Shown piece after piece: positions 1 through 64,000 of a DNA stretch of 64,000 nt. The first letter of the stretch is position 1. Each line of letters begins with the position of its first letter. Source of the stretch: Antedon mediterranea. Its lineage: Eukaryota > Echinodermata > Crinoidea > Comatulida > Antedonidae. Made by a program: the position numbers and the translations under genes. The notes under the pieces were generated by a model. The model did not search any database and was not told where the DNA came from. It saw only the letters and a list, made by a program, of their open reading frames with translations. Location of the stretch: the NCBI RefSeq assembly GCF_964355755.1, contig NC_092670.1, positions 3,313,001-3,377,000 of the forward strand, written 5' to 3'.

Positions 1-617
1 TCAATCACTTTTATTATGTTGGTTCGGTGGGGTTTGCTATGTTTTTTTGGAGGTTTGCAGGGTTTAGCAATCATTTTTGACCAAAAAATGAAGTTTTACC
101 CCAAAAATAAGTAGTTAACAGTAGAAATTAAATTTTTTTTTTTTTACATGGATATACCCAGTGGGTCATACACTCCATGATTCAATCACTTTTATGTTGG
201 TTCGGTGGGGGGTTGCTATGTTATTTTGGAGGTTTCCAGGGCCGGGTTTGCGGGGGTTTAGCAATACCCTGTTTTTTCCGCCAAATTGGACGCCATATTG
301 GATTCTGGCATGATGATGTCATTGTTATCGACTCGATTTATCAACTACTAGGCCTATGAGAAGTAGTTATTAAAGTAAGCCTCAGCTAATTTTAATCATC
401 ATAACACAACTCCAAGTTAAAAAAAACGTGAATTGGTTTTCCCTATCCCCTATATATAGGTATTTGTGTGTGTTATATAGGCCAAAATTTAAAAGTTCCG
501 TAAAAAATTTTCTCCAAGACCCTGGGATGGGGATTTTTTTTCTGACATTCTATATGGTATACTCTATCAGAAAAAAAAGAAAAAAATTTTCCTAAATTTG
601 TACTGCACCCAGGCTTT
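1..617. repeat. duplicated segment, otherwise no gene seen
   Basis: Bases 1-75 and about 180-255 share TCAATCACTTTTAT(TAT)GTTGGTTCGGTGGGG and the following G-rich stretch, a tandem duplication with a period near 180 bp. The rest is low-complexity A/T DNA without a supported gene. Confidence 0.6.
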
Positions 618-668
618 TGTGACGTTTCATGAGGGGGTCCCCAACTTATGTACGAAAAAAAAATTCGC
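618..668 (+). repeat. about 50 bp dispersed repeat (GTGACGTTTCATGAGGGG...)
   Basis: The same block (GTGACGTTTCATGAGGGG, then TCCCCAACTTATGTACGAAA) occurs at 618-668 and 2646-2697 in direct orientation and at about 9990-10043 inverted. It probably marks the end or insertion context of one element family. Confidence 0.6.
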
Positions 669-2605
669 GTTATAGCAACAAGAAGTGATTACACAACAAG
701 TGCGGTACGATTTCTAGGCCTACTACCTCCGCTGTGGTTGCCGCGTGCGATTTCATGAATAGAATAGCGGCGTTTTGTGTGGATTGTCGAAATAATCAGC
801 CTTTAGTTTATGGTGTTTTTAATATAATGTATTACTAAAGAATTGCGTGTTAAAATTATAGTTTCTATTGATACTATTAGGCCTAATTACTAGTCTCTAA
901 GCCCCTGTATATTCTAGTAGTAGTAGTAGCTGTGTGGGTGTGTGTGACGTAGGTATACAAAAATACATTTTTTATTCTCGTGGGTCTAATCTTCCCATCT
1001 CATGTGCATATACGCGCATTTTTAAAGTTCCTTTGAGTACATGCATATTGTTTGATAATTAAAAAATTACAGTACACAAATTATACACATTCTTTATTCT
1101 TATGTGGGTCTAAGCTTTCTATGGGCTATATCTAATTACTACTTAGTTGAATGTCTTGCCTAGCTGTTGATTAGCCTCGACACATTTTGCATAGTGGACG
1201 TGTGTGTGAAGAAGAGTGCGCGAATATGGAAGGCAATCGCCGCCAAAAATACAAAAGTAAAACAAACAACGTACTTTCACAAACGAACAACGTACTTTCA
1301 CAAACGAACGATCTAAACTAAAACAAAGAACGTGCTTTTACAAACGAACAACCTACTTTCACAAACAAACAACCTACTTTCACAAACGAACGATCTACTT
1401 TCACAAACGAATGAACTAATGTAAAATAAACAACGTACTTTAAAAAACGAACAACGTACTTTAAAAAACGAACAACGTACTTTTACGCGAACAAAGTACT
1501 TTTACGCGAACAACGTATTTTTTACAAACGAACAACGTACATTGATAAACGAACAACCTGCTTTACCAAACGATGTAGATTGCAGAATGAACTATGGACT
1601 CGTCCATTTTTTAAGTCGGGTATAAAAATACCACATGACCTGAGGAAAATAAAATGTTGTTAATAGTGAGCTCTCTATTTTGTGTCTAAGAATATAGAGT
1701 ATACACTATATAACTACATACAGTGTAGCATAGGTAAAATTATGGGACCCGCCTTTATTTTAATTTTTATCATGATGACGTCATCAAAATGAACACGAAG
1801 ATAGCAATTTTGGAAGGAATTTATCTGAGCAACAACATATTAACGTGTAGAAGAATTTGGATGCGTAGAATATAGATGCGCGCTATATATTTTAAATGAA
1901 CTATGACGCAAAAGATAAAAATACGACTTTTATAATTCAACTGGCCATAAAATGATGTCACAACATCCGATACGCAACATTTTTACATGAATTCGTATCT
2001 AGAATTCAACATCTAGAATTCAACATCTTCCAGAAAACATTTCATGAGGGTCACTTTTCCTCCATTTGTCAGGATGAGTTTTGCTTACGCGCGCAAGATA
2101 CAGGCTGCTCGCTTTGAGATCCCTCTAAGGCATATCCTCTTATCGGAACTTTTGCAATTACCCGACTTAAAAAATGGACGAGTCCTTAGTTCATTCGGCA
2201 ATCTACATCGTTTGGTAAAGCAGGTTGTTCGTTTATCAATGTACGTTGTCCGTTTGTAAAAAATACGTTGTTCGCGTAAAAGTAGGTTGTTCGTTTTTTA
2301 AAGTACGTTGTTTGTTTTAAATTTGTTCGTTCGTTTGTGAAAGTAGGTTGTTCGTTTGTAAAAGTACGTTCTTTGTTTTAATTTAGATCGTTCGTTTGTG
2401 AAAGTAGGTTGTTCGTTTGTGAAAGTAGGTTGTTCGTTTGTGAAAGTACGTTGTTTTTTTTACTTTTGTATTTTTGGCGGCGATTGCCTTCCATACGCGA
2501 AGGCAATCACGTGAATTGACCTAGAATCCTAGGCCTATTATTGTAGAAGAATCGTATCGCAGTTGTGTAATCACTTCGTGTTGCTATAACGCTTGGGTGC
2601 ACACG
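655..2605. mobile_element. foldback (inverted-repeat) element with arms of about 20-nt tandem repeats
   Basis: Outer arms (about 661-720 and 2524-2600) are inverted copies around CGTTATAGCAACA...GAAGTGATTACACAA. The inner arms (about 1216-1620 and 2158-2503) start with GGAAGGCAATCGCCGCCAAA and consist of variant repeats AACGAACAACGTACTTTCAC, about 15 on one side, facing an inverted set on the other. The centre (1625-2050) is a separate repeat also present at 42660-43105. No transposase ORF is present, so it is non-autonomous. This architecture matches foldback transposons. Confidence 0.75.
1625..2050 (+). repeat. dispersed repeat, copy 1 (second copy at 42660-43105)
   Basis: The sequence around ACATACAGTGTAGCATAGGT, TGATGACGTCATCAAAATGA and TCTGAGCAACAACATATTAA is repeated in the same orientation at 42660-43105 with moderate divergence. 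TGACGTCA is a CRE-like palindrome kept in both copies, which may be chance. Confidence 0.7.
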
Positions 2606-2796
2606 GAACAACAAATTTAACTGATGAATTATTCATGTTTATTTTGTGACGTTTCATGAGGGGTCCCCAACTTATGTACGAAAAAAAAAATCGCGTGCGA
2701 AGTGTTGTGTTCAGTGTCAAAAATACATCGCCACACTATTTACACCAAAGATCGTATAGCGCCACGTGGCGCTATAGTATCTTTGATTTACACCGT

Positions 2797-2938
2797 TGGG
2801 AACTTTTGCCAGGCCAGACGCGCGTTTCGATCATGTCCACATCGACCTTGTTGATCCGCTTTCACCGTCTGATGGCAACAGCTACCTATTGACATGTATT
2901 GACCGTTTTAAGAGATGGGCAGAAGCCATACCTTTTCC
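2797..2938 (+). pseudogene. Ty3/gypsy integrase catalytic core, 5' fragment
   Basis: In frame it reads RFDHVHIDLVDPLSPSDG and YLLTCIDRFKRWAEAIPF, the first Asp (HIDLV) and the DR(F/Y).RW segment typical of Ty3/gypsy integrases. The coding sequence is cut at 2938 by an insertion and resumes at 5116. Confidence 0.85.
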
Positions 2939-5105
2939 GGGTGTGTAGAAAGCGACGACCTCGAATTGGACGACCCCAACGACCCGGGCGACCTCGAATT
3001 GAACGACCCATAACACGAAGGATTACGGTCGAAGCGGCCGCCAACCAAAGCGGCCGCTAGTTCAATATGATATATGATATCAATATGATGCAAACGTAAA
3101 TTATTAATGATTCGATAATATATAATGTAAATATATTTTTAGTTAGTTATTAATATTAAAATACAAATAAAATTTACATTGATTTATCCGCAGGCAAACT
3201 TAATTATTATAGAAATATAAAGATTTGATAGTACATGATTTGGCTTATATTTATTGGTTTGACCATACACACAGCTGTAACTCAACTCGCCATAGGCCAT
3301 GGCGTTGACAACGACAATCAAAGATTAAAGCGCACATGGCGTTCCATACAAATGACGATATTAAACTGGCGGCCGCTTTGGTTGGCGGCCGCTTCGACCA
3401 TACTCCAACACGAAACCGACGACCCCTATAGCCTAGCCTAGCCTAGGCCTAAGTGTGGCATAACATCCCGAAGCCGAACATAGCCAAAGATCTTTAAACT
3501 ATACCTTATTATATAATACTCGCAAGCAAGCAATTGATTGAAAAAATACAGAAATATCGCCATTTGATACTGATTGTGTCGACACGAACAAACGAAAAGA
3601 TATGGAACGCCAAGAGTGCATCATTAAAACTGCATTCGACATATTAAAAATAAATTAAAAAGAAATAAATATTATACAATACATGGTTAAACCATGGACG
3701 TATAATTACATCTCGTCTTCTTATAACGAACACTATAGGCCTACCAAGCAGCGTAACATGTGCATGGGGGAATATGACCGGTTGGGCCGCCGACAAGTTG
3801 AGCCGCCGGTAATTTCTATGAAACGGCCAGTGCGTCTTTTACGACATTTCGCGTAGTGATAGAGCGGTGTCCTAGTAGGCCCTACATAAGTTCATGGTCT
3901 TTAGGTTTATTGTGTCATGAAAATAAATAATAATTACATACTACAATTTTGTTGGTTTGAAACAGCAAAGGAAAGTAGTCATATTTAATAATTTAATTGT
4001 TTTTAATCTTTCAAGGTAAAAATGCAGTGCACTCCATAATATTTTTCTCGCGTGTATGCCTTCTACCACGTAAAATCACGTTGTCTCTCAGGACTAATAG
4101 AGTATTGATATTCTTCGAATGAGGTTAAATAATTATTATTTTTTATTTACTATCTTTTAATATCATATTTTATTGAATTTTACAATGTTAATACACAAAA
4201 TATTTTACTAAAAAACGGTGATTTTATGCAATTATTTTACTTCAACTGCCGCCTGAGGGGGCAACATGTTTACGTCATTTTTGGCTTAAAACGATCATTT
4301 TCAGTCATGTTTTAGGCCTTATATTTTGGAATCTACAAGTCAGATATTCATAATTATTTCTCTTTAATTATAATATTTAATAATATATACTAAAAACCGT
4401 GATATATAAACTTTGGAATATACATCGTTATATCTAATAAGTAATATAAATAGAACTTCTATTAAATAGAAACGAGCACCGGCGAAAGTAAGCATTTGGC
4501 GTTTCATAGAAAATAACGTTTCTGGCGGCGCCTCAACTTGTCGGCGGCTCAACTTGGCCTAATCCTGCATGGGGAGGGCCATAAGAAAGCTTTACATTTC
4601 ACACATGCATTGTATACGGTCAAACCATGGAGGTATAAAAATATGTTTATACCTCCATGGTCAAACCATGGAGCTGGTCAAACCATGGATATACCTCCAT
4701 GGTCAAACCTTACCTGCCGCTGAAAAAGGGGCCTGGTTTGCCATGTTTATGATATTTCGTGTGCTAATCGAGTCGAATACAGTTTTAATGATGCACTCTT
4801 GGCGTTCCATATCTGTTCGTTTGTTCGTGTCGACACATTCAGTATCAAATGGCGATATTTCTGTATTTTTTCAATCAATTGCTTGCTTGCGAGCTTGCGA
4901 GTATTATATAAGGTATGGTTTAAAGATCTTTGGTTATGTTCGGCTTCGGGATGTTATACCATACTTAGGCCTAGGCTAGGCTAGGCTATTATATAGGGGT
5001 CGTCGGTTTCGTGTTATGGGGGTCGTCCAATTCTAGGTCGTCCAATTCGAGGTCGCCCGGGTTGTTGGGGTCGTCCAATTCGAGGTCGTCGCTTTCTACA
5101 CACCC
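2939..5105. mobile_element. 2.17 kb inverted-repeat element inserted in the integrase, 10-bp TSD
   Basis: The element starts GGGTGTGTAGAAAGCGACGA and ends with its reverse complement. The direct repeat TACCTTTTCC flanks it at 2929-2938 and 5106-5115. Inverted arms extend inward for several hundred bases: 3415-3650 pairs with 4780-5020, and 3776-3830 pairs with 4497-4560. No transposase ORF is supported. A 9-10 bp duplication fits Mutator-like or foldback elements; family assignment is inference. Confidence 0.85.
3020..3406. mobile_element. 387 bp nested inverted-repeat element, 8-bp TSD
   Basis: The terminal inverted repeats contain GGTCGAAGCGGCCGCCAACC (3027 onward, with its complement ending near 3397), including paired GCGGCCGC sites. 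The direct repeat AACACGAA flanks it (3012-3019, 3407-3414). It interrupts the left arm of the 2939-5105 element, whose uninterrupted partner is the right arm. Eight-base duplications occur in hAT and P superfamilies. Confidence 0.75.
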
Positions 5106-5115
5106 TACCTTTTCC

Positions 5116-5320
5116 CGATATTTCGGCAGCAACCGTCGCTAAAGCTTTCGTTTGTAAATGGATGTCCATGTTTGAGGCACCATCGACCATTACTACCGAT
5201 CGTGGCAGCCAGTTTGAATCATCGCTGTTTAATGCGCTAGTGAATTTACTGGATACGAAACGCATACACACTACATCATACCACCCAATAGCCAATGGAT
5301 TAGCCTAGGATACTTCCAGC
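5116..5320 (+). pseudogene. Ty3/gypsy integrase catalytic core, 3' fragment
   Basis: It continues the fragment ending at 2938: AATVAKAFVCKWMSMFEAPS, then ITTDRGSQFESSLFNAL (second catalytic Asp with the DRGSQF motif) and TTSYHPIANG. The final Glu region is absent because similarity stops near 5320, so the copy is dead. Only integrase is present; no RT or LTR was found nearby. Confidence 0.85.
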
Positions 5321-5755
5321 TCTCGACATCGTTTGACTGCTACAATACTCCATTACCGTATTCTAAATAGGGTAAGTAAAGACCGAATTACTTATTCCCT
5401 AAAAAACACAGGTTCTCGTTAGATTACCAGAAGTAAAGCAATTGGTTGGGATGGGCCTGGTTGCGTTTGGAAATACCGTCTGGAAATATGGCGCCGGATG
5501 CTGTTATAGACCAGTGGTGGAATGATGGGAATCGATAGCTAGGATAGGTATGAGTTTGACCATATCTGTACCATGCTGATTGTTGTGTCATTAGGCAAGA
5601 TACTTTACTCTCAATGCCTTGTTCTAATCTAATTCTCAGTTACGCTTGGGATGATAATAACTAGGCATACTACCTTTAATGTGGATGTTTTACACATATA
5701 TGCTATTATTATAATCTTCTAATTAATTATTTGTTTGCTATAATTCGTTCCTGTT
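5321..5755 (+). repeat. possible SINE-like remnant; no gene
   Basis: The segment around 5585-5625 (TTGTGTCATTAGGCAAGATA, then CTTTACTCTCAATGCCTTG) resembles the body of tRNA-derived SINEs seen in marine invertebrates. No clear tRNA head was seen. Confidence 0.3.
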
Positions 5756-5761
5756 ACATAC

Positions 5762-6271
5762 CTTGTGTCAGGCATCTTATCGTTGATGCCAGTCCAATTT
5801 TGTTAAGAATGTTAATAAACTCTTCTTGTCTTTCTTCACAAAGTATTTGTCTTTGTTCCAAGTCTATAATCATACTCCAAGAGTCTTCATAATTCTTTAA
5901 AGGATTGTTGTAGAGTGCATCAATTTTCTTAACAGCAGCCTTTCGTAGTTGGTTTCCAAAATCTGCAATCCAGTGTCGATATGGGGTGAAATTTATAATT
6001 TGTATTTCTTGAACTTCAAAGAAAGATTGTTGGAAAACTTTGATAGCTCCAAACGTTTGGGTTAATTTTATCGTTTCATAAAGTAACTCCAGATTGCCTG
6101 GGGATAAACGTCCTGTTTTCCTCAATGCATTCAGTAGATCTATCGTTGTGTTGGCTTTGTCTCTGTCTGCTACTGAAATTAAATCGTGGTATAAAACCTT
6201 CAGCTGTCTGACGAGGTTGTTTTTATCATACCATTTAGAAAAGTTCATCAAGTCCACATTAAAATCTATTT
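5762..6271 (-). CDS. third tandem death-effector-like exon
   Basis: A 510-nt exon, phase 1-1, with acceptor ttatatttttag and donor CACAAG|GTATGT. The first half has NLVRQLKVLYHDLI, TTIDLLNALRKTGRLSPGNL and ELLYETIKLTQTFG. The second has FTPYRHWIADFGNQL, YEDSWSMIIDLEQRQILCEE and a final helix. It is clearly paralogous to the 28877-29401 exon (shared YETIK.T..FG, YED.W..I.DLE....CEE). If not spliced it ends two codons past the donor (GM, then stop), so it could also be a terminal exon. Its membership of the same gene depends on a 22 kb intron that holds the LINE and the minisatellite. Confidence 0.68.
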
Positions 6272-6779
6272 CTAAAAATATAAAAAGTGGGAAAGAGAGA
6301 AGATTTGAGAAAACATTTTAAAAATTGTCAACGATGCAATACGAAAACACCATTTATTGTTTGTTACCTGCCATGATATCAATTCAGTTTTCTATCTTCA
6401 TTTCTTAAAAGCAAAACTGTTGTTTTACAATAAATGCTGTCAAACCATGCCAGTGTGCTTTTCAGACTACCTCTCCTTTTAAGTTACGTATTATGTTCCT
6501 CTACTTCTGCCTTAAAAAGTTCCCTCTGCTAATCAACAGTTAAAATATTCATTTTCTTCTCAATGGTTAGCTGTTAAGGACAAAATAAATAATTAAGTTC
6601 TCAACAACTAAGTGAACAACAAGGTGAATTAAAAGTATATCTGATAACATAGGCGTTTGCGCTGATCAGAGCATGTAACAATGGTATAATGGACAAAGGT
6701 TAAGTTTATGGTGTATGGCATGATGTATAATCACTAGATAAATACACTTTTAACTTGTATGTGTTTACTTCCATGCTAT

Positions 6780-7050
6780 AGTCACATAGTCAGAGCTATG
6801 GAATTCTCTACCAAATAACATAAAATCAGAACTCCATAATATTTCTTTGGCAACTTTTAAATCTTCACTATAGAAAACATATATGTATTAACCTTTTTGC
6901 CTTCACAATTGTAAATAGTTTCTTTTTGTTTTTTTTTAATTTTAATATCTTATTTTTGTTATAAATATGTTTACTGAACCACTTTGGAATTCAGTACAAT
7001 TGTATTGAAAGTGTATTTCAGTTTAAAGAAAGAACAAAAAAATAAATAAA
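6780..7050 (+). mobile_element. LINE 3' end fragment
   Basis: The sequence encodes ELWNSLPNNIKSELHNISLA and then a stop, the W-N-x-LP motif found at the C-terminus of CR1/jockey-type LINE ORF2. The 3' UTR (GAACCACTTTGGAA..CAGTA, TTGTATTGAAAGTGTATTTC) ends in an AATAAATAAATAA tail. The same 3' UTR is present at 54690-55200. Confidence 0.7.
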
Positions 7051-7635
7051 TAATTTAAGAGCAGTTGTCTATAAATATCGACGGTGGCCAAGTAAAAAAA
7101 AATAGATTTTCTTTAAAATTTGCGCAATGAAAGAGGTTTGGTTGAAACATGCACGCACAGATAAAATTATTTTTGATATCTGTATCTTGTTGCCATAGTA
7201 AGGGCCATTTTAAAAATTACAGCATTTTCTTGTAATTTTTCCTATTATTTCACTGTCAAATATGGTAAACGTTGATTTCAATAACTCTTACACGGATTGT
7301 TGAAATTTAATTTAATTTTCAATAAAAGATGATGAAAGGCAAAAATTGTTGGTTGGGCATGGGAATGGACCGTAGCATTTATTTTCAATAGGGGTGTTTT
7401 TACTTGTGGTAAAAAACAACGTCTATGGTCACACTTGAATTGCGTTGTTCTTGATTATATATATTCTATGGACCTTGTGTGAGTGGATAAAAGGCAAACA
7501 AACTTTCGGGAATACATTTTTGTTATACTGATGTTTATAATTGTACTTTTGCTTAATGCTAAAAAATATTGTTGACCCCCGAGGACGATCAAACATTGAT
7601 AGAAACGTCGAACTCAACAGTTCTTTTCAGAATGC
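7051..7635. other. no supported feature
   Basis: A/T-rich DNA without a recognisable gene or repeat. Short ORFs here show no domain. Confidence 0.4.
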
Positions 7636-7899
7636 TAGAAGTTACTTCTACCGTATTTATCCAAATAAACGCACCGGGCATTTATTGTTCAGAGGGTTTT
7701 TAGGTGAAGGGGTGTTTATTCTGTGGAGGTGTTAATTGTTGGTGTGTGTAATATGGTAACATGTATAATCAAATAAATACACTCTAGGTATAAAAAAAAT
7801 ACAACACAATTAATATCATAATGAGAATAACTGGATTAAGCCTCATTCTATCCGGGTGCAAGTACAATCATGATATTGAAAAGGTACAGTATCAGAGAC

Positions 7900-8640
7900 A
7901 ACTACACCAATTCATTGTCATCATTCCGTATGACACTGTTGCATAATATTTTTGAATGTCTGTTCCCAGTGTACATAATAAAACAATATATCGTAACAAA
8001 TTTTTTTTCTACAATATAAAAATTCCCCTGTCCGTGTAGTGCTTGTGGAACATCAGCGTACTGTAGCTGTACCACTTTGTGCAGGATGTCAACAAGTTCG
8101 GGTAGTTTTTTTGGTTGCCAATTAATTGCCAATTTCAATGTGATTAATACTTTCACAATTATTGTTTGTCCATTTTTTTTGGAATTACCGTTTCTTTGCG
8201 GCGGGGAGAGAACACTTTTTCTTTTATAGTGGGTAGAAGTGTATTTCTAAAATGGTTTAAGAAACCAGGTGCTAATTGGTTTAAGTAGATTTCTATATCA
8301 AGGGCTTTCCTCTGTCACTTTCGGTATTGATAATTATCCGCAAATCATATTCACTATCCTGTTTCGTTGTTCTTTGCTAACCCCTTCTTTGTCCCTCAGG
8401 AATTGTATGATGTTTTCTTTTATATGCCGTGTGCATGATACATGATGGGACGAAGGAAAACAAAATTTTATTGCCTTTACCAGTGCTTTCCCTTGGTCAG
8501 AACCAATAATTTGTCATCGGCCAGATGCACTTCAGACTCTAAATCCCTTGCATTTAAATTCCCTTTTAGATGCACAAAGAAATCTAGAAAGGTCTCATAT
8601 AACCCATCCCAGTGCAAGAACATAGGCCCAATAAATATCG
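7900..8640 (-). pseudogene. decayed MULE-type transposase
   Basis: Read on the minus strand, pieces in different frames match the MULE transposase family that is common in marine invertebrates: PIFIGPMFLHWDGLYETFLD, then SHHVSCTRHIKENIIQFL, then NNNCESINH and WQPKKLPELVDILHKVVQLQ followed by a YADV..ALHGQGN segment. Several frameshifts and stops separate them. Family assignment rests on the CTRH.KEN and NN.CES.NH motifs and remains tentative. Confidence 0.6.
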
Positions 8641-8649
8641 GGTGTTGCT

Positions 8650-9190
8650 TTGTATATTATTATTAATAAGGTACTATTATATTATAATAATAAAATAATA
8701 AGAAATAATTTAAGCAACTATGATTTATTTAAAAATAATCCAAACTTAAACTCCATAACTCTATACCTTTACATTTGTTTTGTATTAAATTTTATCACAT
8801 CTATGAATTAAACTCAATCGAGGCAACCTAAATATGTTATCATTTTCATTCGGGAACACATAATAACTTAAAAGATTTGGTTACCCCAATATTATTTTAG
8901 GCAATAAAACTTTTATAAATATCGCTAAATTAATTTTGAAAATGAGAGACGCCCAGTTTCACTCCATTTTGTTTACTGTTAGACTATTAAAAGCGAGGAG
9001 GTGCGTGATTAAATGGGAAATCTCATTAGCCGCCGTAAATGGCAACTTATAGTAGTTACGTATAAAACGAACTGACAAGGGTCTATATAAAGCAGCTTTC
9101 CGCTAACTTCGCAGCCCAAAACTTTTGACTGACCTCTCTTTTCTTTATTCCACCCGTAGTATATATATTATAATTAAGTATCATATTTTG
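8650..9190. other. no gene seen
   Basis: A/T-rich stretch without supported features. Confidence 0.35.
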
Positions 9191-9195
9191 TAATT

Positions 9196-9510
9196 AGATG
9201 TTTTGCCCTACTCTGACGTAATTTGTACTTTATACTAAGTAGATTTAAGAATACTTGCGAAAAAATTTGCAAGTAGTTCTCGGGTGGGACTCAAACCCAC
9301 GACCTCCAGATCACTAGCCTGGCATTCAGACCTCTAGACCACCGAGCTTGCGCTGATGGCTAGTGGTTAGATTTGAGCCCAAGTAAGCAGCGGGTACTGC
9401 ACCAACAGGATTGTAATTGTAGTTTTTGCGTCAGGGAGTTGAGTATTTAGATGTTTTGCCCTACTCTGACGTAAGTGTAGTAAGTAAGTAGTTCTCGGGT
9501 GGGACTCGAA
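9196..9510. repeat. duplicated block containing tRNA-like sequence
   Basis: AGATGTTTTGCCCTACTCTG occurs at 9198 and 9450, and AGTAGTTCTCGGGTGGGACT at 9272 and 9490. A segment of about 250 bp has therefore been duplicated, the second copy being truncated inside the tRNA-like part. Confidence 0.6.
9277..9348 (-). repeat. tRNA-like sequence (Thr-AGT-like), probably a SINE head
   Basis: Minus strand: an A-box-like TGGTCTAGAGG, a 5-bp anticodon stem CCAGG/TCTGG with loop CTAGTGA (anticodon AGT), and a perfect T arm GTGGG-TTTGAGT-CCCAC. The acceptor stem pairs at only five of seven positions and the D arm is poor, so this is probably a tRNA-derived repeat rather than a working gene. Confidence 0.5.
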
Positions 9511-9516
9511 TACCTC

Positions 9517-9848
9517 AAATAGTACAGATCGTATTATCGGCTTCACGTACTAGGCTAGACCTAGCCTAAATCATTTTTTTTCATGGGTGAGAGCCATTCT
9601 GACTAGTGATTCAATGCCACGATGGCTACGTTAAAACAATGGGGCCCATCATGGGCCTAGCTAGCCTACTACTAAACGATTGGCCCATAAATAACAAAGA
9701 TTCCAAACCCATCTTATCAACCAAACTCCTAAACAATCTAAACCTAAAACGTTCTACAAAATCGGCTGTAAGTATTGAGGCAAAACAAGGTCCGATCGCT
9801 GTCCGCACGTATGGTGTCCCGATCGTCTAAGTAGGCCTAAAATAGGGT
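9517..9848. repeat. 330 bp dispersed repeat, copy 1
   Basis: Nearly identical to 58058-58396, including GTACAGATCGTATTAT, CACGATGGCTACGTTAAAAC and AAACAAGGTCCGATCG. A minus-strand ORF (RTAIGPCFASI.TADFVE) is open in both copies, but no domain is recognised. At 58 kb the repeat lies inside a TTAA-flanked element, so it may be part of that family. Confidence 0.75.
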
Positions 9849-9854
9849 TCTAGG

Positions 9855-9992
9855 ACACCTACCCCCTAGACAGTTACCCCCTAGACAGTTATCCCCCGGA
9901 TGTTTACCACCCGGACAACTACCCCCCGGACAACAACTCCCCGGACAACTACCCCCTTAGGACAACTACCCCCTTAGGATAACAACCCCCGG
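9855..9992 (+). repeat. C-rich tandem repeat, about 17-19 bp units
   Basis: Variants of ACAACTACCCCC(CC)GG and ACCCCCTAGACAGTT are repeated about eight times. No other function is visible. Confidence 0.7.
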
Positions 9993-10127
9993 ACGCGATA
10001 TTTCTTTTCGTACATAAGTTGAGGACCCCTCGTGAAACGTCACAAAATAAACATGAATATTCATTAGTTATATCCATAAGGTGTGACGTAAGAATCGAGC
10101 TAACTACAATTCGCTAATGTAAACGAT

Positions 10128-10207
10128 TTCTGTCGAGCCGTCTGTGTAGTCGAGTGAATAACACTATGGACTTTACGTGTCGATGTATGGGGTTCGACTC
10201 CCATGAG
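10128..10207 (+). repeat. tRNA-like SINE head
   Basis: TGTAGTCGAGTGAATAACAC resembles an A box and GGGGTTCGACTCCC is a good B box, spaced as in a tRNA. The anticodon arm is not convincing, so a tRNA-derived SINE fragment is more likely. Confidence 0.4.
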
Positions 10208-12194
10208 AAGTAAAAACCTGACTGTTTAAATTATTTCAACCAATCATTGTCAACATTTTCATAGTTATCACATGTGATTATGATTAAATGCTTTAATTCA
10301 TAGTTGTTAAATATTTGTTTTTGTTTCATTTTCAGAGAGACTAGGGATAACGCGATGCAAATAAAGTAAATAACTATGAAAATGTGACTTTTTAAAAAGG
10401 CTAAACATTGCCGAAAATGATCATTTTTTTGCCAGTGAACAATGTCACCAAAATTACACCCTCTGTTGGTGAATGCATGAATTACGAATATTTTCAAAAT
10501 AATAATTGCATATAATTATGTGTATAATAATAATAATAATCATCATGTATGATTAAAATATAAAACAAACCTGTTGGAATTTACCTACTCCCTCATCATG
10601 GACATCTTTAAACACTGTGTGCCATGGTTTGTAATAACAACCACTAATAGCTCATTTAATTAAGTATTTAAATATACGCCGTGGTTAGGATTCCGGCACC
10701 GGAACCCAACTGCCCAGCGTTAGGGAATCCGACACGCTATTGCGCATGCCCAGAGCGAGGTAATCGGCGACTATATACTATACCAATTCTTTGACTATAC
10801 AGCGATGGATCATTTCATAGCTGCGCCACACGGCGAACTAGCCTAGATGCCTACTAATGCGGGATCCACTAATCTAGGCTAGGGCTACCAGTTAGACGTG
10901 ACCAGTGGGCCTATTTATTTTGTAATTAAAAAGTGGTTGCTTCATTCATATATAAACTTCATATCATTATGAATTATATAATTACATGACTAGTTTTATG
11001 ATTTTTCATAACGCATTTAATATACTGTACATAACATGCAATCACAAGTTGATTTGTTGACGGCAGCCACCGCGTGGATGTGAAAAAACTGTTCGGGAAT
11101 TCGGGGTCGCAACGTTAAAAACAGCATTACGATTCTTAAGCCCCTTTCTCACAGAGTTGTGTGCCAGGAATATTGCGGGAATATACCATTACCATGCCGG
11201 TATGGTTTTCTGTGAGAACGGGTCGTCTTGGCATCATGCCGGCACCATGCCGGCATCGACATGACCTGCTTTAGACCTAGTAATATTCTAGGGATATTCC
11301 CCGCAATGCCAGACGGGCATTCTGTGAGAACGTATCGCCGTTATATTCCGGGGTTCCCCGTCGAGGCTTTGACACATTGCGCGGTCAAGGGTATCACTTT
11401 GGCGCCTATTCAATTCAATTAACAATAATAATGTCGAACTGGAGGGATAATGAGATAAGAGAGCTGCTTAAAATAAGGGGACAAGAAGAAATTTGTAGCA
11501 TAATCTATAGGCCGCTAGGCTATGATTTAGCTCTTTGTTTGTTGGTGCCTGACCTTTCGTCGCCTTGTAAATTGTAGGCCTACAGCCTTCTAAGGTGTTT
11601 TACAGATTGCCGATGACGACAAATTAATTGCTATACCTGTATAATATATGCACAATATACTGTACATAGCATGTATTGCATAAATATGCTATAAAGGAAG
11701 ATAATAATCTGTAACTTGACACATTCGCCGCCATATCATCGCAAAAATAATAACATTAACATTAAAGGACGCCCTCAATAATTATTTTGTCAGAGACTTT
11801 TTATTGGCCGAATATGCCCGACTCCTTTCTCACAGAAAGCCGGTATATACCGTTGGGAAGTTGGGAAATCAACGTTGCATGTGTCCTCTATAATGTCTAC
11901 TAAGAAACTCAACTATTTTATGTTATTAACTACATTAAAATGATCTGAATGTTGGATGTATCAAAAACTGCAAGTGCAAGTGTTAATATAAGGTACTTTT
12001 GTAATTTTTTCAAGTAAATTTAAATCGATTTTTGTAGCCTCAAAGGCTAGGCCAGTGGTTAAAATAGAAGCCAACTTGGAAGGAGAGTACTGAGGTTAAA
12101 AGCCAAGCCAAACAACCCTATTGTCCTTACCAGCGTCAAGCTACAATTGATTACATAATACTTCCTGTACTGAAGCCAAGCTTGACAATATACT

Positions 12195-13394
12195 ATGGCG
12201 AGTTCACCAACTCGATCCCCAGCTTCACAGAACACAACAATCACAAATAAACCTGTAACCTGTACCAAAAATTGTACTATAAAAACTTACAAAGGAAAAC
12301 CAATTGAGTGCTCGTTATGCCAGGGTGCTTATCATCCACAATGTGTTGGATTAACTGGAGCTGGCAAGCGAACTTGGTTCTGCAATGACTGTAAATGTAT
12401 GGCAATAGACTATAGTTCGATAAAACAAACAGTTCAAGCCTTAAGAACTGATATTGACAACTTTAATCTAGTAAAAGAAGAAGTAGTTTCTTTAAAGTCA
12501 ACAATGAACGAAATGTCTGATACAATTAGTGATATGCGAAATCAACTTTCATCAATGAATGAGGAAAACAAACATCTGAAAAACGAACTTTCAATGCTTC
12601 GCAAATCAGATCTAAACAAACGAGAGAAACCAACAGGTACTTCAAATATTAGTGACCATGGCGCAAACGAAAGCCAAGACACAAAACGCACACTTCTCAT
12701 AGGAGACTCGATCATCAAACATATAAATGAACGTGGACTTGCTAATACGACAGTTAAATGTATGCCAGGCGCAAAAATAAAAGATATTAATACATCGATA
12801 ATGGAAGCCGGCCCTGAACATTTTGAGGCAATCATTGTACATGGCGGAACTAATGATTGTTCATCTGATGATGCTCATCTACTACAGGCTATAGACGAGT
12901 TCCATAAGTTAATAGAAGACGTCAAAGTAAAGGCTCCTGAAACAAAGCTAATACTATCTACTGTATGCCCACGTGCTGATGAAGAAATATTCCAGCAGAG
13001 AGTTGATCGATTGAATGTTAACATAAAAGAAATGGCAAAGGAAATGGATTGTGTGGTGTCTGACAATGACTTATCTTTTAAACTGTCAAATAATAAATGC
13101 GAAACATCTACTTTAAACAGAAGTAAACTACATCTAAGTACTCAGGGAACCAAGCGTCTTATCAATAACATCAATGACGTTCACCAAATAATTAAAATCA
13201 GGAAAACTCATCAAAGTAAGAAGGAATTTCATCCCCGTTTACACCAATCACAAACAAAGAAAACAACAAGATGTTACTATTGCGGAGAAACGAATCACGT
13301 AATGAAGGACTGTAAGCATGGACAGCCAATCAGATGCAGATGCTGCAAGCAACAAGGCCACAAGGAGAATCATAACGTATGTAGACAATATTAG
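12195..13394 (+). CDS. LINE ORF1: PHD-like finger, coiled coil, SGNH esterase, CCHC zinc knuckles
   Basis: A 399-codon ORF. Residues about 23-70 hold a Cys/His-rich finger (CTKNCTIKTYKGKPIECSLC, then YHPQCVGL and WFCNDC), like the PHD finger of CR1-type ORF1. About 80-140 is a heptad-rich coiled coil. From about 165 comes an SGNH hydrolase/esterase: TLLIGDSIIKHI (GDS nucleophile block) and IIVHGGTNDC (GxND block). The C-terminus has two zinc knuckles, CYYCGETNHVMKDC and CRCCKQQGHKENHNVC. ORF1 proteins bind element RNA and form particles; the esterase role is unresolved. ORF2 follows after 33 nt. No internal stop is seen. Confidence 0.88.
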   Translation: MASSPTRSPASQNTTITNKPVTCTKNCTIKTYKGKPIECSLCQGAYHPQCVGLTGAGKRTWFCNDCKCMAIDYSSIKQTVQALRTDIDNFNLVKEEVVSLKSTMNEMSDTISDMRNQLSSMNEENKHLKNELSMLRKSDLNKREKPTGTSNISDHGANESQDTKRTLLIGDSIIKHINERGLANTTVKCMPGAKIKDINTSIMEAGPEHFEAIIVHGGTNDCSSDDAHLLQAIDEFHKLIEDVKVKAPETKLILSTVCPRADEEIFQQRVDRLNVNIKEMAKEMDCVVSDNDLSFKLSNNKCETSTLNRSKLHLSTQGTKRLINNINDVHQIIKIRKTHQSKKEFHPRLHQSQTKKTTRCYYCGETNHVMKDCKHGQPIRCRCCKQQGHKENHNVCRQY

Positions 13395-13427
13395 GAATTT
13401 GGCAAAGAAGATGATGCCGTACCCACC

Positions 13428-16400
13428 ATGGGAAGCCATCTGAGCGGTAAAGATACTAATACTAACTTAAGTGTAAATGATGATAATATGTACACATATA
13501 AACTAACTAATTCTTATGTTATTAACCACTCTTTTAATTTTGACTTATTGTTTGATGAATGTACTGATTGTTTCTCTTGTACTGACAATGCAAATATGGT
13601 GCAACCCAATAATCATGTTACCTCTGTAAATAATGAGAAACAATATTATGATGATAGATATGTAAATAATGAACACACTAGTTCACCCATAAAACGAAAA
13701 AGAGTTAGAAGAGGGAAAAATAAATCTTCAAAATTGAATTCAAACATCAAAATTGCCTTCCATAATATTAGAGGATATAAAAGTAAGAATAAGGAAATAA
13801 GTTATATAATCCAACAACAAAAATTTGATATCTTTGGAATGGTTGAAACTTTTCTAAATAATGATGAAGTCATAGATATTACAAATTACAATTGGATTGG
13901 AAAAAACAGACAAAAAGGTGCCAAAAAATCACAAGGGGGAATTGGATTGCTTATAAATAAAAATATTAAAATTTTGGAAAATGATCTTTTAAATTCACAA
14001 TCAGATGACTTAGAAAGGTGTTGGACAAAAGTACAATTTGGAAGTAACTCAGACTTTATATACCATGTTGCAGTGTGTTACTTCCCATGTGAAGGGTCTG
14101 ATAAATGCCTAACCGATGAATTGTATACAGCTCTGCTTTCGGAAATTTTTATAATTAAAGGTAATAATGAAGATGCCAAAATCATTATCCTTGGGGATTT
14201 TAATGGTAAAGTAGGTAACACGATTAAAGGGGGAGATCCTATTACTAATTATAATGGTCAAGGGTTGATTGACCTTTGTAATAATGGTGAATTAACTATG
14301 CTTAATGCCTCTGACAAATGTGCTGGTACTTTAACTTGGGTACAAAAGAACCAAGCCAGCATACTAGATTACGCCATTGTTTCACAAGAAACCTATGAAG
14401 TAACAAAAGAATTGTTTATTGATGAATTTGGACTGTATAATTATGGAAGTGATCATAACATGCTTGTAATCACACTAATAGAGAATAATATTTGTAAAAC
14501 CAGTAAGGTGACAAAAACTAACACAAAACATTGGAATATCCCTAAAGATTGGAGTAATTTTAGTAGTTCAATTAACTACGACTTTAAAGATTGGGACCCT
14601 AGTCGTTTAGATGCGAACGATGCTTGGGTAGAGTGGAAAAACAAAGTTACGCTAGTTGCAGAGAATACAATAGGCTATAAGAAAACGAGATCAAACAAAA
14701 AGATATGGTTTGATAAAGAAACAAAATATGCTATAAATCAACGTAGACAATCGTGTCGAGCACATAGATTATATTCAAAAAATAAACATAAAATTGATTT
14801 TGATATCAATTATTGTAATTCTCTATGGGAAACATACCAAGAGAAGCGGAAATTCTGTAAATCACTTTTTAAACGCAAAATTATGCAAAAGAAAATATCA
14901 AATTGCTCAAAAATTATGGATAAAGGAGGGCCTCAATCTAAGGAATTTTGGAATGAACTCAAAGGCAAACGACAGAAACAAAATGTTGATTCTATCCTAA
15001 TACCAGGAACTTCAAGATATTCTTCAGACCACGACGATATGAAAAATTCGCTAAAATTACACTTTGGCAATATTGCAAAATTTAATACAACTAACAGTAA
15101 CGATATTCTCCACTCTTCCCACGATAATAATAGTAACAGTAATGATATTCATTGTGATCATATTTTAGATAATATAAATATTTCATTTGATGATGTCGCT
15201 TATGCTATATCAAAGGCAAAAAATAACAAAAGTCCAGGTATTGACTCTATAACAAACGAAATGTTAAAAAACGGAGGTAATCTAATCACATTATCACTCC
15301 AAAAATTGTTTACCAGAATTATACAAACTGAAACTATACCGAATGAATGGAATGAAGGGATAATTATCCCAATATTTAAAAAAGGAGATCGACGTGATCT
15401 CAATAATTATCGAGGTATCACACTTAATTCATGTGTTTCAAAAATCTTTAATCGAATTATTGCATATAATATTTCTCAATTTTTAGAAGAAAATGGCATC
15501 CTTGGTGAAGTCCAAGGGGGCTTTCGGACAGACAGAAGATGTGAAGACCACATTTTTGTCTTGAAAAGCATTATCGCCACAAGGCGTGCTGAGGGTAAAA
15601 AAACATTTCTGGCCTTTTTGGACTTTAAAAAAGCCTTTGATTCAGTCTGGCGACAAGGGTTAATTACGGCTGCCAAAAGAATTGGTATCCGTGGTAAACT
15701 CCTTAACTTACTAAGAAATATATACGATGATGTTAAATGCAAAGTTTTGTTCAATGACATAGAATCTGATAAGTTTAGCATTAATGAAGGAGTGAAACAA
15801 GGCTGTTCATTGTCACCAGTTCTTTTTTCTATTTACATTAACGAACTAAATAATCTAATCAAAAGTCATAAACTAGGTGTTCAAATCTATGGCACACAAA
15901 TAGGTGCACTATTTTTTGCTGATGACGTGGTTTTAATCGGTGACAATGAGTCTGAACTTGTGAAACTACTTAAAGTAGCAAGTGATTATTCACAAGCATG
16001 GAAATTAGAGTTTAATTTTGACAAATCAAATGTGCTGGTCACAGGGCAAAGAGTAAATCCACATAGAACATGGAGCCTTGGTAATCATTATATCACAGAA
16101 ATAGAAAGGTATAAATATCTTGGTGTAATAATATCACGTTCATATACAGATTCTGACAATATCAATGAAGTAATCAAAAAGGGAAATAGGATAATAGCCT
16201 ATATTACCTCTATTATAAACAATCAGAATGATTTCAATAGGGTATACTATGGTGATCTTTTATGGAGAACGATAGGATTACCAACAATTAATTACGCCTC
16301 TGCAATATGGTTATGTAACTCTAAAGGTTCACTAAATAAGTTAGAAAATTTACAATACCAAATGGCTAGAATTATTTTGAAGGCACCAAGAAACGTCGCG

Positions 16401-16988
16401 AAAGCGGCATTGATTGGTGACCTAGGATGGGAGACACTCTACACCATCCAAAATAAATTTAGGATGTCCTATTTTAACAGAATTAAAAATATGGATGACC
16501 AAAGGTGGCAAAAACTACTATGTAGATCTATAATGGATGTAGAAGATAAGGTGAAATGGAAGTGGATTAACCATATCAAAGATTTATTATGTAAATTTGA
16601 TTTAGGAAATAAGTTTAATTTAAATCCGGAAAGTCAATGGTTCAAGAGTTTTACACATGCCAACTCTCTAGAAAATATCAAGGAATGGTTAGAAGGTGCA
16701 AAAACAAAGTCAACCCTCTCCGAATATTTGAAATATAAACATGAACCTAAAGCAGAGACATACATGTTTGATATGGTGAATTTTGATTCCATTAGTTTAA
16801 AGTTTAAAGCGAGGTCTAACTCTCTTGATTTAGAAGGTAGAAAAAATACATGGTCAGAAAATGAGACTGGTTTTTGCAAGCTATGCAACAATCAGTTAAT
16901 TGAAACTACAGACCATTTTCTACTTGAATGTTCAAACCTTAAAAATGTAAGAGAAACACATTTTAACTTACTAAAAATGGATTTATGA
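13428..16988 (+). CDS. LINE ORF2: AP-type endonuclease and reverse transcriptase
   Basis: An 1186-codon ORF. Endonuclease: IKIAFHNIRGYKSKNKEI (about residue 107), FGMVETFL, IIILGDFNGKVGN and SDHNMLVI, which together supply the metal and catalytic positions of APE-type nucleases. Reverse transcriptase: IIIPIFKKGDRRDLNNYRGI, FLAFLDFKKAFDSVW (first Asp), GVKQGCSLSPVLFSIYINE and ALFFADDVVLIGD (FADD catalytic pair). The C-terminal domain has CKLCNNQLIETTDHFLLEC. It enables target-primed reverse transcription at a nicked site. The ORF stops at 16988, but another frame stays open to 17158 with sequence shared with the 43.9 kb copy, so one base has probably been lost near 16985. Confidence 0.92.
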   Translation: MGSHLSGKDTNTNLSVNDDNMYTYKLTNSYVINHSFNFDLLFDECTDCFSCTDNANMVQPNNHVTSVNNEKQYYDDRYVNNEHTSSPIKRKRVRRGKNKSSKLNSNIKIAFHNIRGYKSKNKEISYIIQQQKFDIFGMVETFLNNDEVIDITNYNWIGKNRQKGAKKSQGGIGLLINKNIKILENDLLNSQSDDLERCWTKVQFGSNSDFIYHVAVCYFPCEGSDKCLTDELYTALLSEIFIIKGNNEDAKIIILGDFNGKVGNTIKGGDPITNYNGQGLIDLCNNGELTMLNASDKCAGTLTWVQKNQASILDYAIVSQETYEVTKELFIDEFGLYNYGSDHNMLVITLIENNICKTSKVTKTNTKHWNIPKDWSNFSSSINYDFKDWDPSRLDANDAWVEWKNKVTLVAENTIGYKKTRSNKKIWFDKETKYAINQRRQSCRAHRLYSKNKHKIDFDINYCNSLWETYQEKRKFCKSLFKRKIMQKKISNCSKIMDKGGPQSKEFWNELKGKRQKQNVDSILIPGTSRYSSDHDDMKNSLKLHFGNIAKFNTTNSNDILHSSHDNNSNSNDIHCDHILDNINISFDDVAYAISKAKNNKSPGIDSITNEMLKNGGNLITLSLQKLFTRIIQTETIPNEWNEGIIIPIFKKGDRRDLNNYRGITLNSCVSKIFNRIIAYNISQFLEENGILGEVQGGFRTDRRCEDHIFVLKSIIATRRAEGKKTFLAFLDFKKAFDSVWRQGLITAAKRIGIRGKLLNLLRNIYDDVKCKVLFNDIESDKFSINEGVKQGCSLSPVLFSIYINELNNLIKSHKLGVQIYGTQIGALFFADDVVLIGDNESELVKLLKVASDYSQAWKLEFNFDKSNVLVTGQRVNPHRTWSLGNHYITEIERYKYLGVIISRSYTDSDNINEVIKKGNRIIAYITSIINNQNDFNRVYYGDLLWRTIGLPTINYASAIWLCNSKGSLNKLENLQYQMARIILKAPRNVAKAALIGDLGWETLYTIQNKFRMSYFNRIKNMDDQRWQKLLCRSIMDVEDKVKWKWINHIKDLLCKFDLGNKFNLNPESQWFKSFTHANSLENIKEWLEGAKTKSTLSEYLKYKHEPKAETYMFDMVNFDSISLKFKARSNSLDLEGRKNTWSENETGFCKLCNNQLIETTDHFLLECSNLKNVRETHFNLLKMDL

Positions 16989-17158
16989 TACATTCTGGGA
17001 GAATTTTAGAAGTGGTACAATCGAATACCAACATCATATTTTACTTGATGACCTTTATTTAGAATTTCCATTTGAGAGAATCGGTGAAATTGTAGACTAT
17101 CACTGTAAACAATACTTAACTGCTGCATGGAGACATAGAAAGACTACACTTAATATAT
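16989..17158 (+). pseudogene. LINE ORF2 C-terminal tail after a frameshift
   Basis: The plus-strand frame beginning TFWENFRSGT runs to HILLDDLYLEFPFERIGEIV and ends ATATAA. The minus-strand copy at 43904-44045 encodes the same LLDDLYLEFPFERIGEIVDY segment. The tail is therefore a real part of the protein, cut off by a single-base change. Confidence 0.75.
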
Positions 17159-17234
17159 AATATATAAATATTTACCGCCCACCATATTATCTACCATTTA
17201 TCTAATTCAATAATATATTATATTTTTATATATA

Positions 17235-17275
<41 letters not shown>

Positions 17276-18226
17276 CTTCAAAATTATATAATGTAACCTA
17301 AATCTAAATAAAATAAATAAATAATACAGTACTAAAAATAAGACTAAATAATATAATAAAAATTGTATCACATTTAATTAAATTACAAATAACTATTAAT
17401 ATTAAATATAATAAGAACAAATAATCATATAAAAGTTGCATTTATTTTAATAATAACAGTATAATAAATCAATTAGCAATTATATATATATATATATATA
17501 TATATATTTTTAGTAGTAATAATGATAATATATTCGCTTAAAACTTGAAAATATTAATAATACTGATAATAAATAGATAATAACATTAACTCCATCATAT
17601 AGGTTAAGTATTGTTCGATATGTAAGATTACCTTGTTTTTACTAATTTCATTTTACTTGTATAATTCGCTTCTTAGTTAAGACTTAAATGTTATTTTTTG
17701 ATACTTTTCTTTTTGTTTTTACATTGCCTTGTAAATGAACGCACCGTCTTATAAACGTGTGCCGCTGATACAAAAGCGTTCGTTCAATAAATTTATCTTA
17801 TCTTATCTACCGGTTATATTTCCGGCACGATAGTCCGATGAGAATGGTTATATGCCGGTAACGATACCGGCACGACGCCAGCACTGTACCGGTATATTGC
17901 AGGCACATCTGTGAGAAAGGGGCTTTAGATAGATACTGATTCTTATTAATATCATTATAATTATTTTAACGCGTGACGTAGTCGTATTTTAATTATTAAT
18001 TCATGTATGGCATAGGCCAAGTTTCATCCATCTCTCGCTCGCGCAACGACTCGACTATCTAGGCTACAGTAAATCCCTATAACACTCCGACTCTCGGTGG
18101 TGTGGTGTGTGGCACTATTAGTGCAAGCTATAATTCACTTCCCATAGCTCTGGGCATGCGCAATATCGTGTCGGATTCCCTAACGGTGGGCAGTTGAGTT
18201 CCGGTGCCGGAATCCTAACCACGGCG

Positions 18227-20195
18227 TTAAATATATTGTTGCATGCTATTCTTATGATAGTGATTTGAATAAAAACGAAATTGGACTTCCTTTTGTAGGC
18301 CTACTTTTTATCAAATAGTGGAACTATTTACATCACGTCATCAAAAACAGTGTAACATAAAATAATTCAGTCATTTTAACATTTTAGTAACTAACCTTTG
18401 TGGTATTACGGAGAAAATTAGTACCTGTTTCCTCCTAATGGAAGGGTCAGTCGTATACATTAAGGCGATATAAGCTGTGGCTGCAGACAATGCATTTTGA
18501 TTTTATTCAATTTTATAATGCCTAAAATCACTCAACCATGACCTTAGTTATAATTACAATGCAACTGCTGTTTATACAATTTCTATTGGATCCTGCAAAT
18601 ATGAAACGCCAGAGAAGTATTGATTTATAAGAAATTTACTGCTGAACAAATAAATTCCAATTTTATCAAAAGACAGCAGTTTGTTTTTACATTTTTCCTT
18701 AGTTTATACTATATTATCAACCTATCATGTCTAAATTGGAAAGAACAAGTTATGGTATCCCTGAATGACGTTCTTTCCAATGCAAACTTTGTACAACAAT
18801 GATCAAACAACTGAGTTGATGGTTACAAGCATTTGATATTAATTGTATTGTTAATAATAGAACCATCCAAGCAATGTTATATCATGGACCTGTGTTGTTA
18901 ATGAACAAATAACAAGTATGAAACGCCAAAGAATTAAAAAGAATTGATTACATGAACACATGAACACTGTTTAAACATGGACCTATACATTATAGGTCCA
19001 TGTTTAACTGTGTACTAAAAATCAAAGTATATTTTTTATGAGGAGTAAATGTAATATTCCCAAAAAGTTTGCTATCAGTATGTTTTATGCTATCATTCTA
19101 AATTAAGAGTTACAGATGGTATCAAGGTACTACCAATGCTTATATGAATGATGCGTTCTATCTATTGATATTAATTGTATTGTTAATAATAGAACGATTC
19201 TAGCAATGTTATATGAACAAATAACAAGTATGAAATTAAAAAGAATTTATTTAACTGTGTACTAAAAATCAAGCATGTTTTTTATGAGGAGTAAAAATAA
19301 AATGTTTCCCAAAAGCTTGCTCATTTGTTCATTTATTGTTAGTTCTTGATAAACCTTGGTATGATAGTAGTTTATTAATAGTATGCTTTATTAATCAGGC
19401 TGCTCTCGTTTAACAAAGTTATATCAATTTTTCTACCAATCCATATAATCCAAAATTTTCCCAAACTAGCTGAATTGTTAAAAGCTGAATGATAATTTTA
19501 ATTATAGGCTATTTATAGGCTATACAGTTTGAAATCCAACCCAGAATTGTTGTTTTGAAAATAGCACTAATTGTTTTTTTATTTATTCTTCCTCACATCT
19601 CAAATCAATGTGCAATAAAAATGTACTGATTTTGTTAAGTGATACTTAATTAGGTTTGACTAATCAATCAGAGATTTTTTTAAAAACAATGGCCATTTTT
19701 TCAATTTGTGCATTTTTTGGTATTGAGGTGTTTTTTTTACAAATTTTCTTTCGTTTTTTAAAACTCCATACGGCTTATTTGTGTAAAATGTAAAACAGGT
19801 GCCTTTGTTTGTGAAATGTACGTCAATGACTAGTTTTCCTAATTATTTCCTTTTGTTGTACCATATATTTGTGTAATACTGTTTAGAATTGGTATTGTGG
19901 TACAGGAGACATGCATAGTTGGTGATATTGTTTTCTTTCAACTATTAACAAAAGTGTGTAAAATTGTACTATGCCAAAGAACTGTACTGTAGAACTATCC
20001 TAAAAATAATGTTTCTATGTGGAATTAAAACTCAGTTTTATATCAATCAGAGAGATCTGTTTTAATAAAGTTAAATTTGTATAATTATTTTGAATAGAAA
20101 CCTTTTTATTTTCAGTAATTTTATTCTCTATTTTATCATTGATAAAAAAAAAACAATTGAGTTTTGGTACTGTAGAATTGAAAGTAGAATGTAAT
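18227..20195. repeat. intron/intergenic DNA with a diverged duplication of about 350 bp
   Basis: TTGATATTAATTGTATTGTT occurs at 18835 and 19160. TGTACTAAAAATCAA followed by TTTTTTATGAGGAGTAAA occurs at 19010 and 19260, giving an imperfect tandem duplication. A palindrome AACATGGACCTATA/TATAGGTCCATGTT lies at 18975-19005. No gene is seen. Confidence 0.5.
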
Positions 20196-21518
20196 AGATA
20201 ACCCATTTGTATGTGAGATGCAATAGTGAGATTATAGATTGACATGATAACCCATTTGTATGTGAGATGCAATAGTGAGATTAGAGATTGACATGATAAC
20301 CCATTTGTATGTGAGATGCAGAGTGACATTATAGATTGACATGATAACCCATTTGTATGTGAGATGCAATAGTGACATTATAGATTGACATGATAACCCA
20401 TTTGTATGTGAGATGCAATAGTGACATTATAGATTGACATGATAACCCATTTGTATGTGAGATGCAATAGTGACATTATAGATTGACATGATAACCCATT
20501 TGTATGTGAGATGCAATAGTGACATTATAGATTGACATGATAACCCATTTGTATGTGAGATGCAATAGTGACATTATAGATTGACATGATAACCCATTTA
20601 TATGTGAGATGCAATAGTGACATTATAGATTGACATGATAACCCATTTGTATGTGAGATGCAATAGTGACATTATAGATTGACATGATAACCCATTTGTA
20701 TGTGAGATGCAATAGTGACATTATAGATTGACATGATAACCCATTTGTATGTGAGATGCAATAGTGACATTATAGATTGACATGATAACCCATTTGTATG
20801 TGAGATGCAATAGTGACATTATAGATTGACATGATAACCCATTTGTATGTGAGATGCAATAGTGACATTATAGATTGACATGATAACCCATTTGTATGTG
20901 AGATGCAATAGTGACATTATAGATTGACATGGTAACCCATTTGTATGTGAGATGCAATAGTGACATTATAGATTGACATGATAACCCATTTGTATGTGAG
21001 ATGCAATAGTGACATTATAGATTGACATGATAACCCATTTGTATGTGAGATGCAATAGTGACATTATAGATTGACATGATAACCCATTTGTATGTGAGAT
21101 GCAATAGTGACATTATAGATTGACATGATAACCCATTTGTATGTGAGATGCAATAGTGACATTATAGATTGACATGATAACCCATTTGTATGTGAGATGC
21201 AATAGTGACATTATAGATTGACATGATAACCCATTTGTATGTGAGATGCAATAGTGAGATTAGAGATTGACATGATAACCCATTTGTATGTGAGATGCAA
21301 TAGTGACATTATAGATTGACATGATAACCCATTTGTATGTGAGATGCAATAGTGACATTATAGATTGACATGATAACCCATTTGTATGTGAGATGCAATA
21401 GTGACATTATAGATTGACATGATAACCCATTTGTATGTGAGATGCAATAGTGACATTATAGATTGACATGATAACCCATTTGTATGTGAGATGCAATAGT
21501 GACATTAGAGATTTATAT
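20196..21518 (+). repeat. 49-bp minisatellite, about 27 units
   Basis: The unit reads from ATAACCCATTTGTATGTGAG through ATGCAATAGTGACATTATAG to ATTGACATG (49 bp). Most units are identical. Variants are GAGATTA(T/G)AG in the first units and one central unit, a deletion near 20315 and single changes near 20600 and 20930. High identity implies recent expansion or homogenisation. It lies within the putative 28 to 6 kb intron. Confidence 0.97.
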
Positions 21519-22925
21519 GGTATCCTACAATTCAAGGAGTTTAATATATACAATAGGCCTAATTTAATTTCTTAATTTAATTACTTAGTTATTAACTATT
21601 TTTAATGATATAATGTTTATTGTTCAAATCATTGTTCAAATCATTGTTTAAATCAATTTTAGTGGTTTTTATGTTTACTTTATGGTTTGTAATATTATGT
21701 TTCTTTATAAGAGATGTATGCGACGTTATTCTACAGAGAGGAAATAAAGGAAGGAAGTAATTGAGCATAATAAACCATACCTAGCTGATTAAGGAAATAC
21801 CCAGCTTCCTCTACCTATTTTTTTTAAGAGTGAAAAAAGAAAAGAATGAAAAAGAAAGATTTTGGGGGTGGTGTTTGATAGAGGGCGAGTCGGGGTTCTC
21901 GAGCCCACTAATAGAAAAAAAAAACTTTAGTAATACACAAGGGTAAAGTATAGTGGGAGGAATTGAGGTCAGCCTTACAAAATTAAAAATGATTATTGTA
22001 ATGAAAATTCTTTTCGGCATATCAATCTGTGTTCAGTCAGCCGGCTCCAACCATGATTGGGACTGAGGTGGATGGAGATGTAGGTTTTAAAAAAAACATT
22101 GTACACAAAACGTTCTAGTGTTAGAGTACCATTTCCAGGCATCTAGATATTCCTTTAAATTTACACACTTTTTAGCACTGATAGACCAGGGTGTGAAAGT
22201 GCTGCCTTTTTTTTTGGATGTTAATTAGGTCAATGTGTCTGTATAACATCCAAATTGTCAGTATGCGTACAGCGAAGCTTCTGTGTGCACAATTATCATA
22301 GTACGTGCAATGGTAAAGAGTGTACAGGTGACAGTTTGTCTTTAGTGTCAGGGGAAAAATGTATCAATGATTATTAGATTTATTGCAACAAATGCTATAC
22401 AGTAGAATACACCTTCAAATCTTTTTATTATACACCTATACTGCCATCAAGTCTTTTATAACGTTATTTTCAACAGCGCCACCAATGATTTGAAATGTAT
22501 AGTAACTTTGATAATATGATGTATGTTCTAGTTGTGTTCTCTTTCAATGTTTGTTTATCTGTTATGTATTTTACACCCATTTTACATCTTTCTATGCATT
22601 GATAAATAAATGTCATTAAATCGTTATAGAACGATCGTTTGTATCACGCATGCATAGAAATGATGAAATATGTGTATAATTAGAAACACTGTTAAGTTAG
22701 TTGTTGCAGCAAGTTACACGGAGGCAAAAGGGGGTCACTATAAGGGTGATAGACAGCCATTTAACGAATAGCAAGTTTAGCTATAAAATGCAGTAAATAT
22801 ATATGAATAAGGGAAGCTAAATATCCTGCCAAAGAAGTGAGTTTAATTATAGTTATTAGAGATTTAAGTGTGATTTTATTCTGAGTATACTGTGATCAAC
22901 GCTCTGTTAGTGCGTTGGCGTGTAG
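21519..22925. other. no gene supported
   Basis: A/T-rich sequence with short direct repeats (CAAATCATTGTT, three times near 21630). No domain or splice-consistent exon was recognised. Confidence 0.35.
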
Positions 22926-22929
22926 ACAT

Positions 22930-23000
22930 AATAATAATAATAAATGAAAACTTATATAGCGCCGGTATCCTCCACCCATGTGGCGCTCATGGCGCTTTGT
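22930..23000 (-). repeat. SINE/LINE tail (GCGCTATATAAG...(ATT)n)
   Basis: On the minus strand GGCGCTATATAAGTTTTCAT is followed by (TTA)n. GCGCTATATAA plus an (ATT)n tail is a recurring retroposon 3' end; another lies at 46990-47095. Confidence 0.5.
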
Positions 23001-23574
23001 GCATTAACAACGTGCGAGAACATCAGCGAATAGCGACGTCTTTAGGTTGGTCTTGAAACTGTTTATGCGGTATTGCGTCGTGTATGTATATGTAGGTCAA
23101 TTGTTTGATCGACGCTGAGGGCGTTAATAGTTTGTTCGCACGATTATTCGCCAGTATTGAGGTCGTATGTTAAGTTTGTTATTATTGTTGTCATCACAGA
23201 TCTTAGAAAATTATTTGTTGTTATGAATACATTTGGATGCGTTATTTCTGTTTATTTACAGATTGAATAAATACACAAGCTTATGAAAGCTTTTTTATAC
23301 AATTAGCAGGAGTTGTTGTTTTCTTCTGTACTGAGTTTCCCCGACGCACCAGTCATAAATCGCATAATAGACCTAAAAGTTGATAGCAAACCAAGAATTC
23401 AAGCACATCTGTTAAATTATGATGAAATATATTAGATATAAAAGAAGAATTAATGACAATTAAAAAAATAAACACTGTAAATATACGTGATTTTGTGTAA
23501 CTTTTCATATGATAGCAAGTGGTCTCAATATTTAAATAATATATCTTGTAAATAAATTATACAATCGATATAAT

Positions 23575-23815
23575 ATATATATAATCGTTTTCTCATCTCA
23601 TCTTCAAAGAAATGTTTTTAAAACCGCTTCGAAATAAAGCACAATAAGTATCAAAATTGTATTTTGGTTGTTGCAAAATTCAATACAAATTTTTTTTTGG
23701 GTGGCCGCTTAGTGGAGGTAATTTAAAATACCTTACAAAAAATCTAATTTTTAGTAAAAATAAGTGGCCGTGGCCGTGGCAGTTTTTATTTTGTTCAAGT
23801 TCAACTGTATTTAAT
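23575..23815 (-). repeat. mariner-like MITE fragment, relative of 50337-50813
   Basis: GTGGCCGCTTAGTGGAGGT and GTTCAACTGTATTTA resemble parts of the element at 50337-50813. The segment near 23590 (CTTCAAAGAAATGTTTTTAA) is an inverted relative of 50605-50640. Confidence 0.45.
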
Positions 23816-25160
23816 TAATATTTAATAATTAATTTTTTATAAGTGTAAAACTATCAATTAATTTCTTGCATACAATTTACTGTATTTTTTAGTTATATAA
23901 ACCGTGATAAAACATACGCAAAATGTATTCATTTTTTCACTTTTATTTACAAAAATATAACTTTGTTATCCTTATTTATTTATAGCCAATCAAATTTACA
24001 AATATACAAAAAAAAAACATTAAATTAACAAAAAGTAAATACAAAAATAAGACTTGAGATAGGAAAGTAACCTGGGTTACATAATAAACAAAATCAAATA
24101 TGTAAAATACAAATATATATATATTTTAACATGTAGAGCAGTTGAGTGTACTTTGGTTCCATAAACTATGACCCAAGATAAACATATACTGACAAGATGG
24201 TAAATCTTGATGCATAAATCTACAATATAAATAGGAAGGCAACCAATATATATTTGTTTTTATATTATGAATAAAACATTTAAACACACCTACTGTTCTA
24301 AAGTAAACTTTTATTCAATTTATTCGTCACTTCCACCTTGAATCAAATGTCAAAATAAGGCTCCAGTTTAAGAATGTGGTGCTCGGATTTTTACAGCTAA
24401 GCACAACAAATGGCGCACTCTACTGGTTGGTTTTCAATTACAAAAAATGCTGAATGTGCATTAGTAGTCATGTGACGTCATTTATATAATAGTATTTACT
24501 ATTTAAACAATAATCTAAAATTTATTTAATCATGTGAAACTTTCAACCAATCAGTAGAGTGTAAATGTTTGATTCATAATGTAATCTCTAATACGCAATT
24601 TGCCTTATAACTTTATACCAATGGTTCAGCAATGTTCTCTAACAAATTACTCCTATACAAATGGTTGAACCAATTCTCCAAAATACCACCCCCCACCCCC
24701 CCTCCAATGGTGGGGAATTATATTTCAACTGGCTATCGTTATAAAAAAAAAACAGAGCCAACTTCCCTTATAAACAACTTTATACAAATAAGTGGACAGA
24801 TCCCGCCATAAGATAATTCAATACTGAAGTTGACAGCATATTCACAAAACCACCAAAATTATTCTATTCAAATGGTTGAGCAGATTTAGCTTCTATTATG
24901 GAATGGTTTATCAAAATCCTATAAAATCCTCCGAGTGTTATGCCTACTATTATTATTATTGTATATCAAGAAGGTCTAACATAAATTACTTATGTCTTGC
25001 AGAAGGATTAGAACATAACGTAAGATCTAACTTGGGTCACTGAGGTGGGACCCCTACATTTAACACATTCAGACTGGTGGTGGTACTATAGCATCCTACG
25101 GACCCTAACACACATGCCTAACAAAGTAAAGTCCTATTTCTATCCTAGTGTAACACTAGG
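23816..25160. other. no gene supported
   Basis: A/T-rich DNA. A C-rich run (CCACCCCCCACCCCCCC) lies near 24690. No exon or known repeat was identified. Confidence 0.35.
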
Positions 25161-25164
25161 ATAA

Positions 25165-26088
25165 CGTATCTCAACGTATCGGTTTCTATTCTTGTCAGTC
25201 TTTTTCTAGCCTAGAATAATGGCTTGAAACGTATCTCTTATTTTCTATTTTAGGGAACACCCTAAAATATCGATTTTCAATGAATCCTTGATAGCAAAGC
25301 CTGTACTAATTCATGTATTTCACTAGCGTGATAACAGAGTACGACACTTAGCTTCGTTATCTTTGTTTTTTAGTAGTTCCATTGATGAATTCTAGGAACG
25401 TATCGGTTTCTATCCTAGTCAGTCTTTTTCTAGCCTAGAATAACGGCTTGAAACGTATCTCTTAATTTCTATTTTAGGGAACACCATAAAATATCGATTT
25501 TCAACGAATCCTTGATAGCAAAGCCTGTACTAATTCATGTATTTCACTAGCGTGATAACAGAGTACGACACTTAATAGCTTTATTATCTTTGTTTCTTAG
25601 TAGTTCAACTGGGGAATTCTAAGAACGTATCGGTTTCTATTCTAGTTAGTCTTTTTCTAGCCTAGAATAACGGCTTGAAACGTATCTCTTAATTTCTATT
25701 TTAGGGAACACCCTAGAATAGCGGCTTGAAACGTATCACTTAATTTCTATTTTAGAGAACACCCTAAAATATCGATTTTCAACGAATCCTTGATGGCAAA
25801 GCCTGTACTAATTCATGTATTTCACTAGCCTGATAACAGAGTACGACACTTAGCTTCGTTATCTTTGTTTTTTAGTAGTTCCATTGATGAATTCTAGGAA
25901 CGTATCGGTTTCTATCCTAGTCAGTCTTTTTCTAGCCTAGAATAACGGCTTGAAACGTATCTCTTAATTTCTATTTTAGGGAACACCATAAAATATCGAT
26001 TTTCAACGAATCACTGATAGCAAAGCCTGTACTAATTCATGTATTTCACTAGCGTGATAACAGAGTACGACACTTAGCTTCATTATCT
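25165..26088 (+). repeat. tandem array, about 230 bp units, four copies
   Basis: Units begin AACGTATCGGTTTCTAT and continue through CTAGCCTAGAATAA, GGGAACACC(C/A)TAAAATATCG and GATAACAGAGTACGACACTT. Starts fall near 25172, 25396, 25625 and 25899. The third unit has an internal partial duplication of the CTAGAATA..CGGCTTGAAACGTATC segment. Confidence 0.9.
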
Positions 26089-27043
26089 TATCTTATTAAT
26101 TAGTTTGAGGTTTAGTGATTTTCTAATATAAATTTTAAGTCATTGTTATTGTAGTGCCATGCGTGATACATATTAGGAAAAGAGTACAATGGAAGTGCAG
26201 AATAGCTCAAAATAAGCAAATTTAAGGTCATAGCCACTGGATAAAAATATCAAGCAAATGAATAAGAAAGATATAGTAGTCCGGGTTAAAAGAACAATTC
26301 AGGTTACATATAATAGAATAAATACAGCATGAGATTATATTATAATATAAGCTGCAACCAGAATGTTTAGAAAGTGGGGGAAAGATAGCTAGGACTATTA
26401 AATTAAGACTATTAATGCTCAAAGCTCAAATTAAGTTAAATACAATTCATGAGAATGTACTTAACTCTGCCAAGCCATACTTAAATGTAACTTTAAGAAA
26501 GTTTGTGATAGATTTTAGTAAGGCTCAGTTGGTAACAAATGGTTGCTCAATATTTCAGGGATTTTAGCACCGTGACTGCAGTGATATATTAGTGGTTGCT
26601 CTACGGTTTTATTTAGCCTAAACATTATTTATAGGTCTTTTTTTTTTTTTTTTTTTTATTTGGTATAACACTCAAAATGCAACAAAAGTTGAAAATCTTA
26701 TGAGTTTACAAAAGGTGCAACAAAAAAAAGATATAAAACTAATAGGCCTATACTAAAATTGACATAAAAACAAAACCAATTAAAACATCATACAAAAATA
26801 TAATATGCACAAATTTTAAATTAATGATTATTAAGATAATATTTTTTCCACTCAGGAATTCTTCAGTTCGTTTCTTGTTGATGTACACACACAACAGTGT
26901 TAAAAGAAATGATGACAATCTGAGGTAGGTGTGTCTCATTAGAGTGCAATGTTGAATGAACTATACCCTAATAGGGGTTGATATGGTTATTTATGTTAGA
27001 ATTCTTGTAATATTTTCCACTCTTCGGGGATTGAGGGGCTATC
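26089..27043. other. intron/intergenic DNA, poly-T tract
   Basis: A run of about 20 T at 26637-26658 may be the tail of a minus-strand retroposon. No gene is recognised. Confidence 0.35.
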
Positions 27044-27051
27044 CAGGTAAG

Positions 27052-27239
27052 CAGTGGCATAATGCAGAGGGCTGAGGCCCCTGGTTTAGGAAACCTAAGT
27101 GGTCCTCGGCCAACTTCCAATGCTGGAGGCCTTGGACGTTTTAAGCCTTTTTGGCATATTTTAATGCCCATTTTTCCTCTGGGCCCCATAAGCTCCAGTG
27201 ACCCTGGGTTTACCCAGTGAGCACTCATAGCCGCCACTG
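27052..27239. mobile_element. 188 bp hAT-type MITE, 8-bp TSD
   Basis: Starts CAGTGGCATAATG and ends CATAGCCGCCACTG. CAGTGGC is a common hAT terminus. The 8-bp direct repeat CAGGTAAG flanks it at 27044-27051 and 27240-27247. The internal minus-strand ORF is incidental. Confidence 0.85.
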
Positions 27240-27699
27240 CAGGTAAGCTGTACTCACAGACTACCAACACCACAGTTGGTTTGTGTAGTCTAACTTGGGT
27301 CATTGAAGGAATGGAAATAAATTATCTAAAATCATCAATGCATTAACTTCAATAATCATTTTCTTTTCATCAAGTCTCTTAATGAATTCATTCATCTTGT
27401 TTCCCACTCTTGAACTTGCTGATTACCAGTTTCATCTTGTTTAAATTTCTTTGGGAATGTTCGTCACACCTTTTAGATACTGTTAACAATTCATTGAAGT
27501 CCAGGGGCTGATAATTCTACAACAAAGTAAAGACAAATTGCTATGTTTTTGTTTTTTGTTTTATATATATAAATTTATGATAAATTTGAAAAATATAAGA
27601 AATGGAAAAAAGTTTTTTTTTATTAAAATACTCAAACAATAACTTAATTTTTTAATTCAATAATTAAATTTTGCCATAAAATTTACTGCTGGCCTAGGT

Positions 27700-27900
27700 A
27701 TCTGTGCGCTCGCATCGCGTGGCTAGCTTATAGGAATGCCTGGAGACGGCGTATAATCTAAGACCACAGCATTGACTTCATATTGCAATGGTCTTAAATC
27801 TAAGACCATCGTTGCCAAGGGTTTCATGGGGTCTTAAGCCTATTCTAAGAGTAGGCTTAAGACCTTTATTGCAATCCACCCCTGATATTTTCGCCCATGA
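27700..27900. repeat. GGTCTTAA-rich repeat
   Basis: Alternating inverted and direct copies of AATCTAAGACCA / GGTCTTAA and ATTGCAATGGTCTTAA surround a short hairpin (TAAGCCTATTCTAAGAGTAGGCTTA, centre near 27848). It is probably a small inverted-repeat element with unresolved ends. Confidence 0.45.
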
Positions 27901-28171
27901 GTTAGATGTATCTGTATATACCATACTGTAAACAGTCTATAAAATGCCTCAATACAATCAAATAAGAACTGTAACTCACAATTAATAAATATTAATGTGA
28001 ACTAGGAATTACAATTCTGCAATAAAAGTCTAAATAAGTGGAAGGGCTCCTCCCCCAACTCAGAAATTTCTAATTTATGTGTTGGAAATTGTGTTTGTAA
28101 TTGTGTAATAAAAATTATTGCATAATTTGAGTAGAAAATTGACACCACTACCCTATTGACTATAAACATAC

Positions 28172-28216
28172 TTTCTGCATTGCTTGATGGTCCAGCTTTA
28201 CTTCTTGATCGTTTAC
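28172..28216 (-). CDS. 45-nt linker exon copy 5
   Basis: A 45-nt phase 1-1 exon encoding KRSRSKAGPSSNAE, with acceptor tttttag and donor GTATGT. It lies downstream of the second tandem-DED exon and accepts its phase-1 donor (G|GT gives Gly). It supports transcription continuing past 28.8 kb toward another module. Confidence 0.62.
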
Positions 28217-28876
28217 CTAAAAAGAAAGTATTTTAGGACAGTAATTACAATATCCATGTTGATGAATAGTACGAACTATACAACATTTTTTTTAAACTTC
28301 TAAGAGACATTTTGAATTAATCAACAACATAAAATTTTAAGATGTAGTTTGGTTCTTTAACTTTAAAGAACCAAACTCCCGACCAAACTGTAATACAAGT
28401 TGCAAAATGGCATTGAAATCATTCACTAAAGTACCACATCAGAACATAAATCAAACTACAGTTATATCATTGTTATTAAATTATGAAATAGGTGTATACT
28501 TAATTACAAATTAATCTAAATATACTAAATTGAAGAAGTAAATGTTAGGCTACACATTATTTAAGCCAAAGACACTATGGGTTGCAACCATGTTCAATGG
28601 TGTCATTGAAAAAATTAGGTGTATCAATGTGTTATCTCATACTGTAGTAGTTGTGAGGTGTGTTTTGTATATTAAGTTCACATACATTTTACATTATAAA
28701 GTACAAATAAGTAAAATTTGTGTTATTTGTTTGTGCGTCATTGAATTTGAATATATATACGAATGCATTGGAACATAAAAAAAATAATTGTTTAGTATTT
28801 AAAAACATCACAGATCTTCTCATTGTATGATGTAAATTCCACAGCTATATAGATTATGTTAAGATTTGCGCAATAC

Positions 28877-29401
28877 CTTTTAGAACTTGGACAGGCCTTA
28901 TAAGTTGTAGGAGCTTTATGCTGTCAATAAATGGTTGCATATCTTCCTCACAAATTTTGTTTTTTTCCTCAAGGTCCATAATCAAATGCCATTTATCCTC
29001 ATAATTCTGTTTTGCTTCATTAAAATGTGTATTCATTTTCTGCATATCTTTATTGGTTAGACTATCTCCAAACTCTACCAACATCAGTCTGTGTGGAGTC
29101 AACTTTGAAATTACAATATCCCTAACATTTGGGAAGGCTCCGATTTTCTCTTTAATTTTTCTTGCCAATCCAAATTGTTCTGTTACTTTTATGGTTTCAT
29201 AAAACAAAGTTAAGTCATGGCTTGTTAGATGTTCTCTGTCCATTAAGGAATTTAGTAGCTCAGTTGTGTTAGATGCTTCATCTAACACACCAGTTGGCAG
29301 GAGATCTTTATACAAAAGTTTCAGTTTATTGAGCAAAGAACGATGATCATACCACTCTGAACAGTTTACTTTAATAAGTTCAAAGTTAGGATCAGGAATG
29401 T
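28877..29401 (-). CDS. second tandem death-effector-like exon
   Basis: A 525-nt exon, phase 1-1, with acceptor tattttcatag and donor AAAAG|GTATTG. The first half (residues about 15-85) has LLNKLKLLYKDLL, TTELLNSLMDREHLTSHDLT and LFYETIKVTEQFG: the DED helix pattern of L..L...LY, an acidic/basic turn and a final helix pair. The second half has LTPHRLMLVEFGDSL, then YEDKWHLIMDLEEKNKICEE and a closing helix, like a second DED. If the donor is not used, a stop follows nine codons later. It is homologous in layout to the exons at 5762 and 53987, so the module was duplicated within the locus. Confidence 0.72.
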
Positions 29402-29855
29402 CTATGAAAATAAAAAAAACATATATTTAAAATACTATTACAGGCTAAGAATAAGTATAAAAATTAATATTATGATCAAACAAAAATTTTCTAAAACTTT
29501 TGTCAGAATTTAAAACTATGGTAATGGTAACTTTATAGGAATAGAGTGTAATACATGTTGCAATGATATAATCTTAAATTTATACAATGAAACTGCTAAT
29601 GAAATATTGCAGTCATCAATAAAGCTTTCAAATATTGTTGAATATTAAATTCCACTAGACATTGCAGTAGTATAAGTTTAAAAACTAAACTAAAAATGAA
29701 TACTATCTGCAAATTCTATGCCTAAATTATGTGTTTGTCGGAAATTGTATTAGCTTAAATTGTAGGAAATCAAATTCAGTTAAGAAGGTGACATCCTCAT
29801 TGCACAAATCAATTAGAATATTATTGGCACCCCAATCCTATTGAAATAAACATAC

Positions 29856-29900
29856 TTTCTGCATTGCTTGATGATCCAGCTTCACTTCTTGATTGTTTAC
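29856..29900 (-). CDS. 45-nt linker exon copy 4
   Basis: A 45-nt phase 1-1 exon encoding KQSRSEAGSSSNAE, with acceptor ctttttag and donor GTATGT. It lies 455 nt upstream (in transcription) of the second tandem-DED exon, to which it joins in frame (A|AC gives Asn). Confidence 0.65.
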
Positions 29901-30077
29901 CTAAAAAGAAAGTATTTTAGGACAGTAATTACAATATACATGTTGATGAATACTATTACTATATACATTTTTTACAATTAATAACATTTTTTAATGTTCT
30001 TGGAGTCAGGTTACAGCGATTCGATGTAGGCCTAATCTTGTCGATGTAATTTACAAGAATCCTGGTCACGGCACCAA

Positions 30078-30280
30078 TATAACATATGATATATTGTTAA
30101 TTCTATATGTTATGTTCCGGACTCCGACTATGAATATAAACACTTCAATACTTTGAATGGCTTTATTCTCACTGAACATTTATGACTACATGTGCTCAAT
30201 TTCATTATCTTTCTTAATCTCTCTATCTGCCGCCCTCGGACGTTATGTCTTATTGTGTATTGAAGGGTTACACTACTACA
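30078..30280 (-). mobile_element. possible solo LTR with primer-binding-like sequence
   Basis: Minus strand: it begins TGTAGTAGTGTAACCC, contains AATAAA, and is followed by TTGGTGCCGTGACCAGGA at 30077-30060, a tRNA-primer-like site of the kind that follows 5' LTRs. The partner LTR and coding regions are absent, and the CA terminus is not clear. Confidence 0.4.
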
Positions 30281-30507
30281 GATGAACTATCACTGAAATT
30301 ATATGCTATTGGTAATTATTATTAATTATTATTGTATTAAATAATGTTAGAAGTTGTACAAATTTGATTTAATTTAGATTATAATAAATGATGTTACCAC
30401 AATAACCAAGTGACTTTCTAACTTATGTTTGTTGGAAATTTGTTTGTAATTGATTGCCTAAATAAGTAGAATATTAAGATCCCCCACTCCATTGAAATAA
30501 AACATAC

Positions 30508-30545
30508 TTTCTGCATTGCTGGATGGTCCAGCTTTACTTGTTTAC
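30508..30545 (-). pseudogene. 38-nt damaged copy of linker exon (copy 3)
   Basis: It has the same acceptor and donor context as the 45-nt exons (ttatag acceptor, GTATGT donor) but 7 nt are deleted. Its 38-nt length would shift the frame if included. It is probably skipped or represents a dying exon copy. Confidence 0.6.
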
Positions 30546-30959
30546 CTATAACAATACAGTATAAATTACCATGTTTACTCTCTTTTTATATGGGCCTTAT
30601 TTGTAACATTTATATTTGTAAGAAACATTGTATAGTCAAAGTGAGAATACACAAGGTAATTATCCAGTTTTCGTTATTATTTATTAAGTAATAGACATAA
30701 TTTTAGTTACAAACACAAAAAAACTGTTATATTAATGAATCTCAATTTTGTGACAAGTTTTTGGTTTCAAATTATTTCCGTACATTTAAGACAAGAAACG
30801 ACCTGGTTTAATGTTTTTAAAGTTATATAATGCATTATTTTTACAAAACGTCAAAAATTGCAGGTCTAGTGTCTTTAACAGTAATCTTTATTTTTAATGA
30901 TTTACAGTATGGATAAAACTTATATCGTTAACCATTAATGCAATCAATGCTATAATAAA

Positions 30960-31620
30960 GGCCATATAGATGGCTGCAGTCGCGTGCTCATTAGTGTTTA
31001 CCGACCGACCGACCAACCTACCAACTGACTGAAATTACTGAACATGTTTAAAAATGTTGAATGTTTAAAAACATTTATATTTTTTTAATTTACACGTGCG
31101 TAGCCCGTCACTTTTGACGTGCTCGTATAACGTATTTTCGAGTGGAAAAGTAAGTCAAGAAAACAGAAATCGGGCAAAAAGAGTGCGCAATAACATTTAA
31201 CGCAAAAATCTGCGCACTCATGGCAATTTTGTAAACGCTTAGAATTGCCTGAAACGTACTCTTATTTCATCGAAAATAAATGTTTGAAAATTTTAAGCGC
31301 GCGTACGCATGCGTTACATGCGCTACACACATAATTGTATTGCCATATGATGATTTATGCCCTGAAATTTATGAGTACCAAATTTTATTTAATTGTGATT
31401 CATGGTTGTGAAGATATGATTACAAACGTGATTTCGTTAAATCGTGCGTACACCGCGTAATTTTTTATTGCGCATCGTGAAAACATAACCACATCGATTC
31501 CTGGCCATAAGGAATATACTGTGAAAAGATTTACACATCTTCTGTTTATAGTATTGTAGTGGTACTGTTTGTAGTCTCTTGATGCTAGCAGAGTATTAAG
31601 AGTTTATAAACGATATATTT
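30960..31620. other. no gene supported (intronic)
   Basis: Sequence of the intron between linker exon copies 3 and 2. It is relatively rich in CG dinucleotides around 31090-31500 but no exon is recognised. Confidence 0.3.
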
Positions 31621-32202
31621 AAAATGAGTTATGCATAAGAAAAGGCAACATACCCAAGCTTGAACTAAATTTAAAAGATATCTTTTCTTTTTAATGGTGA
31701 AATACATATTATAAAAAAAATAATCATTATTAAATTGAACATAACCACTGATAATGAATGAAGGATGTTAGTGTTGGTACACTGCTCATGAACTGATTTA
31801 TTACTAAATTGTTGATGTGATATGCAAGACATTGAGTTGCTCTTGTTGAAATTGATTCCTCTGATAGCAGAAGGTGATCAAACTTTTAAACTTGACATTT
31901 CTTAACCTAATACTGTACCCACAACCTTGTTGTTCACATTTACAGCATTTCCTATGCATTTATGGTTTGTCATTGGGCTGTAAGGGTTTTGGTAATATTC
32001 TGTAAAGATGGTAATACATTTTGACAGCAGGTGTACTTTGATACACTAACAGAACTTTCTAAATTATGTGTTTGTAGGAAATTGTATTACTGCAGTAGCA
32101 TAAATTATAGGAAATCCATTTCAGTTTTAAAAAGGTGATGTCCTCATCGGCCAAATCAATTAGAATATTGGCACCCCAACCCTATATTGAAATAAAACAT
32201 AC

Positions 32203-32247
32203 TTTCTGGATTGCTTGATGATCCAGCTTCACTTCTTGATCGTTTAC
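32203..32247 (-). CDS. 45-nt linker exon copy 2
   Basis: A duplicate of the 45-nt exon, encoding KRSRSEAGSSSNPE. It has acceptor tttttatag and donor GTATGT and lies only 96 nt from copy 1. That intron is very short, so either copy 1 or copy 2 may be used alone. Confidence 0.6.
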
Positions 32248-32342
32248 CTATAAAAAAATTGTGTTTGTAATTGTGTAATAAAAATTATTGCATAATTTGA
32301 GTAGAAAATTGACACCACTACCCTATTGACTATAAAACATAC

Positions 32343-32387
32343 TTTCTGCATTGCTTGATGGTCCGGCTTCACTTCTTGATCGTTTAC
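32343..32387 (-). CDS. 45-nt linker exon copy 1 (KRSRSEAGPSSNAE)
   Basis: A 45-nt phase 1-1 exon with acceptor ttaaaag, body encoding KRSRSEAGPSSNAE, and donor A|GTATGT. After the Cys-rich exon (ends in G) it reads G-KRSRS. The basic KRSRS start may be a nuclear-localisation-like or phosphorylatable linker. The left-flanking intron is nearly identical to that of the copy at 28172. Confidence 0.65.
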
Positions 32388-32577
32388 CTTTTAAAAGAAA
32401 GTATTTTAAAACAGTAATTACAATATCCATGTTGATGAATACTATTACTATATAACATTTTTTACAATTAACATAATTTTTTCCTGCAAAAAACCAAATT
32501 ACTATAGATGACCTATCAATGAAATTATTTGGATGACCAACAACACGATATGTGTTGGTCCTAGGTAATTACATTAG

Positions 32578-32881
32578 GAATGGAGCTGTGGCTTGGTGGT
32601 TATGATGCTTGGCTACCAATCTAAGGGTCTTGGGTTCAAGTCATATGTCAGGGTTTTTTTCTCATGACAATTTACAACTCCACTCCCAAAGACTTCATAA
32701 TAAGTCTTTGTCTATGTAGAGCATCTTGTGTATATGTTTGTCTTATATGTTCTAGTGCAGTATATGGAGAGCCATCTCGATAGTGCTTTGCACTCATGGC
32801 AATCCTCAGGGTGCTGCACCGCTGTGTTGTCATGTATTGTTGTGCCTGAAAATTGAATAAAATAAAATAAAAAATAAAATC
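32578..32881 (+). mobile_element. tRNA-derived SINE, about 300 bp
   Basis: The head has an A-box-like TGGCTTGGTGGTTATGATG and a B box GGGTTCAAGTC with tRNA-like spacing. The body includes GTGCTTTGCACTCATGGCAA and the tail is (AATAAA)n at 32860-32880. Plus-strand orientation, inside a ROCO intron (antisense to the gene). Confidence 0.75.
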
Positions 32882-33756
32882 TAAGTTCTCTATTAAGTTT
32901 GGTTCATATACACATTATACTACTTTAGTGTAAATATCTCAAAATATGCTATTTTAAATTATTATTGTATTAAATAATGTTAGAAGTTTTACAAATTTGA
33001 TTTGAATTTACATTATAATAATTACCACAATAAACAAGTGACATAATTTATGTATTCATGTAGCTTAAAATAACAAGACTTTCTAACTTAGGCGTTACAG
33101 TATAAATTACCATGTTTACTCTTTTTTATATCTAAGTGGGTTTCATTTGTAACATTTATATTTTCAAGAGACATTGCACAGTCAAAGTAAGAATACACAA
33201 GGGTATAGCCAGTTTTGGTTAGCATTTATTAGGTCAGCGTTCCGCAAACTTTTTATTTTACTGCCTAAAATCCGGTTCCCAGGGCCAAACCGCGGCCCAG
33301 CTACCCAGCTGGACCAACGTAATGAAACAAATATAAATAGTCTACTCCCTCAGCCCCACCATGGATGTGATATTAATGAATCTCAATTTTGTAGCAAGTT
33401 TTTGGTTTCAAACTATTTAATAATGATCTTTATTTTGAAAAATCTGATTTTATAGAATCCAGACTAAATGAATTACTGTATGGATAAAACTTGAATTAAT
33501 AACCTAGTGTTAACCATTAATGAAATCAATGCTAAGAAAAATGTATTGGGAGAAAGTTAGCTAAAAACATCAAGATTTACATTTAATTAAACTTTTTCTG
33601 TTCAAATTAGTAGTACTGTTTGTAGTCTTTAATGATCATATTTTTTTGTGTTAAAATAATTTTAGAGAGAGTAATGATTATTATCACTCATTTTTTGTCG
33701 TCTTCACCACTGCCTAGAATGATCAAAATGAGATTTTCAAAAAGATGCTCTTCCTT

Positions 33757-34014
33757 TATTTTATAGGCATGTATTTAAACATGCTACATAGAGTATGGTC
33801 ATATTGAGGCCAGTGCCCACCTTGACCAGATGAAAGGCATGGGCCAATACGTCTGAGGCAGATACTAGATGCAGGGGCTGCCATAAGAGTCAGCAGTGCT
33901 GATTTCAAATGCCTAACGGGACCCAAACTCCATATACAGCACCCAGTATTCCCAGATGGTCTCCCATCCAAGCTCTAACCAGGCCCAACGTTGCTTAACT
34001 TTGGTGATCTGACG
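33757..34014 (-). mobile_element. 5S rRNA-derived SINE (SINE3-like)
   Basis: The first about 85 nt on the minus strand (34014 to 33930) match the 3' two-thirds of eukaryotic 5S rRNA: GATCACCAAAGTTAAGCAAC, GGGCCTGGTTAGAGCTTGGA, TGGGAGACCATCTGGGAATA, CTGGGTGCTGTA. These include the A box, intermediate element and C box of the internal promoter. About 170 nt of non-5S body follow. The first about 33 nt of 5S are missing. It lies in a ROCO intron in the sense orientation. Confidence 0.85.
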
Positions 34015-34465
34015 TATAAAGTATAAATAAAATAAAGCAAAAAAAACGCACTTTCAGCTTTTTGCAAACAATTTGAGAATTTCTGCAACACGTGACTGAT
34101 TGGGTTTGAAAATCTACTTGTTCTGAGCGCCGTCTATAAATGTTCTACTTCGTGTTCAAATTTGGAGCACTGCCTTTTTGAATGGCCTACCTTCATGGCC
34201 TAGCATTTGTCAATGATTAGCGATGGATAAATTGAATTTCGGCTCTGCCTCGTTAAAATTAGAGCAGTCAATCTTTCAACTCGTGAAATATTCTCACCAT
34301 CCAACTCATAAATATTCATTATTTGTATATTATTGTACATTTGAAGCGTAAGTTATCCTAATCTTGTTTAGCAGTTTCTAACTGACTCTCTAATTGTTTC
34401 ACACTCTTTACTATAGGGGTAATAAAAATGAATGAAAATACAATTGTCTCTTTTGTTACTCTTAC

Positions 34466-34682
34466 CTTCAAATAGCCGCTTGTAACGTGTAACATCCATA
34501 CTCATATACGTGCCAGTTTTGGAGCATGTCAACTTCTCGGCGTGGAAATCACCAAGATTTTGAATGTGCTTCTGTTCTGATGTATCACTACATACATCAC
34601 AAAGTATGCATCTCTCATATTGAATCCCTCTTCTACCACCATCTTTAGAAGGTTCAAATGACTTCTGGATCGTTAACAAAAC
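34466..34682 (-). CDS. post-COR Cys-rich exon
   Basis: A 217-nt exon, phase 0 to 1. It starts VLLTIQKSFEP and holds CILCDVCSDTSEQKHIQNLG, then a single C in KLTCSKTG, and ends DVTRYKRLFEG. CxxCxxC plus a further Cys/His suggests a small metal-binding fold after COR. I know of similar C-terminal Cys-rich segments in invertebrate ROCO predictions but cannot name the domain. The phase 1 donor (G|GTAAGAG) lets it splice in frame to any of the downstream phase-1 linker or DED exons. Confidence 0.75.
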
Positions 34683-34739
34683 CTAAGGATACAAATTGAA
34701 GGTTAATTTCCAAAAACATGCAATTAACACATAAACAAT

Positions 34740-35100
34740 CAGGCCCGTAGCCAGAATGCATCAGAGGGGGGTTTTCTTGACACCAATTATTTTGCGAGCG
34801 CAGTGAGGGCCCCCGGTCGGGGTTCAGGGGCTGAAGGCCCCTGCTGGAAGCTTTGGCTCTCTCTCAAGCAATTTCGGTTGTTTTAATCAGCTTACAGACA
34901 TTTTTTTACCAACTAAAATCTGAGTTATGCAAATAAATTATATAGGCCTAGTACACTACAGCATTCTATAATTGATAATTAATTGCACGATTTTGGAAGT
35001 GGAGCCTTTGTTTTTCAGGGGGAGGGGGGGTGTGTTCGCTGGTATAAGGGGTTTCGTGCAAAAGGGGGACTCCCAAAAAACCTCCCTGGCTACGGGCCTG
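34740..35100. mobile_element. 361 bp MITE, TIR CAGGCCCGTAGCCAG, 5-bp TSD
   Basis: Perfect ends CAGGCCCGTAGCCAG / CTGGCTACGGGCCTG with ACAAT duplicated at 34735-34739 and 35101-35105. The interior is GC-richer than its surroundings (GGGCCCCCGGTCGGGGTTCA). No ORF is supported. It lies in the intron between the ROCO exons at 35707 and 34682. Confidence 0.88.
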
Positions 35101-35706
35101 ACAATGTAGCACACATTTTTAAAATTTACAATACTAAATAGTTATATAGGAAAAACTAAAACAGTAATAATTGAAATAAATTTCTAAATACAAAGTTAAG
35201 GTGAATTATCACTACTATCCACATTTTACATTTTTCACAAATGTAACAACATTTTTACAATAAGATCTGTCAGCATTACAATAAACCTCATTATTTTTAT
35301 AAAGTTTTAATTGCAGGCATTTAGGTCAAGATTCATGACCATATAAAATTAAAAATAATAAAAATTCAGAGTGTGTAGGCATGAAAATCACTTATAAACT
35401 AGTTTTTAATAATTGTACTTTAAGTTGTTTGTATTTTAAAATTTATATATTAAGATTATATCATTAATGTTAAAGATGTATTGTTTTTATAAATCAATTA
35501 TCTGATAATAATCAATTTAATATCAATTAATAATGTATATCAATAAAAATTATAAATTATATTACACATCAAGTAAACTACACAAACATGATTTTAAATA
35601 TTTAAGTTATTTTAAACTATTATATGTCATATTAATTACAAAAAAAAACAAATAAACAAAAATATCTATAAAAAATCATAGTTTTAAAAACTATGAAATA
35701 ACATAC

Positions 35707-35778
35707 TTCTTTACATGCTTCAGAAGAGGGTTCCTCATTACTTGTTTCATTAGGAGCATTTGTTCTTTTAACAGTCAC
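35707..35778 (-). CDS. post-COR acidic linker exon
   Basis: A 72-nt exon in phase 0-0 encodes VTVKRTNAPNETSNEEPSSE plus a short tail. The VTVKR strand completes COR-B and the rest is an acidic Ser/Glu linker. The acceptor is ttttttag and the donor GTATGT. Confidence 0.75.
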
Positions 35779-35872
35779 CTAAAAAAGGAAGAAAAGAAAT
35801 GTTTTGATATCTGAATTTAAGTTTTTAAGATTAAATTATGACTTATTCACAACAAATTATATGATCCAGTAC

Positions 35873-36175
35873 CTTTAACAAGAACTTTCTTTCATCGTCC
35901 GTGGTCACAAATTTGACAAGCGATAAGGTCACATGATGATCTTGGTCGAAGTAAAGTGCAGCATGATTATACATGAGTATTGGGTCAACTCCTTTCTTTT
36001 GAAACTTGTTGAGGAAATCAATAATCATGTATGGAAACAATACATCTGGCAGATATCCCTTAAAGTCGTAATAGATACTGATTGATTGTGAATCATCAGG
36101 CACTGGTTTCACTTCACTTGATGTCTTAAAAGCAAGGCGTAATGGCACAAAGAATGATCGCTTTCCAACAGATTC
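35873..36175 (-). CDS. COR-B exon
   Basis: A 303-nt exon (101 codons, phase 0-0) begins ESVGKRSFFVPLRLAFK, then SISIYYDFKGYLPDVLFPYM, the COR-B beta sheet (FVP..L, L...L.PR-like region, P..LF). It continues with NHAALYFDQDHHVTLSLVKF. The exon ends LLKV at a G|GTACTG donor. It is the best-conserved looking part of the COR region. Confidence 0.87.
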
Positions 36176-36396
36176 CTGAAATTGTTGATTTGTAAAATGC
36201 CATTTTGATGATCAGTTCTTGTACATGTTAAAAACATCTTCAGCAGAAAGTTTAAACAATATATGTCATAATCCTACAAATATTTTGAAATTTTATGCAA
36301 AATTTCACTAATTATGTATCATCCCAAAAGTAATTTTTTACATAATCTTGCATACAAAATATAACATGTTAGAAAAGATAATTGAATAAAACCTAC

Positions 36397-36591
36397 CTTA
36401 GATTTACTCTTCATGTCTTGGCTGCTGGTTGTCTTCCTTTTACAAATGAAACTTAATTGAATCATCAGTGCTACAAGGAACTCAAAATTCTTTCCTTTGT
36501 CAACTTCACGTTCTTTCCATAATTTTCGCAACAACTTTTCTATCAGTATGCCCTTGTCAAGTTTATCAAAAGCCTTCCTAAATGCAGGCTT
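36397..36591 (-). CDS. COR domain exon B
   Basis: A 195-nt exon in phase 0-0 with the motif DKLDKGILIEKLLRKLWKER, matching the winged-helix-like COR-A helices (GIL...LL..LW), and FLVALMIQLSFICKR. The acceptor is ggtttag and the donor AAG|GTAGGT. Confidence 0.85.
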
Positions 36592-36730
36592 CTAAACCAA
36601 AAAAGAATTCTTAAATACCCCTATGATCAAAAATAAAGTTTTCACAAGGAACTGCACTGAACTTGCATAGGGGTGACACCACAAACACATATTTACAATT
36701 TGAAATATTACATGGGCCTACTGTACTTAC

Positions 36731-36919
36731 TGGAAATTTTGGTGGAATAACTGTTACAAATGCAGTAACAATTTCAACCAGCTGCATCGGATCTAACACT
36801 GCTTTATCTCTTAATAATTTGTTGTCAGGCATGTAAACAATTTCACCAAGATCATACAGGAAGTTAAGCAATACCATTTGTTCTCTTTCAATACCATTCT
36901 TAGTTGCCAGCATTTTGAG
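36731..36919 (-). CDS. COR domain exon A
   Basis: A 189-nt exon in phase 0-0. VLLNFLYDLGEIVYMPDNKL is the hallmark COR motif (L.FL..LG.I.YF), followed by a VLDPMQLVEIVTAFVTVIPP strand-helix segment. The COR domain mediates dimerisation and couples to GTP hydrolysis in ROCO proteins. The intron after exon 38878 is about 2 kb long and holds a 691 bp inverted-repeat element. Confidence 0.88.
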
Positions 36920-37048
36920 CTAGAAATAATGGTTATAATATTAGATTTTTAAAACATAATTAAATAGGAAATCATATTCAGTTTTTATAACATGGTAGAG
37001 ATTATTACCAACGTTAATTTTGTATTTTTAGCATGACATGTTACATCA

Positions 37049-37083
37049 TGGAGGTATAACATTTTATACCTCCATGGTTACAT
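37049..37083. repeat. perfect-like palindrome CATGGAGGTATAA...TTATACCTCCATGG
   Basis: An inverted repeat of about 14 bp arms. The same arms occur at 4625-4663 (CCATGGAGGTATA) and in a changed form at 18975-19005 and 3690. Confidence 0.6.
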
Positions 37084-37655
37084 GGACAACACTTTTTGGT
37101 ATTTCAGTGTAGAGAATATAGAAGAAGAAGAAGAAGAAGCAAGCACTATAGATGTTAAACCGTTTTCTCATGCAAGTCTCAATTCCAAAATTGTTTCTTT
37201 ATCCATTCAAATTAGACTGTCTTTACAGAAATCTAATCGGTACTATATACCATATTTCAATATGAAAGAGTAATATTACAGCTTACCATGTGGTAATGTT
37301 TGTTTCTCTTGTCTATTTTATTGTTGTACTTTTGAGACGAATGAATGGAATAAAATAAAAGTGGTCTGCTCACCGCCACATTGCATGCATGATGATTTCA
37401 GATAAAGAAACCATACTGAGAAGGTTAGGATTATATATTGCGGAAAGATTAGTTTAATGCTTAATAATTTAATCTGGCTTCTGTCGATTATTTAAGTAAG
37501 TTAACTGTACGTACACCAAGAAAGTACAAAATACGTACTTGTGGTGCTATTCAACATCCTTAGCTACCACAAATAACTACGATCTGATGACATTGGATCA
37601 AAACGTCACAAGTACTTTTTTGGCTTACAACTGACTTCCACGTATATAGTTTAAT

Positions 37656-38346
37656 CATGGATTAAGGAATAGAAGGATATGCATCGACGGAAACGATTTT
37701 CCAACGCGCTTGCCTATACTAAAGCACTGCTGCCAATCAAACAAACATGCTCATTGAACCGTGGCCTTCTATAGAACGCTACGAATCAACTGTTACATTT
37801 TTTGAGAACTAAACGTAGCCATGTAGAAATCGTATGCGCAGTTTGATTGTTCTATTGACATGTCTGCATGTACATATCTATCCGTACATTTATTTTGGTA
37901 AAGATCTTGTAATTACTTTTTGAGTAATCCTGCTAACAAACAGGCAAACAGACAGACAAACACACGCGATCGATTACATAGACCTCCTTGGCGGAGGTAA
38001 ATAATCTTGTAATATTTCTGGGAGATCGTTTAATTTGAATTCAGAAAAGTTAAATTAAATTGTCGCATAAAGTTTTGTTCGTCGCCATAGCAGCTAGCGC
38101 TAAAAATATAAAATATTAATCATATGCCACCAAGATAAGAGCGCGCGAAAGCATAGCCAACAATGTTAAAGGTTGTTACGCATGTGCAGTAAACAATATA
38201 TTAGGCACGCAAAAATTTCGTTGTCAACGAAGGTTAATTCTGTGTTTAGTATTTTGTAACATTGTGGGCGGTCCGCGCTCTGTCAGTTAGAGTCATGGAA
38301 GCTTTGATCTCAAACTGAGACATATCCTTCTATTCCTTAATCCATG
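37656..38346. mobile_element. 691 bp inverted-repeat element, 7-bp TSD
   Basis: Ends CATGGATTAAGGAATAGAAG...and its complement, with GTTTAAT at 37649-37655 and 38347-38353. It includes the block 37860-38000 shared with 45118-45230 (GCGATCGATTACAT...GCGGAGGTAA). Lies in a COR intron. Confidence 0.8.
37880..38002 (+). repeat. dispersed repeat, copy 1 (second copy 45118-45230)
   Basis: TTTTGGTAAAGATCTTGTAA, then TTTTTGAGTAATCCTGCTAA, (ACA)-rich sequence and GCGATCGATTACAT followed by GCGGAGGTAA occur in both places in the same orientation. Confidence 0.75.
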
Positions 38347-38436
38347 GTTTAATTCATTCCATTAGGACATTAACAAAATGAAAGAATGTTTAGATTTCAG
38401 TGCAGAATCCTGCTATTCAAATGTGGAGCTCGGGTG

Positions 38437-38475
38437 TCTAGATAACTCAGATCTCAGATCTGAGTTGTCTAGATC
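38437..38475. repeat. palindrome around AGATCTCAGATCT
   Basis: TCTAGATAACTCAGATCT is mirrored by AGATCTGAGTTGTCTAGA, a near-perfect hairpin in the intron. Related CTCAGATCTTCAAATCTGAG lies at 38740. Confidence 0.7.
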
Positions 38476-38877
38476 TAGAAAACTTAGATTTCAACATCTG
38501 AGTTTCTATAAGAAAACTCAGACTCATAAATTTACCAATACATTATTAATCAGGGGATAGGTTATTTGAAATATTATTACTTTATGATAAAAAAATTATT
38601 AAATTAATAAAATTTTGCAAATCCTAACTTATAGCAGTAATACTGCAATGAAATATTTATAAAAAGGTATAAGTATTTTTATAATCCCTCATTAATAATG
38701 GATCGGTCAATTTCAGTGGTCAGAATGAAACTAATAAACTCAGATCTTCAAATCTGAGTTTTCTATACATTTGAGTGTGGCGTTCCTCTGATTTGGCAAA
38801 ACATGGTTAATGAAAGTATCAATTAAGTTGTAATGTTCAAAGTAAGATTATTAATGTGGTTACAAAATAAAGTTTAC

Positions 38878-39126
38878 CTCTTGTAAAGGACACAAAGAAA
38901 AATGTTTTTTCCTCCTGAGGTCATGAAGGTCACATCGAAAACGCATCCACTTTAAAGGTTTATCTTTTTCTAAAGCTTTCATAAGCTTCTCAATAACATC
39001 TTTGAGATCACTAAAGCTTTTATCTGTTGTTTCTCGGCTGTTTTCAATGGCAAAATATTGATATATATGTTCTTCATACAGTTTCCCTCTAAGCGCATTT
39101 TTAACCTTCTCTAAAATGATATTTGC
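38878..39126 (-). CDS. end of Roc / start of COR domain exon
   Basis: A 249-nt exon (83 codons, phase 0-0). It contains FAIENSRETTDKSFSDLKD, which fits the end of Roc (serine/glycine-rich G5 strand and last helix). This is followed by PLKWMRFRCDLHDLRRKKHF, the first COR helices, whose W and [FL]R...L pattern is typical. The acceptor is acaaacag and the donor GAG|GTAAAC. Confidence 0.84.
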
Positions 39127-39335
39127 CTGTTTGTAAACAGTTTATAAAAAATGTAGAAAATATATATTATGTAATAAGCATATTAGTCATATACTGTCAT
39201 TTATTTAAAATAATATCTAAAAATTGATTACTATATGCCTATATAAAGTTGGTTAATAAGGTGTCTTTTTTGGAGCAGTAATATGTTTTTGATTGGTTAT
39301 TTTTAAGGTAGCTATAGAAATAGATTTAGTATTAC

Positions 39336-39515
39336 CTCATCATCTTGTTGTTTTTCAGTCTTACCAAGCTTACCCTTATGTGTACCCACAATTAGGATAG
39401 TTGGTTTTTGAACTTCATTTTTTTCATCTTCTTTCACCTCACGGCTATGAGAATAAACTGACAGGATGTAAGATAATATGAACTGGAGATTTGACCAATG
39501 ATGTTGATGCTTTTT
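39336..39515 (-). CDS. Roc GTPase exon 6 (G4 region, THKG)
   Basis: A 180-nt exon in phase 0-0. It encodes an amphipathic helix (HHWSNLQFILSYILSVYSHS), a charged loop and PTILIVGTHKGKLGK. IVGTH is the base-recognition strand and G4 motif of Roc domains, where THxD is normal. Here the aspartate position is glycine, which may change guanine specificity. The polypyrimidine acceptor and the GTAATA donor are visible. Confidence 0.82.
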
Positions 39516-39621
39516 CTGAAAAAAAAAGCAAAAATAAAACCAAATTCCTTTTTTTTCTTATCAAGAAGACATGTTCCAGCACAACAACTACAATACCTTT
39601 ATTTAGTCTTACAATACTTAC

Positions 39622-39711
39622 GCCATTAGAATCAATGACGATAGCACGATCTTCGAGGTTCACACTGAGATCAAACACTACGATGTAAAGTGCTTCTGAT
39701 GTTACGAAGAT
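39622..39711 (-). CDS. Roc GTPase exon 5
   Basis: A 90-nt exon in phase 0-0 encodes IFVTSEALYIVVFDLSVNLE. The ALYIVVFDLS strand is the usual Roc beta-4, following directly on the HGIHR end of exon 4. The acceptor is tttttccag and the donor GTAAGT. Confidence 0.85.
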
Positions 39712-40226
39712 CTGGAAAAAATAATGTGCTGGTTATTCAAATATTTTATTTAATTTACGAGTATAATTCTATTTTCTAGGTGGTCTCTAACACAAATAAA
39801 GACTATTGTATAGTATACTGTACAATGTGAAAACATTTTCATCTGGTTTCGATTGATGAACTCTATCTATTATTATACAAATTCTTTGATAAACTATCAT
39901 TTACTATTGATTCTCTTTTGATCAAAGCATTTCTCTAGTAAAAATTCATATAACACTGAGGCTAAAATCAGTGTTAATAAAAAATAGTTTGAATGTTTTG
40001 TATATTAACATTTTATATAAGCAGTACCATGGAATAATATTTGCAATTACTGAATGGAGAAAATAAGGTAAACTATACCTTGGCCATACAATTATGTCTA
40101 TACAGTAACATCTCCTTTTAACTGGCTGAAGTGAAGTTTATTAAAGATCTTACCCTTGTGAAAGTATTTAAACAATGTCAATATAACATCAATTTACAAA
40201 TACATATATAATATTTTGGAACTTAC

Positions 40227-40384
40227 CCGATGTATACCATGGTATATCATTTGTCCCCCATGATCCCAGATGTTGAATGTTTCTTCCAAAGTCTCCTCCT
40301 TATTTTCCTCAACTTTCTTGATTACATCTTTATCTAACTGCTGTTCTGTATCAATTTGAATAGCTTGAGTAGCTGTATCTGTAC
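40227..40384 (-). CDS. Roc GTPase exon 4 (Walker B / G3)
   Basis: A 158-nt exon, phase 1 to 0. An acidic, Glu/Lys-rich linker (DKDVIKKVEENKEETLEE) leads into FNIWDHGGQMIYHGIHR. WDHGGQ is the Roc G3 motif (DxxG followed by Q), the position that contacts gamma-phosphate in related GTPases. The acceptor is ttttcactacag and the donor GTAAGT. Confidence 0.85.
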
Positions 40385-41439
40385 CTGTAGTGAAAACAAG
40401 TTGTTTGGCTACTCTACAAACAGCATAACAAGCATCATTATTTTAGTTATCACAGTTAATCATCATCAGTCTATTGTAAAGTTCATTACTATGAGTGAGT
40501 TTTAATTGTCCTCATTATCATTATTGTTGTAATTTTCATTATCATTGATACAGTCATCATCATTATAGTTGCAGTCTTCATCATCATTATCATTATTACA
40601 CTCAGTCGTCATAATTATTATCATCAACTCTTTCATCAATGTAATGTCATCATTACAGTTTTGTCATTGTAAATTGTAACATTGTTAATAATGTTATCAT
40701 TATTGTTATTAGTTGTCACTGTCAGTCAGAGGTAGAAAAGTATGACTGTCACCATAATTGTTACACAGATTAAAGGTTGCCTTACCTTCAACCCTGAACA
40801 CATAACTTTTATTTAGTTACTTTAAATTGGAAAATCTAGCAAATATGAGAGAAATTGATAATTGTAAGACTTGTTTATTGGTATTACAGACTACAATTTC
40901 AGAAAAGGCCAATACCATCATTGTTATCGTTATTGTAGTCAACAAAAATACCATCATCATTATCATCTGTGGGTAGATCCATGTCAATCTGACGCAATAA
41001 AAAAACAATAAATCTCTTTTAACCATATTATAGTACATACATGTTATAAACACATGTTTTTTTAACATATGCTTTTTTCTTTTTTTAAAATTTAATATTT
41101 GTATGGAATGAAATAATGAATAAAAGTGGGTTACACCCACGAAAGAGAAAAAAACCCCCAATAAATGGATATATAAAAGAAATGAAATTGTTTATACAAA
41201 GTTAAATATTGTCTACAAATCAATAGAGGAGACAAACAAATATTAATTACTCTTAAATTTGATTATAAAAGGATTGAAAAAGAAAAATTAGAAATAAAAA
41301 TGAATAAAATATTGTCTCATTGATTTATTTAGAAAACAATCCTCCTATATAAGTGACTGGTTTGCAATATAATAGTATAAACATACTGTTGTTGTTATTT
41401 TATTCACTTTATGTTTCTATTACACTATTATTGACTTAC

Positions 41440-41504
41440 GTTTACAGTTTTCTTTTTTCTCAATTTGTCAGTGACCATTTTTGTATACTGTTTTGAAGGA
41501 TTTC
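41440..41504 (-). CDS. Roc region exon 3 (basic, Lys-rich insert)
   Basis: A 65-nt exon, phase 1 to 0, encodes NPSKQYTKMVTDKLRKKKTV, a basic stretch inserted between the switch I strand and Walker B. The acceptor ttctacag and donor GTAAGT are strong. The next recognised exon (40384) needs phase 1, so either a small exon with length 3n+1 is missing between them or this exon is alternatively used. Confidence 0.65.
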
Positions 41505-41819
41505 CTGTAGAAAGAAAGACAATGTGTAAATATCATTTTAGCACATACAATACATGACTATACTTTGGACATTTTACCACTCTAAAATTACATTTACCGT
41601 ACATCATTAAATAATGTAACATAGCTTGCATGTTGTTGTGTATGTATGTGAAAATATGGCTGTTGCCACCATGACATGGTTGAAGGCTTTATTGAATTAC
41701 ATTCTGTAATTCCATTTAATAATTGCAGGCATGTTTGTGTCCGATGATGATGAGATTATTGATAATAATGTTACATGACGGTGGTAAAAGTAATAATGAT
41801 AATTTGTATTTATGTTTAC

Positions 41820-41905
41820 CACTATCAGCTTTAGCCTCTTTCCATGTTGTGCTTGCTGTTCTTATCACTGCTATGCCATCTGTAACTATATGGTCTTTCT
41901 CAAAT
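41820..41905 (-). CDS. Roc GTPase exon 2
   Basis: An 86-nt exon, phase 2 to 1, joins in frame to the P-loop exon. It encodes FEKDHIVTDGIAVIRTASTT, matching the switch I / beta-2 region of Roc domains, where T-D-G-I precedes a strand. The acceptor ttttgtcag and donor G|GTAAAC are visible. Confidence 0.78.
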
Positions 41906-42328
41906 CTGACAAAAATACATTTTTAAGTACTGTAAAAATCAATATTCATGAATTATGCATTTAGGGAGATTTCATTATTTATTCAACTATTTATATATTT
42001 CTAGAAGGTTTTTATTATTAACTATTGTAGATCACTGCAATATTTAGAAAGTATTTATCAAAAATAAGTTAATAAAAGTTATTTTTACTATTATTTATTC
42101 AGGCAAAAGATACATTTTACAAAATATAATACAAACCAACAAATTAAACAAACACGAAGAAAATATAAAATCATAGTCACTAGCTGCCAGGAAAACACAA
42201 AAGCAGCCTAAGCCACTGTCACCAATTAGCCTAGGTGTGTACCTCAAACCAGTGACTAAGAAGGCTGGTTTATAATTTTTAGTTGACTAACAAACATTTT
42301 GTAATTTCACTTTCCAACTAGTACTTAC

Positions 42329-42488
42329 TCCTTTCCAAGACAGGCATTGATGAGGCAAGTTTTACCCACTCCTTCCTGTCCAATCACTTTAAGCATTCCA
42401 AGATTGACTTTGACGGATCCTCCTTTCAAAGCTTCATTGTAGGCGTCCTGAAAATCTAAATCACGAGCAGCAATATCAGTTAGAATAT
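42329..42488 (-). CDS. Roc GTPase exon 1 (P-loop)
   Basis: This 160-nt exon (phase 1 to 2) encodes a short helix and then LGMLKVIGQEGVGKTCLINA. GQEGVGKT is a consensus Walker A/G1 motif (GxxxxGK[ST]) on a beta strand, as in Ras-of-complex proteins. The acceptor is ttttcag and the donor GTAAGTA is canonical. It identifies the protein as a GTPase, and with the downstream COR exons as a ROCO family member. Confidence 0.88.
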
Positions 42489-42659
42489 CTGAAAATTGAA
42501 TAAGATTTTAAAATTGCAATCAAAATTCACATAGAGTACATCTACAGCTACATAACCTCCATTCATCATTTCAGTATTTTGGACAGAAATTACTTGTTTC
42601 AATATCAAAACTATACTAGATTTGAACTTGTCACTTTGACGAGTTAGTTATCCGCACGA

Positions 42660-43105
42660 AAAACCATGTGGACATCATAAGTTAGAATATTGCGCACAAA
42701 AAAAGATTATACCATTATGACCTGAAGAAAATAAAATGCTGTTTAATTTGCTCTCTATTTTGTATCTAAGTATACATACAGATACACAGTATATACTGTA
42801 TACATACTACATACAGTGTAGCATAGGTAAAATTACGGGACTTGCCTTTTATTCCAATTTTTAACATGATGACGTCATCAAAATGAAGCACGAAGGATAG
42901 CGAGTTCAGAAGAAAATAATCTGAGCAACAACATATTAACATGTTGAAGGGATTTGAATGCCAAAAATATAGATGCGCACACTTTTAAATGTGATGAACT
43001 GTGACGCAAAATATGAAAATATAACTTTTTTTATTCAACTGATAATATGATGACGTCACAACATTTGATTGACAAAATGTTCAAATGAATTCGTATCTAC
43101 AATAC
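42660..43105 (+). repeat. dispersed repeat, copy 2 (see 1625-2050)
   Basis: Shares CATACAGTGTAGCATAGGT, GATGACGTCATCAAAATGAA and GAGCAACAACATATTAAC with the centre of the foldback element at 0.6-2.6 kb. Here the flanking arms are missing and a MITE (43110-43614) is inserted at its right end. Confidence 0.72.
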
Positions 43106-43109
43106 AGTA

Positions 43110-43614
43110 GGGAGGTTTCGCAACCTTACGAATACGATAACGAAAACGGATACTTCACACACACGTATTCGTTTTCGTAAGCCATAAACAAATCTGTTTC
43201 GCATGGAAACGAAATATTGAGGGTGCGTCCAAAATATGACTGCGGTAAATTTGAGCGAAGCGCAGGTACGTGTTGCTTGGTGCTTGGCTGCCTAGCGTAC
43301 TAACATCAAAGCGAGTGCGAGGACTTTAAAAACTGCTATTTATCAAAATTGACTTGGCATTTTAGTAAATTACTTTAGTAAATTACTTTCAATAAATCTA
43401 TAATGATATTATAATCATGAATCATTCCTGATTCAAATGCAAAATGTGCAAATAGATCAAAAACTATACTCGTTTTGTAGTTACGAATATGACTGGTGAT
43501 ATTCGTCAACACGAATACGCTTTACGAATATGAAATGGGGATCAGCTCAAAAGTTTCACAAATGTATGACGTATCCGTTTTCGTTATCGTATTCGTAAGG
43601 TTGCGAAACCTCCC
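43110..43614. mobile_element. 505 bp MITE with 44-bp perfect TIRs, TA target site
   Basis: Both ends start GGGAGGTTTCGCAACCTTAC and the inverted match continues without a mismatch for 44 bp to GGATAC. TA flanks both sides. The empty site can be inferred from the related copy at 1990-2035 (GAATTCGTATCT...TTCCAGAAAAC). The TA duplication suggests Tc1/mariner-type mobilisation. Confidence 0.85.
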
Positions 43615-43639
43615 TAATAGCTTCCAGAAAACGTTTTAA

Positions 43640-44045
43640 TCATGATTATCACATTAGTAATAATAGTAAATCTGAATAAAAAACATCTAAACTAACTGCC
43701 TTAATTCTTTCAAATATGTTGTAATACTATTTTTATTATACTATTTAGTCTTATTTTTAGTACTGTATTATTTATTTATTTTATTTAGATTTAGGTTACA
43801 TTATATAATTTTGGAGAAAGAAAACAACATTTAAAATATATATTATTGAATTAGATAAATGGTAAAATAAAAGTTAGTTGATAATATTGTTGGCAGTAAA
43901 CATTTATATATAAAAGTGTAGTCTTTCTATGTCTCCATCAGCAGTTAAGTATTGTTTACAGTGATAGTCTACAATTTCACCTATTCTCTCAAATGGAAAT
44001 TCTAAATAAAGGTCATCAAGTAGAATATGTAGAGGAATATGTAGA
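43640..44045 (-). mobile_element. LINE 3' end, relative of the 11.9-17.8 kb LINE
   Basis: The minus strand encodes ILLDDLYLEFPFERIGEIVD plus YHCKQYLTA, the same C-terminus as the LINE ending at 17158, followed by a related A/T-rich 3' UTR (TTATATAATGTAACCTAAAT). It is truncated at 44045 where a different LINE fragment begins. Confidence 0.8.
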
Positions 44046-44830
44046 GTATGGCTTGTCGATAACAAACTATCTATCAATATTAGTAAAACTGAATCTATCA
44101 TCTTTTGTACCCAAAAAAAGCTTCAACGTTTGCGATCTTTCAATATTATTTCTCATGGCCTTACTTTAACGGGTTCAAAATCAGTTAAATATTTAGGTAT
44201 AGAGCTTGATAGTTCTGCCTCTTGTAACAACATCGCCAAAAGTGTAATAAAAAAGGCGGTATATTAGAGTAAGGTATTTATATTGTCAGGCAAGTTGCTT
44301 GGACAAAAATATGAAAAAACTGTTATGCTCTGCCTTAATTCAATGTTTGTTTGATTATTGTGCTTCGACTTGGTATGAAGGTATTGACAAAGTTTTGAAG
44401 CAAAAACTACAGACCACTCAGAACAAATGTGTGCGTTTTATTTTCGGTTTCGGACCACGATCTCATATTGGTCAGAAGTGTGAGTTATCAGACATTGGCT
44501 TGCTTAAGGTGGAAAGTAGAGTAACATTTCTCAGGCTTTGTAATGTTCATAAAATTGTCAATAACAATGCAGCTTCTGAACATTTTTCACGGACATCCAC
44601 AATCCACACACATAACACACGCCAACGTAATGTTAATCTGGTTTTACTGTACCTCTACTTAAAGGAAATAAACAGTCTCATTCTACTTTTTTCTTGTCTG
44701 CTATCAAAGACTGGAACGCTCTTCCAACAAACTTAAAATTAAATTCAAACATAACTACTGTACTTTCAAATCACATAATAAAAAACATTTTGAACGCAAT
44801 ATATATTTAATATTAATAATAATTATGATA
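44046..44830 (+). pseudogene. LINE ORF2 C-terminal fragment (jockey/CR1-like)
   Basis: Frames together encode WLVDNKLSINISKTESIIF, SVKYLGIELDSSASC, LIQCLFDYCASTWYEGIDK and THNTRQRNVNL, then SAIKDWNALPTNLK. These are the post-RT landmarks of LINE ORF2 (N.K..I...KT, YLG, FDYC, HNTRQ, W..LP). Frameshifts are present near 44275 and 44650, so it is dead. Confidence 0.82.
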
Positions 44831-45117
44831 TTTATTTTAATTACGAATTAAAAGACGTTTCAGTACCATCATAGAACCATTTTCAAGATCAAGTGAATAC
44901 AAAACAATAATAACTAGAAAGCCAAAAGAAAAGAAAATGCAATTTTGGTTTACTTGTTACTTTAAGACTGCTCGCCGGCTTTTGAAAAATTCTGTCCTAT
45001 CTTTTAACACTAGCAGGTCTGAAAAGTATATTGAAGTGGTCCAGAATTGGGACCATGGTCCCAAATGGTCCCACTATTTAATGGAATGGTCCTTGACGAC
45101 ATATCTAATCTGTACAT

Positions 45118-45230
45118 TCATTTTGGTAAAGATCTTGTAATTACTTTTTGAGTAATCCTGCTAACAAACAAACAAACAGACAAACAAATAAACACACGCG
45201 ATCGATTACATCCTTGACGGAGGTAAAATA
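45118..45230 (+). repeat. dispersed repeat, copy 2 (see 37880-38002)
   Basis: Same block TTTTGGTAAAGATCTTGTAA to GCGATCGATTACAT..GGCGGAGGTAA (here GACGGAGGTAA). Confidence 0.75.
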
Positions 45231-45869
45231 TATTGGATTGAACAGGTTTTTCACCAAAAAATGAGTTAAATAGCTGGATTCCACATAGTTTTTAGCCCTT
45301 TATTAATGTTGCTCTTTTTCCGTTCCATAGAAACAAAATATTGAACATAGAGTATGCTAAATTCGCATGAGAAAAACGTCTTTAAAATCATCAATTTATT
45401 TAATTAAAGAATTTATTGTTATTTATTGATTCTTCTTCATCTAATTCTAAGGTGTGGTATTCAAGATAAAGTTGGTTAACAAATTTAGAGTTAAAATACA
45501 AGGCAGGTGCGAAAGAGAATTATTGGTAATCTTAGGTCTTGGTTGGGTCTTAAGGTTTGGTTTACGATGAAATCGGTCGCGTCTGAAATCGGTCGCGATA
45601 AAATCAACTTCCGTTTTTTGTATGGCGCGCCGCTACAGCTATACTTTTGATGAAACCGGTCGCGTTTGAAATCGGTTGCACTATTTTGTATGGAGCGAGA
45701 TGCATGTTAGCGGGATATACATTTTCGTTGTTTATATAGATTTAATTGATATTTTTTAGGAACTAGATAGGCCTATTTATGTGGATATTTTTTATTTGGT
45801 TAATAAATATTTATTATCAATCATTAATTTGCTTTTATTTCACAGGTCTCGGAGAATAGGCTAGTCAAT

Positions 45870-48800
45870 CTAGCAAAAAAAACAGCCCAAAGTGAAACAA
45901 ATTGCAAACAGAGATTTTTCTTTTTTAAATGGTCATAGATCAAAATTTGAGCATCACACCTCTGTCACTCATCCCGATGATATGCAAATTAGCTTAAATA
46001 TGCAAATTAGGGTGAAATTACAGGGAATTACCATATCTCAAAAACTATTAGTCCGAGAGAGTTGATTTTTTCACTGATCTATTCAAAATGTATATATTTA
46101 TATTTACTCTAATGAAACATTTTACGAAAAAATGACCGGAAGTACAACATTTGACCTTCGACCCCATTTCTCAATGTTTGCATATACAATGTGACTAAAA
46201 TGTCTGTAGAGACTTTATTTTGCCCTCAAATGACCCAGACATAGGTTCCTAATAGCCAGCATAGGATCACTTTGTAATTCCCAAAATCACACCTTTGTCA
46301 CACACCTCAAAAGTATGCAAATTAGTAGTACAATTTAAATAAAATATGCAAATAAGGGGAAAAAATTACAGTTGTTCTATATCTCGAAAACCACTAATGC
46401 TAGAGAGCTGATTTTTTTTCACAGCCGTATTCAAAATGTACATATTTCTATTTGCTCCAATGAAACATTTTACAAAAAATTGACCGGAAGTATGACATTT
46501 GACCCTCGACCCCATTTCTCAATATTGCATATATAAATGAAACTAAAATGTCTGTAGAGACTTTGTTTTGCCCTCAAATGACTCCGATACAGGTTTCTAA
46601 TAGCCAACATAGGACTGTTTAGTAGATCTCAAAATCACACCTGTATCACTCACCTCCAAAGTATGCAAATTATTAGTACAAGTTACATGAAATATGCAAA
46701 TTAGAGGGTGAAATTAAAGGTTCCTATATATCGAAAACCACTAAGGCTAGAGAGTTTATTTTTTCAATAACGTGTTCAGAATGTACATATTTATATTTAC
46801 TCTAATGAAACATTTTACGAAAAAATGACCGGAAATACAACAATTGACCCTCGACCCCATTTATCAATGTTTGCATACATAATGCGACTAAAATGTCTGT
46901 AGAGACTTTGTTTTGGACTCAAATAACTCGGATACATGTTTCCTATAGTCAGCATAGGACCGCTTTGTAATTCCCAAAATCACGCCTTCGTTTTGGCATG
47001 GTTGGAATTCCCTTTTTTCGTATTAGTTTATGTACAGCGCTTAGAGGTTTCACAACATTAGGCGCTATATAAATCCAGGATATTATTATTATTTCTCAAT
47101 ATTTGCATATAATGCAACTAAAATGTATGTACAGACTTTGTTTTGGCCTCAAATGACTCGGATACAGGTTTTATATAGCCAGTATAAGTCAAGCACCTCG
47201 AAAGTATGCAAATTAGTAGTACAAGCTATATGAAATATGCAAATTACAGTGAATTGCCTTATGTATCTCGAAAACGCTAATGACCGAGAGAGAGATATGG
47301 CAACTTTCTTGTACTACTGATTTGCATACTTTCAAGCGAAGTAACAGAGTTGTGATTTTGAGAATTACTAAACAGTTCTATGCTGGCTATAGAAAACCTC
47401 TATCTGGCTCATTATTGAAAAAAAAAATTATCGAAAGTATGACATTTGACCCTCGGATACAGGTTTTATATAGCCAGTATAGGATCATTTAGTAATTCCA
47501 AAAGTCAAGCAACTCGAAAGTATGCAAATTATTAGTACAAGTTATATAAAATATACAAATTAAAGCCTTATGTATCTCGAAAAACGCTAATGACTGATAG
47601 AGATATGGCAACTTTCACCTCTTGTACTACTAATTTGCATATTTTCTAGGGAAGTAACAAAGGTGTGATTTTGAGAATTACTAACAGTTCTATGCTGGCT
47701 ATAGAAAACCTGTATCTGAGTCATTTGAGGCCAAAACAGTCTGTACAGATATTTTAGTTGAATTATATGAAAATATTGAGAAATAGGGTCAAGGGTCAAA
47801 TGTCATAATTCAATCAAGACAATTTTTGCGTAAAATGTTTCATTACAGCGAATATAAATATGTACATTCTGAATCAACTCTGAATTCAAATCAACTCTCT
47901 AGCATTAATGGTTTTCGAGATATGGGAAGACTGTAATTTCACCCATAATTTGCATATTTCATGTAACTTGTACTAATAATTTGCATACTTTGAAGGTGAG
48001 TATACAGGTGTGATTTTGAGATTTACTAAACATTCCTATGTTGGCTATCAGAAACCTGTATCCGAGTCATTTGAGGGCAAAACAAAGTCTCTACAGACAT
48101 TTTAGTTTCATTATATATGCAATATTGAGAAATAGGGTCGAGGGTCAAATGTCATAGTTCCGGGCATTTTTTTGTAAAATGTCTCATTACAGCAAATATA
48201 AATATATATATTTTAAATATTTTAGTGAAAAAATCAACACTCTAGCATTAGCGGTTTTCGAGATATGGCAACGCTGTAATTTCACTCCCTAATTTGCATA
48301 TTTAATATTACTTGTAGTTGTACTACTAATTTGCATACTTTCGAGGTGCATGACGAAGTTGTGATTTTAGGAATTATAATACAGTTCTATGGTGGGTATT
48401 GAAAAACAATATCCATGTCATTGAGTCCAAAATAAAGTCTCTACAGACATTTTAATCACATATTTATGTAAATATTGAGAAATGGGGTCAAGGGTCAAAA
48501 TTTGGTACTTCTGGACATTTTTATGTAAAATGTCTCATTAGAGCAAATATAAATATATATATTCTGAACCAGACTGTGCAAAAATGAACTCTCTAGGATT
48601 AGTAGTTTTTAAGATTTGGTAACCCTGTAATTTCACCCTAATTTGCATATTTAAGCTAATTTGCATACCTTCGGGATGAGTGTCAGAGGTGTGATGCTCA
48701 AAAAATAATCACCTTTATCATATGTAACCATTTAAAAAAAAGAATCTCTGTTTGCAATTTGTTTCACTCAAAATGCTAGATTGACTAGCCTAGAAGGACT
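45870..48800. repeat. palindromic array of about 330 bp units with ATTTGCAT octamers
   Basis: Forward units from 45900 to about 47560 each contain TATGCAAATTAGTAGTACAA, TCTCGAAAACCACTAATG, ATGAAACATTTTAC and AAAATGTCTGTAGAGACTTT. From about 47590 to 48800 the same units occur inverted. The extreme ends (TAGTCAATCTAGCA at 45863, TGCTAGATTGACTAGCC at 48773) pair. A retroposon tail is inserted at 46990-47095. Confidence 0.85.
46990..47097 (+). repeat. retroposon 3' tail GCGCTATATAAAT...(ATT)n
   Basis: TACAGCGCTTAGAGGTTTCA, GGCGCTATATAAATCCAG and (ATT)n interrupt one 330 bp unit, which resumes at ATTTCTCAATATTTGCATAT. Confidence 0.6.
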
Positions 48801-48835
48801 GTGTCTTTTCAAAATGGCCATTACTAAACACGTTT

Positions 48836-51800
48836 AAGAGCCATTGTCTGTAAGAATCAAAGAAATATCAAAAAGAGTTGCAGACTCAAAAAAATGGATT
48901 TCTTTCAAATTTTGCACATGGCTATAATGTGTTGAGAGAAATCAAATATGAAGTATTTTTTATTTCACACGTATATTTCCATGGCAACGGCCAAATTTGT
49001 GTTTTTGACAAATTTTGTCCTTTTTTAAGGTTTTTAAAAATGGATATTGGTACTACTTTGATGATCAATATTTTTGTTTTGTTCATTTAATTATAAAAAA
49101 TAATTAGTGTATGCATAATAACAATGCATTGTGTACCTGTTTCAAATTTTTTTATTATTTTTTATTTCATACTTTGGGAGATACCATTTATTTAAAAAGG
49201 GGTGTTTTTCACTTTTTTAAAACTGTTCAATGCAACTAAACTTTACTTCACCATAACGCCCAAAGTGGTGTATTTTTTTAGCTGATTTATTACAAATAGG
49301 TAGTTCTAATGTTTAATAATTGATTTCTAAAATAAAATACTGGGGTAAATTTAAAATCTACAAGCAGTGTTGCGAGAAACATAGGCATTTTTATAAAAAA
49401 AAAAAACATGGTATATTAGTAAAAACATTTTATTTTCTTTGATTATTTGATTTGAAACTCATTGGTCAGAAAAATTCTTAATGTTTTATATAGTTCTAGT
49501 TGTGTTTTTTAATTATAGATTCTGTAATTCCCAGTTTTAATGTCATTTTATAGGTTATATCCTCTGGAAATTTGAATAAATTATCAGATCATAAATCGTC
49601 AGATTACTCCTCTCTTATTTTGAAGCTCCTCTTTCATTTGTTTACTTCTTTTATTTGCTAACCTAAGCAGATCCCACATGCCCATCCACCACCACTTTCG
49701 ACTACCACCCCTCCCCCCCCCCACCCCGACTATAACCACAAAAAGATAAACTGCAACACTTTGGTCGATCATCCACTATAGAGTGTCAAATGCATGCATT
49801 CAAGCACCACCCACACTGCCGCTACTATCGCCCCAATGAATAGACCCTCGCCTTCAACCCCCTAACTATTTAAAAGTCCTGGATCCACCACTTTTCCCTC
49901 CCCAAAATAGAACCAATCAAAAGTCAATGATATACTCAGGTATGTTAATGCTACATAACAAATATTGAAGCCCTGATTTGAAATTTCATTTCATTTAAGG
50001 TCAGCATGTAAAATATCACACTTTATTATTAAATATTAGTTTTAAATTCTATATTTTTTTTACTGTGATGGTTGGATTCAGTATTAATTATTAATTAATA
50101 ATTATCTGATAATTATTTAATTTCCCTTAGTTATGCATAGCAACAGTTACTATGGTAACTAAAATTGAGATATTCTTTAGATTTTGCATATTTATCTTAT
50201 ACAAATTTAAATTTGTAGATTATTAGCAGGCATGCCTTATTTGCATTTTCAAATTACCGTTTCACAAGGTCATATTCGTAAGCACTTTCTTCTGTGATTA
50301 TTTTTATTCATGAAAACCCCATATTTTATTTACAGCGGCCACCTCCCTTAACGGACGCACTTTGAAAAGTCTGTTTGTTCTTCCTATCTAATTAGTGCAT
50401 TTGGTGCTTACCGTAAGCAGCTGCGGGCACCTTTTTATACAAAAAATGAGATTTTTTGTAAGCGGCCAATCGAAAAATGTGATACTTATTGCATGGACCT
50501 ATGAATTAGAGGTGCATGTTTATTGTATTTCTTTATATATTAGCTATAATAATAATAATAATAACAACTTTATTTAAAAACGGATGCAACTTTATTAGCT
50601 TTATTTTGAAGAGGTTTTAAAAACATTACTGTGAAGAGATGAGAAAACTACAAAGATTTTGACCGACCATTTTTCATATTATAAAAGTTTTTAAAATTTG
50701 TATGAAAATGCTAAAAAATACTAAACCACCTGATTATAAATAATAATAGGCCTACAATTATAAGCGGCCACTTTTCCAGGTCCCGAGGGTGGCCACTTAC
50801 GGGAGGTTCAACTGTATTTAAAAAGACAATTATCCTTAGTTATGCATAGAAACAGGTTCTAAAATAACATAAATAATACATTTTGACATAACTGACCCAA
50901 CAAATGACCCTTTCACAAGGTCAGACATTTTCTGGGATTCAGTAGATAAGTAAATTTGGGAAAAAGTAGTAAAGCTATGTAATCAATTGTTTGTAGTCAT
51001 GAAACCCCATATTAAAAATATTGTATTTAGTTACGTATAGAAACAGTTGCTACAATACACTATAGGTAAAATGTTGATGTCATTTGACCTCAATATGTAA
51101 AAAAAATCATTAGTTACGTAAACAAATTTAAGATAACACTAAAGGTAATTTTTTTAACCTTTATTCAGATTCGTCAAGACTTTCTTTCTGAGATTATTAG
51201 GCTTCAGTATTTAAAGTAAATTTGGCAAAAAGTAGAAATGTAAAACTATGTAGAAAAAATGTTTTGTATTTATGAAAAACCCCTTATTTTTTTGGAAATT
51301 TTCGCATAGAAACAGTTACTATGGTAAAATGTTGACCTCAAAATGAATGAATTTACAAGGTCAAGTTTCATTAATGGAATGCAGTAGAAGTAAAATTGAG
51401 AAAATTACAAATGCAATCAATTCTTTGTATTTATAAAAACGCAATTTCTTACGGGTTTTTTTAAATTACTTTCCTTAGTTACACATAGAAATGGTTGCTA
51501 AGGTAACACTATAGGTAAAATATGAAAATTGTTGAGAATTGTTACAAACTATCTTGTAAATTTTGATCAAACATTAATAGTTGTAGTAAAGTGGGGACCT
51601 GTCCTGTTTTGCATTCTGACCCCTTTTGACCTCAAATGACCTATTTACAAGGTCAGATTTTTTGGGAGGTCTTTCTGTATCTCTTTACACAAAATAGATT
51701 TAAAAATTTATAAAAACCATTGACGCAATTATTTCCAAGTTTAACATTATTTTCCATCAACTAAATATTTCAATGCAAAATACTGTTTTTCTGGCAATTA

Positions 51801-52437
51801 ATTGAAATAAACCTGGCAACACATTTTTAAATTGTGTTTCATGTGTTTTGTTTGTTGATATTTTGTTATATTTTTGTATTTTTCGTATTTTCCTGGCAAC
51901 ACAAAACCTATTTACGAAATTTACCCCAGTGTTTTTTTCGTGATTATTGTTGACAAACCTATTGACTATCAAATTAAAAAACCTCATTGATTTAAAAACA
52001 CCACTTTGGAAGTTATAGGTACGTTTATGAGGTATACTTTTATAAAAAAAATATTTTTTAAAAACACCCCTTTTTAAAATAATGGTATCAACCAAACTCC
52101 ATTTTGTAATTTATTTTTTTTCTACATTAAATGGAACTCAATACATGTTGATTACACTGCTATAAACTAAAACTGTATACTGTAAGTATTTTTGGTTAAA
52201 ATAAGTATACAAGTTTGTACTTTTTCACTATAGAAAATCTGTGAAAAATGGCAAAAACATCAAAATTTGGATAATTGACCGTTGTCATGGCAACGGAGGC
52301 TAAAAATAAAAATGAATGTTGTAGATATGCTTTTTATTGAAATGTCTATTCATGGTAAAAATTTGAGAGAAATCCATTTTTTTACATCTGCCACCAAATC
52401 TTTGATTTTTACAGACAATGGCTCTTAAATATTATAT
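48836..52437. repeat. second large inverted repeat (3.6 kb) next to the octamer array
   Basis: AGAGCCATTGTCTGTAAGAA at 48838 is mirrored at 52409-52432; CATGGCAACGG at 48980 by 52284; ACCATTTATTTAAAAAGGGG at 49187 by 52066. The inner part (50000-51700) has repeats of CATAGAAACAGTTACTATGG and GACCTCAAATGAC..ACAAGGTCA. It is probably an expanded foldback element without coding capacity. Confidence 0.75.
50337..50813. mobile_element. mariner-like MITE with TA target site
   Basis: Left end TA|CAGCGGCCACCTCCC and right end GGGAGGTTCAACTG|TA. The right terminus read inward (CAGTTGAACCTCCCGTAAGT) is a common mariner-type end; the left terminus is altered. Contains AAGCGGCCA motifs and an (ATA)n tract. 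Confidence 0.55.
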
Positions 52438-52569
52438 TAGGCATATAAAAATTTACCTCTATATAATATGTACTGTAATTAATATATTATATAGAGAATA
52501 CGACTGTGTCTTTTATTATTCAAACAATTATGTAAAATTTATTTAAAAACAATAGGCCTAATTATTACA

Positions 52570-53222
52570 ATGTATAGCCCGTAAAGCCAGAGTATCACTC
52601 ACTTCTCCCTTGCCATCTTAACGACCTTTTCGCTCCTAATAATACCGTTCATAAATATTATACTAGAACAAGAAATAACATATATATCCCTAACCATAAC
52701 ACCAATTATTTTCAACATAGCATTAGATATTCTGGACCTCTATTGTTTAACAATTTACCCCCCTCAATTTCCTGTGCTGCTAACCGCTATTCATTCAATA
52801 ATAACATAAAAAATTACCTCTTGTCTCATTACTGATCGATCTGTTTGATATGGTCGTTGTTTCCATGTTCCGTGACTTGCTATCTTTATTATTCAATTGT
52901 CATCATATTCGCTTTATGCCATGCAGCTGTACTTTTTTCTGTTCTTTTTTTATTTTTTATTCCAACTTTTATCTACTGGTTTTATATATATTTTGTATTT
53001 CTTTATTGTTTAATTAATTTATTTTCTTTATTTATATTTTTTTTTTTTCTTCTCTTAATTTAAATATTTTGTAAAGGCAATCCCGTCACAAGATTGTAAT
53101 CTTTTTGGGATTTGCCTTCGTCCATTTTCTTGTTTTATCACTTGCCATTTTGTTTTTGTTACTTTTGTCTTTTGGACGTGAATAAATGTTCCTTGAATTG
53201 AATTGAATTGAATTGAATTGAA
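52570..53222 (+). mobile_element. LINE 3' end with (TTGAA)n tail
   Basis: The first about 270 bp encode HKYYTRTRNNIYIPNHNTNY and IRYSGPLLFNNLPPSISC, the ORF2 C-terminus (H.Y.TR.., YSGP..WN.LP). The 3' UTR ends GACGTGAATAAATGTTCC(TTGAA)n. 5'-truncated insertion in the composite block. Confidence 0.82.
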
Positions 53223-53229
53223 TCCATTT

Positions 53230-53640
53230 TTATACTATGCATACCAGGGAGGTCACCTCCCTGATGCATACTGTGACAGATATATCATATCCATTCGATC
53301 ACCTTATTTTTATTTTTATTTCTATTTTATTTATGTCCGTACATTATGTAGGATAATATCAAGTATATAATGATTATTGTTATTAGGCAAATCACGTATA
53401 TTTTTATTTCTAATGTTTAAAATAGTTTTTAGTAAAAATAATCATTATATGCGGATGGTTAAAAGGCAAGTTACTGAAATAAACCCCCAAATAAGCCATA
53501 TCGGAGATGCGCCTTCTACGATCGTGCAGCTGTTTCCTCTAACAGTACGTTATTTTGCTGCCGTATTATTATTAGAAATTCTATATTCAAAATTAACTAA
53601 AAACATAATGAGCGTTTTTATTAAAAATGATTCTAGTGCG
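53230..53640. other. no gene; hairpin at the start
   Basis: TATGCATACCAGGGAGGT / ACCTCCCTGATGCATA forms a hairpin at 53237-53270. The remainder is A/T-rich. Confidence 0.4.
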
Positions 53641-53986
53641 TCCCATACAAATTAGCGCGACTAAAATAAAACGTAACCGATATCAAACGTAACTAATATG
53701 ATAAAAAGCGTATCTAGAGGCGCTCCATACAAAGTACCGGATGTTCATTTTATCGCGACCGATTTCAAGCGCGACTGATTTCAAGCGCGACCAATTTCAT
53801 CTGACACCTTAGGTCTTGTGATCTTAGGTCTTAGGAGGTCTTAGCTTTTGTGATTTTAGGTTTGTGACACCCGGCTTATGGGGCTAGTTTCTTTAATTGC
53901 AAAAATAATGATAATTTTGGTGCATTAAAAAAAATAAAATTATATATATTAAAATATTTCCACAAAAAAAAAAAAAAAAAAATTAC

Positions 53987-54522
53987 ATTTTGTTAATTTT
54001 TGCGCAGCTGTCTGGTTGAGTAATTTAGCAAATCTGTTAGTTTTCTCTGGTGTACTATCCAATCGTTTCTCTACCTCCAAAAAGAACACAAAATCCCATT
54101 TATCTTTATAATCACTCGAATCTTCACCATAAAATGCAGCAATTCCAGGTAACTCGGATCCTCCAACAGCTCTAAGACACTCATACAGTTTTCTACGATA
54201 CAGTGTTAATCTTTCACCTCTGGTGGCGTTATATCCAGCAGTATTTTGCTTATATTTTTCAACCAGCTTTATGGCAGCATCCAGCCCTGTCAAGTTAGCT
54301 ATCTCTAACAAAATCTCCACATTATTACATGAGATATCACTACCTAATTCTCTCAGATTTTGCAACAATTCCAATGCTGATGTGCTATCTGTCAACGTGG
54401 AAACTGATAGTGCATTGAATAAAAGACATCTTAACCATTTGTATTGACCACCTCCAGAAAAATGTTTAGAAAAGTCAAGTAGTAAATCACTGAGTTTTTC
54501 TTCTGGAGTTGGCATTTCGAGG
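53987..54522 (-). CDS. first coding exon: N-terminal tandem death-effector-like domain
   Basis: The acceptor (tttttcag) at 54523 is followed by CCTCGAA and an ATG at 54515, so the start codon lies 7 nt into the exon and a 5' UTR intron is implied. About 176 codons encode two helical halves. The first (residues about 5-85) has the DED-like pattern SALELLQNLRELG followed by NVEILLEIANLTG. The second (about 95-170) has YRRKLYECLRAVGG, then DKWDFVFFLEVEKRL, resembling the second DED of tandem-DED proteins. The donor T|GTAATT at 53986 leaves phase 1, which joins in frame to the Roc exon at 42488. Without splicing the frame runs into a poly-Phe tract from the A/T-rich intron, so readthrough is unlikely to be the true end. 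The classical RxDL motif is not obvious, so DED-like is safer than DED. Confidence 0.7.
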
Positions 54523-54689
54523 CTGAAAAAGAATAAATTGCATAATAAATAGACCTACAATATCTCGGGATATTAACAGTTTTTTTAAATTTAAATTTAA
54601 CGTAACAATTACAATTAATTTAAATACTCACTGTATGTGAATAGGGTAGGCCTATTGAAAGGGTCTCGCAGAGAAATTCGCAGCAAGAT

Positions 54690-55200
54690 ATTTGAGACCT
54701 AATTTTAAAAAAATAAAAAATTGTACGTTATTGAGTGTTTTGATTGTCTATGGTAAAAATAATAGTGGATTTGTTTCTGCTGTCAAAAATACAAAGACAA
54801 AACTTAGGTACTCAGGAAAAGAACCTTTAATTACAGATCTACAAAATTATGGAACTTTCTACCTAACAAAATAAAAAATGATCTGTATGATATGACAGTA
54901 TGAACTTTCAAATCACAAATTTCAAAACTTTAATTTCAATTCAAAACTAAATCTAATTCTCAATGATTAAAACTTCTTGTATCTTGTTTAAAAATCTCAA
55001 TTATTTCTGTTTTTACCTATGTGCTTACTTTAATTGTGTTAATTTGATTTTGATAATTTTAGGTTTATTTTTATATTTTCTTTTGTTAATTTATATACTG
55101 TATTTTGTTTACATTTATGTAGTTAAGAACTGAACCACTTTGGAAATCAGTACATTGTATTGAAAGTGTATTTCAGAATAAAGAAAGATTAAATAAATAA
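54690..55200 (+). mobile_element. LINE 3' end fragment
   Basis: Frames encode RYSGKEPL and LWNFLPNKIKNDLYDMTV, then a 3' UTR ending GAACCACTTTGGAAATCAGT..GAAAGTGTATTTCAGAATAA and an AAATAAATAAA tail, related to 6780-7050. It lies just upstream of the first ROCO coding exon in antisense orientation. Confidence 0.7.
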
Positions 55201-55209
55201 AGGAACATC

Positions 55210-56640
55210 CAAGTTCATTGACCCAGTGATTATCATATTTTTATTGTGCAATGTGTAGACTATCTGCATCTCTTGAATGCTCATGGTGTGATTTATTTTT
55301 TCTGGAAGGCTTTGGTTTTCCTTTATTAGAAAAAGTATAAAATACACTGTGGTAATCATCAAGAAAATATATGTTATACATTGATAGACATGGCACAAAA
55401 TACCGTACAGCATCACTATTTTTTAATCTTTCATTTGAAACTAAAAAAAGTCCTTGTTTATGGAATATAGCATCCTCTAAAAAATGGTCATCACACGCAG
55501 ACAAGTTTTTAAAATATTTGACTCATTCTTAAAATAACATAAAATTGTCTCTGGCAATCAGACGACTGTTAATATGAGACCCTGTCTAATTTAAGTTTAA
55601 ACAGTACATATTCTTTACCACCCGGTCATTTCATTCAATATTCTAAGAGTGTGGCTGAATGTATTGGTGCTGTATCAAATATAAACTGGGATGATATCTT
55701 TGATTTTTCTTACGAAATTTGTTATTTTTGTTACACATTTTGAAAAATGTTACAAAAAGTCAAATAGTCAGGGTCAAGGGTTATATGAACAAATGTAAAT
55801 AGTTACTTGTATCTTGGCAACCACTGGTCGCAGCAATTGTCAATGTTGAACTTTGAAAAAAATTAATAATATAGAAAAATAGACAGGACAAGTTTTTAAA
55901 TTGATAGTTGAATTTCTGTATTTGTAAAAATGTCCATATCAATATTGATATATTAATTGAAGAATGCACATCACCAACTATTTTAATACAAGCCCGGATT
56001 TCTACAGGGGGCGATTCTTTTTTCCACAAAAAAAATAAGCCAAAATGGTTTTGAGGTAGGCTAGTTAAGTCTATTTATACTGTTGATCTCTAGTTTTAAA
56101 ACCTCAAACACCTCTGGCTATGGGATTGCAATACTGAATTGTTCAATTAAATTTTATTACATCAATAGTACAGGATAAATCATGCAATTAAAAATATCTT
56201 TTTAGCAAACAATCATATAGATAAATAAATCACAATAGCTCATTTAATTAATTGAAATATAAAAATGTATGCAGAGAGGAATGCCTTCTTTTATTTTCAT
56301 TCTCAAGAAATAACATAATTCTTAAATAAAAATGAGTTTTAGCTGACCAAAAACTAAAAGTACATTAGAAATAAAAAAAAAACAAATAAAAATTGTGTAA
56401 CTACCCTTAATTTCTTTGTATAGGCCTACTACCAGGGCTTATAATAACCTACTTCTGGGTGCTTTGTGGCTACCATTCCAATGCATATTAAAACACAAAG
56501 TTCAATATGATAGGCTTGTTCAACCATGAAATTGCCAAGCTACTTTAGTGATTATGTATGAAACGCCAGAGTAAGTATTAATTCAGATTATAATCTTGCG
56601 GCAATAAAGACTCATCAATTTTATGTAGATGTGAACACTT
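55210..56640. other. unassigned region with a minus-strand ORF at 55241-55504
   Basis: The minus-strand ORF (LSACDDHFLEDAIFHKQGLF..., about 87 codons) has non-biased composition but no domain I recognise and no clear start or splice context. Plus-strand 55590-55740 also shows a short open stretch (PPGHFIQYSKSVAECIGAVS). Either could be an old element piece. ATGAAACGCCAGAG lies at 56557. No firm gene. Confidence 0.3.
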
Positions 56641-56899
56641 TATTAATGTATAAACGTATATAATATCAACCGACACAATATAATGTAACACGAACAAACT
56701 AACTCTAAATCAAAACAATGTCCCTCGATAGGGCGCAAGGAAGCGCACTGTAACAACAATAACTCACGAGGACGTGGGTGATGGCGCAACGCCTCTTCCT
56801 CCCACCTTTCTTCAAAAACAGAATAAAGTAAAAACAAAACAAAGTCCAATTGTAAAAACAAATGCAAAGTCTAAGGGTGTAATACCCATTCTCCAGTGT

Positions 56900-57598
56900 T
56901 TTTGCCATCTAGGCGGCTGTTTGTTTCTAGTAGAACGACGTTGAGGACAGCCATTAAAAGTGTAAGTTTCAGAAGATAATTCGACAGGTGGTGAAGTTAT
57001 GGCTACTGGTGGAGTGGTGTTGTCAACGTGTGAGTTGGAATCAGAGTCTGGATCGTTAGGTAAACCTCGAATGAGATCTTTAGGTGAATGCAACAACAAT
57101 GTTGGTTGTACACGATAGCAATCTGAGATTCGGAAATCGTATGACTTGGAACGGAACTGTGACTTAGTAAATTTACGAAGTTGACAGCGGTCATCCGAGA
57201 TTTCTACCACCATATACTTATCACGAGGTTTGGTTTTGTCCCGGCCTCCATACAAGAATACCAAATCACCAAGATTGATAGACACATTTGTAGAAGCAGG
57301 AGTGGATGAACCATGGGCTTTGGACTTGGAGCTAGCAGCATGATTTTGAACGGAGAAAAAATGTCTTTCTTGGATGAGCTGTCGATCTTCGATAGGCAAT
57401 TGTTGTCCAGTAATTTGGTCCCGCTGAGTCCAGATTTCTCATGCAGATAGGCCACCCTGTCTAATTCTGGAATTCAAATTAGCAGTTGCAATCGCGGGTG
57501 TGACAGGTGTTAAAGGGTCTCCTTCAGGTTTAACAGTAAGACATTCAAGACCGAGTTCTTTGATAGCGTTTTCTGCAACTGGATTTTTGTTAATGTTT
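56900..57598 (-). pseudogene. integrase 3' part and C-terminal domain
   Basis: Begins NINKNPVAENAIKELGLECL (the conserved Glu helix), then TPAIATANLNSRIRQGGLSA, and a C-terminal module with LGDLVFLYGGRDKTKPRDKY, MVVEISDDRCQLRKF and ISDCYRVQP. A stop separates GGLSA from EIWTQRDQITGQQLPIEDR. The SH3-like C-terminal domain is typical of this pol family. Confidence 0.84.
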
Positions 57599-57602
57599 TT
57601 AA

Positions 57603-58844
57603 AGGGGGATTCTGGGTTTAAAATTGCTTTTAAATATCGTTTATTTATTAAATAAAAAATATCATAACAATATAGACATGTCAGAATGAAAAAGTAATAA
57701 CGAGAAATTAAAAAAAAATAATTTCATATACATTTTATGGTAAATTCATGGAAAGTCTGTTTTTCAGCAGCTTAGGGAAGCTCATTAATATTCATGAGAT
57801 ATTCAAAAAATCACGTCATCAGTGGATTCTAAACTCGTGACGTCATGTACGTTGTGTTTGTTTTACTAATTTTCATCTCTCTCCCCTGTCAAACTACGAC
57901 CACCCGATCATTGTGAAATACATTTGTTGTAGATTTTCTAAGCTAAAGGCCTAAAGTGTAATAATAACAGTAGTAGCATATATTTATTTGACATTTAATG
58001 AAATACAAAATTTAGTAAAGATTACGGAGTCTTAAATTATATACTATTTTTATACCTCGAATAGTACAGATCGTATTATTGACTTCACGTACTAGGCTAG
58101 GCCTAGCCTAAATCATTTGTTTTCATGGGTGAGAGCTATTCTGACTAGGGATTCCATGCCACGATGGCTACGTTAAAACATTGGGGCCCATCATGGGCAT
58201 AGCTAGCCTACTACGATTGGCCCATAAATAACAAAACTCAGTGGATTCCAAACCTATCCTATCAATCAAACTCATAAACAATCTAAACCTAAAACATTCT
58301 ACAAAATCGGCTGTAAATATTGAGGCAAAACAAGGTCCGATCGCCGTCCGCACGTCGTATGGTGTCCCGATCGTCTAAAGTAGGCCTAAAATAGGCCCAG
58401 TTTACTCTCCAAAAAGCAGATACTGCATCAAGCAAGTAGACCAGGTAGGAGACCTAGCTGATTCGGCCCAGTTAAAAGTCAGTGCGAAAATCGGTAAACG
58501 TAAAGTGCAAACATATCTAATTTTTCACTGTTTTGATGAATTTTCATAGAAAATTGACTTTATAAATGGGAAGACCGACTAAAATTACATTAGAAAAGTA
58601 TAATTTGACAAAAGTAATTAATATGGTTAATGATAACGAGTCGTCGGAAGATTGACCATTTTACAAATTTCCTATTCTGTAACACAGTGTCATATCGCCG
58701 TAGCTGCACTTGTAATCTGGCCTCATTTCACAGCCTTCGTTCTGCTTCACTGGGCGCTTATATAAATTCAAACTTTTACCGTTCAAGAGACAAACAAATA
58801 TATTTTACATTTTTTACTATTCATTTTAAACCCGGAACCCCCCT
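57603..58844. mobile_element. 1.24 kb TTAA-flanked element inserted in integrase
   Basis: Ends AGGGGGATTCTGGGTTTAAA and its near complement (ACCCCCCT), about 22 bp TIR, with TTAA on both sides (57599-57602, 58845-58848). The integrase frame (..IEFGRF | KNINKNPVAENAIKELG) is restored when the insert is removed. It contains the 330 bp repeat shared with 9517-9848. No transposase, so a non-autonomous piggyBac- or Kolobok-like element. Confidence 0.82.
58058..58396. repeat. 330 bp dispersed repeat, copy 2
   Basis: See 9517-9848. Here it lies inside the TTAA-flanked insertion. Confidence 0.78.
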
Positions 58845-58854
58845 TTAAATCTAC

Positions 58855-60344
58855 CAAATTCAATCTTAATACCCAGTTCTCTTAAGGTGGGATCTTAATC
58901 CAATCCAAGGAAACCTGGTGCGTTGTCGACACGAATAGTGAGATTATCGTCTCCAAGTGGTCTTAGTTCAGCGCAAAGAGTAACAATGGCTGTACGTAGT
59001 TGATCGCGAGTTTCCGAAGTCAAGAGAGAGGAAAGAGTATATGATGATACAGTTTCACGGATAATAAACACAAACTGCCGATATCGGCGCATAACGTCTG
59101 CAGCAAATGATTGAGCAATACAATATGACGGAGGTGATGTTGACTGAGGTTTAAGTCTATGTGGAATGCTTTTCAATGAAGAACAGTGACACGATGAGCA
59201 AGTGATGTCAATGGCATTGTCTAAGTCCAAAGAAAAAAAGTATCTGCCAACAAGACGTTTCATTTGATGTTTGAATGGGTGATGAAAACGAAGATGAACG
59301 GCGGTAAGAAGGCCATCGATAACATTACGGGGAACTACAATACGGTCTCTAGTAGGTTGGAATGGCTGTTTATCGATTACGACAAGAAGGCCGTCGCTAG
59401 CAACCGTGGCGAATCTTAGGTACCGCTTAACATCAGGAATCTTAACCATTTTCTTAGATGGACGGGTTCCTTGTGTCAGGTATAAATGAGTGCGTCTAAG
59501 ATCAGGACATTCTAATTGTGTGGCTAGCCAAGCTGCACGGTTATTAGTAAATGGCATTTCTGAAGTTCCTTGAACCACGTCGGAGACTGTAAATGCCCGT
59601 ACCACGGAGTCTTCAATCTCTGCGATAAATTTGCAGATTTGGCATGAGTGGTCTGAACATTCAGGTAGGTTGCGGCTGGCAAAGTCTGTTGGTACGTTAG
59701 CAATTCCGGATATGTGTTGAACATCAACCATGTAGCGACTAATTAATGATAAGAAGGTAGTGACTCGTGAGCTTGCAGAGAATTCACCACGACGAAGTTT
59801 GTTATAGGCGGCCTGGACGCAAGGACGGCTATTGGTGTGAGTACTTGAGTGGTGTGCAAAGACTGTATGATATAGGGTGCAAAATGTTGGACAGCTGAGC
59901 CTATACATAATGCTTCTATCTCACATGGTAACCATGTGACCTGGTGTTTTCGAAGTTTTGCATTGAAAAAACCAAAAAGAAGGACTTTGCCATTTCTGCG
60001 GATATAGAGCGGAGCGGCAATACCCCTCTCTCTCTCACTAAGCCATCAGTGACATTCCATAATTGGTCCTGAGCTTTAGGGATGGTAATGGTTTTATTGT
60101 CTCTAAGGGCACTTTGAGCTGTGTTGAATGCATGTAACAGATTTTCAGTCCAGTTAATTTTGGTGCGAGATTGTTGACCAGCAGTGACTTTGTCAAGTGG
60201 ATCCATGAGAGCAGCAGATTCTTTGAGGACTCGGCTGAGAACCTTATATGCGCCAACGAATGATCGTAATCCTTTAAATGGTTGCTGGAGGTTTAACTGA
60301 AGTAAGTGCTGTAATCCTATGTGGACTGGCTCGTAATGTCCCAT
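58855..60344 (-). pseudogene. RNase H and integrase region, 5' part
   Basis: The RT connection reads [18 protein letters not shown]; RNase H reads DQLWNVTDGLV (catalytic Asp) and, after a frame change near 59910, HTNSRPCVQAAYNKLRRGEF and GIANVPTDFASRNLPEC. Integrase: an HHCC-like finger (LRFHHPFKHQ ... CSSCHCSSLK), AADVMRRYRQFVFIIRETVS (first Asp) and IRVDNAPGF (second Asp). It stops at 58895; similarity continues in another frame to 58850 (ELGIKIEFGR), where an insertion begins. Confidence 0.84.
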
Positions 60345-61660
60345 TTGACCATATCCAACCTAATATGGTAGTAGTTTTAGGGCAGACATGTGTCTTTCGT
60401 GCCGAAAGGCGTAGATTATTTTTTGATAAGGCAAAGAGCGTTTTGCGGAGAATATCTTGGGGTGTATTGCCTCCAATGTATAAGTCATCAGCGATTTTTG
60501 AGACACATCCTTCTTGAATTAAGTCACCAAGTACTCGGCATGTCTCCGAACCAGGCATGCCCATTGCTGAGCGTGTGTAGACTCTAATACCTTTGAATGG
60601 TGTAGTGACTCCACAATATTTCGTGGAGTGTGAAGCCAAAGGAAATTGATAGTATGCTTGATTGAGGTCGGTGGTAATAATAGTTACATCGGGCAGAACG
60701 TTGTCGATGTTTGGCACTAAAGACGGTTGTGGTTTACTGTATTGGGTAACCTCCCCAAATGAGGTTACGGGACGATTGCCGCCGTTTGGTTTTTTTATGA
60801 GAAAGAATAAATTGAGATATTCAACAGTGGTGTTGACTTCTTCTGGTTTGGCAAAAACACCTTCTGTTTTTTCTAAGTCGTCAAATTTGGCTTGAAGTTC
60901 TAATAATGTGTCGCGGTTGAGGCAATCTCCCTTTCCATTGAGGTGGTTGCACAGGACCCATGTTAACCACTGCTTCAATTTTGCCACTGAACACATTGTA
61001 CTTTGATACCTTCGGGTTAAAAACATTGTCATACTGGGCGTGTAGAGAGACAAGTTGTTCACGTGTTTTTGGGGGGAGTTGCTTGTCTGGATCAATGAGT
61101 ATATCTGATGAGAAAGGTCGACAAGCAGGTTCGGATGTACGTGGGATATGAGGTACGTGAGTGTCGGCTTTAGTAACCATAGAAATGTGACGGACTTGGC
61201 AAAGACGATCATGACGAGATAATTCAATAGGATCATTGGTGTTATTGATGATTCGAATAGCATGTCCGATTGATTGTATTTCTTGTGGATTTGGCCAGAT
61301 TTTATCTGATTGAGAGTGTTGATTAACTTTGCTGTCATATCTTGGTTCAAGAGCGAGAAGTGAGTCAGGATCACAGTTATCAGGGGTTGTGAGTTGTAGG
61401 TAATCACCTGGTAGTGTGGTTTGTGTTGGGCACCGAAGTAGGCACGCCTGGACTCTTTGGATCAACGGTGTTGGATTTGGTTGAGAGCCGTAATTGAGTA
61501 TGGTGGAGTCATTGATGACGATTTGGCGTTTAGCTGGACGGGTGGCAATATCATTGCTGACTAAGAATGGATTGCCTGCGAGTACATCAACGTCTAGCTG
61601 TTTTACGACTAACGCGTCAAGTTGAAATGTGTATTCGTCAGGGGTTGTAGTATAGTCGTC
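60274..61660 (-). pseudogene. protease-like and reverse transcriptase region
   Basis: The protease-like stretch has QLDALVVKQLDVDVLAGNPF (a Leu-Leu-Gly-type flap/end region). After a frame change near 60.9 kb the RT follows: [38 protein letters not shown] (first Asp), AMGMPGS and [13 protein letters not shown] (the Y/FxDD position reads IADD), then [17 protein letters not shown]. Shifts of frame near 60940 and 60280 break the ORF. Confidence 0.85.
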
Positions 61661-61689
61661 TTCAGCGTGTACGAAGCGTGAATTGCCGA

Positions 61690-62815
61690 GACTATTTCTA
61701 TCAGCTGCTGGAAGAAATCTGCACTGGATTAGTGAGTGTGAGGTGTGTGGTCGTCCAGAAGATTGGCACAAAATGCACGATTTATTGAAAGTTTTGTTTG
61801 GTGGCTTTTGTTTAGACAAGTTGTTATACTGTGGCCTGTGCGGTCTGTTGAAAATAGCTGCGACATGCTTTGGAGTCGTCAATATTGCGAAGTTCATCCA
61901 GAAGTGAAGAAAGTGCTTGCCAAATTTCTGGTTTAAGAGAGGCGAGTGATTTATTACGTAGCTCTGATCCATACTTTTGTTTGACAAGTTGTGGCAAGCC
62001 CGGCTTTATAAGTTGGAGCCACATGACAATAATAGTGTTTTCCAGTGACGGTGATAAGTCTTCGTCTGTGGTCTTTTGTTAGGAGGTTGTCCTAAAAAAA
62101 GCTACAAGTCAATTCAATTCAATTCAATTCAAAGTAACATTTATTTTCTTCAAAATAAAACAGTCAACAAAATGGTGTAAAGAAAGGTAATATGATTGAA
62201 GAAGGCATGATCAAAAAAGCAAAAAGCTTGTGACAGACATGCCTAAACAAAGATTAGATAAAAACAACACGAAAAAAGAAAGTAAATAAATAAATAAATA
62301 CATTTAAAAAATAAAGAAATAACAATATAAAAAATTTACATAACATGGGTTAAACTAAATAAGTTTTTGATAGAGATCCTCAGGTTTTTTGTCGGTTAGC
62401 AGTTTGATGTTTGAGAGATCCAAGAAGTGCGCTCCGAGGACTGGAAACCAAAATGTTGTCGTATTTTCTGCCAAATGTCAGAAAGTGATGTTGATTGCTT
62501 TATAATAGAATTCCTGGATATGACAGAAAAAGTTTGCAATTTGGCCTAACATAAGGTCAAGTTGAGCATTTTTTTGAAGCGAAGTTTTTCTTGAAGCGGC
62601 GGGGGACAGTGTCGTCGTCAGGTATTCCCCTTGTGGGATTTCCTGCAGTTTTTGTTTTCAAGTAAATTTGTCAATTAGGAATGGTGTAAAATTTGCATCA
62701 AGAGTTAAAATATATACTAAATTCTGTCGCCAGTTTTCAAAAGAGTTAACTGTTTCATTTTTGGTAAGCTGTCATTGTTTTGGGGCTCTTGCAGTAGCCA
62801 TGTTGGAGGCAGTAA
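61690..62815 (-). pseudogene. gag region of the Ty3/gypsy-like element, interrupted
   Basis: Upstream part (62815-62370) in mixed frames: [29 protein letters not shown] and FLDLSNIKLLTDKKPEDLYQ. After the LINE insertion: SLENTIIVMWLQLIKPGLPQ, LVKQKYGSELRNKSLASLKP. The end has a Cys/His knuckle CILCQSSGRPHTSHSLIQC. The multiple frame changes show that it is dead. Confidence 0.75.
62108..62345 (-). mobile_element. LINE 3' tail inserted in gag
   Basis: On the minus strand the sequence ends GTTACTTTG(AATTG)n, the same pentanucleotide tail as the plus-strand LINE ending at 53222. It interrupts the gag region between PEDLYQ and the following gag segment. Confidence 0.75.
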
Positions 62816-62904
62816 ATGCTGACGGTGTAACGTAAACAAGGCTGGCCTTTACTCACTTGCGTGAAGATTGTCGGCTGAGAGGGCGTTCGGTTGACTACGT
62901 CTAT

Positions 62905-63822
62905 AATAATAATAATAACTTTATTGTATTTCTTTTTTAACAGAGGCACTATCCACAAGGGATATGCAACAAAATAATATAATAGTACACAGATAATAGT
63001 AAACACTTAATTGATTACAATATAAATGAAAGTACAAGTGATTAAAAAGGAAAACAAACAAAAACAATACTGAAATTAAAGTACAAATTACAGTAAAAAG
63101 TATTGTATATTTAAATATGTAGTACAAAAATCAATCAAGTAATTTAAAAGTATTATAAATTTCATTGCGTTCTTTCCATGCAATTGTTAAGAATAGTTTA
63201 CAAAATTTGTCAAAGATATTACTTGTCATTTCATAATTAACATTGGGTATAGATTCTGTTGTTACAATTTGGTATTCGTTATGGATTTCGAGATTGTCAA
63301 AAAATAGATGGTGTTTAAGTTCATCAGAGCTTGATGTAAATAGCTCCCAGATTTTATGTAAATGTAAAATGGTATAGCTCTTCTCTAAGTCTTTTAAATA
63401 TTGATTTTCTAGTATTAGTTAATCTAGTACAATTGAACACAAAGAGATAAAGTGTTTCTCTTTCACCACAATCGCACAACAAACACAATCCTGAATTTTG
63501 TTGTGACCAACCTTCCTTTCTTCCTTCAAGGGGTAATGAGTTTGAACGAGCTTTAAATTTTAAATTAGATGCATGGTAGCTACATTTTTCCAGTAAATAC
63601 TTTTCCATTTTTGGTTCATTTTTATATAGTAAATAATTTGTTAAGGATGATTTAGTTTGAGCATTATTAAACCAAGTTATGTTATCTTTTATAACATTTT
63701 TCTCTTTGAAGCCATTAAGCCATTTTGTACAATAGTCAATATTAAAATACATTTGCATATCAAATTTATTTAAAATGGTTTCAATAGTTTGAAGCCATTT
63801 CCAGTTAAGTATATCCTTAAAG
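62905..63822 (-). pseudogene. LINE ORF2 C-terminal fragment, second family
   Basis: The minus strand encodes LNWKWLQTIETILNKFD, WFNNAQTKSSLTNYLLYKNE, LKFKARSNSLPLEGRKEGW and LCLLCDCGERETLYLFVFNC. It is clearly homologous to residues about 1030-1180 of the 13428-16988 ORF2 (shared LKFKARSNSL.LEGRK) but diverged. The 3' UTR ends in (TTA)n near 62905, and the 5' side is cut at 63822. Confidence 0.85.
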
Positions 63823-64000
63823 CCTGTTTTCCTGTCGACGTTAAGTTACGTTGAGTTGCGTTGAGTTGACATATTCAACGATTTAACAGGAAAAGAGGGT
63901 AAAAATTAACGTTGAAAATCGTTAAAATCTTAAATCGTTAAAGTTGAACTCGGTTCAACTTTAACGATTACGATCGTTACGATCGTTAAAACTGACCAAT
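63823..64000. repeat. start of another inverted-repeat element (runs off the window)
   Basis: Dense repeats of ATCGTTAAA/TTTAACGAT, a palindrome AAAGTTGAACTCGGTTCAAC near 63940 and a direct pair TTACGTTGAGTTGCGTTGAG. The element's far end is outside the window. Confidence 0.45.

What the first reader, a model, noticed from the sequence alone, without database searches (positions are those of the whole stretch)
5762..54522. A ROCO GTPase with death-effector-like modules at both ends
Reading the minus strand exon by exon gives tandem-DED, Roc, COR, Cys-rich segment, basic linker repeats, tandem-DED and possibly a third tandem-DED. Known ROCO proteins with death-fold domains (for example DAPK1) carry one C-terminal death domain. 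Tandem DED units at the N-terminus and again at the C-terminus would combine a caspase-8/FLIP-like scaffold with a GTPase switch in one chain. Exon phases support the joins. That all pieces lie in one transcript is inference.
Basis: partly seen in the sequence, partly recalled or inferred. Interest (0 to 1): 0.88.

Follow-up and report, generated by a model that had tools for sequence, protein, structure and literature searches.

The report
Crinoid GTPase flanked by death-effector modules
A feather-star gene most likely encodes one protein with a LRRK2-like GTPase core and caspase-8-like tandem death-effector modules at both ends; it belongs to a large crinoid gene family that seems to have swapped such modules as whole exons.

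Summary
The pieces are real. The window is from the crinoid Antedon mediterranea or very near kin: public protein P0001, but for its first two residues, is identical to the end of my gene model. On the minus strand, 20 exons (54515-27491) join with GT-AG sites and fitting phases into a 1,098-aa chain: tandem DED, Roc, COR, basic linker micro-exons, tandem DED, stop. Profiles of both DED exon types hit the caspase-8 tandem DED; Roc-COR hits Roco and LRRK proteins. An independent public Antedon model, P0007, has DEDs on both sides of Roc-COR.

Corrections: the 'Cys-rich segment' most likely ends the COR fold; the third tandem DED (6271-5762) probably starts the next gene. ROCO proteins with death-fold domains are known beyond DAPK1.

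Unproven: one transcript. P0001 starts at 34.9 kb, I found no public protein for this gene's Roc-COR, and the first donor is weak.

I found 40 Antedon and 6 Anneissia proteins of this kin; unlike DED cassettes sit at either end, on phase-1 introns here. Best reading: an exon-shuffled GTPase scaffold for DED assembly. All 25 Antedon public models showing the G4 motif, and this gene, lack its aspartate. New variant of a known kind.

The parts
53987..54515 (-). Exon DEDn: ATG plus N-terminal tandem DED (subfamily b), phase-1 donor; a good splice acceptor just upstream (about 54522) suggests at least one more upstream exon
   Evidence: 84-86% identical to the first DED cassette of P0023
42329..42488 (-). 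Roc exon 1 with P-loop GQEGVGKT; phase-1 acceptor; N-terminal modules join just before this stretch in the paralogs
41820..41905 (-). Roc exon 2 (switch I region)
41440..41504 (-). Roc exon 2b, missed by my first model, found by tblastn with paralog P0003
40916..40988 (-). Roc exon 2c, acidic insert, recognised from paralog protein sequence
40227..40384 (-). Roc exon 3 with G3 motif WDHGGQ
39622..39711 (-). Roc exon 4
39336..39515 (-). Roc exon 5 with G4 position THKG (Asp absent)
38878..39126 (-). End of Roc and start of COR
36731..36919 (-). COR exon 1 (COR-A)
36397..36591 (-). COR exon 2
35873..36175 (-). COR exon 3 (COR-B region, by fold of paralog P0007)
35707..35778 (-). Short exon continuing COR-B region
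34466..34682 (-). Cys-rich exon CxxCxxC...H...C, most likely the end of the COR fold; phase-1 donor
32343..32387 (-). 45-nt linker micro-exon L1 (KRSRSEAGPSSNAE type), phase 1-1
   Evidence: used in P0001
32203..32247 (-). 45-nt linker micro-exon L2, phase 1-1
   Evidence: used in P0001
30508..30545 (-). L3, a 38-nt broken copy of the linker exon (not a multiple of 3), skipped in P0001
29856..29900 (-). 45-nt linker micro-exon L4, phase 1-1
   Evidence: used in P0001
28877..29401 (-). Exon DED2: C-terminal tandem DED (subfamily a), phase 1-1 symmetric
28172..28216 (-). 45-nt linker micro-exon L5, phase 1-1
   Evidence: used in P0001
27491..27516 (-). Terminal exon, LSAPGLQ and stop
34896..34901 (-). 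ATGTCT followed by gtaagc: the likely start (MS) of public model P0001, inside the intron before the Cys exon
5762..6271 (-). Exon DED3: tandem DED, phase 1-1; nearest relative is the N-terminal cassette of P0007, so probably the start of the next gene rather than part of this one

Best explanation
The locus is one ROCO gene of a crinoid gene family, of about 1,100 residues: tandem DED - Roc - COR - basic linker - tandem DED. Shown: the domains, the in-phase canonical exon chain, a public paralog with DEDs on both sides of Roc-COR, and DED cassettes of different subfamilies at either end of family members. Inferred: the N-terminal cassette is spliced to Roc; Roc-COR is a nucleotide-controlled dimerisation device, as proposed for other ROCO proteins; dimerisation or release of the chain brings tandem DEDs together and nucleates or caps DED filaments with caspase-8/FLIP/FADD-like partners; because the N cassette (subfamily b) and C cassette (subfamily a) differ, one molecule could link two DED assemblies; and the family serves cell-death or immune signalling, its outputs varied by exon shuffling.
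Against: No RNA evidence. Public model P0001 starts at 34.9 kb and covers only the Cys exon to the stop, and neither search (lengths about 574-1827 and 303-964, only about 8,000 candidates scored in each) found a public protein for this gene's Roc-COR. The DEDn donor AAT|GTAATT is the fourth weakest of 20 scored, with 11.5 kb of intron behind it. P0045's DED-Roc join could be a merge of neighbouring genes. In the DED profile alignment the caspase-8 'RINRLDLL' stretch, which carries the motif I recall as RxDL, is not kept, so filament formation of the known type is not assured. The G4 aspartate is missing, so GTP specificity is doubtful. Both structure models are of middling confidence (mean pLDDT 64.3 and 62.5); Foldseek gave the DEDn model no hit at E 0.001 or less; the N-terminal DED of P0007 came out poorly and is not among the rows listed.
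Confidence: 0.6

Rival explanations
1. Separate genes. The 54-kb DED exon belongs to another gene (an upstream P0023-like gene, or a short DED-only protein), and the Cys-linker-DED2 part is its own gene starting at 34.9 kb, so no chain has DEDs at both ends here.
For: P0001 begins with MS, best placed at 34.9 kb. DEDn is 84-86% identical to an internal cassette of P0023, an NB-ARC/TPR protein, and has a good acceptor before its ATG. Its donor is weak. Read through, the exon ends in a stop at 53949.
Against: None of P0023's first 935 residues was found in 54.6-64 kb at E up to 1. The nearest downstream same-strand exon of this family is Roc1, with matching phase 1. The Cys exon most likely lies in the COR fold, and in the 6 crinoid sequences aligned it runs on from COR, so P0001 looks like a fragment or a short isoform.
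Confidence: 0.25
2. One still longer gene: the 6-kb tandem DED is a third module, used as an alternative 3' exon.
For: DED3 is phase 1-1 and would splice in frame to any intact linker exon.
Against: P0001 stops at 27.49 kb; DED3 groups with the N-terminal cassette of P0007 (97/88 support, 57% identity) and its phase-1 donor would fit a Roc1-type acceptor; 21.2 kb separate it from the stop, with an oppositely oriented LINE between.
Confidence: 0.07
3. An unexpressed or decaying copy: the only family member found on its contig, its Roc-COR part without a public protein.
For: No public protein found for its Roc-COR; one of five linker copies is broken (L3); P0001's contig (41.38 Mb) differs from that of the other models found.
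Against: No frameshift or stop in any of the 20 exons over 3,297 nt; four of five linker copies keep frame; the joined model scores 959 bits against the family Roc-COR profile, though that profile includes part of the window gene.
Confidence: 0.1

Closest known systems
ROCO proteins with death-fold domains (Trichoplax ROCO genes, PMC4104024; DAPK1)
   Same: Roc-COR core joined to death-fold modules; lineage-specific expansion
   Different: Trichoplax cases are described with CARD and death domains; DAPK1 (recalled) has kinase, ankyrins and one C-terminal death domain. Here tandem DEDs at both ends, no kinase or ankyrins
Caspase-8 / cFLIP / viral FLIP tandem DED (4zbw, 8ym5, 2f1s)
   Same: Two DEDs in tandem over about 170 residues, matched by profile and by fold
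   Different: No caspase or pseudo-caspase domain listed; Roc-COR instead; the caspase-8 RINRLDLL stretch is not kept
Antedon P0007 (public, uncharacterized)
   Same: DED - Roc - COR - tandem DED; 58% identity over 97% of the query region
   Different: Both cassettes are subfamily a; a C-terminal anchor by hydropathy, not seen in the window model
Brown algal LRR-ROCO genes with exon shuffling (PMC11378527)
   Same: Expanded ROCO family whose modules are phase-symmetric shuffled exons; proposed immune receptors
   Different: There LRR exons (72 bp, phase 2) vary the sensor part; here phase-1 exons carry death-fold modules
LRRK2-FADD-caspase-8 axis (PMC5823876)
   Same: A ROCO protein acting on the FADD/caspase-8 pathway
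   Different: LRRK2 recruits FADD through an armadillo motif; here DEDs are built into the chain

Membership tests
ROCO family | Roc GTPase domain followed directly by COR | tested here: met
   Pfam Roc E 1.5e-14 and COR-A E 1e-11 in the joined model; profile hits Roco and LRRK2; fold of paralog P0007
ROCO family | P-loop G1 and G3 motifs | tested here: met
   GQEGVGKT and WDHGGQ
ROCO family / guanine-specific GTPases | Asp of the G4 motif ([NT]xxD; label recalled) | tested here: not met
   THKG in the window; G or A at this place in 25 of 25 Antedon public models that show the motif, Asp in 6 of 6 Anneissia models, three of them isoforms of one gene
ROCO family | Nucleotide-controlled dimerisation | not testable with these tools
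   Needs purified protein
Tandem DED (caspase-8/FLIP type) | Two DEDs in tandem matching solved tandem DEDs | tested here: met
Tandem DED (caspase-8/FLIP type) | RxDL motif at the end of DED1 (label recalled) | tested here: not met
   Caspase-8 RINRLDLL aligns with VTEQFGLA-type sequence in the C-terminal cassette profile
Caspase-8 / FLIP proteins | Caspase or pseudo-caspase domain after the tandem DED | tested here: not met
   Pfam scan of the 1,098-aa model lists only Roc, COR-A, Ras and DED at E up to 0.01
DAPK family | N-terminal kinase, ankyrin repeats and C-terminal death domain (recalled) | tested here: not met
   None listed in the model at E up to 0.01
NLR-type receptors | NACHT or NB-ARC ATPase with a ligand-binding repeat region | tested here: not met
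   Not listed in the model at E up to 0.01; an NB-ARC/TPR protein, P0023, carries a close copy of the N-terminal cassette
Crinoid ROCO clade | High similarity over Roc3 to Cys exon, with Cys-rich end | tested here: met
   51-73% identity to five crinoid relatives; 42 of 45 hits named as crinoid, the other 3 weak and without organism name

The most novel reading that the evidence does not exclude
Crinoids run a family of intracellular signalling GTPases built like a socket board: a fixed Roc-COR core with a phase-1 socket at each end into which whole-exon modules (tandem DEDs of two or three subfamilies, death domains, ankyrins, kinase, membrane anchors) are plugged. In Antedon the core has lost the guanine-reading aspartate and may respond to another nucleotide. 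Members carrying unlike tandem DEDs at the two ends would cross-link two separate DED polymer systems under nucleotide control, a wiring not found in the literature searches named under Tried and rejected.
Probability: 0.3. Interest if true: 0.78.

Novelty: new variant of a known kind. Interest (0 to 1): 0.6.

Why it matters
Tandem DEDs are best known as caspase-8/FLIP prodomains. A chain with one at each end of a LRRK2-like GTPase core would put DED assembly under a nucleotide switch, and gives a natural construct to ask whether ROCO dimerisation can seed DED filaments. The crinoid family, with interchangeable cassettes, also looks like an animal case of exon shuffling in a death-fold signalling family, parallel to brown-algal ROCO receptors.

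Tried and rejected

Papers: PMC2575513, PMC8195603, PMC11378527, PMC9334734, PMC5823876: passages only. PMC4104024: passages and the first of two parts of section 5. All others: search listings only. That no paper describes a ROCO-DED fusion rests on searches in the held open-access library; I did not read the other papers they list.
Full report
What the window is. A search with the 29-kb DED exon returned one protein, P0001, a 317-aa uncharacterized protein of Antedon mediterranea, 99% identical over 93% of the exon. It maps to the window as Cys exon, linker exons L1, L2 and L4, DED2, L5 and a terminal exon at 27.5 kb; from its third residue on it is identical to model residues 784-1098. Antedon is a comatulid crinoid. 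The window is therefore Antedon mediterranea or something very close.

The gene model. Reading splice sites by eye and then with paralogs gives 20 exons from 54515 to 27491 on the minus strand, 3,297 nt, 1,098 residues and a stop. All 19 joins are GT-AG and in phase. Order: tandem DED (aa 1-176), Roc, COR (to about 855), basic linkers, tandem DED (901-1075), a last linker, stop. The chain was partly guided by paralog proteins, so phase fit alone is not independent proof for Roc-COR; the DEDn-Roc1 join has no paralog with the very same cassette to guide it.

Two corrections. The Cys-rich segment most likely belongs to COR: aligned ranges reach model residue 862-863 (ranges give end points only, and several rows stop near 813-815), and Pfam COR-B hits the matching place of P0002 (E 0.0014, under its cut-off). 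The 6-kb tandem DED is phase-compatible but sits 21.2 kb beyond the stop and groups with P0007's N-terminal cassette, so it probably opens a next gene outside the window.

One transcript? For: matching phase; a good acceptor before DEDn and a fair one before Roc1; P0007 with DEDs on both sides; P0045 and P0046 with DEDs before Roc (P0045 by my profile only); the variety of N-terminal modules at the same Roc start. Against: P0001 starts at 34.9 kb; two searches covering lengths of about 303-1827 found no public protein for this gene's Roc-COR; the DEDn donor scores 4.19, fourth lowest of 20, though above 90.5% of the 3,418 GT sites on the strand; P0045 could be a gene merge. I put about 0.7 on the N-terminal join and higher on the C-terminal one.

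The family. Three searches gave 51 protein ids, 46 of them crinoid by name: 40 Antedon and 6 Anneissia; the other five are weak hits without an organism name. Several are isoforms or fragments, so these are models, not genes. Thirty of the 40 Antedon models are listed with the 36.19-Mb contig; P0001 is the only one with the 41.38-Mb contig. 45 of 46 match the Roc-COR profile; 21 of 45 carry a tandem DED after it (P0001 included; three are isoforms of one Anneissia gene). Only P0007 shows DEDs at both ends, but only 18 of 45 reach the P-loop at all, so absence of an N-terminal DED mostly says little. Other members have ankyrins (P0002, P0030, P0047), a kinase plus two death domains (P0016), an N-terminal (P0022) or C-terminal (P0018) death domain, or hydropathy-predicted C-terminal anchors (P0004, P0007, P0009, P0012 and others). 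No named non-crinoid animal appeared, but only about 8,000 candidates sharing most words were scored in each large search, so 'crinoid only' is not shown.

Exon shuffling. In the window, DED2, DED3 and the intact linkers are phase 1-1, the Cys exon leaves in phase 1 and Roc1 enters in phase 1. The window's N cassette groups with an internal cassette of P0023, an NB-ARC/TPR protein (95/98), while many paralogs carry b-type cassettes at the C end; P0007 carries a-type at both ends. Linker exon regions include pairs at 95% over 110 nt and 100% over 81 nt (other copies 61-66%). So the same kinds of cassette occur at either end and in an otherwise unrelated protein, on introns of one phase here: the mark of exon shuffling. 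Intron phases of the paralogs were not seen.

The G-domain. G1 and G3 are intact, but the G4 aspartate is G or A in the window and in 25 of 25 Antedon public models with the motif; it is Asp in 6 of 6 Anneissia models. By established knowledge of Ras-like GTPases this residue reads guanine, so specificity may have changed or binding weakened in Antedon.

How it probably works. PMC4104024 discusses the ROC-COR unit as a nucleotide-dependent dimerisation device. LRRK2 is reported to act through FADD and caspase-8 (PMC5823876, passages). A chain with tandem DEDs at both ends would, on dimerisation, present four cassettes and could seed, cap or cross-link DED assemblies. This is inference. The caspase-8 RINRLDLL stretch is not conserved, so the binding faces may differ.

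Compared with what is known. ROCO with death-fold domains is a known kind: Trichoplax (PMC4104024), DAPK1 (recalled); ROCO domains also occur in Aplysia Toll-like and MyD88-like proteins (PMC9334734, passages). Shuffled ROCO exons are known in brown algae (PMC11378527, passages). DED-NACHT hybrids are reported in amphioxus, sea urchin and Nematostella (PMC2575513, passages). Tandem DEDs at both ends of Roc-COR were not found in the searches named under Tried and rejected. I rate it a new variant of a known kind, interest 0.6.

Noticed in passing
window:39336-39515 and Antedon models: The G4 aspartate of the Roc domain is replaced by Gly or Ala in the window and in 25 of 25 Antedon public models that show the motif, while 6 of 6 Anneissia models keep THRD.
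   Followed up: partly
P0016 (public Antedon protein, other contig): Kinase - Roc - COR - two death domains in one chain, a DAPK1-like plan in the crinoid ROCO clade.
   Followed up: partly
P0023 (public Antedon protein): NB-ARC/TPR protein ending in two different tandem-DED cassettes, the first 84-86% identical to the window's N-terminal DED exon.
   Followed up: partly
window:30508-30545: A broken 38-nt copy of the 45-nt linker micro-exon among four intact copies; some copies with flanks are 95-100% identical, so exon duplication looks recent.
   Followed up: partly
window:12186-16988, + strand: LINE with ORF1 (PHD, GDSL/SGNH-type lipase, CCHC knuckle) and ORF2 (endonuclease plus reverse transcriptase), both long and open.
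   Followed up: no
window:56812-62005, - strand: Broken retrotransposon-like reading frames by eye only; the four frames I scanned gave no Pfam hit at E 0.001.
   Followed up: no
window:20197-21513: 49-bp tandem repeat, 26.9 copies, 98% matches.
   Followed up: no
window:45946-48702: A 348-351-bp tandem repeat on both sides, arranged as large inverted repeats up to 96% complementary, inside the proposed DEDn-Roc1 intron.
   Followed up: no
window:9276-9348, - strand: A lone tRNA-Thr(agt) prediction.
   Followed up: no
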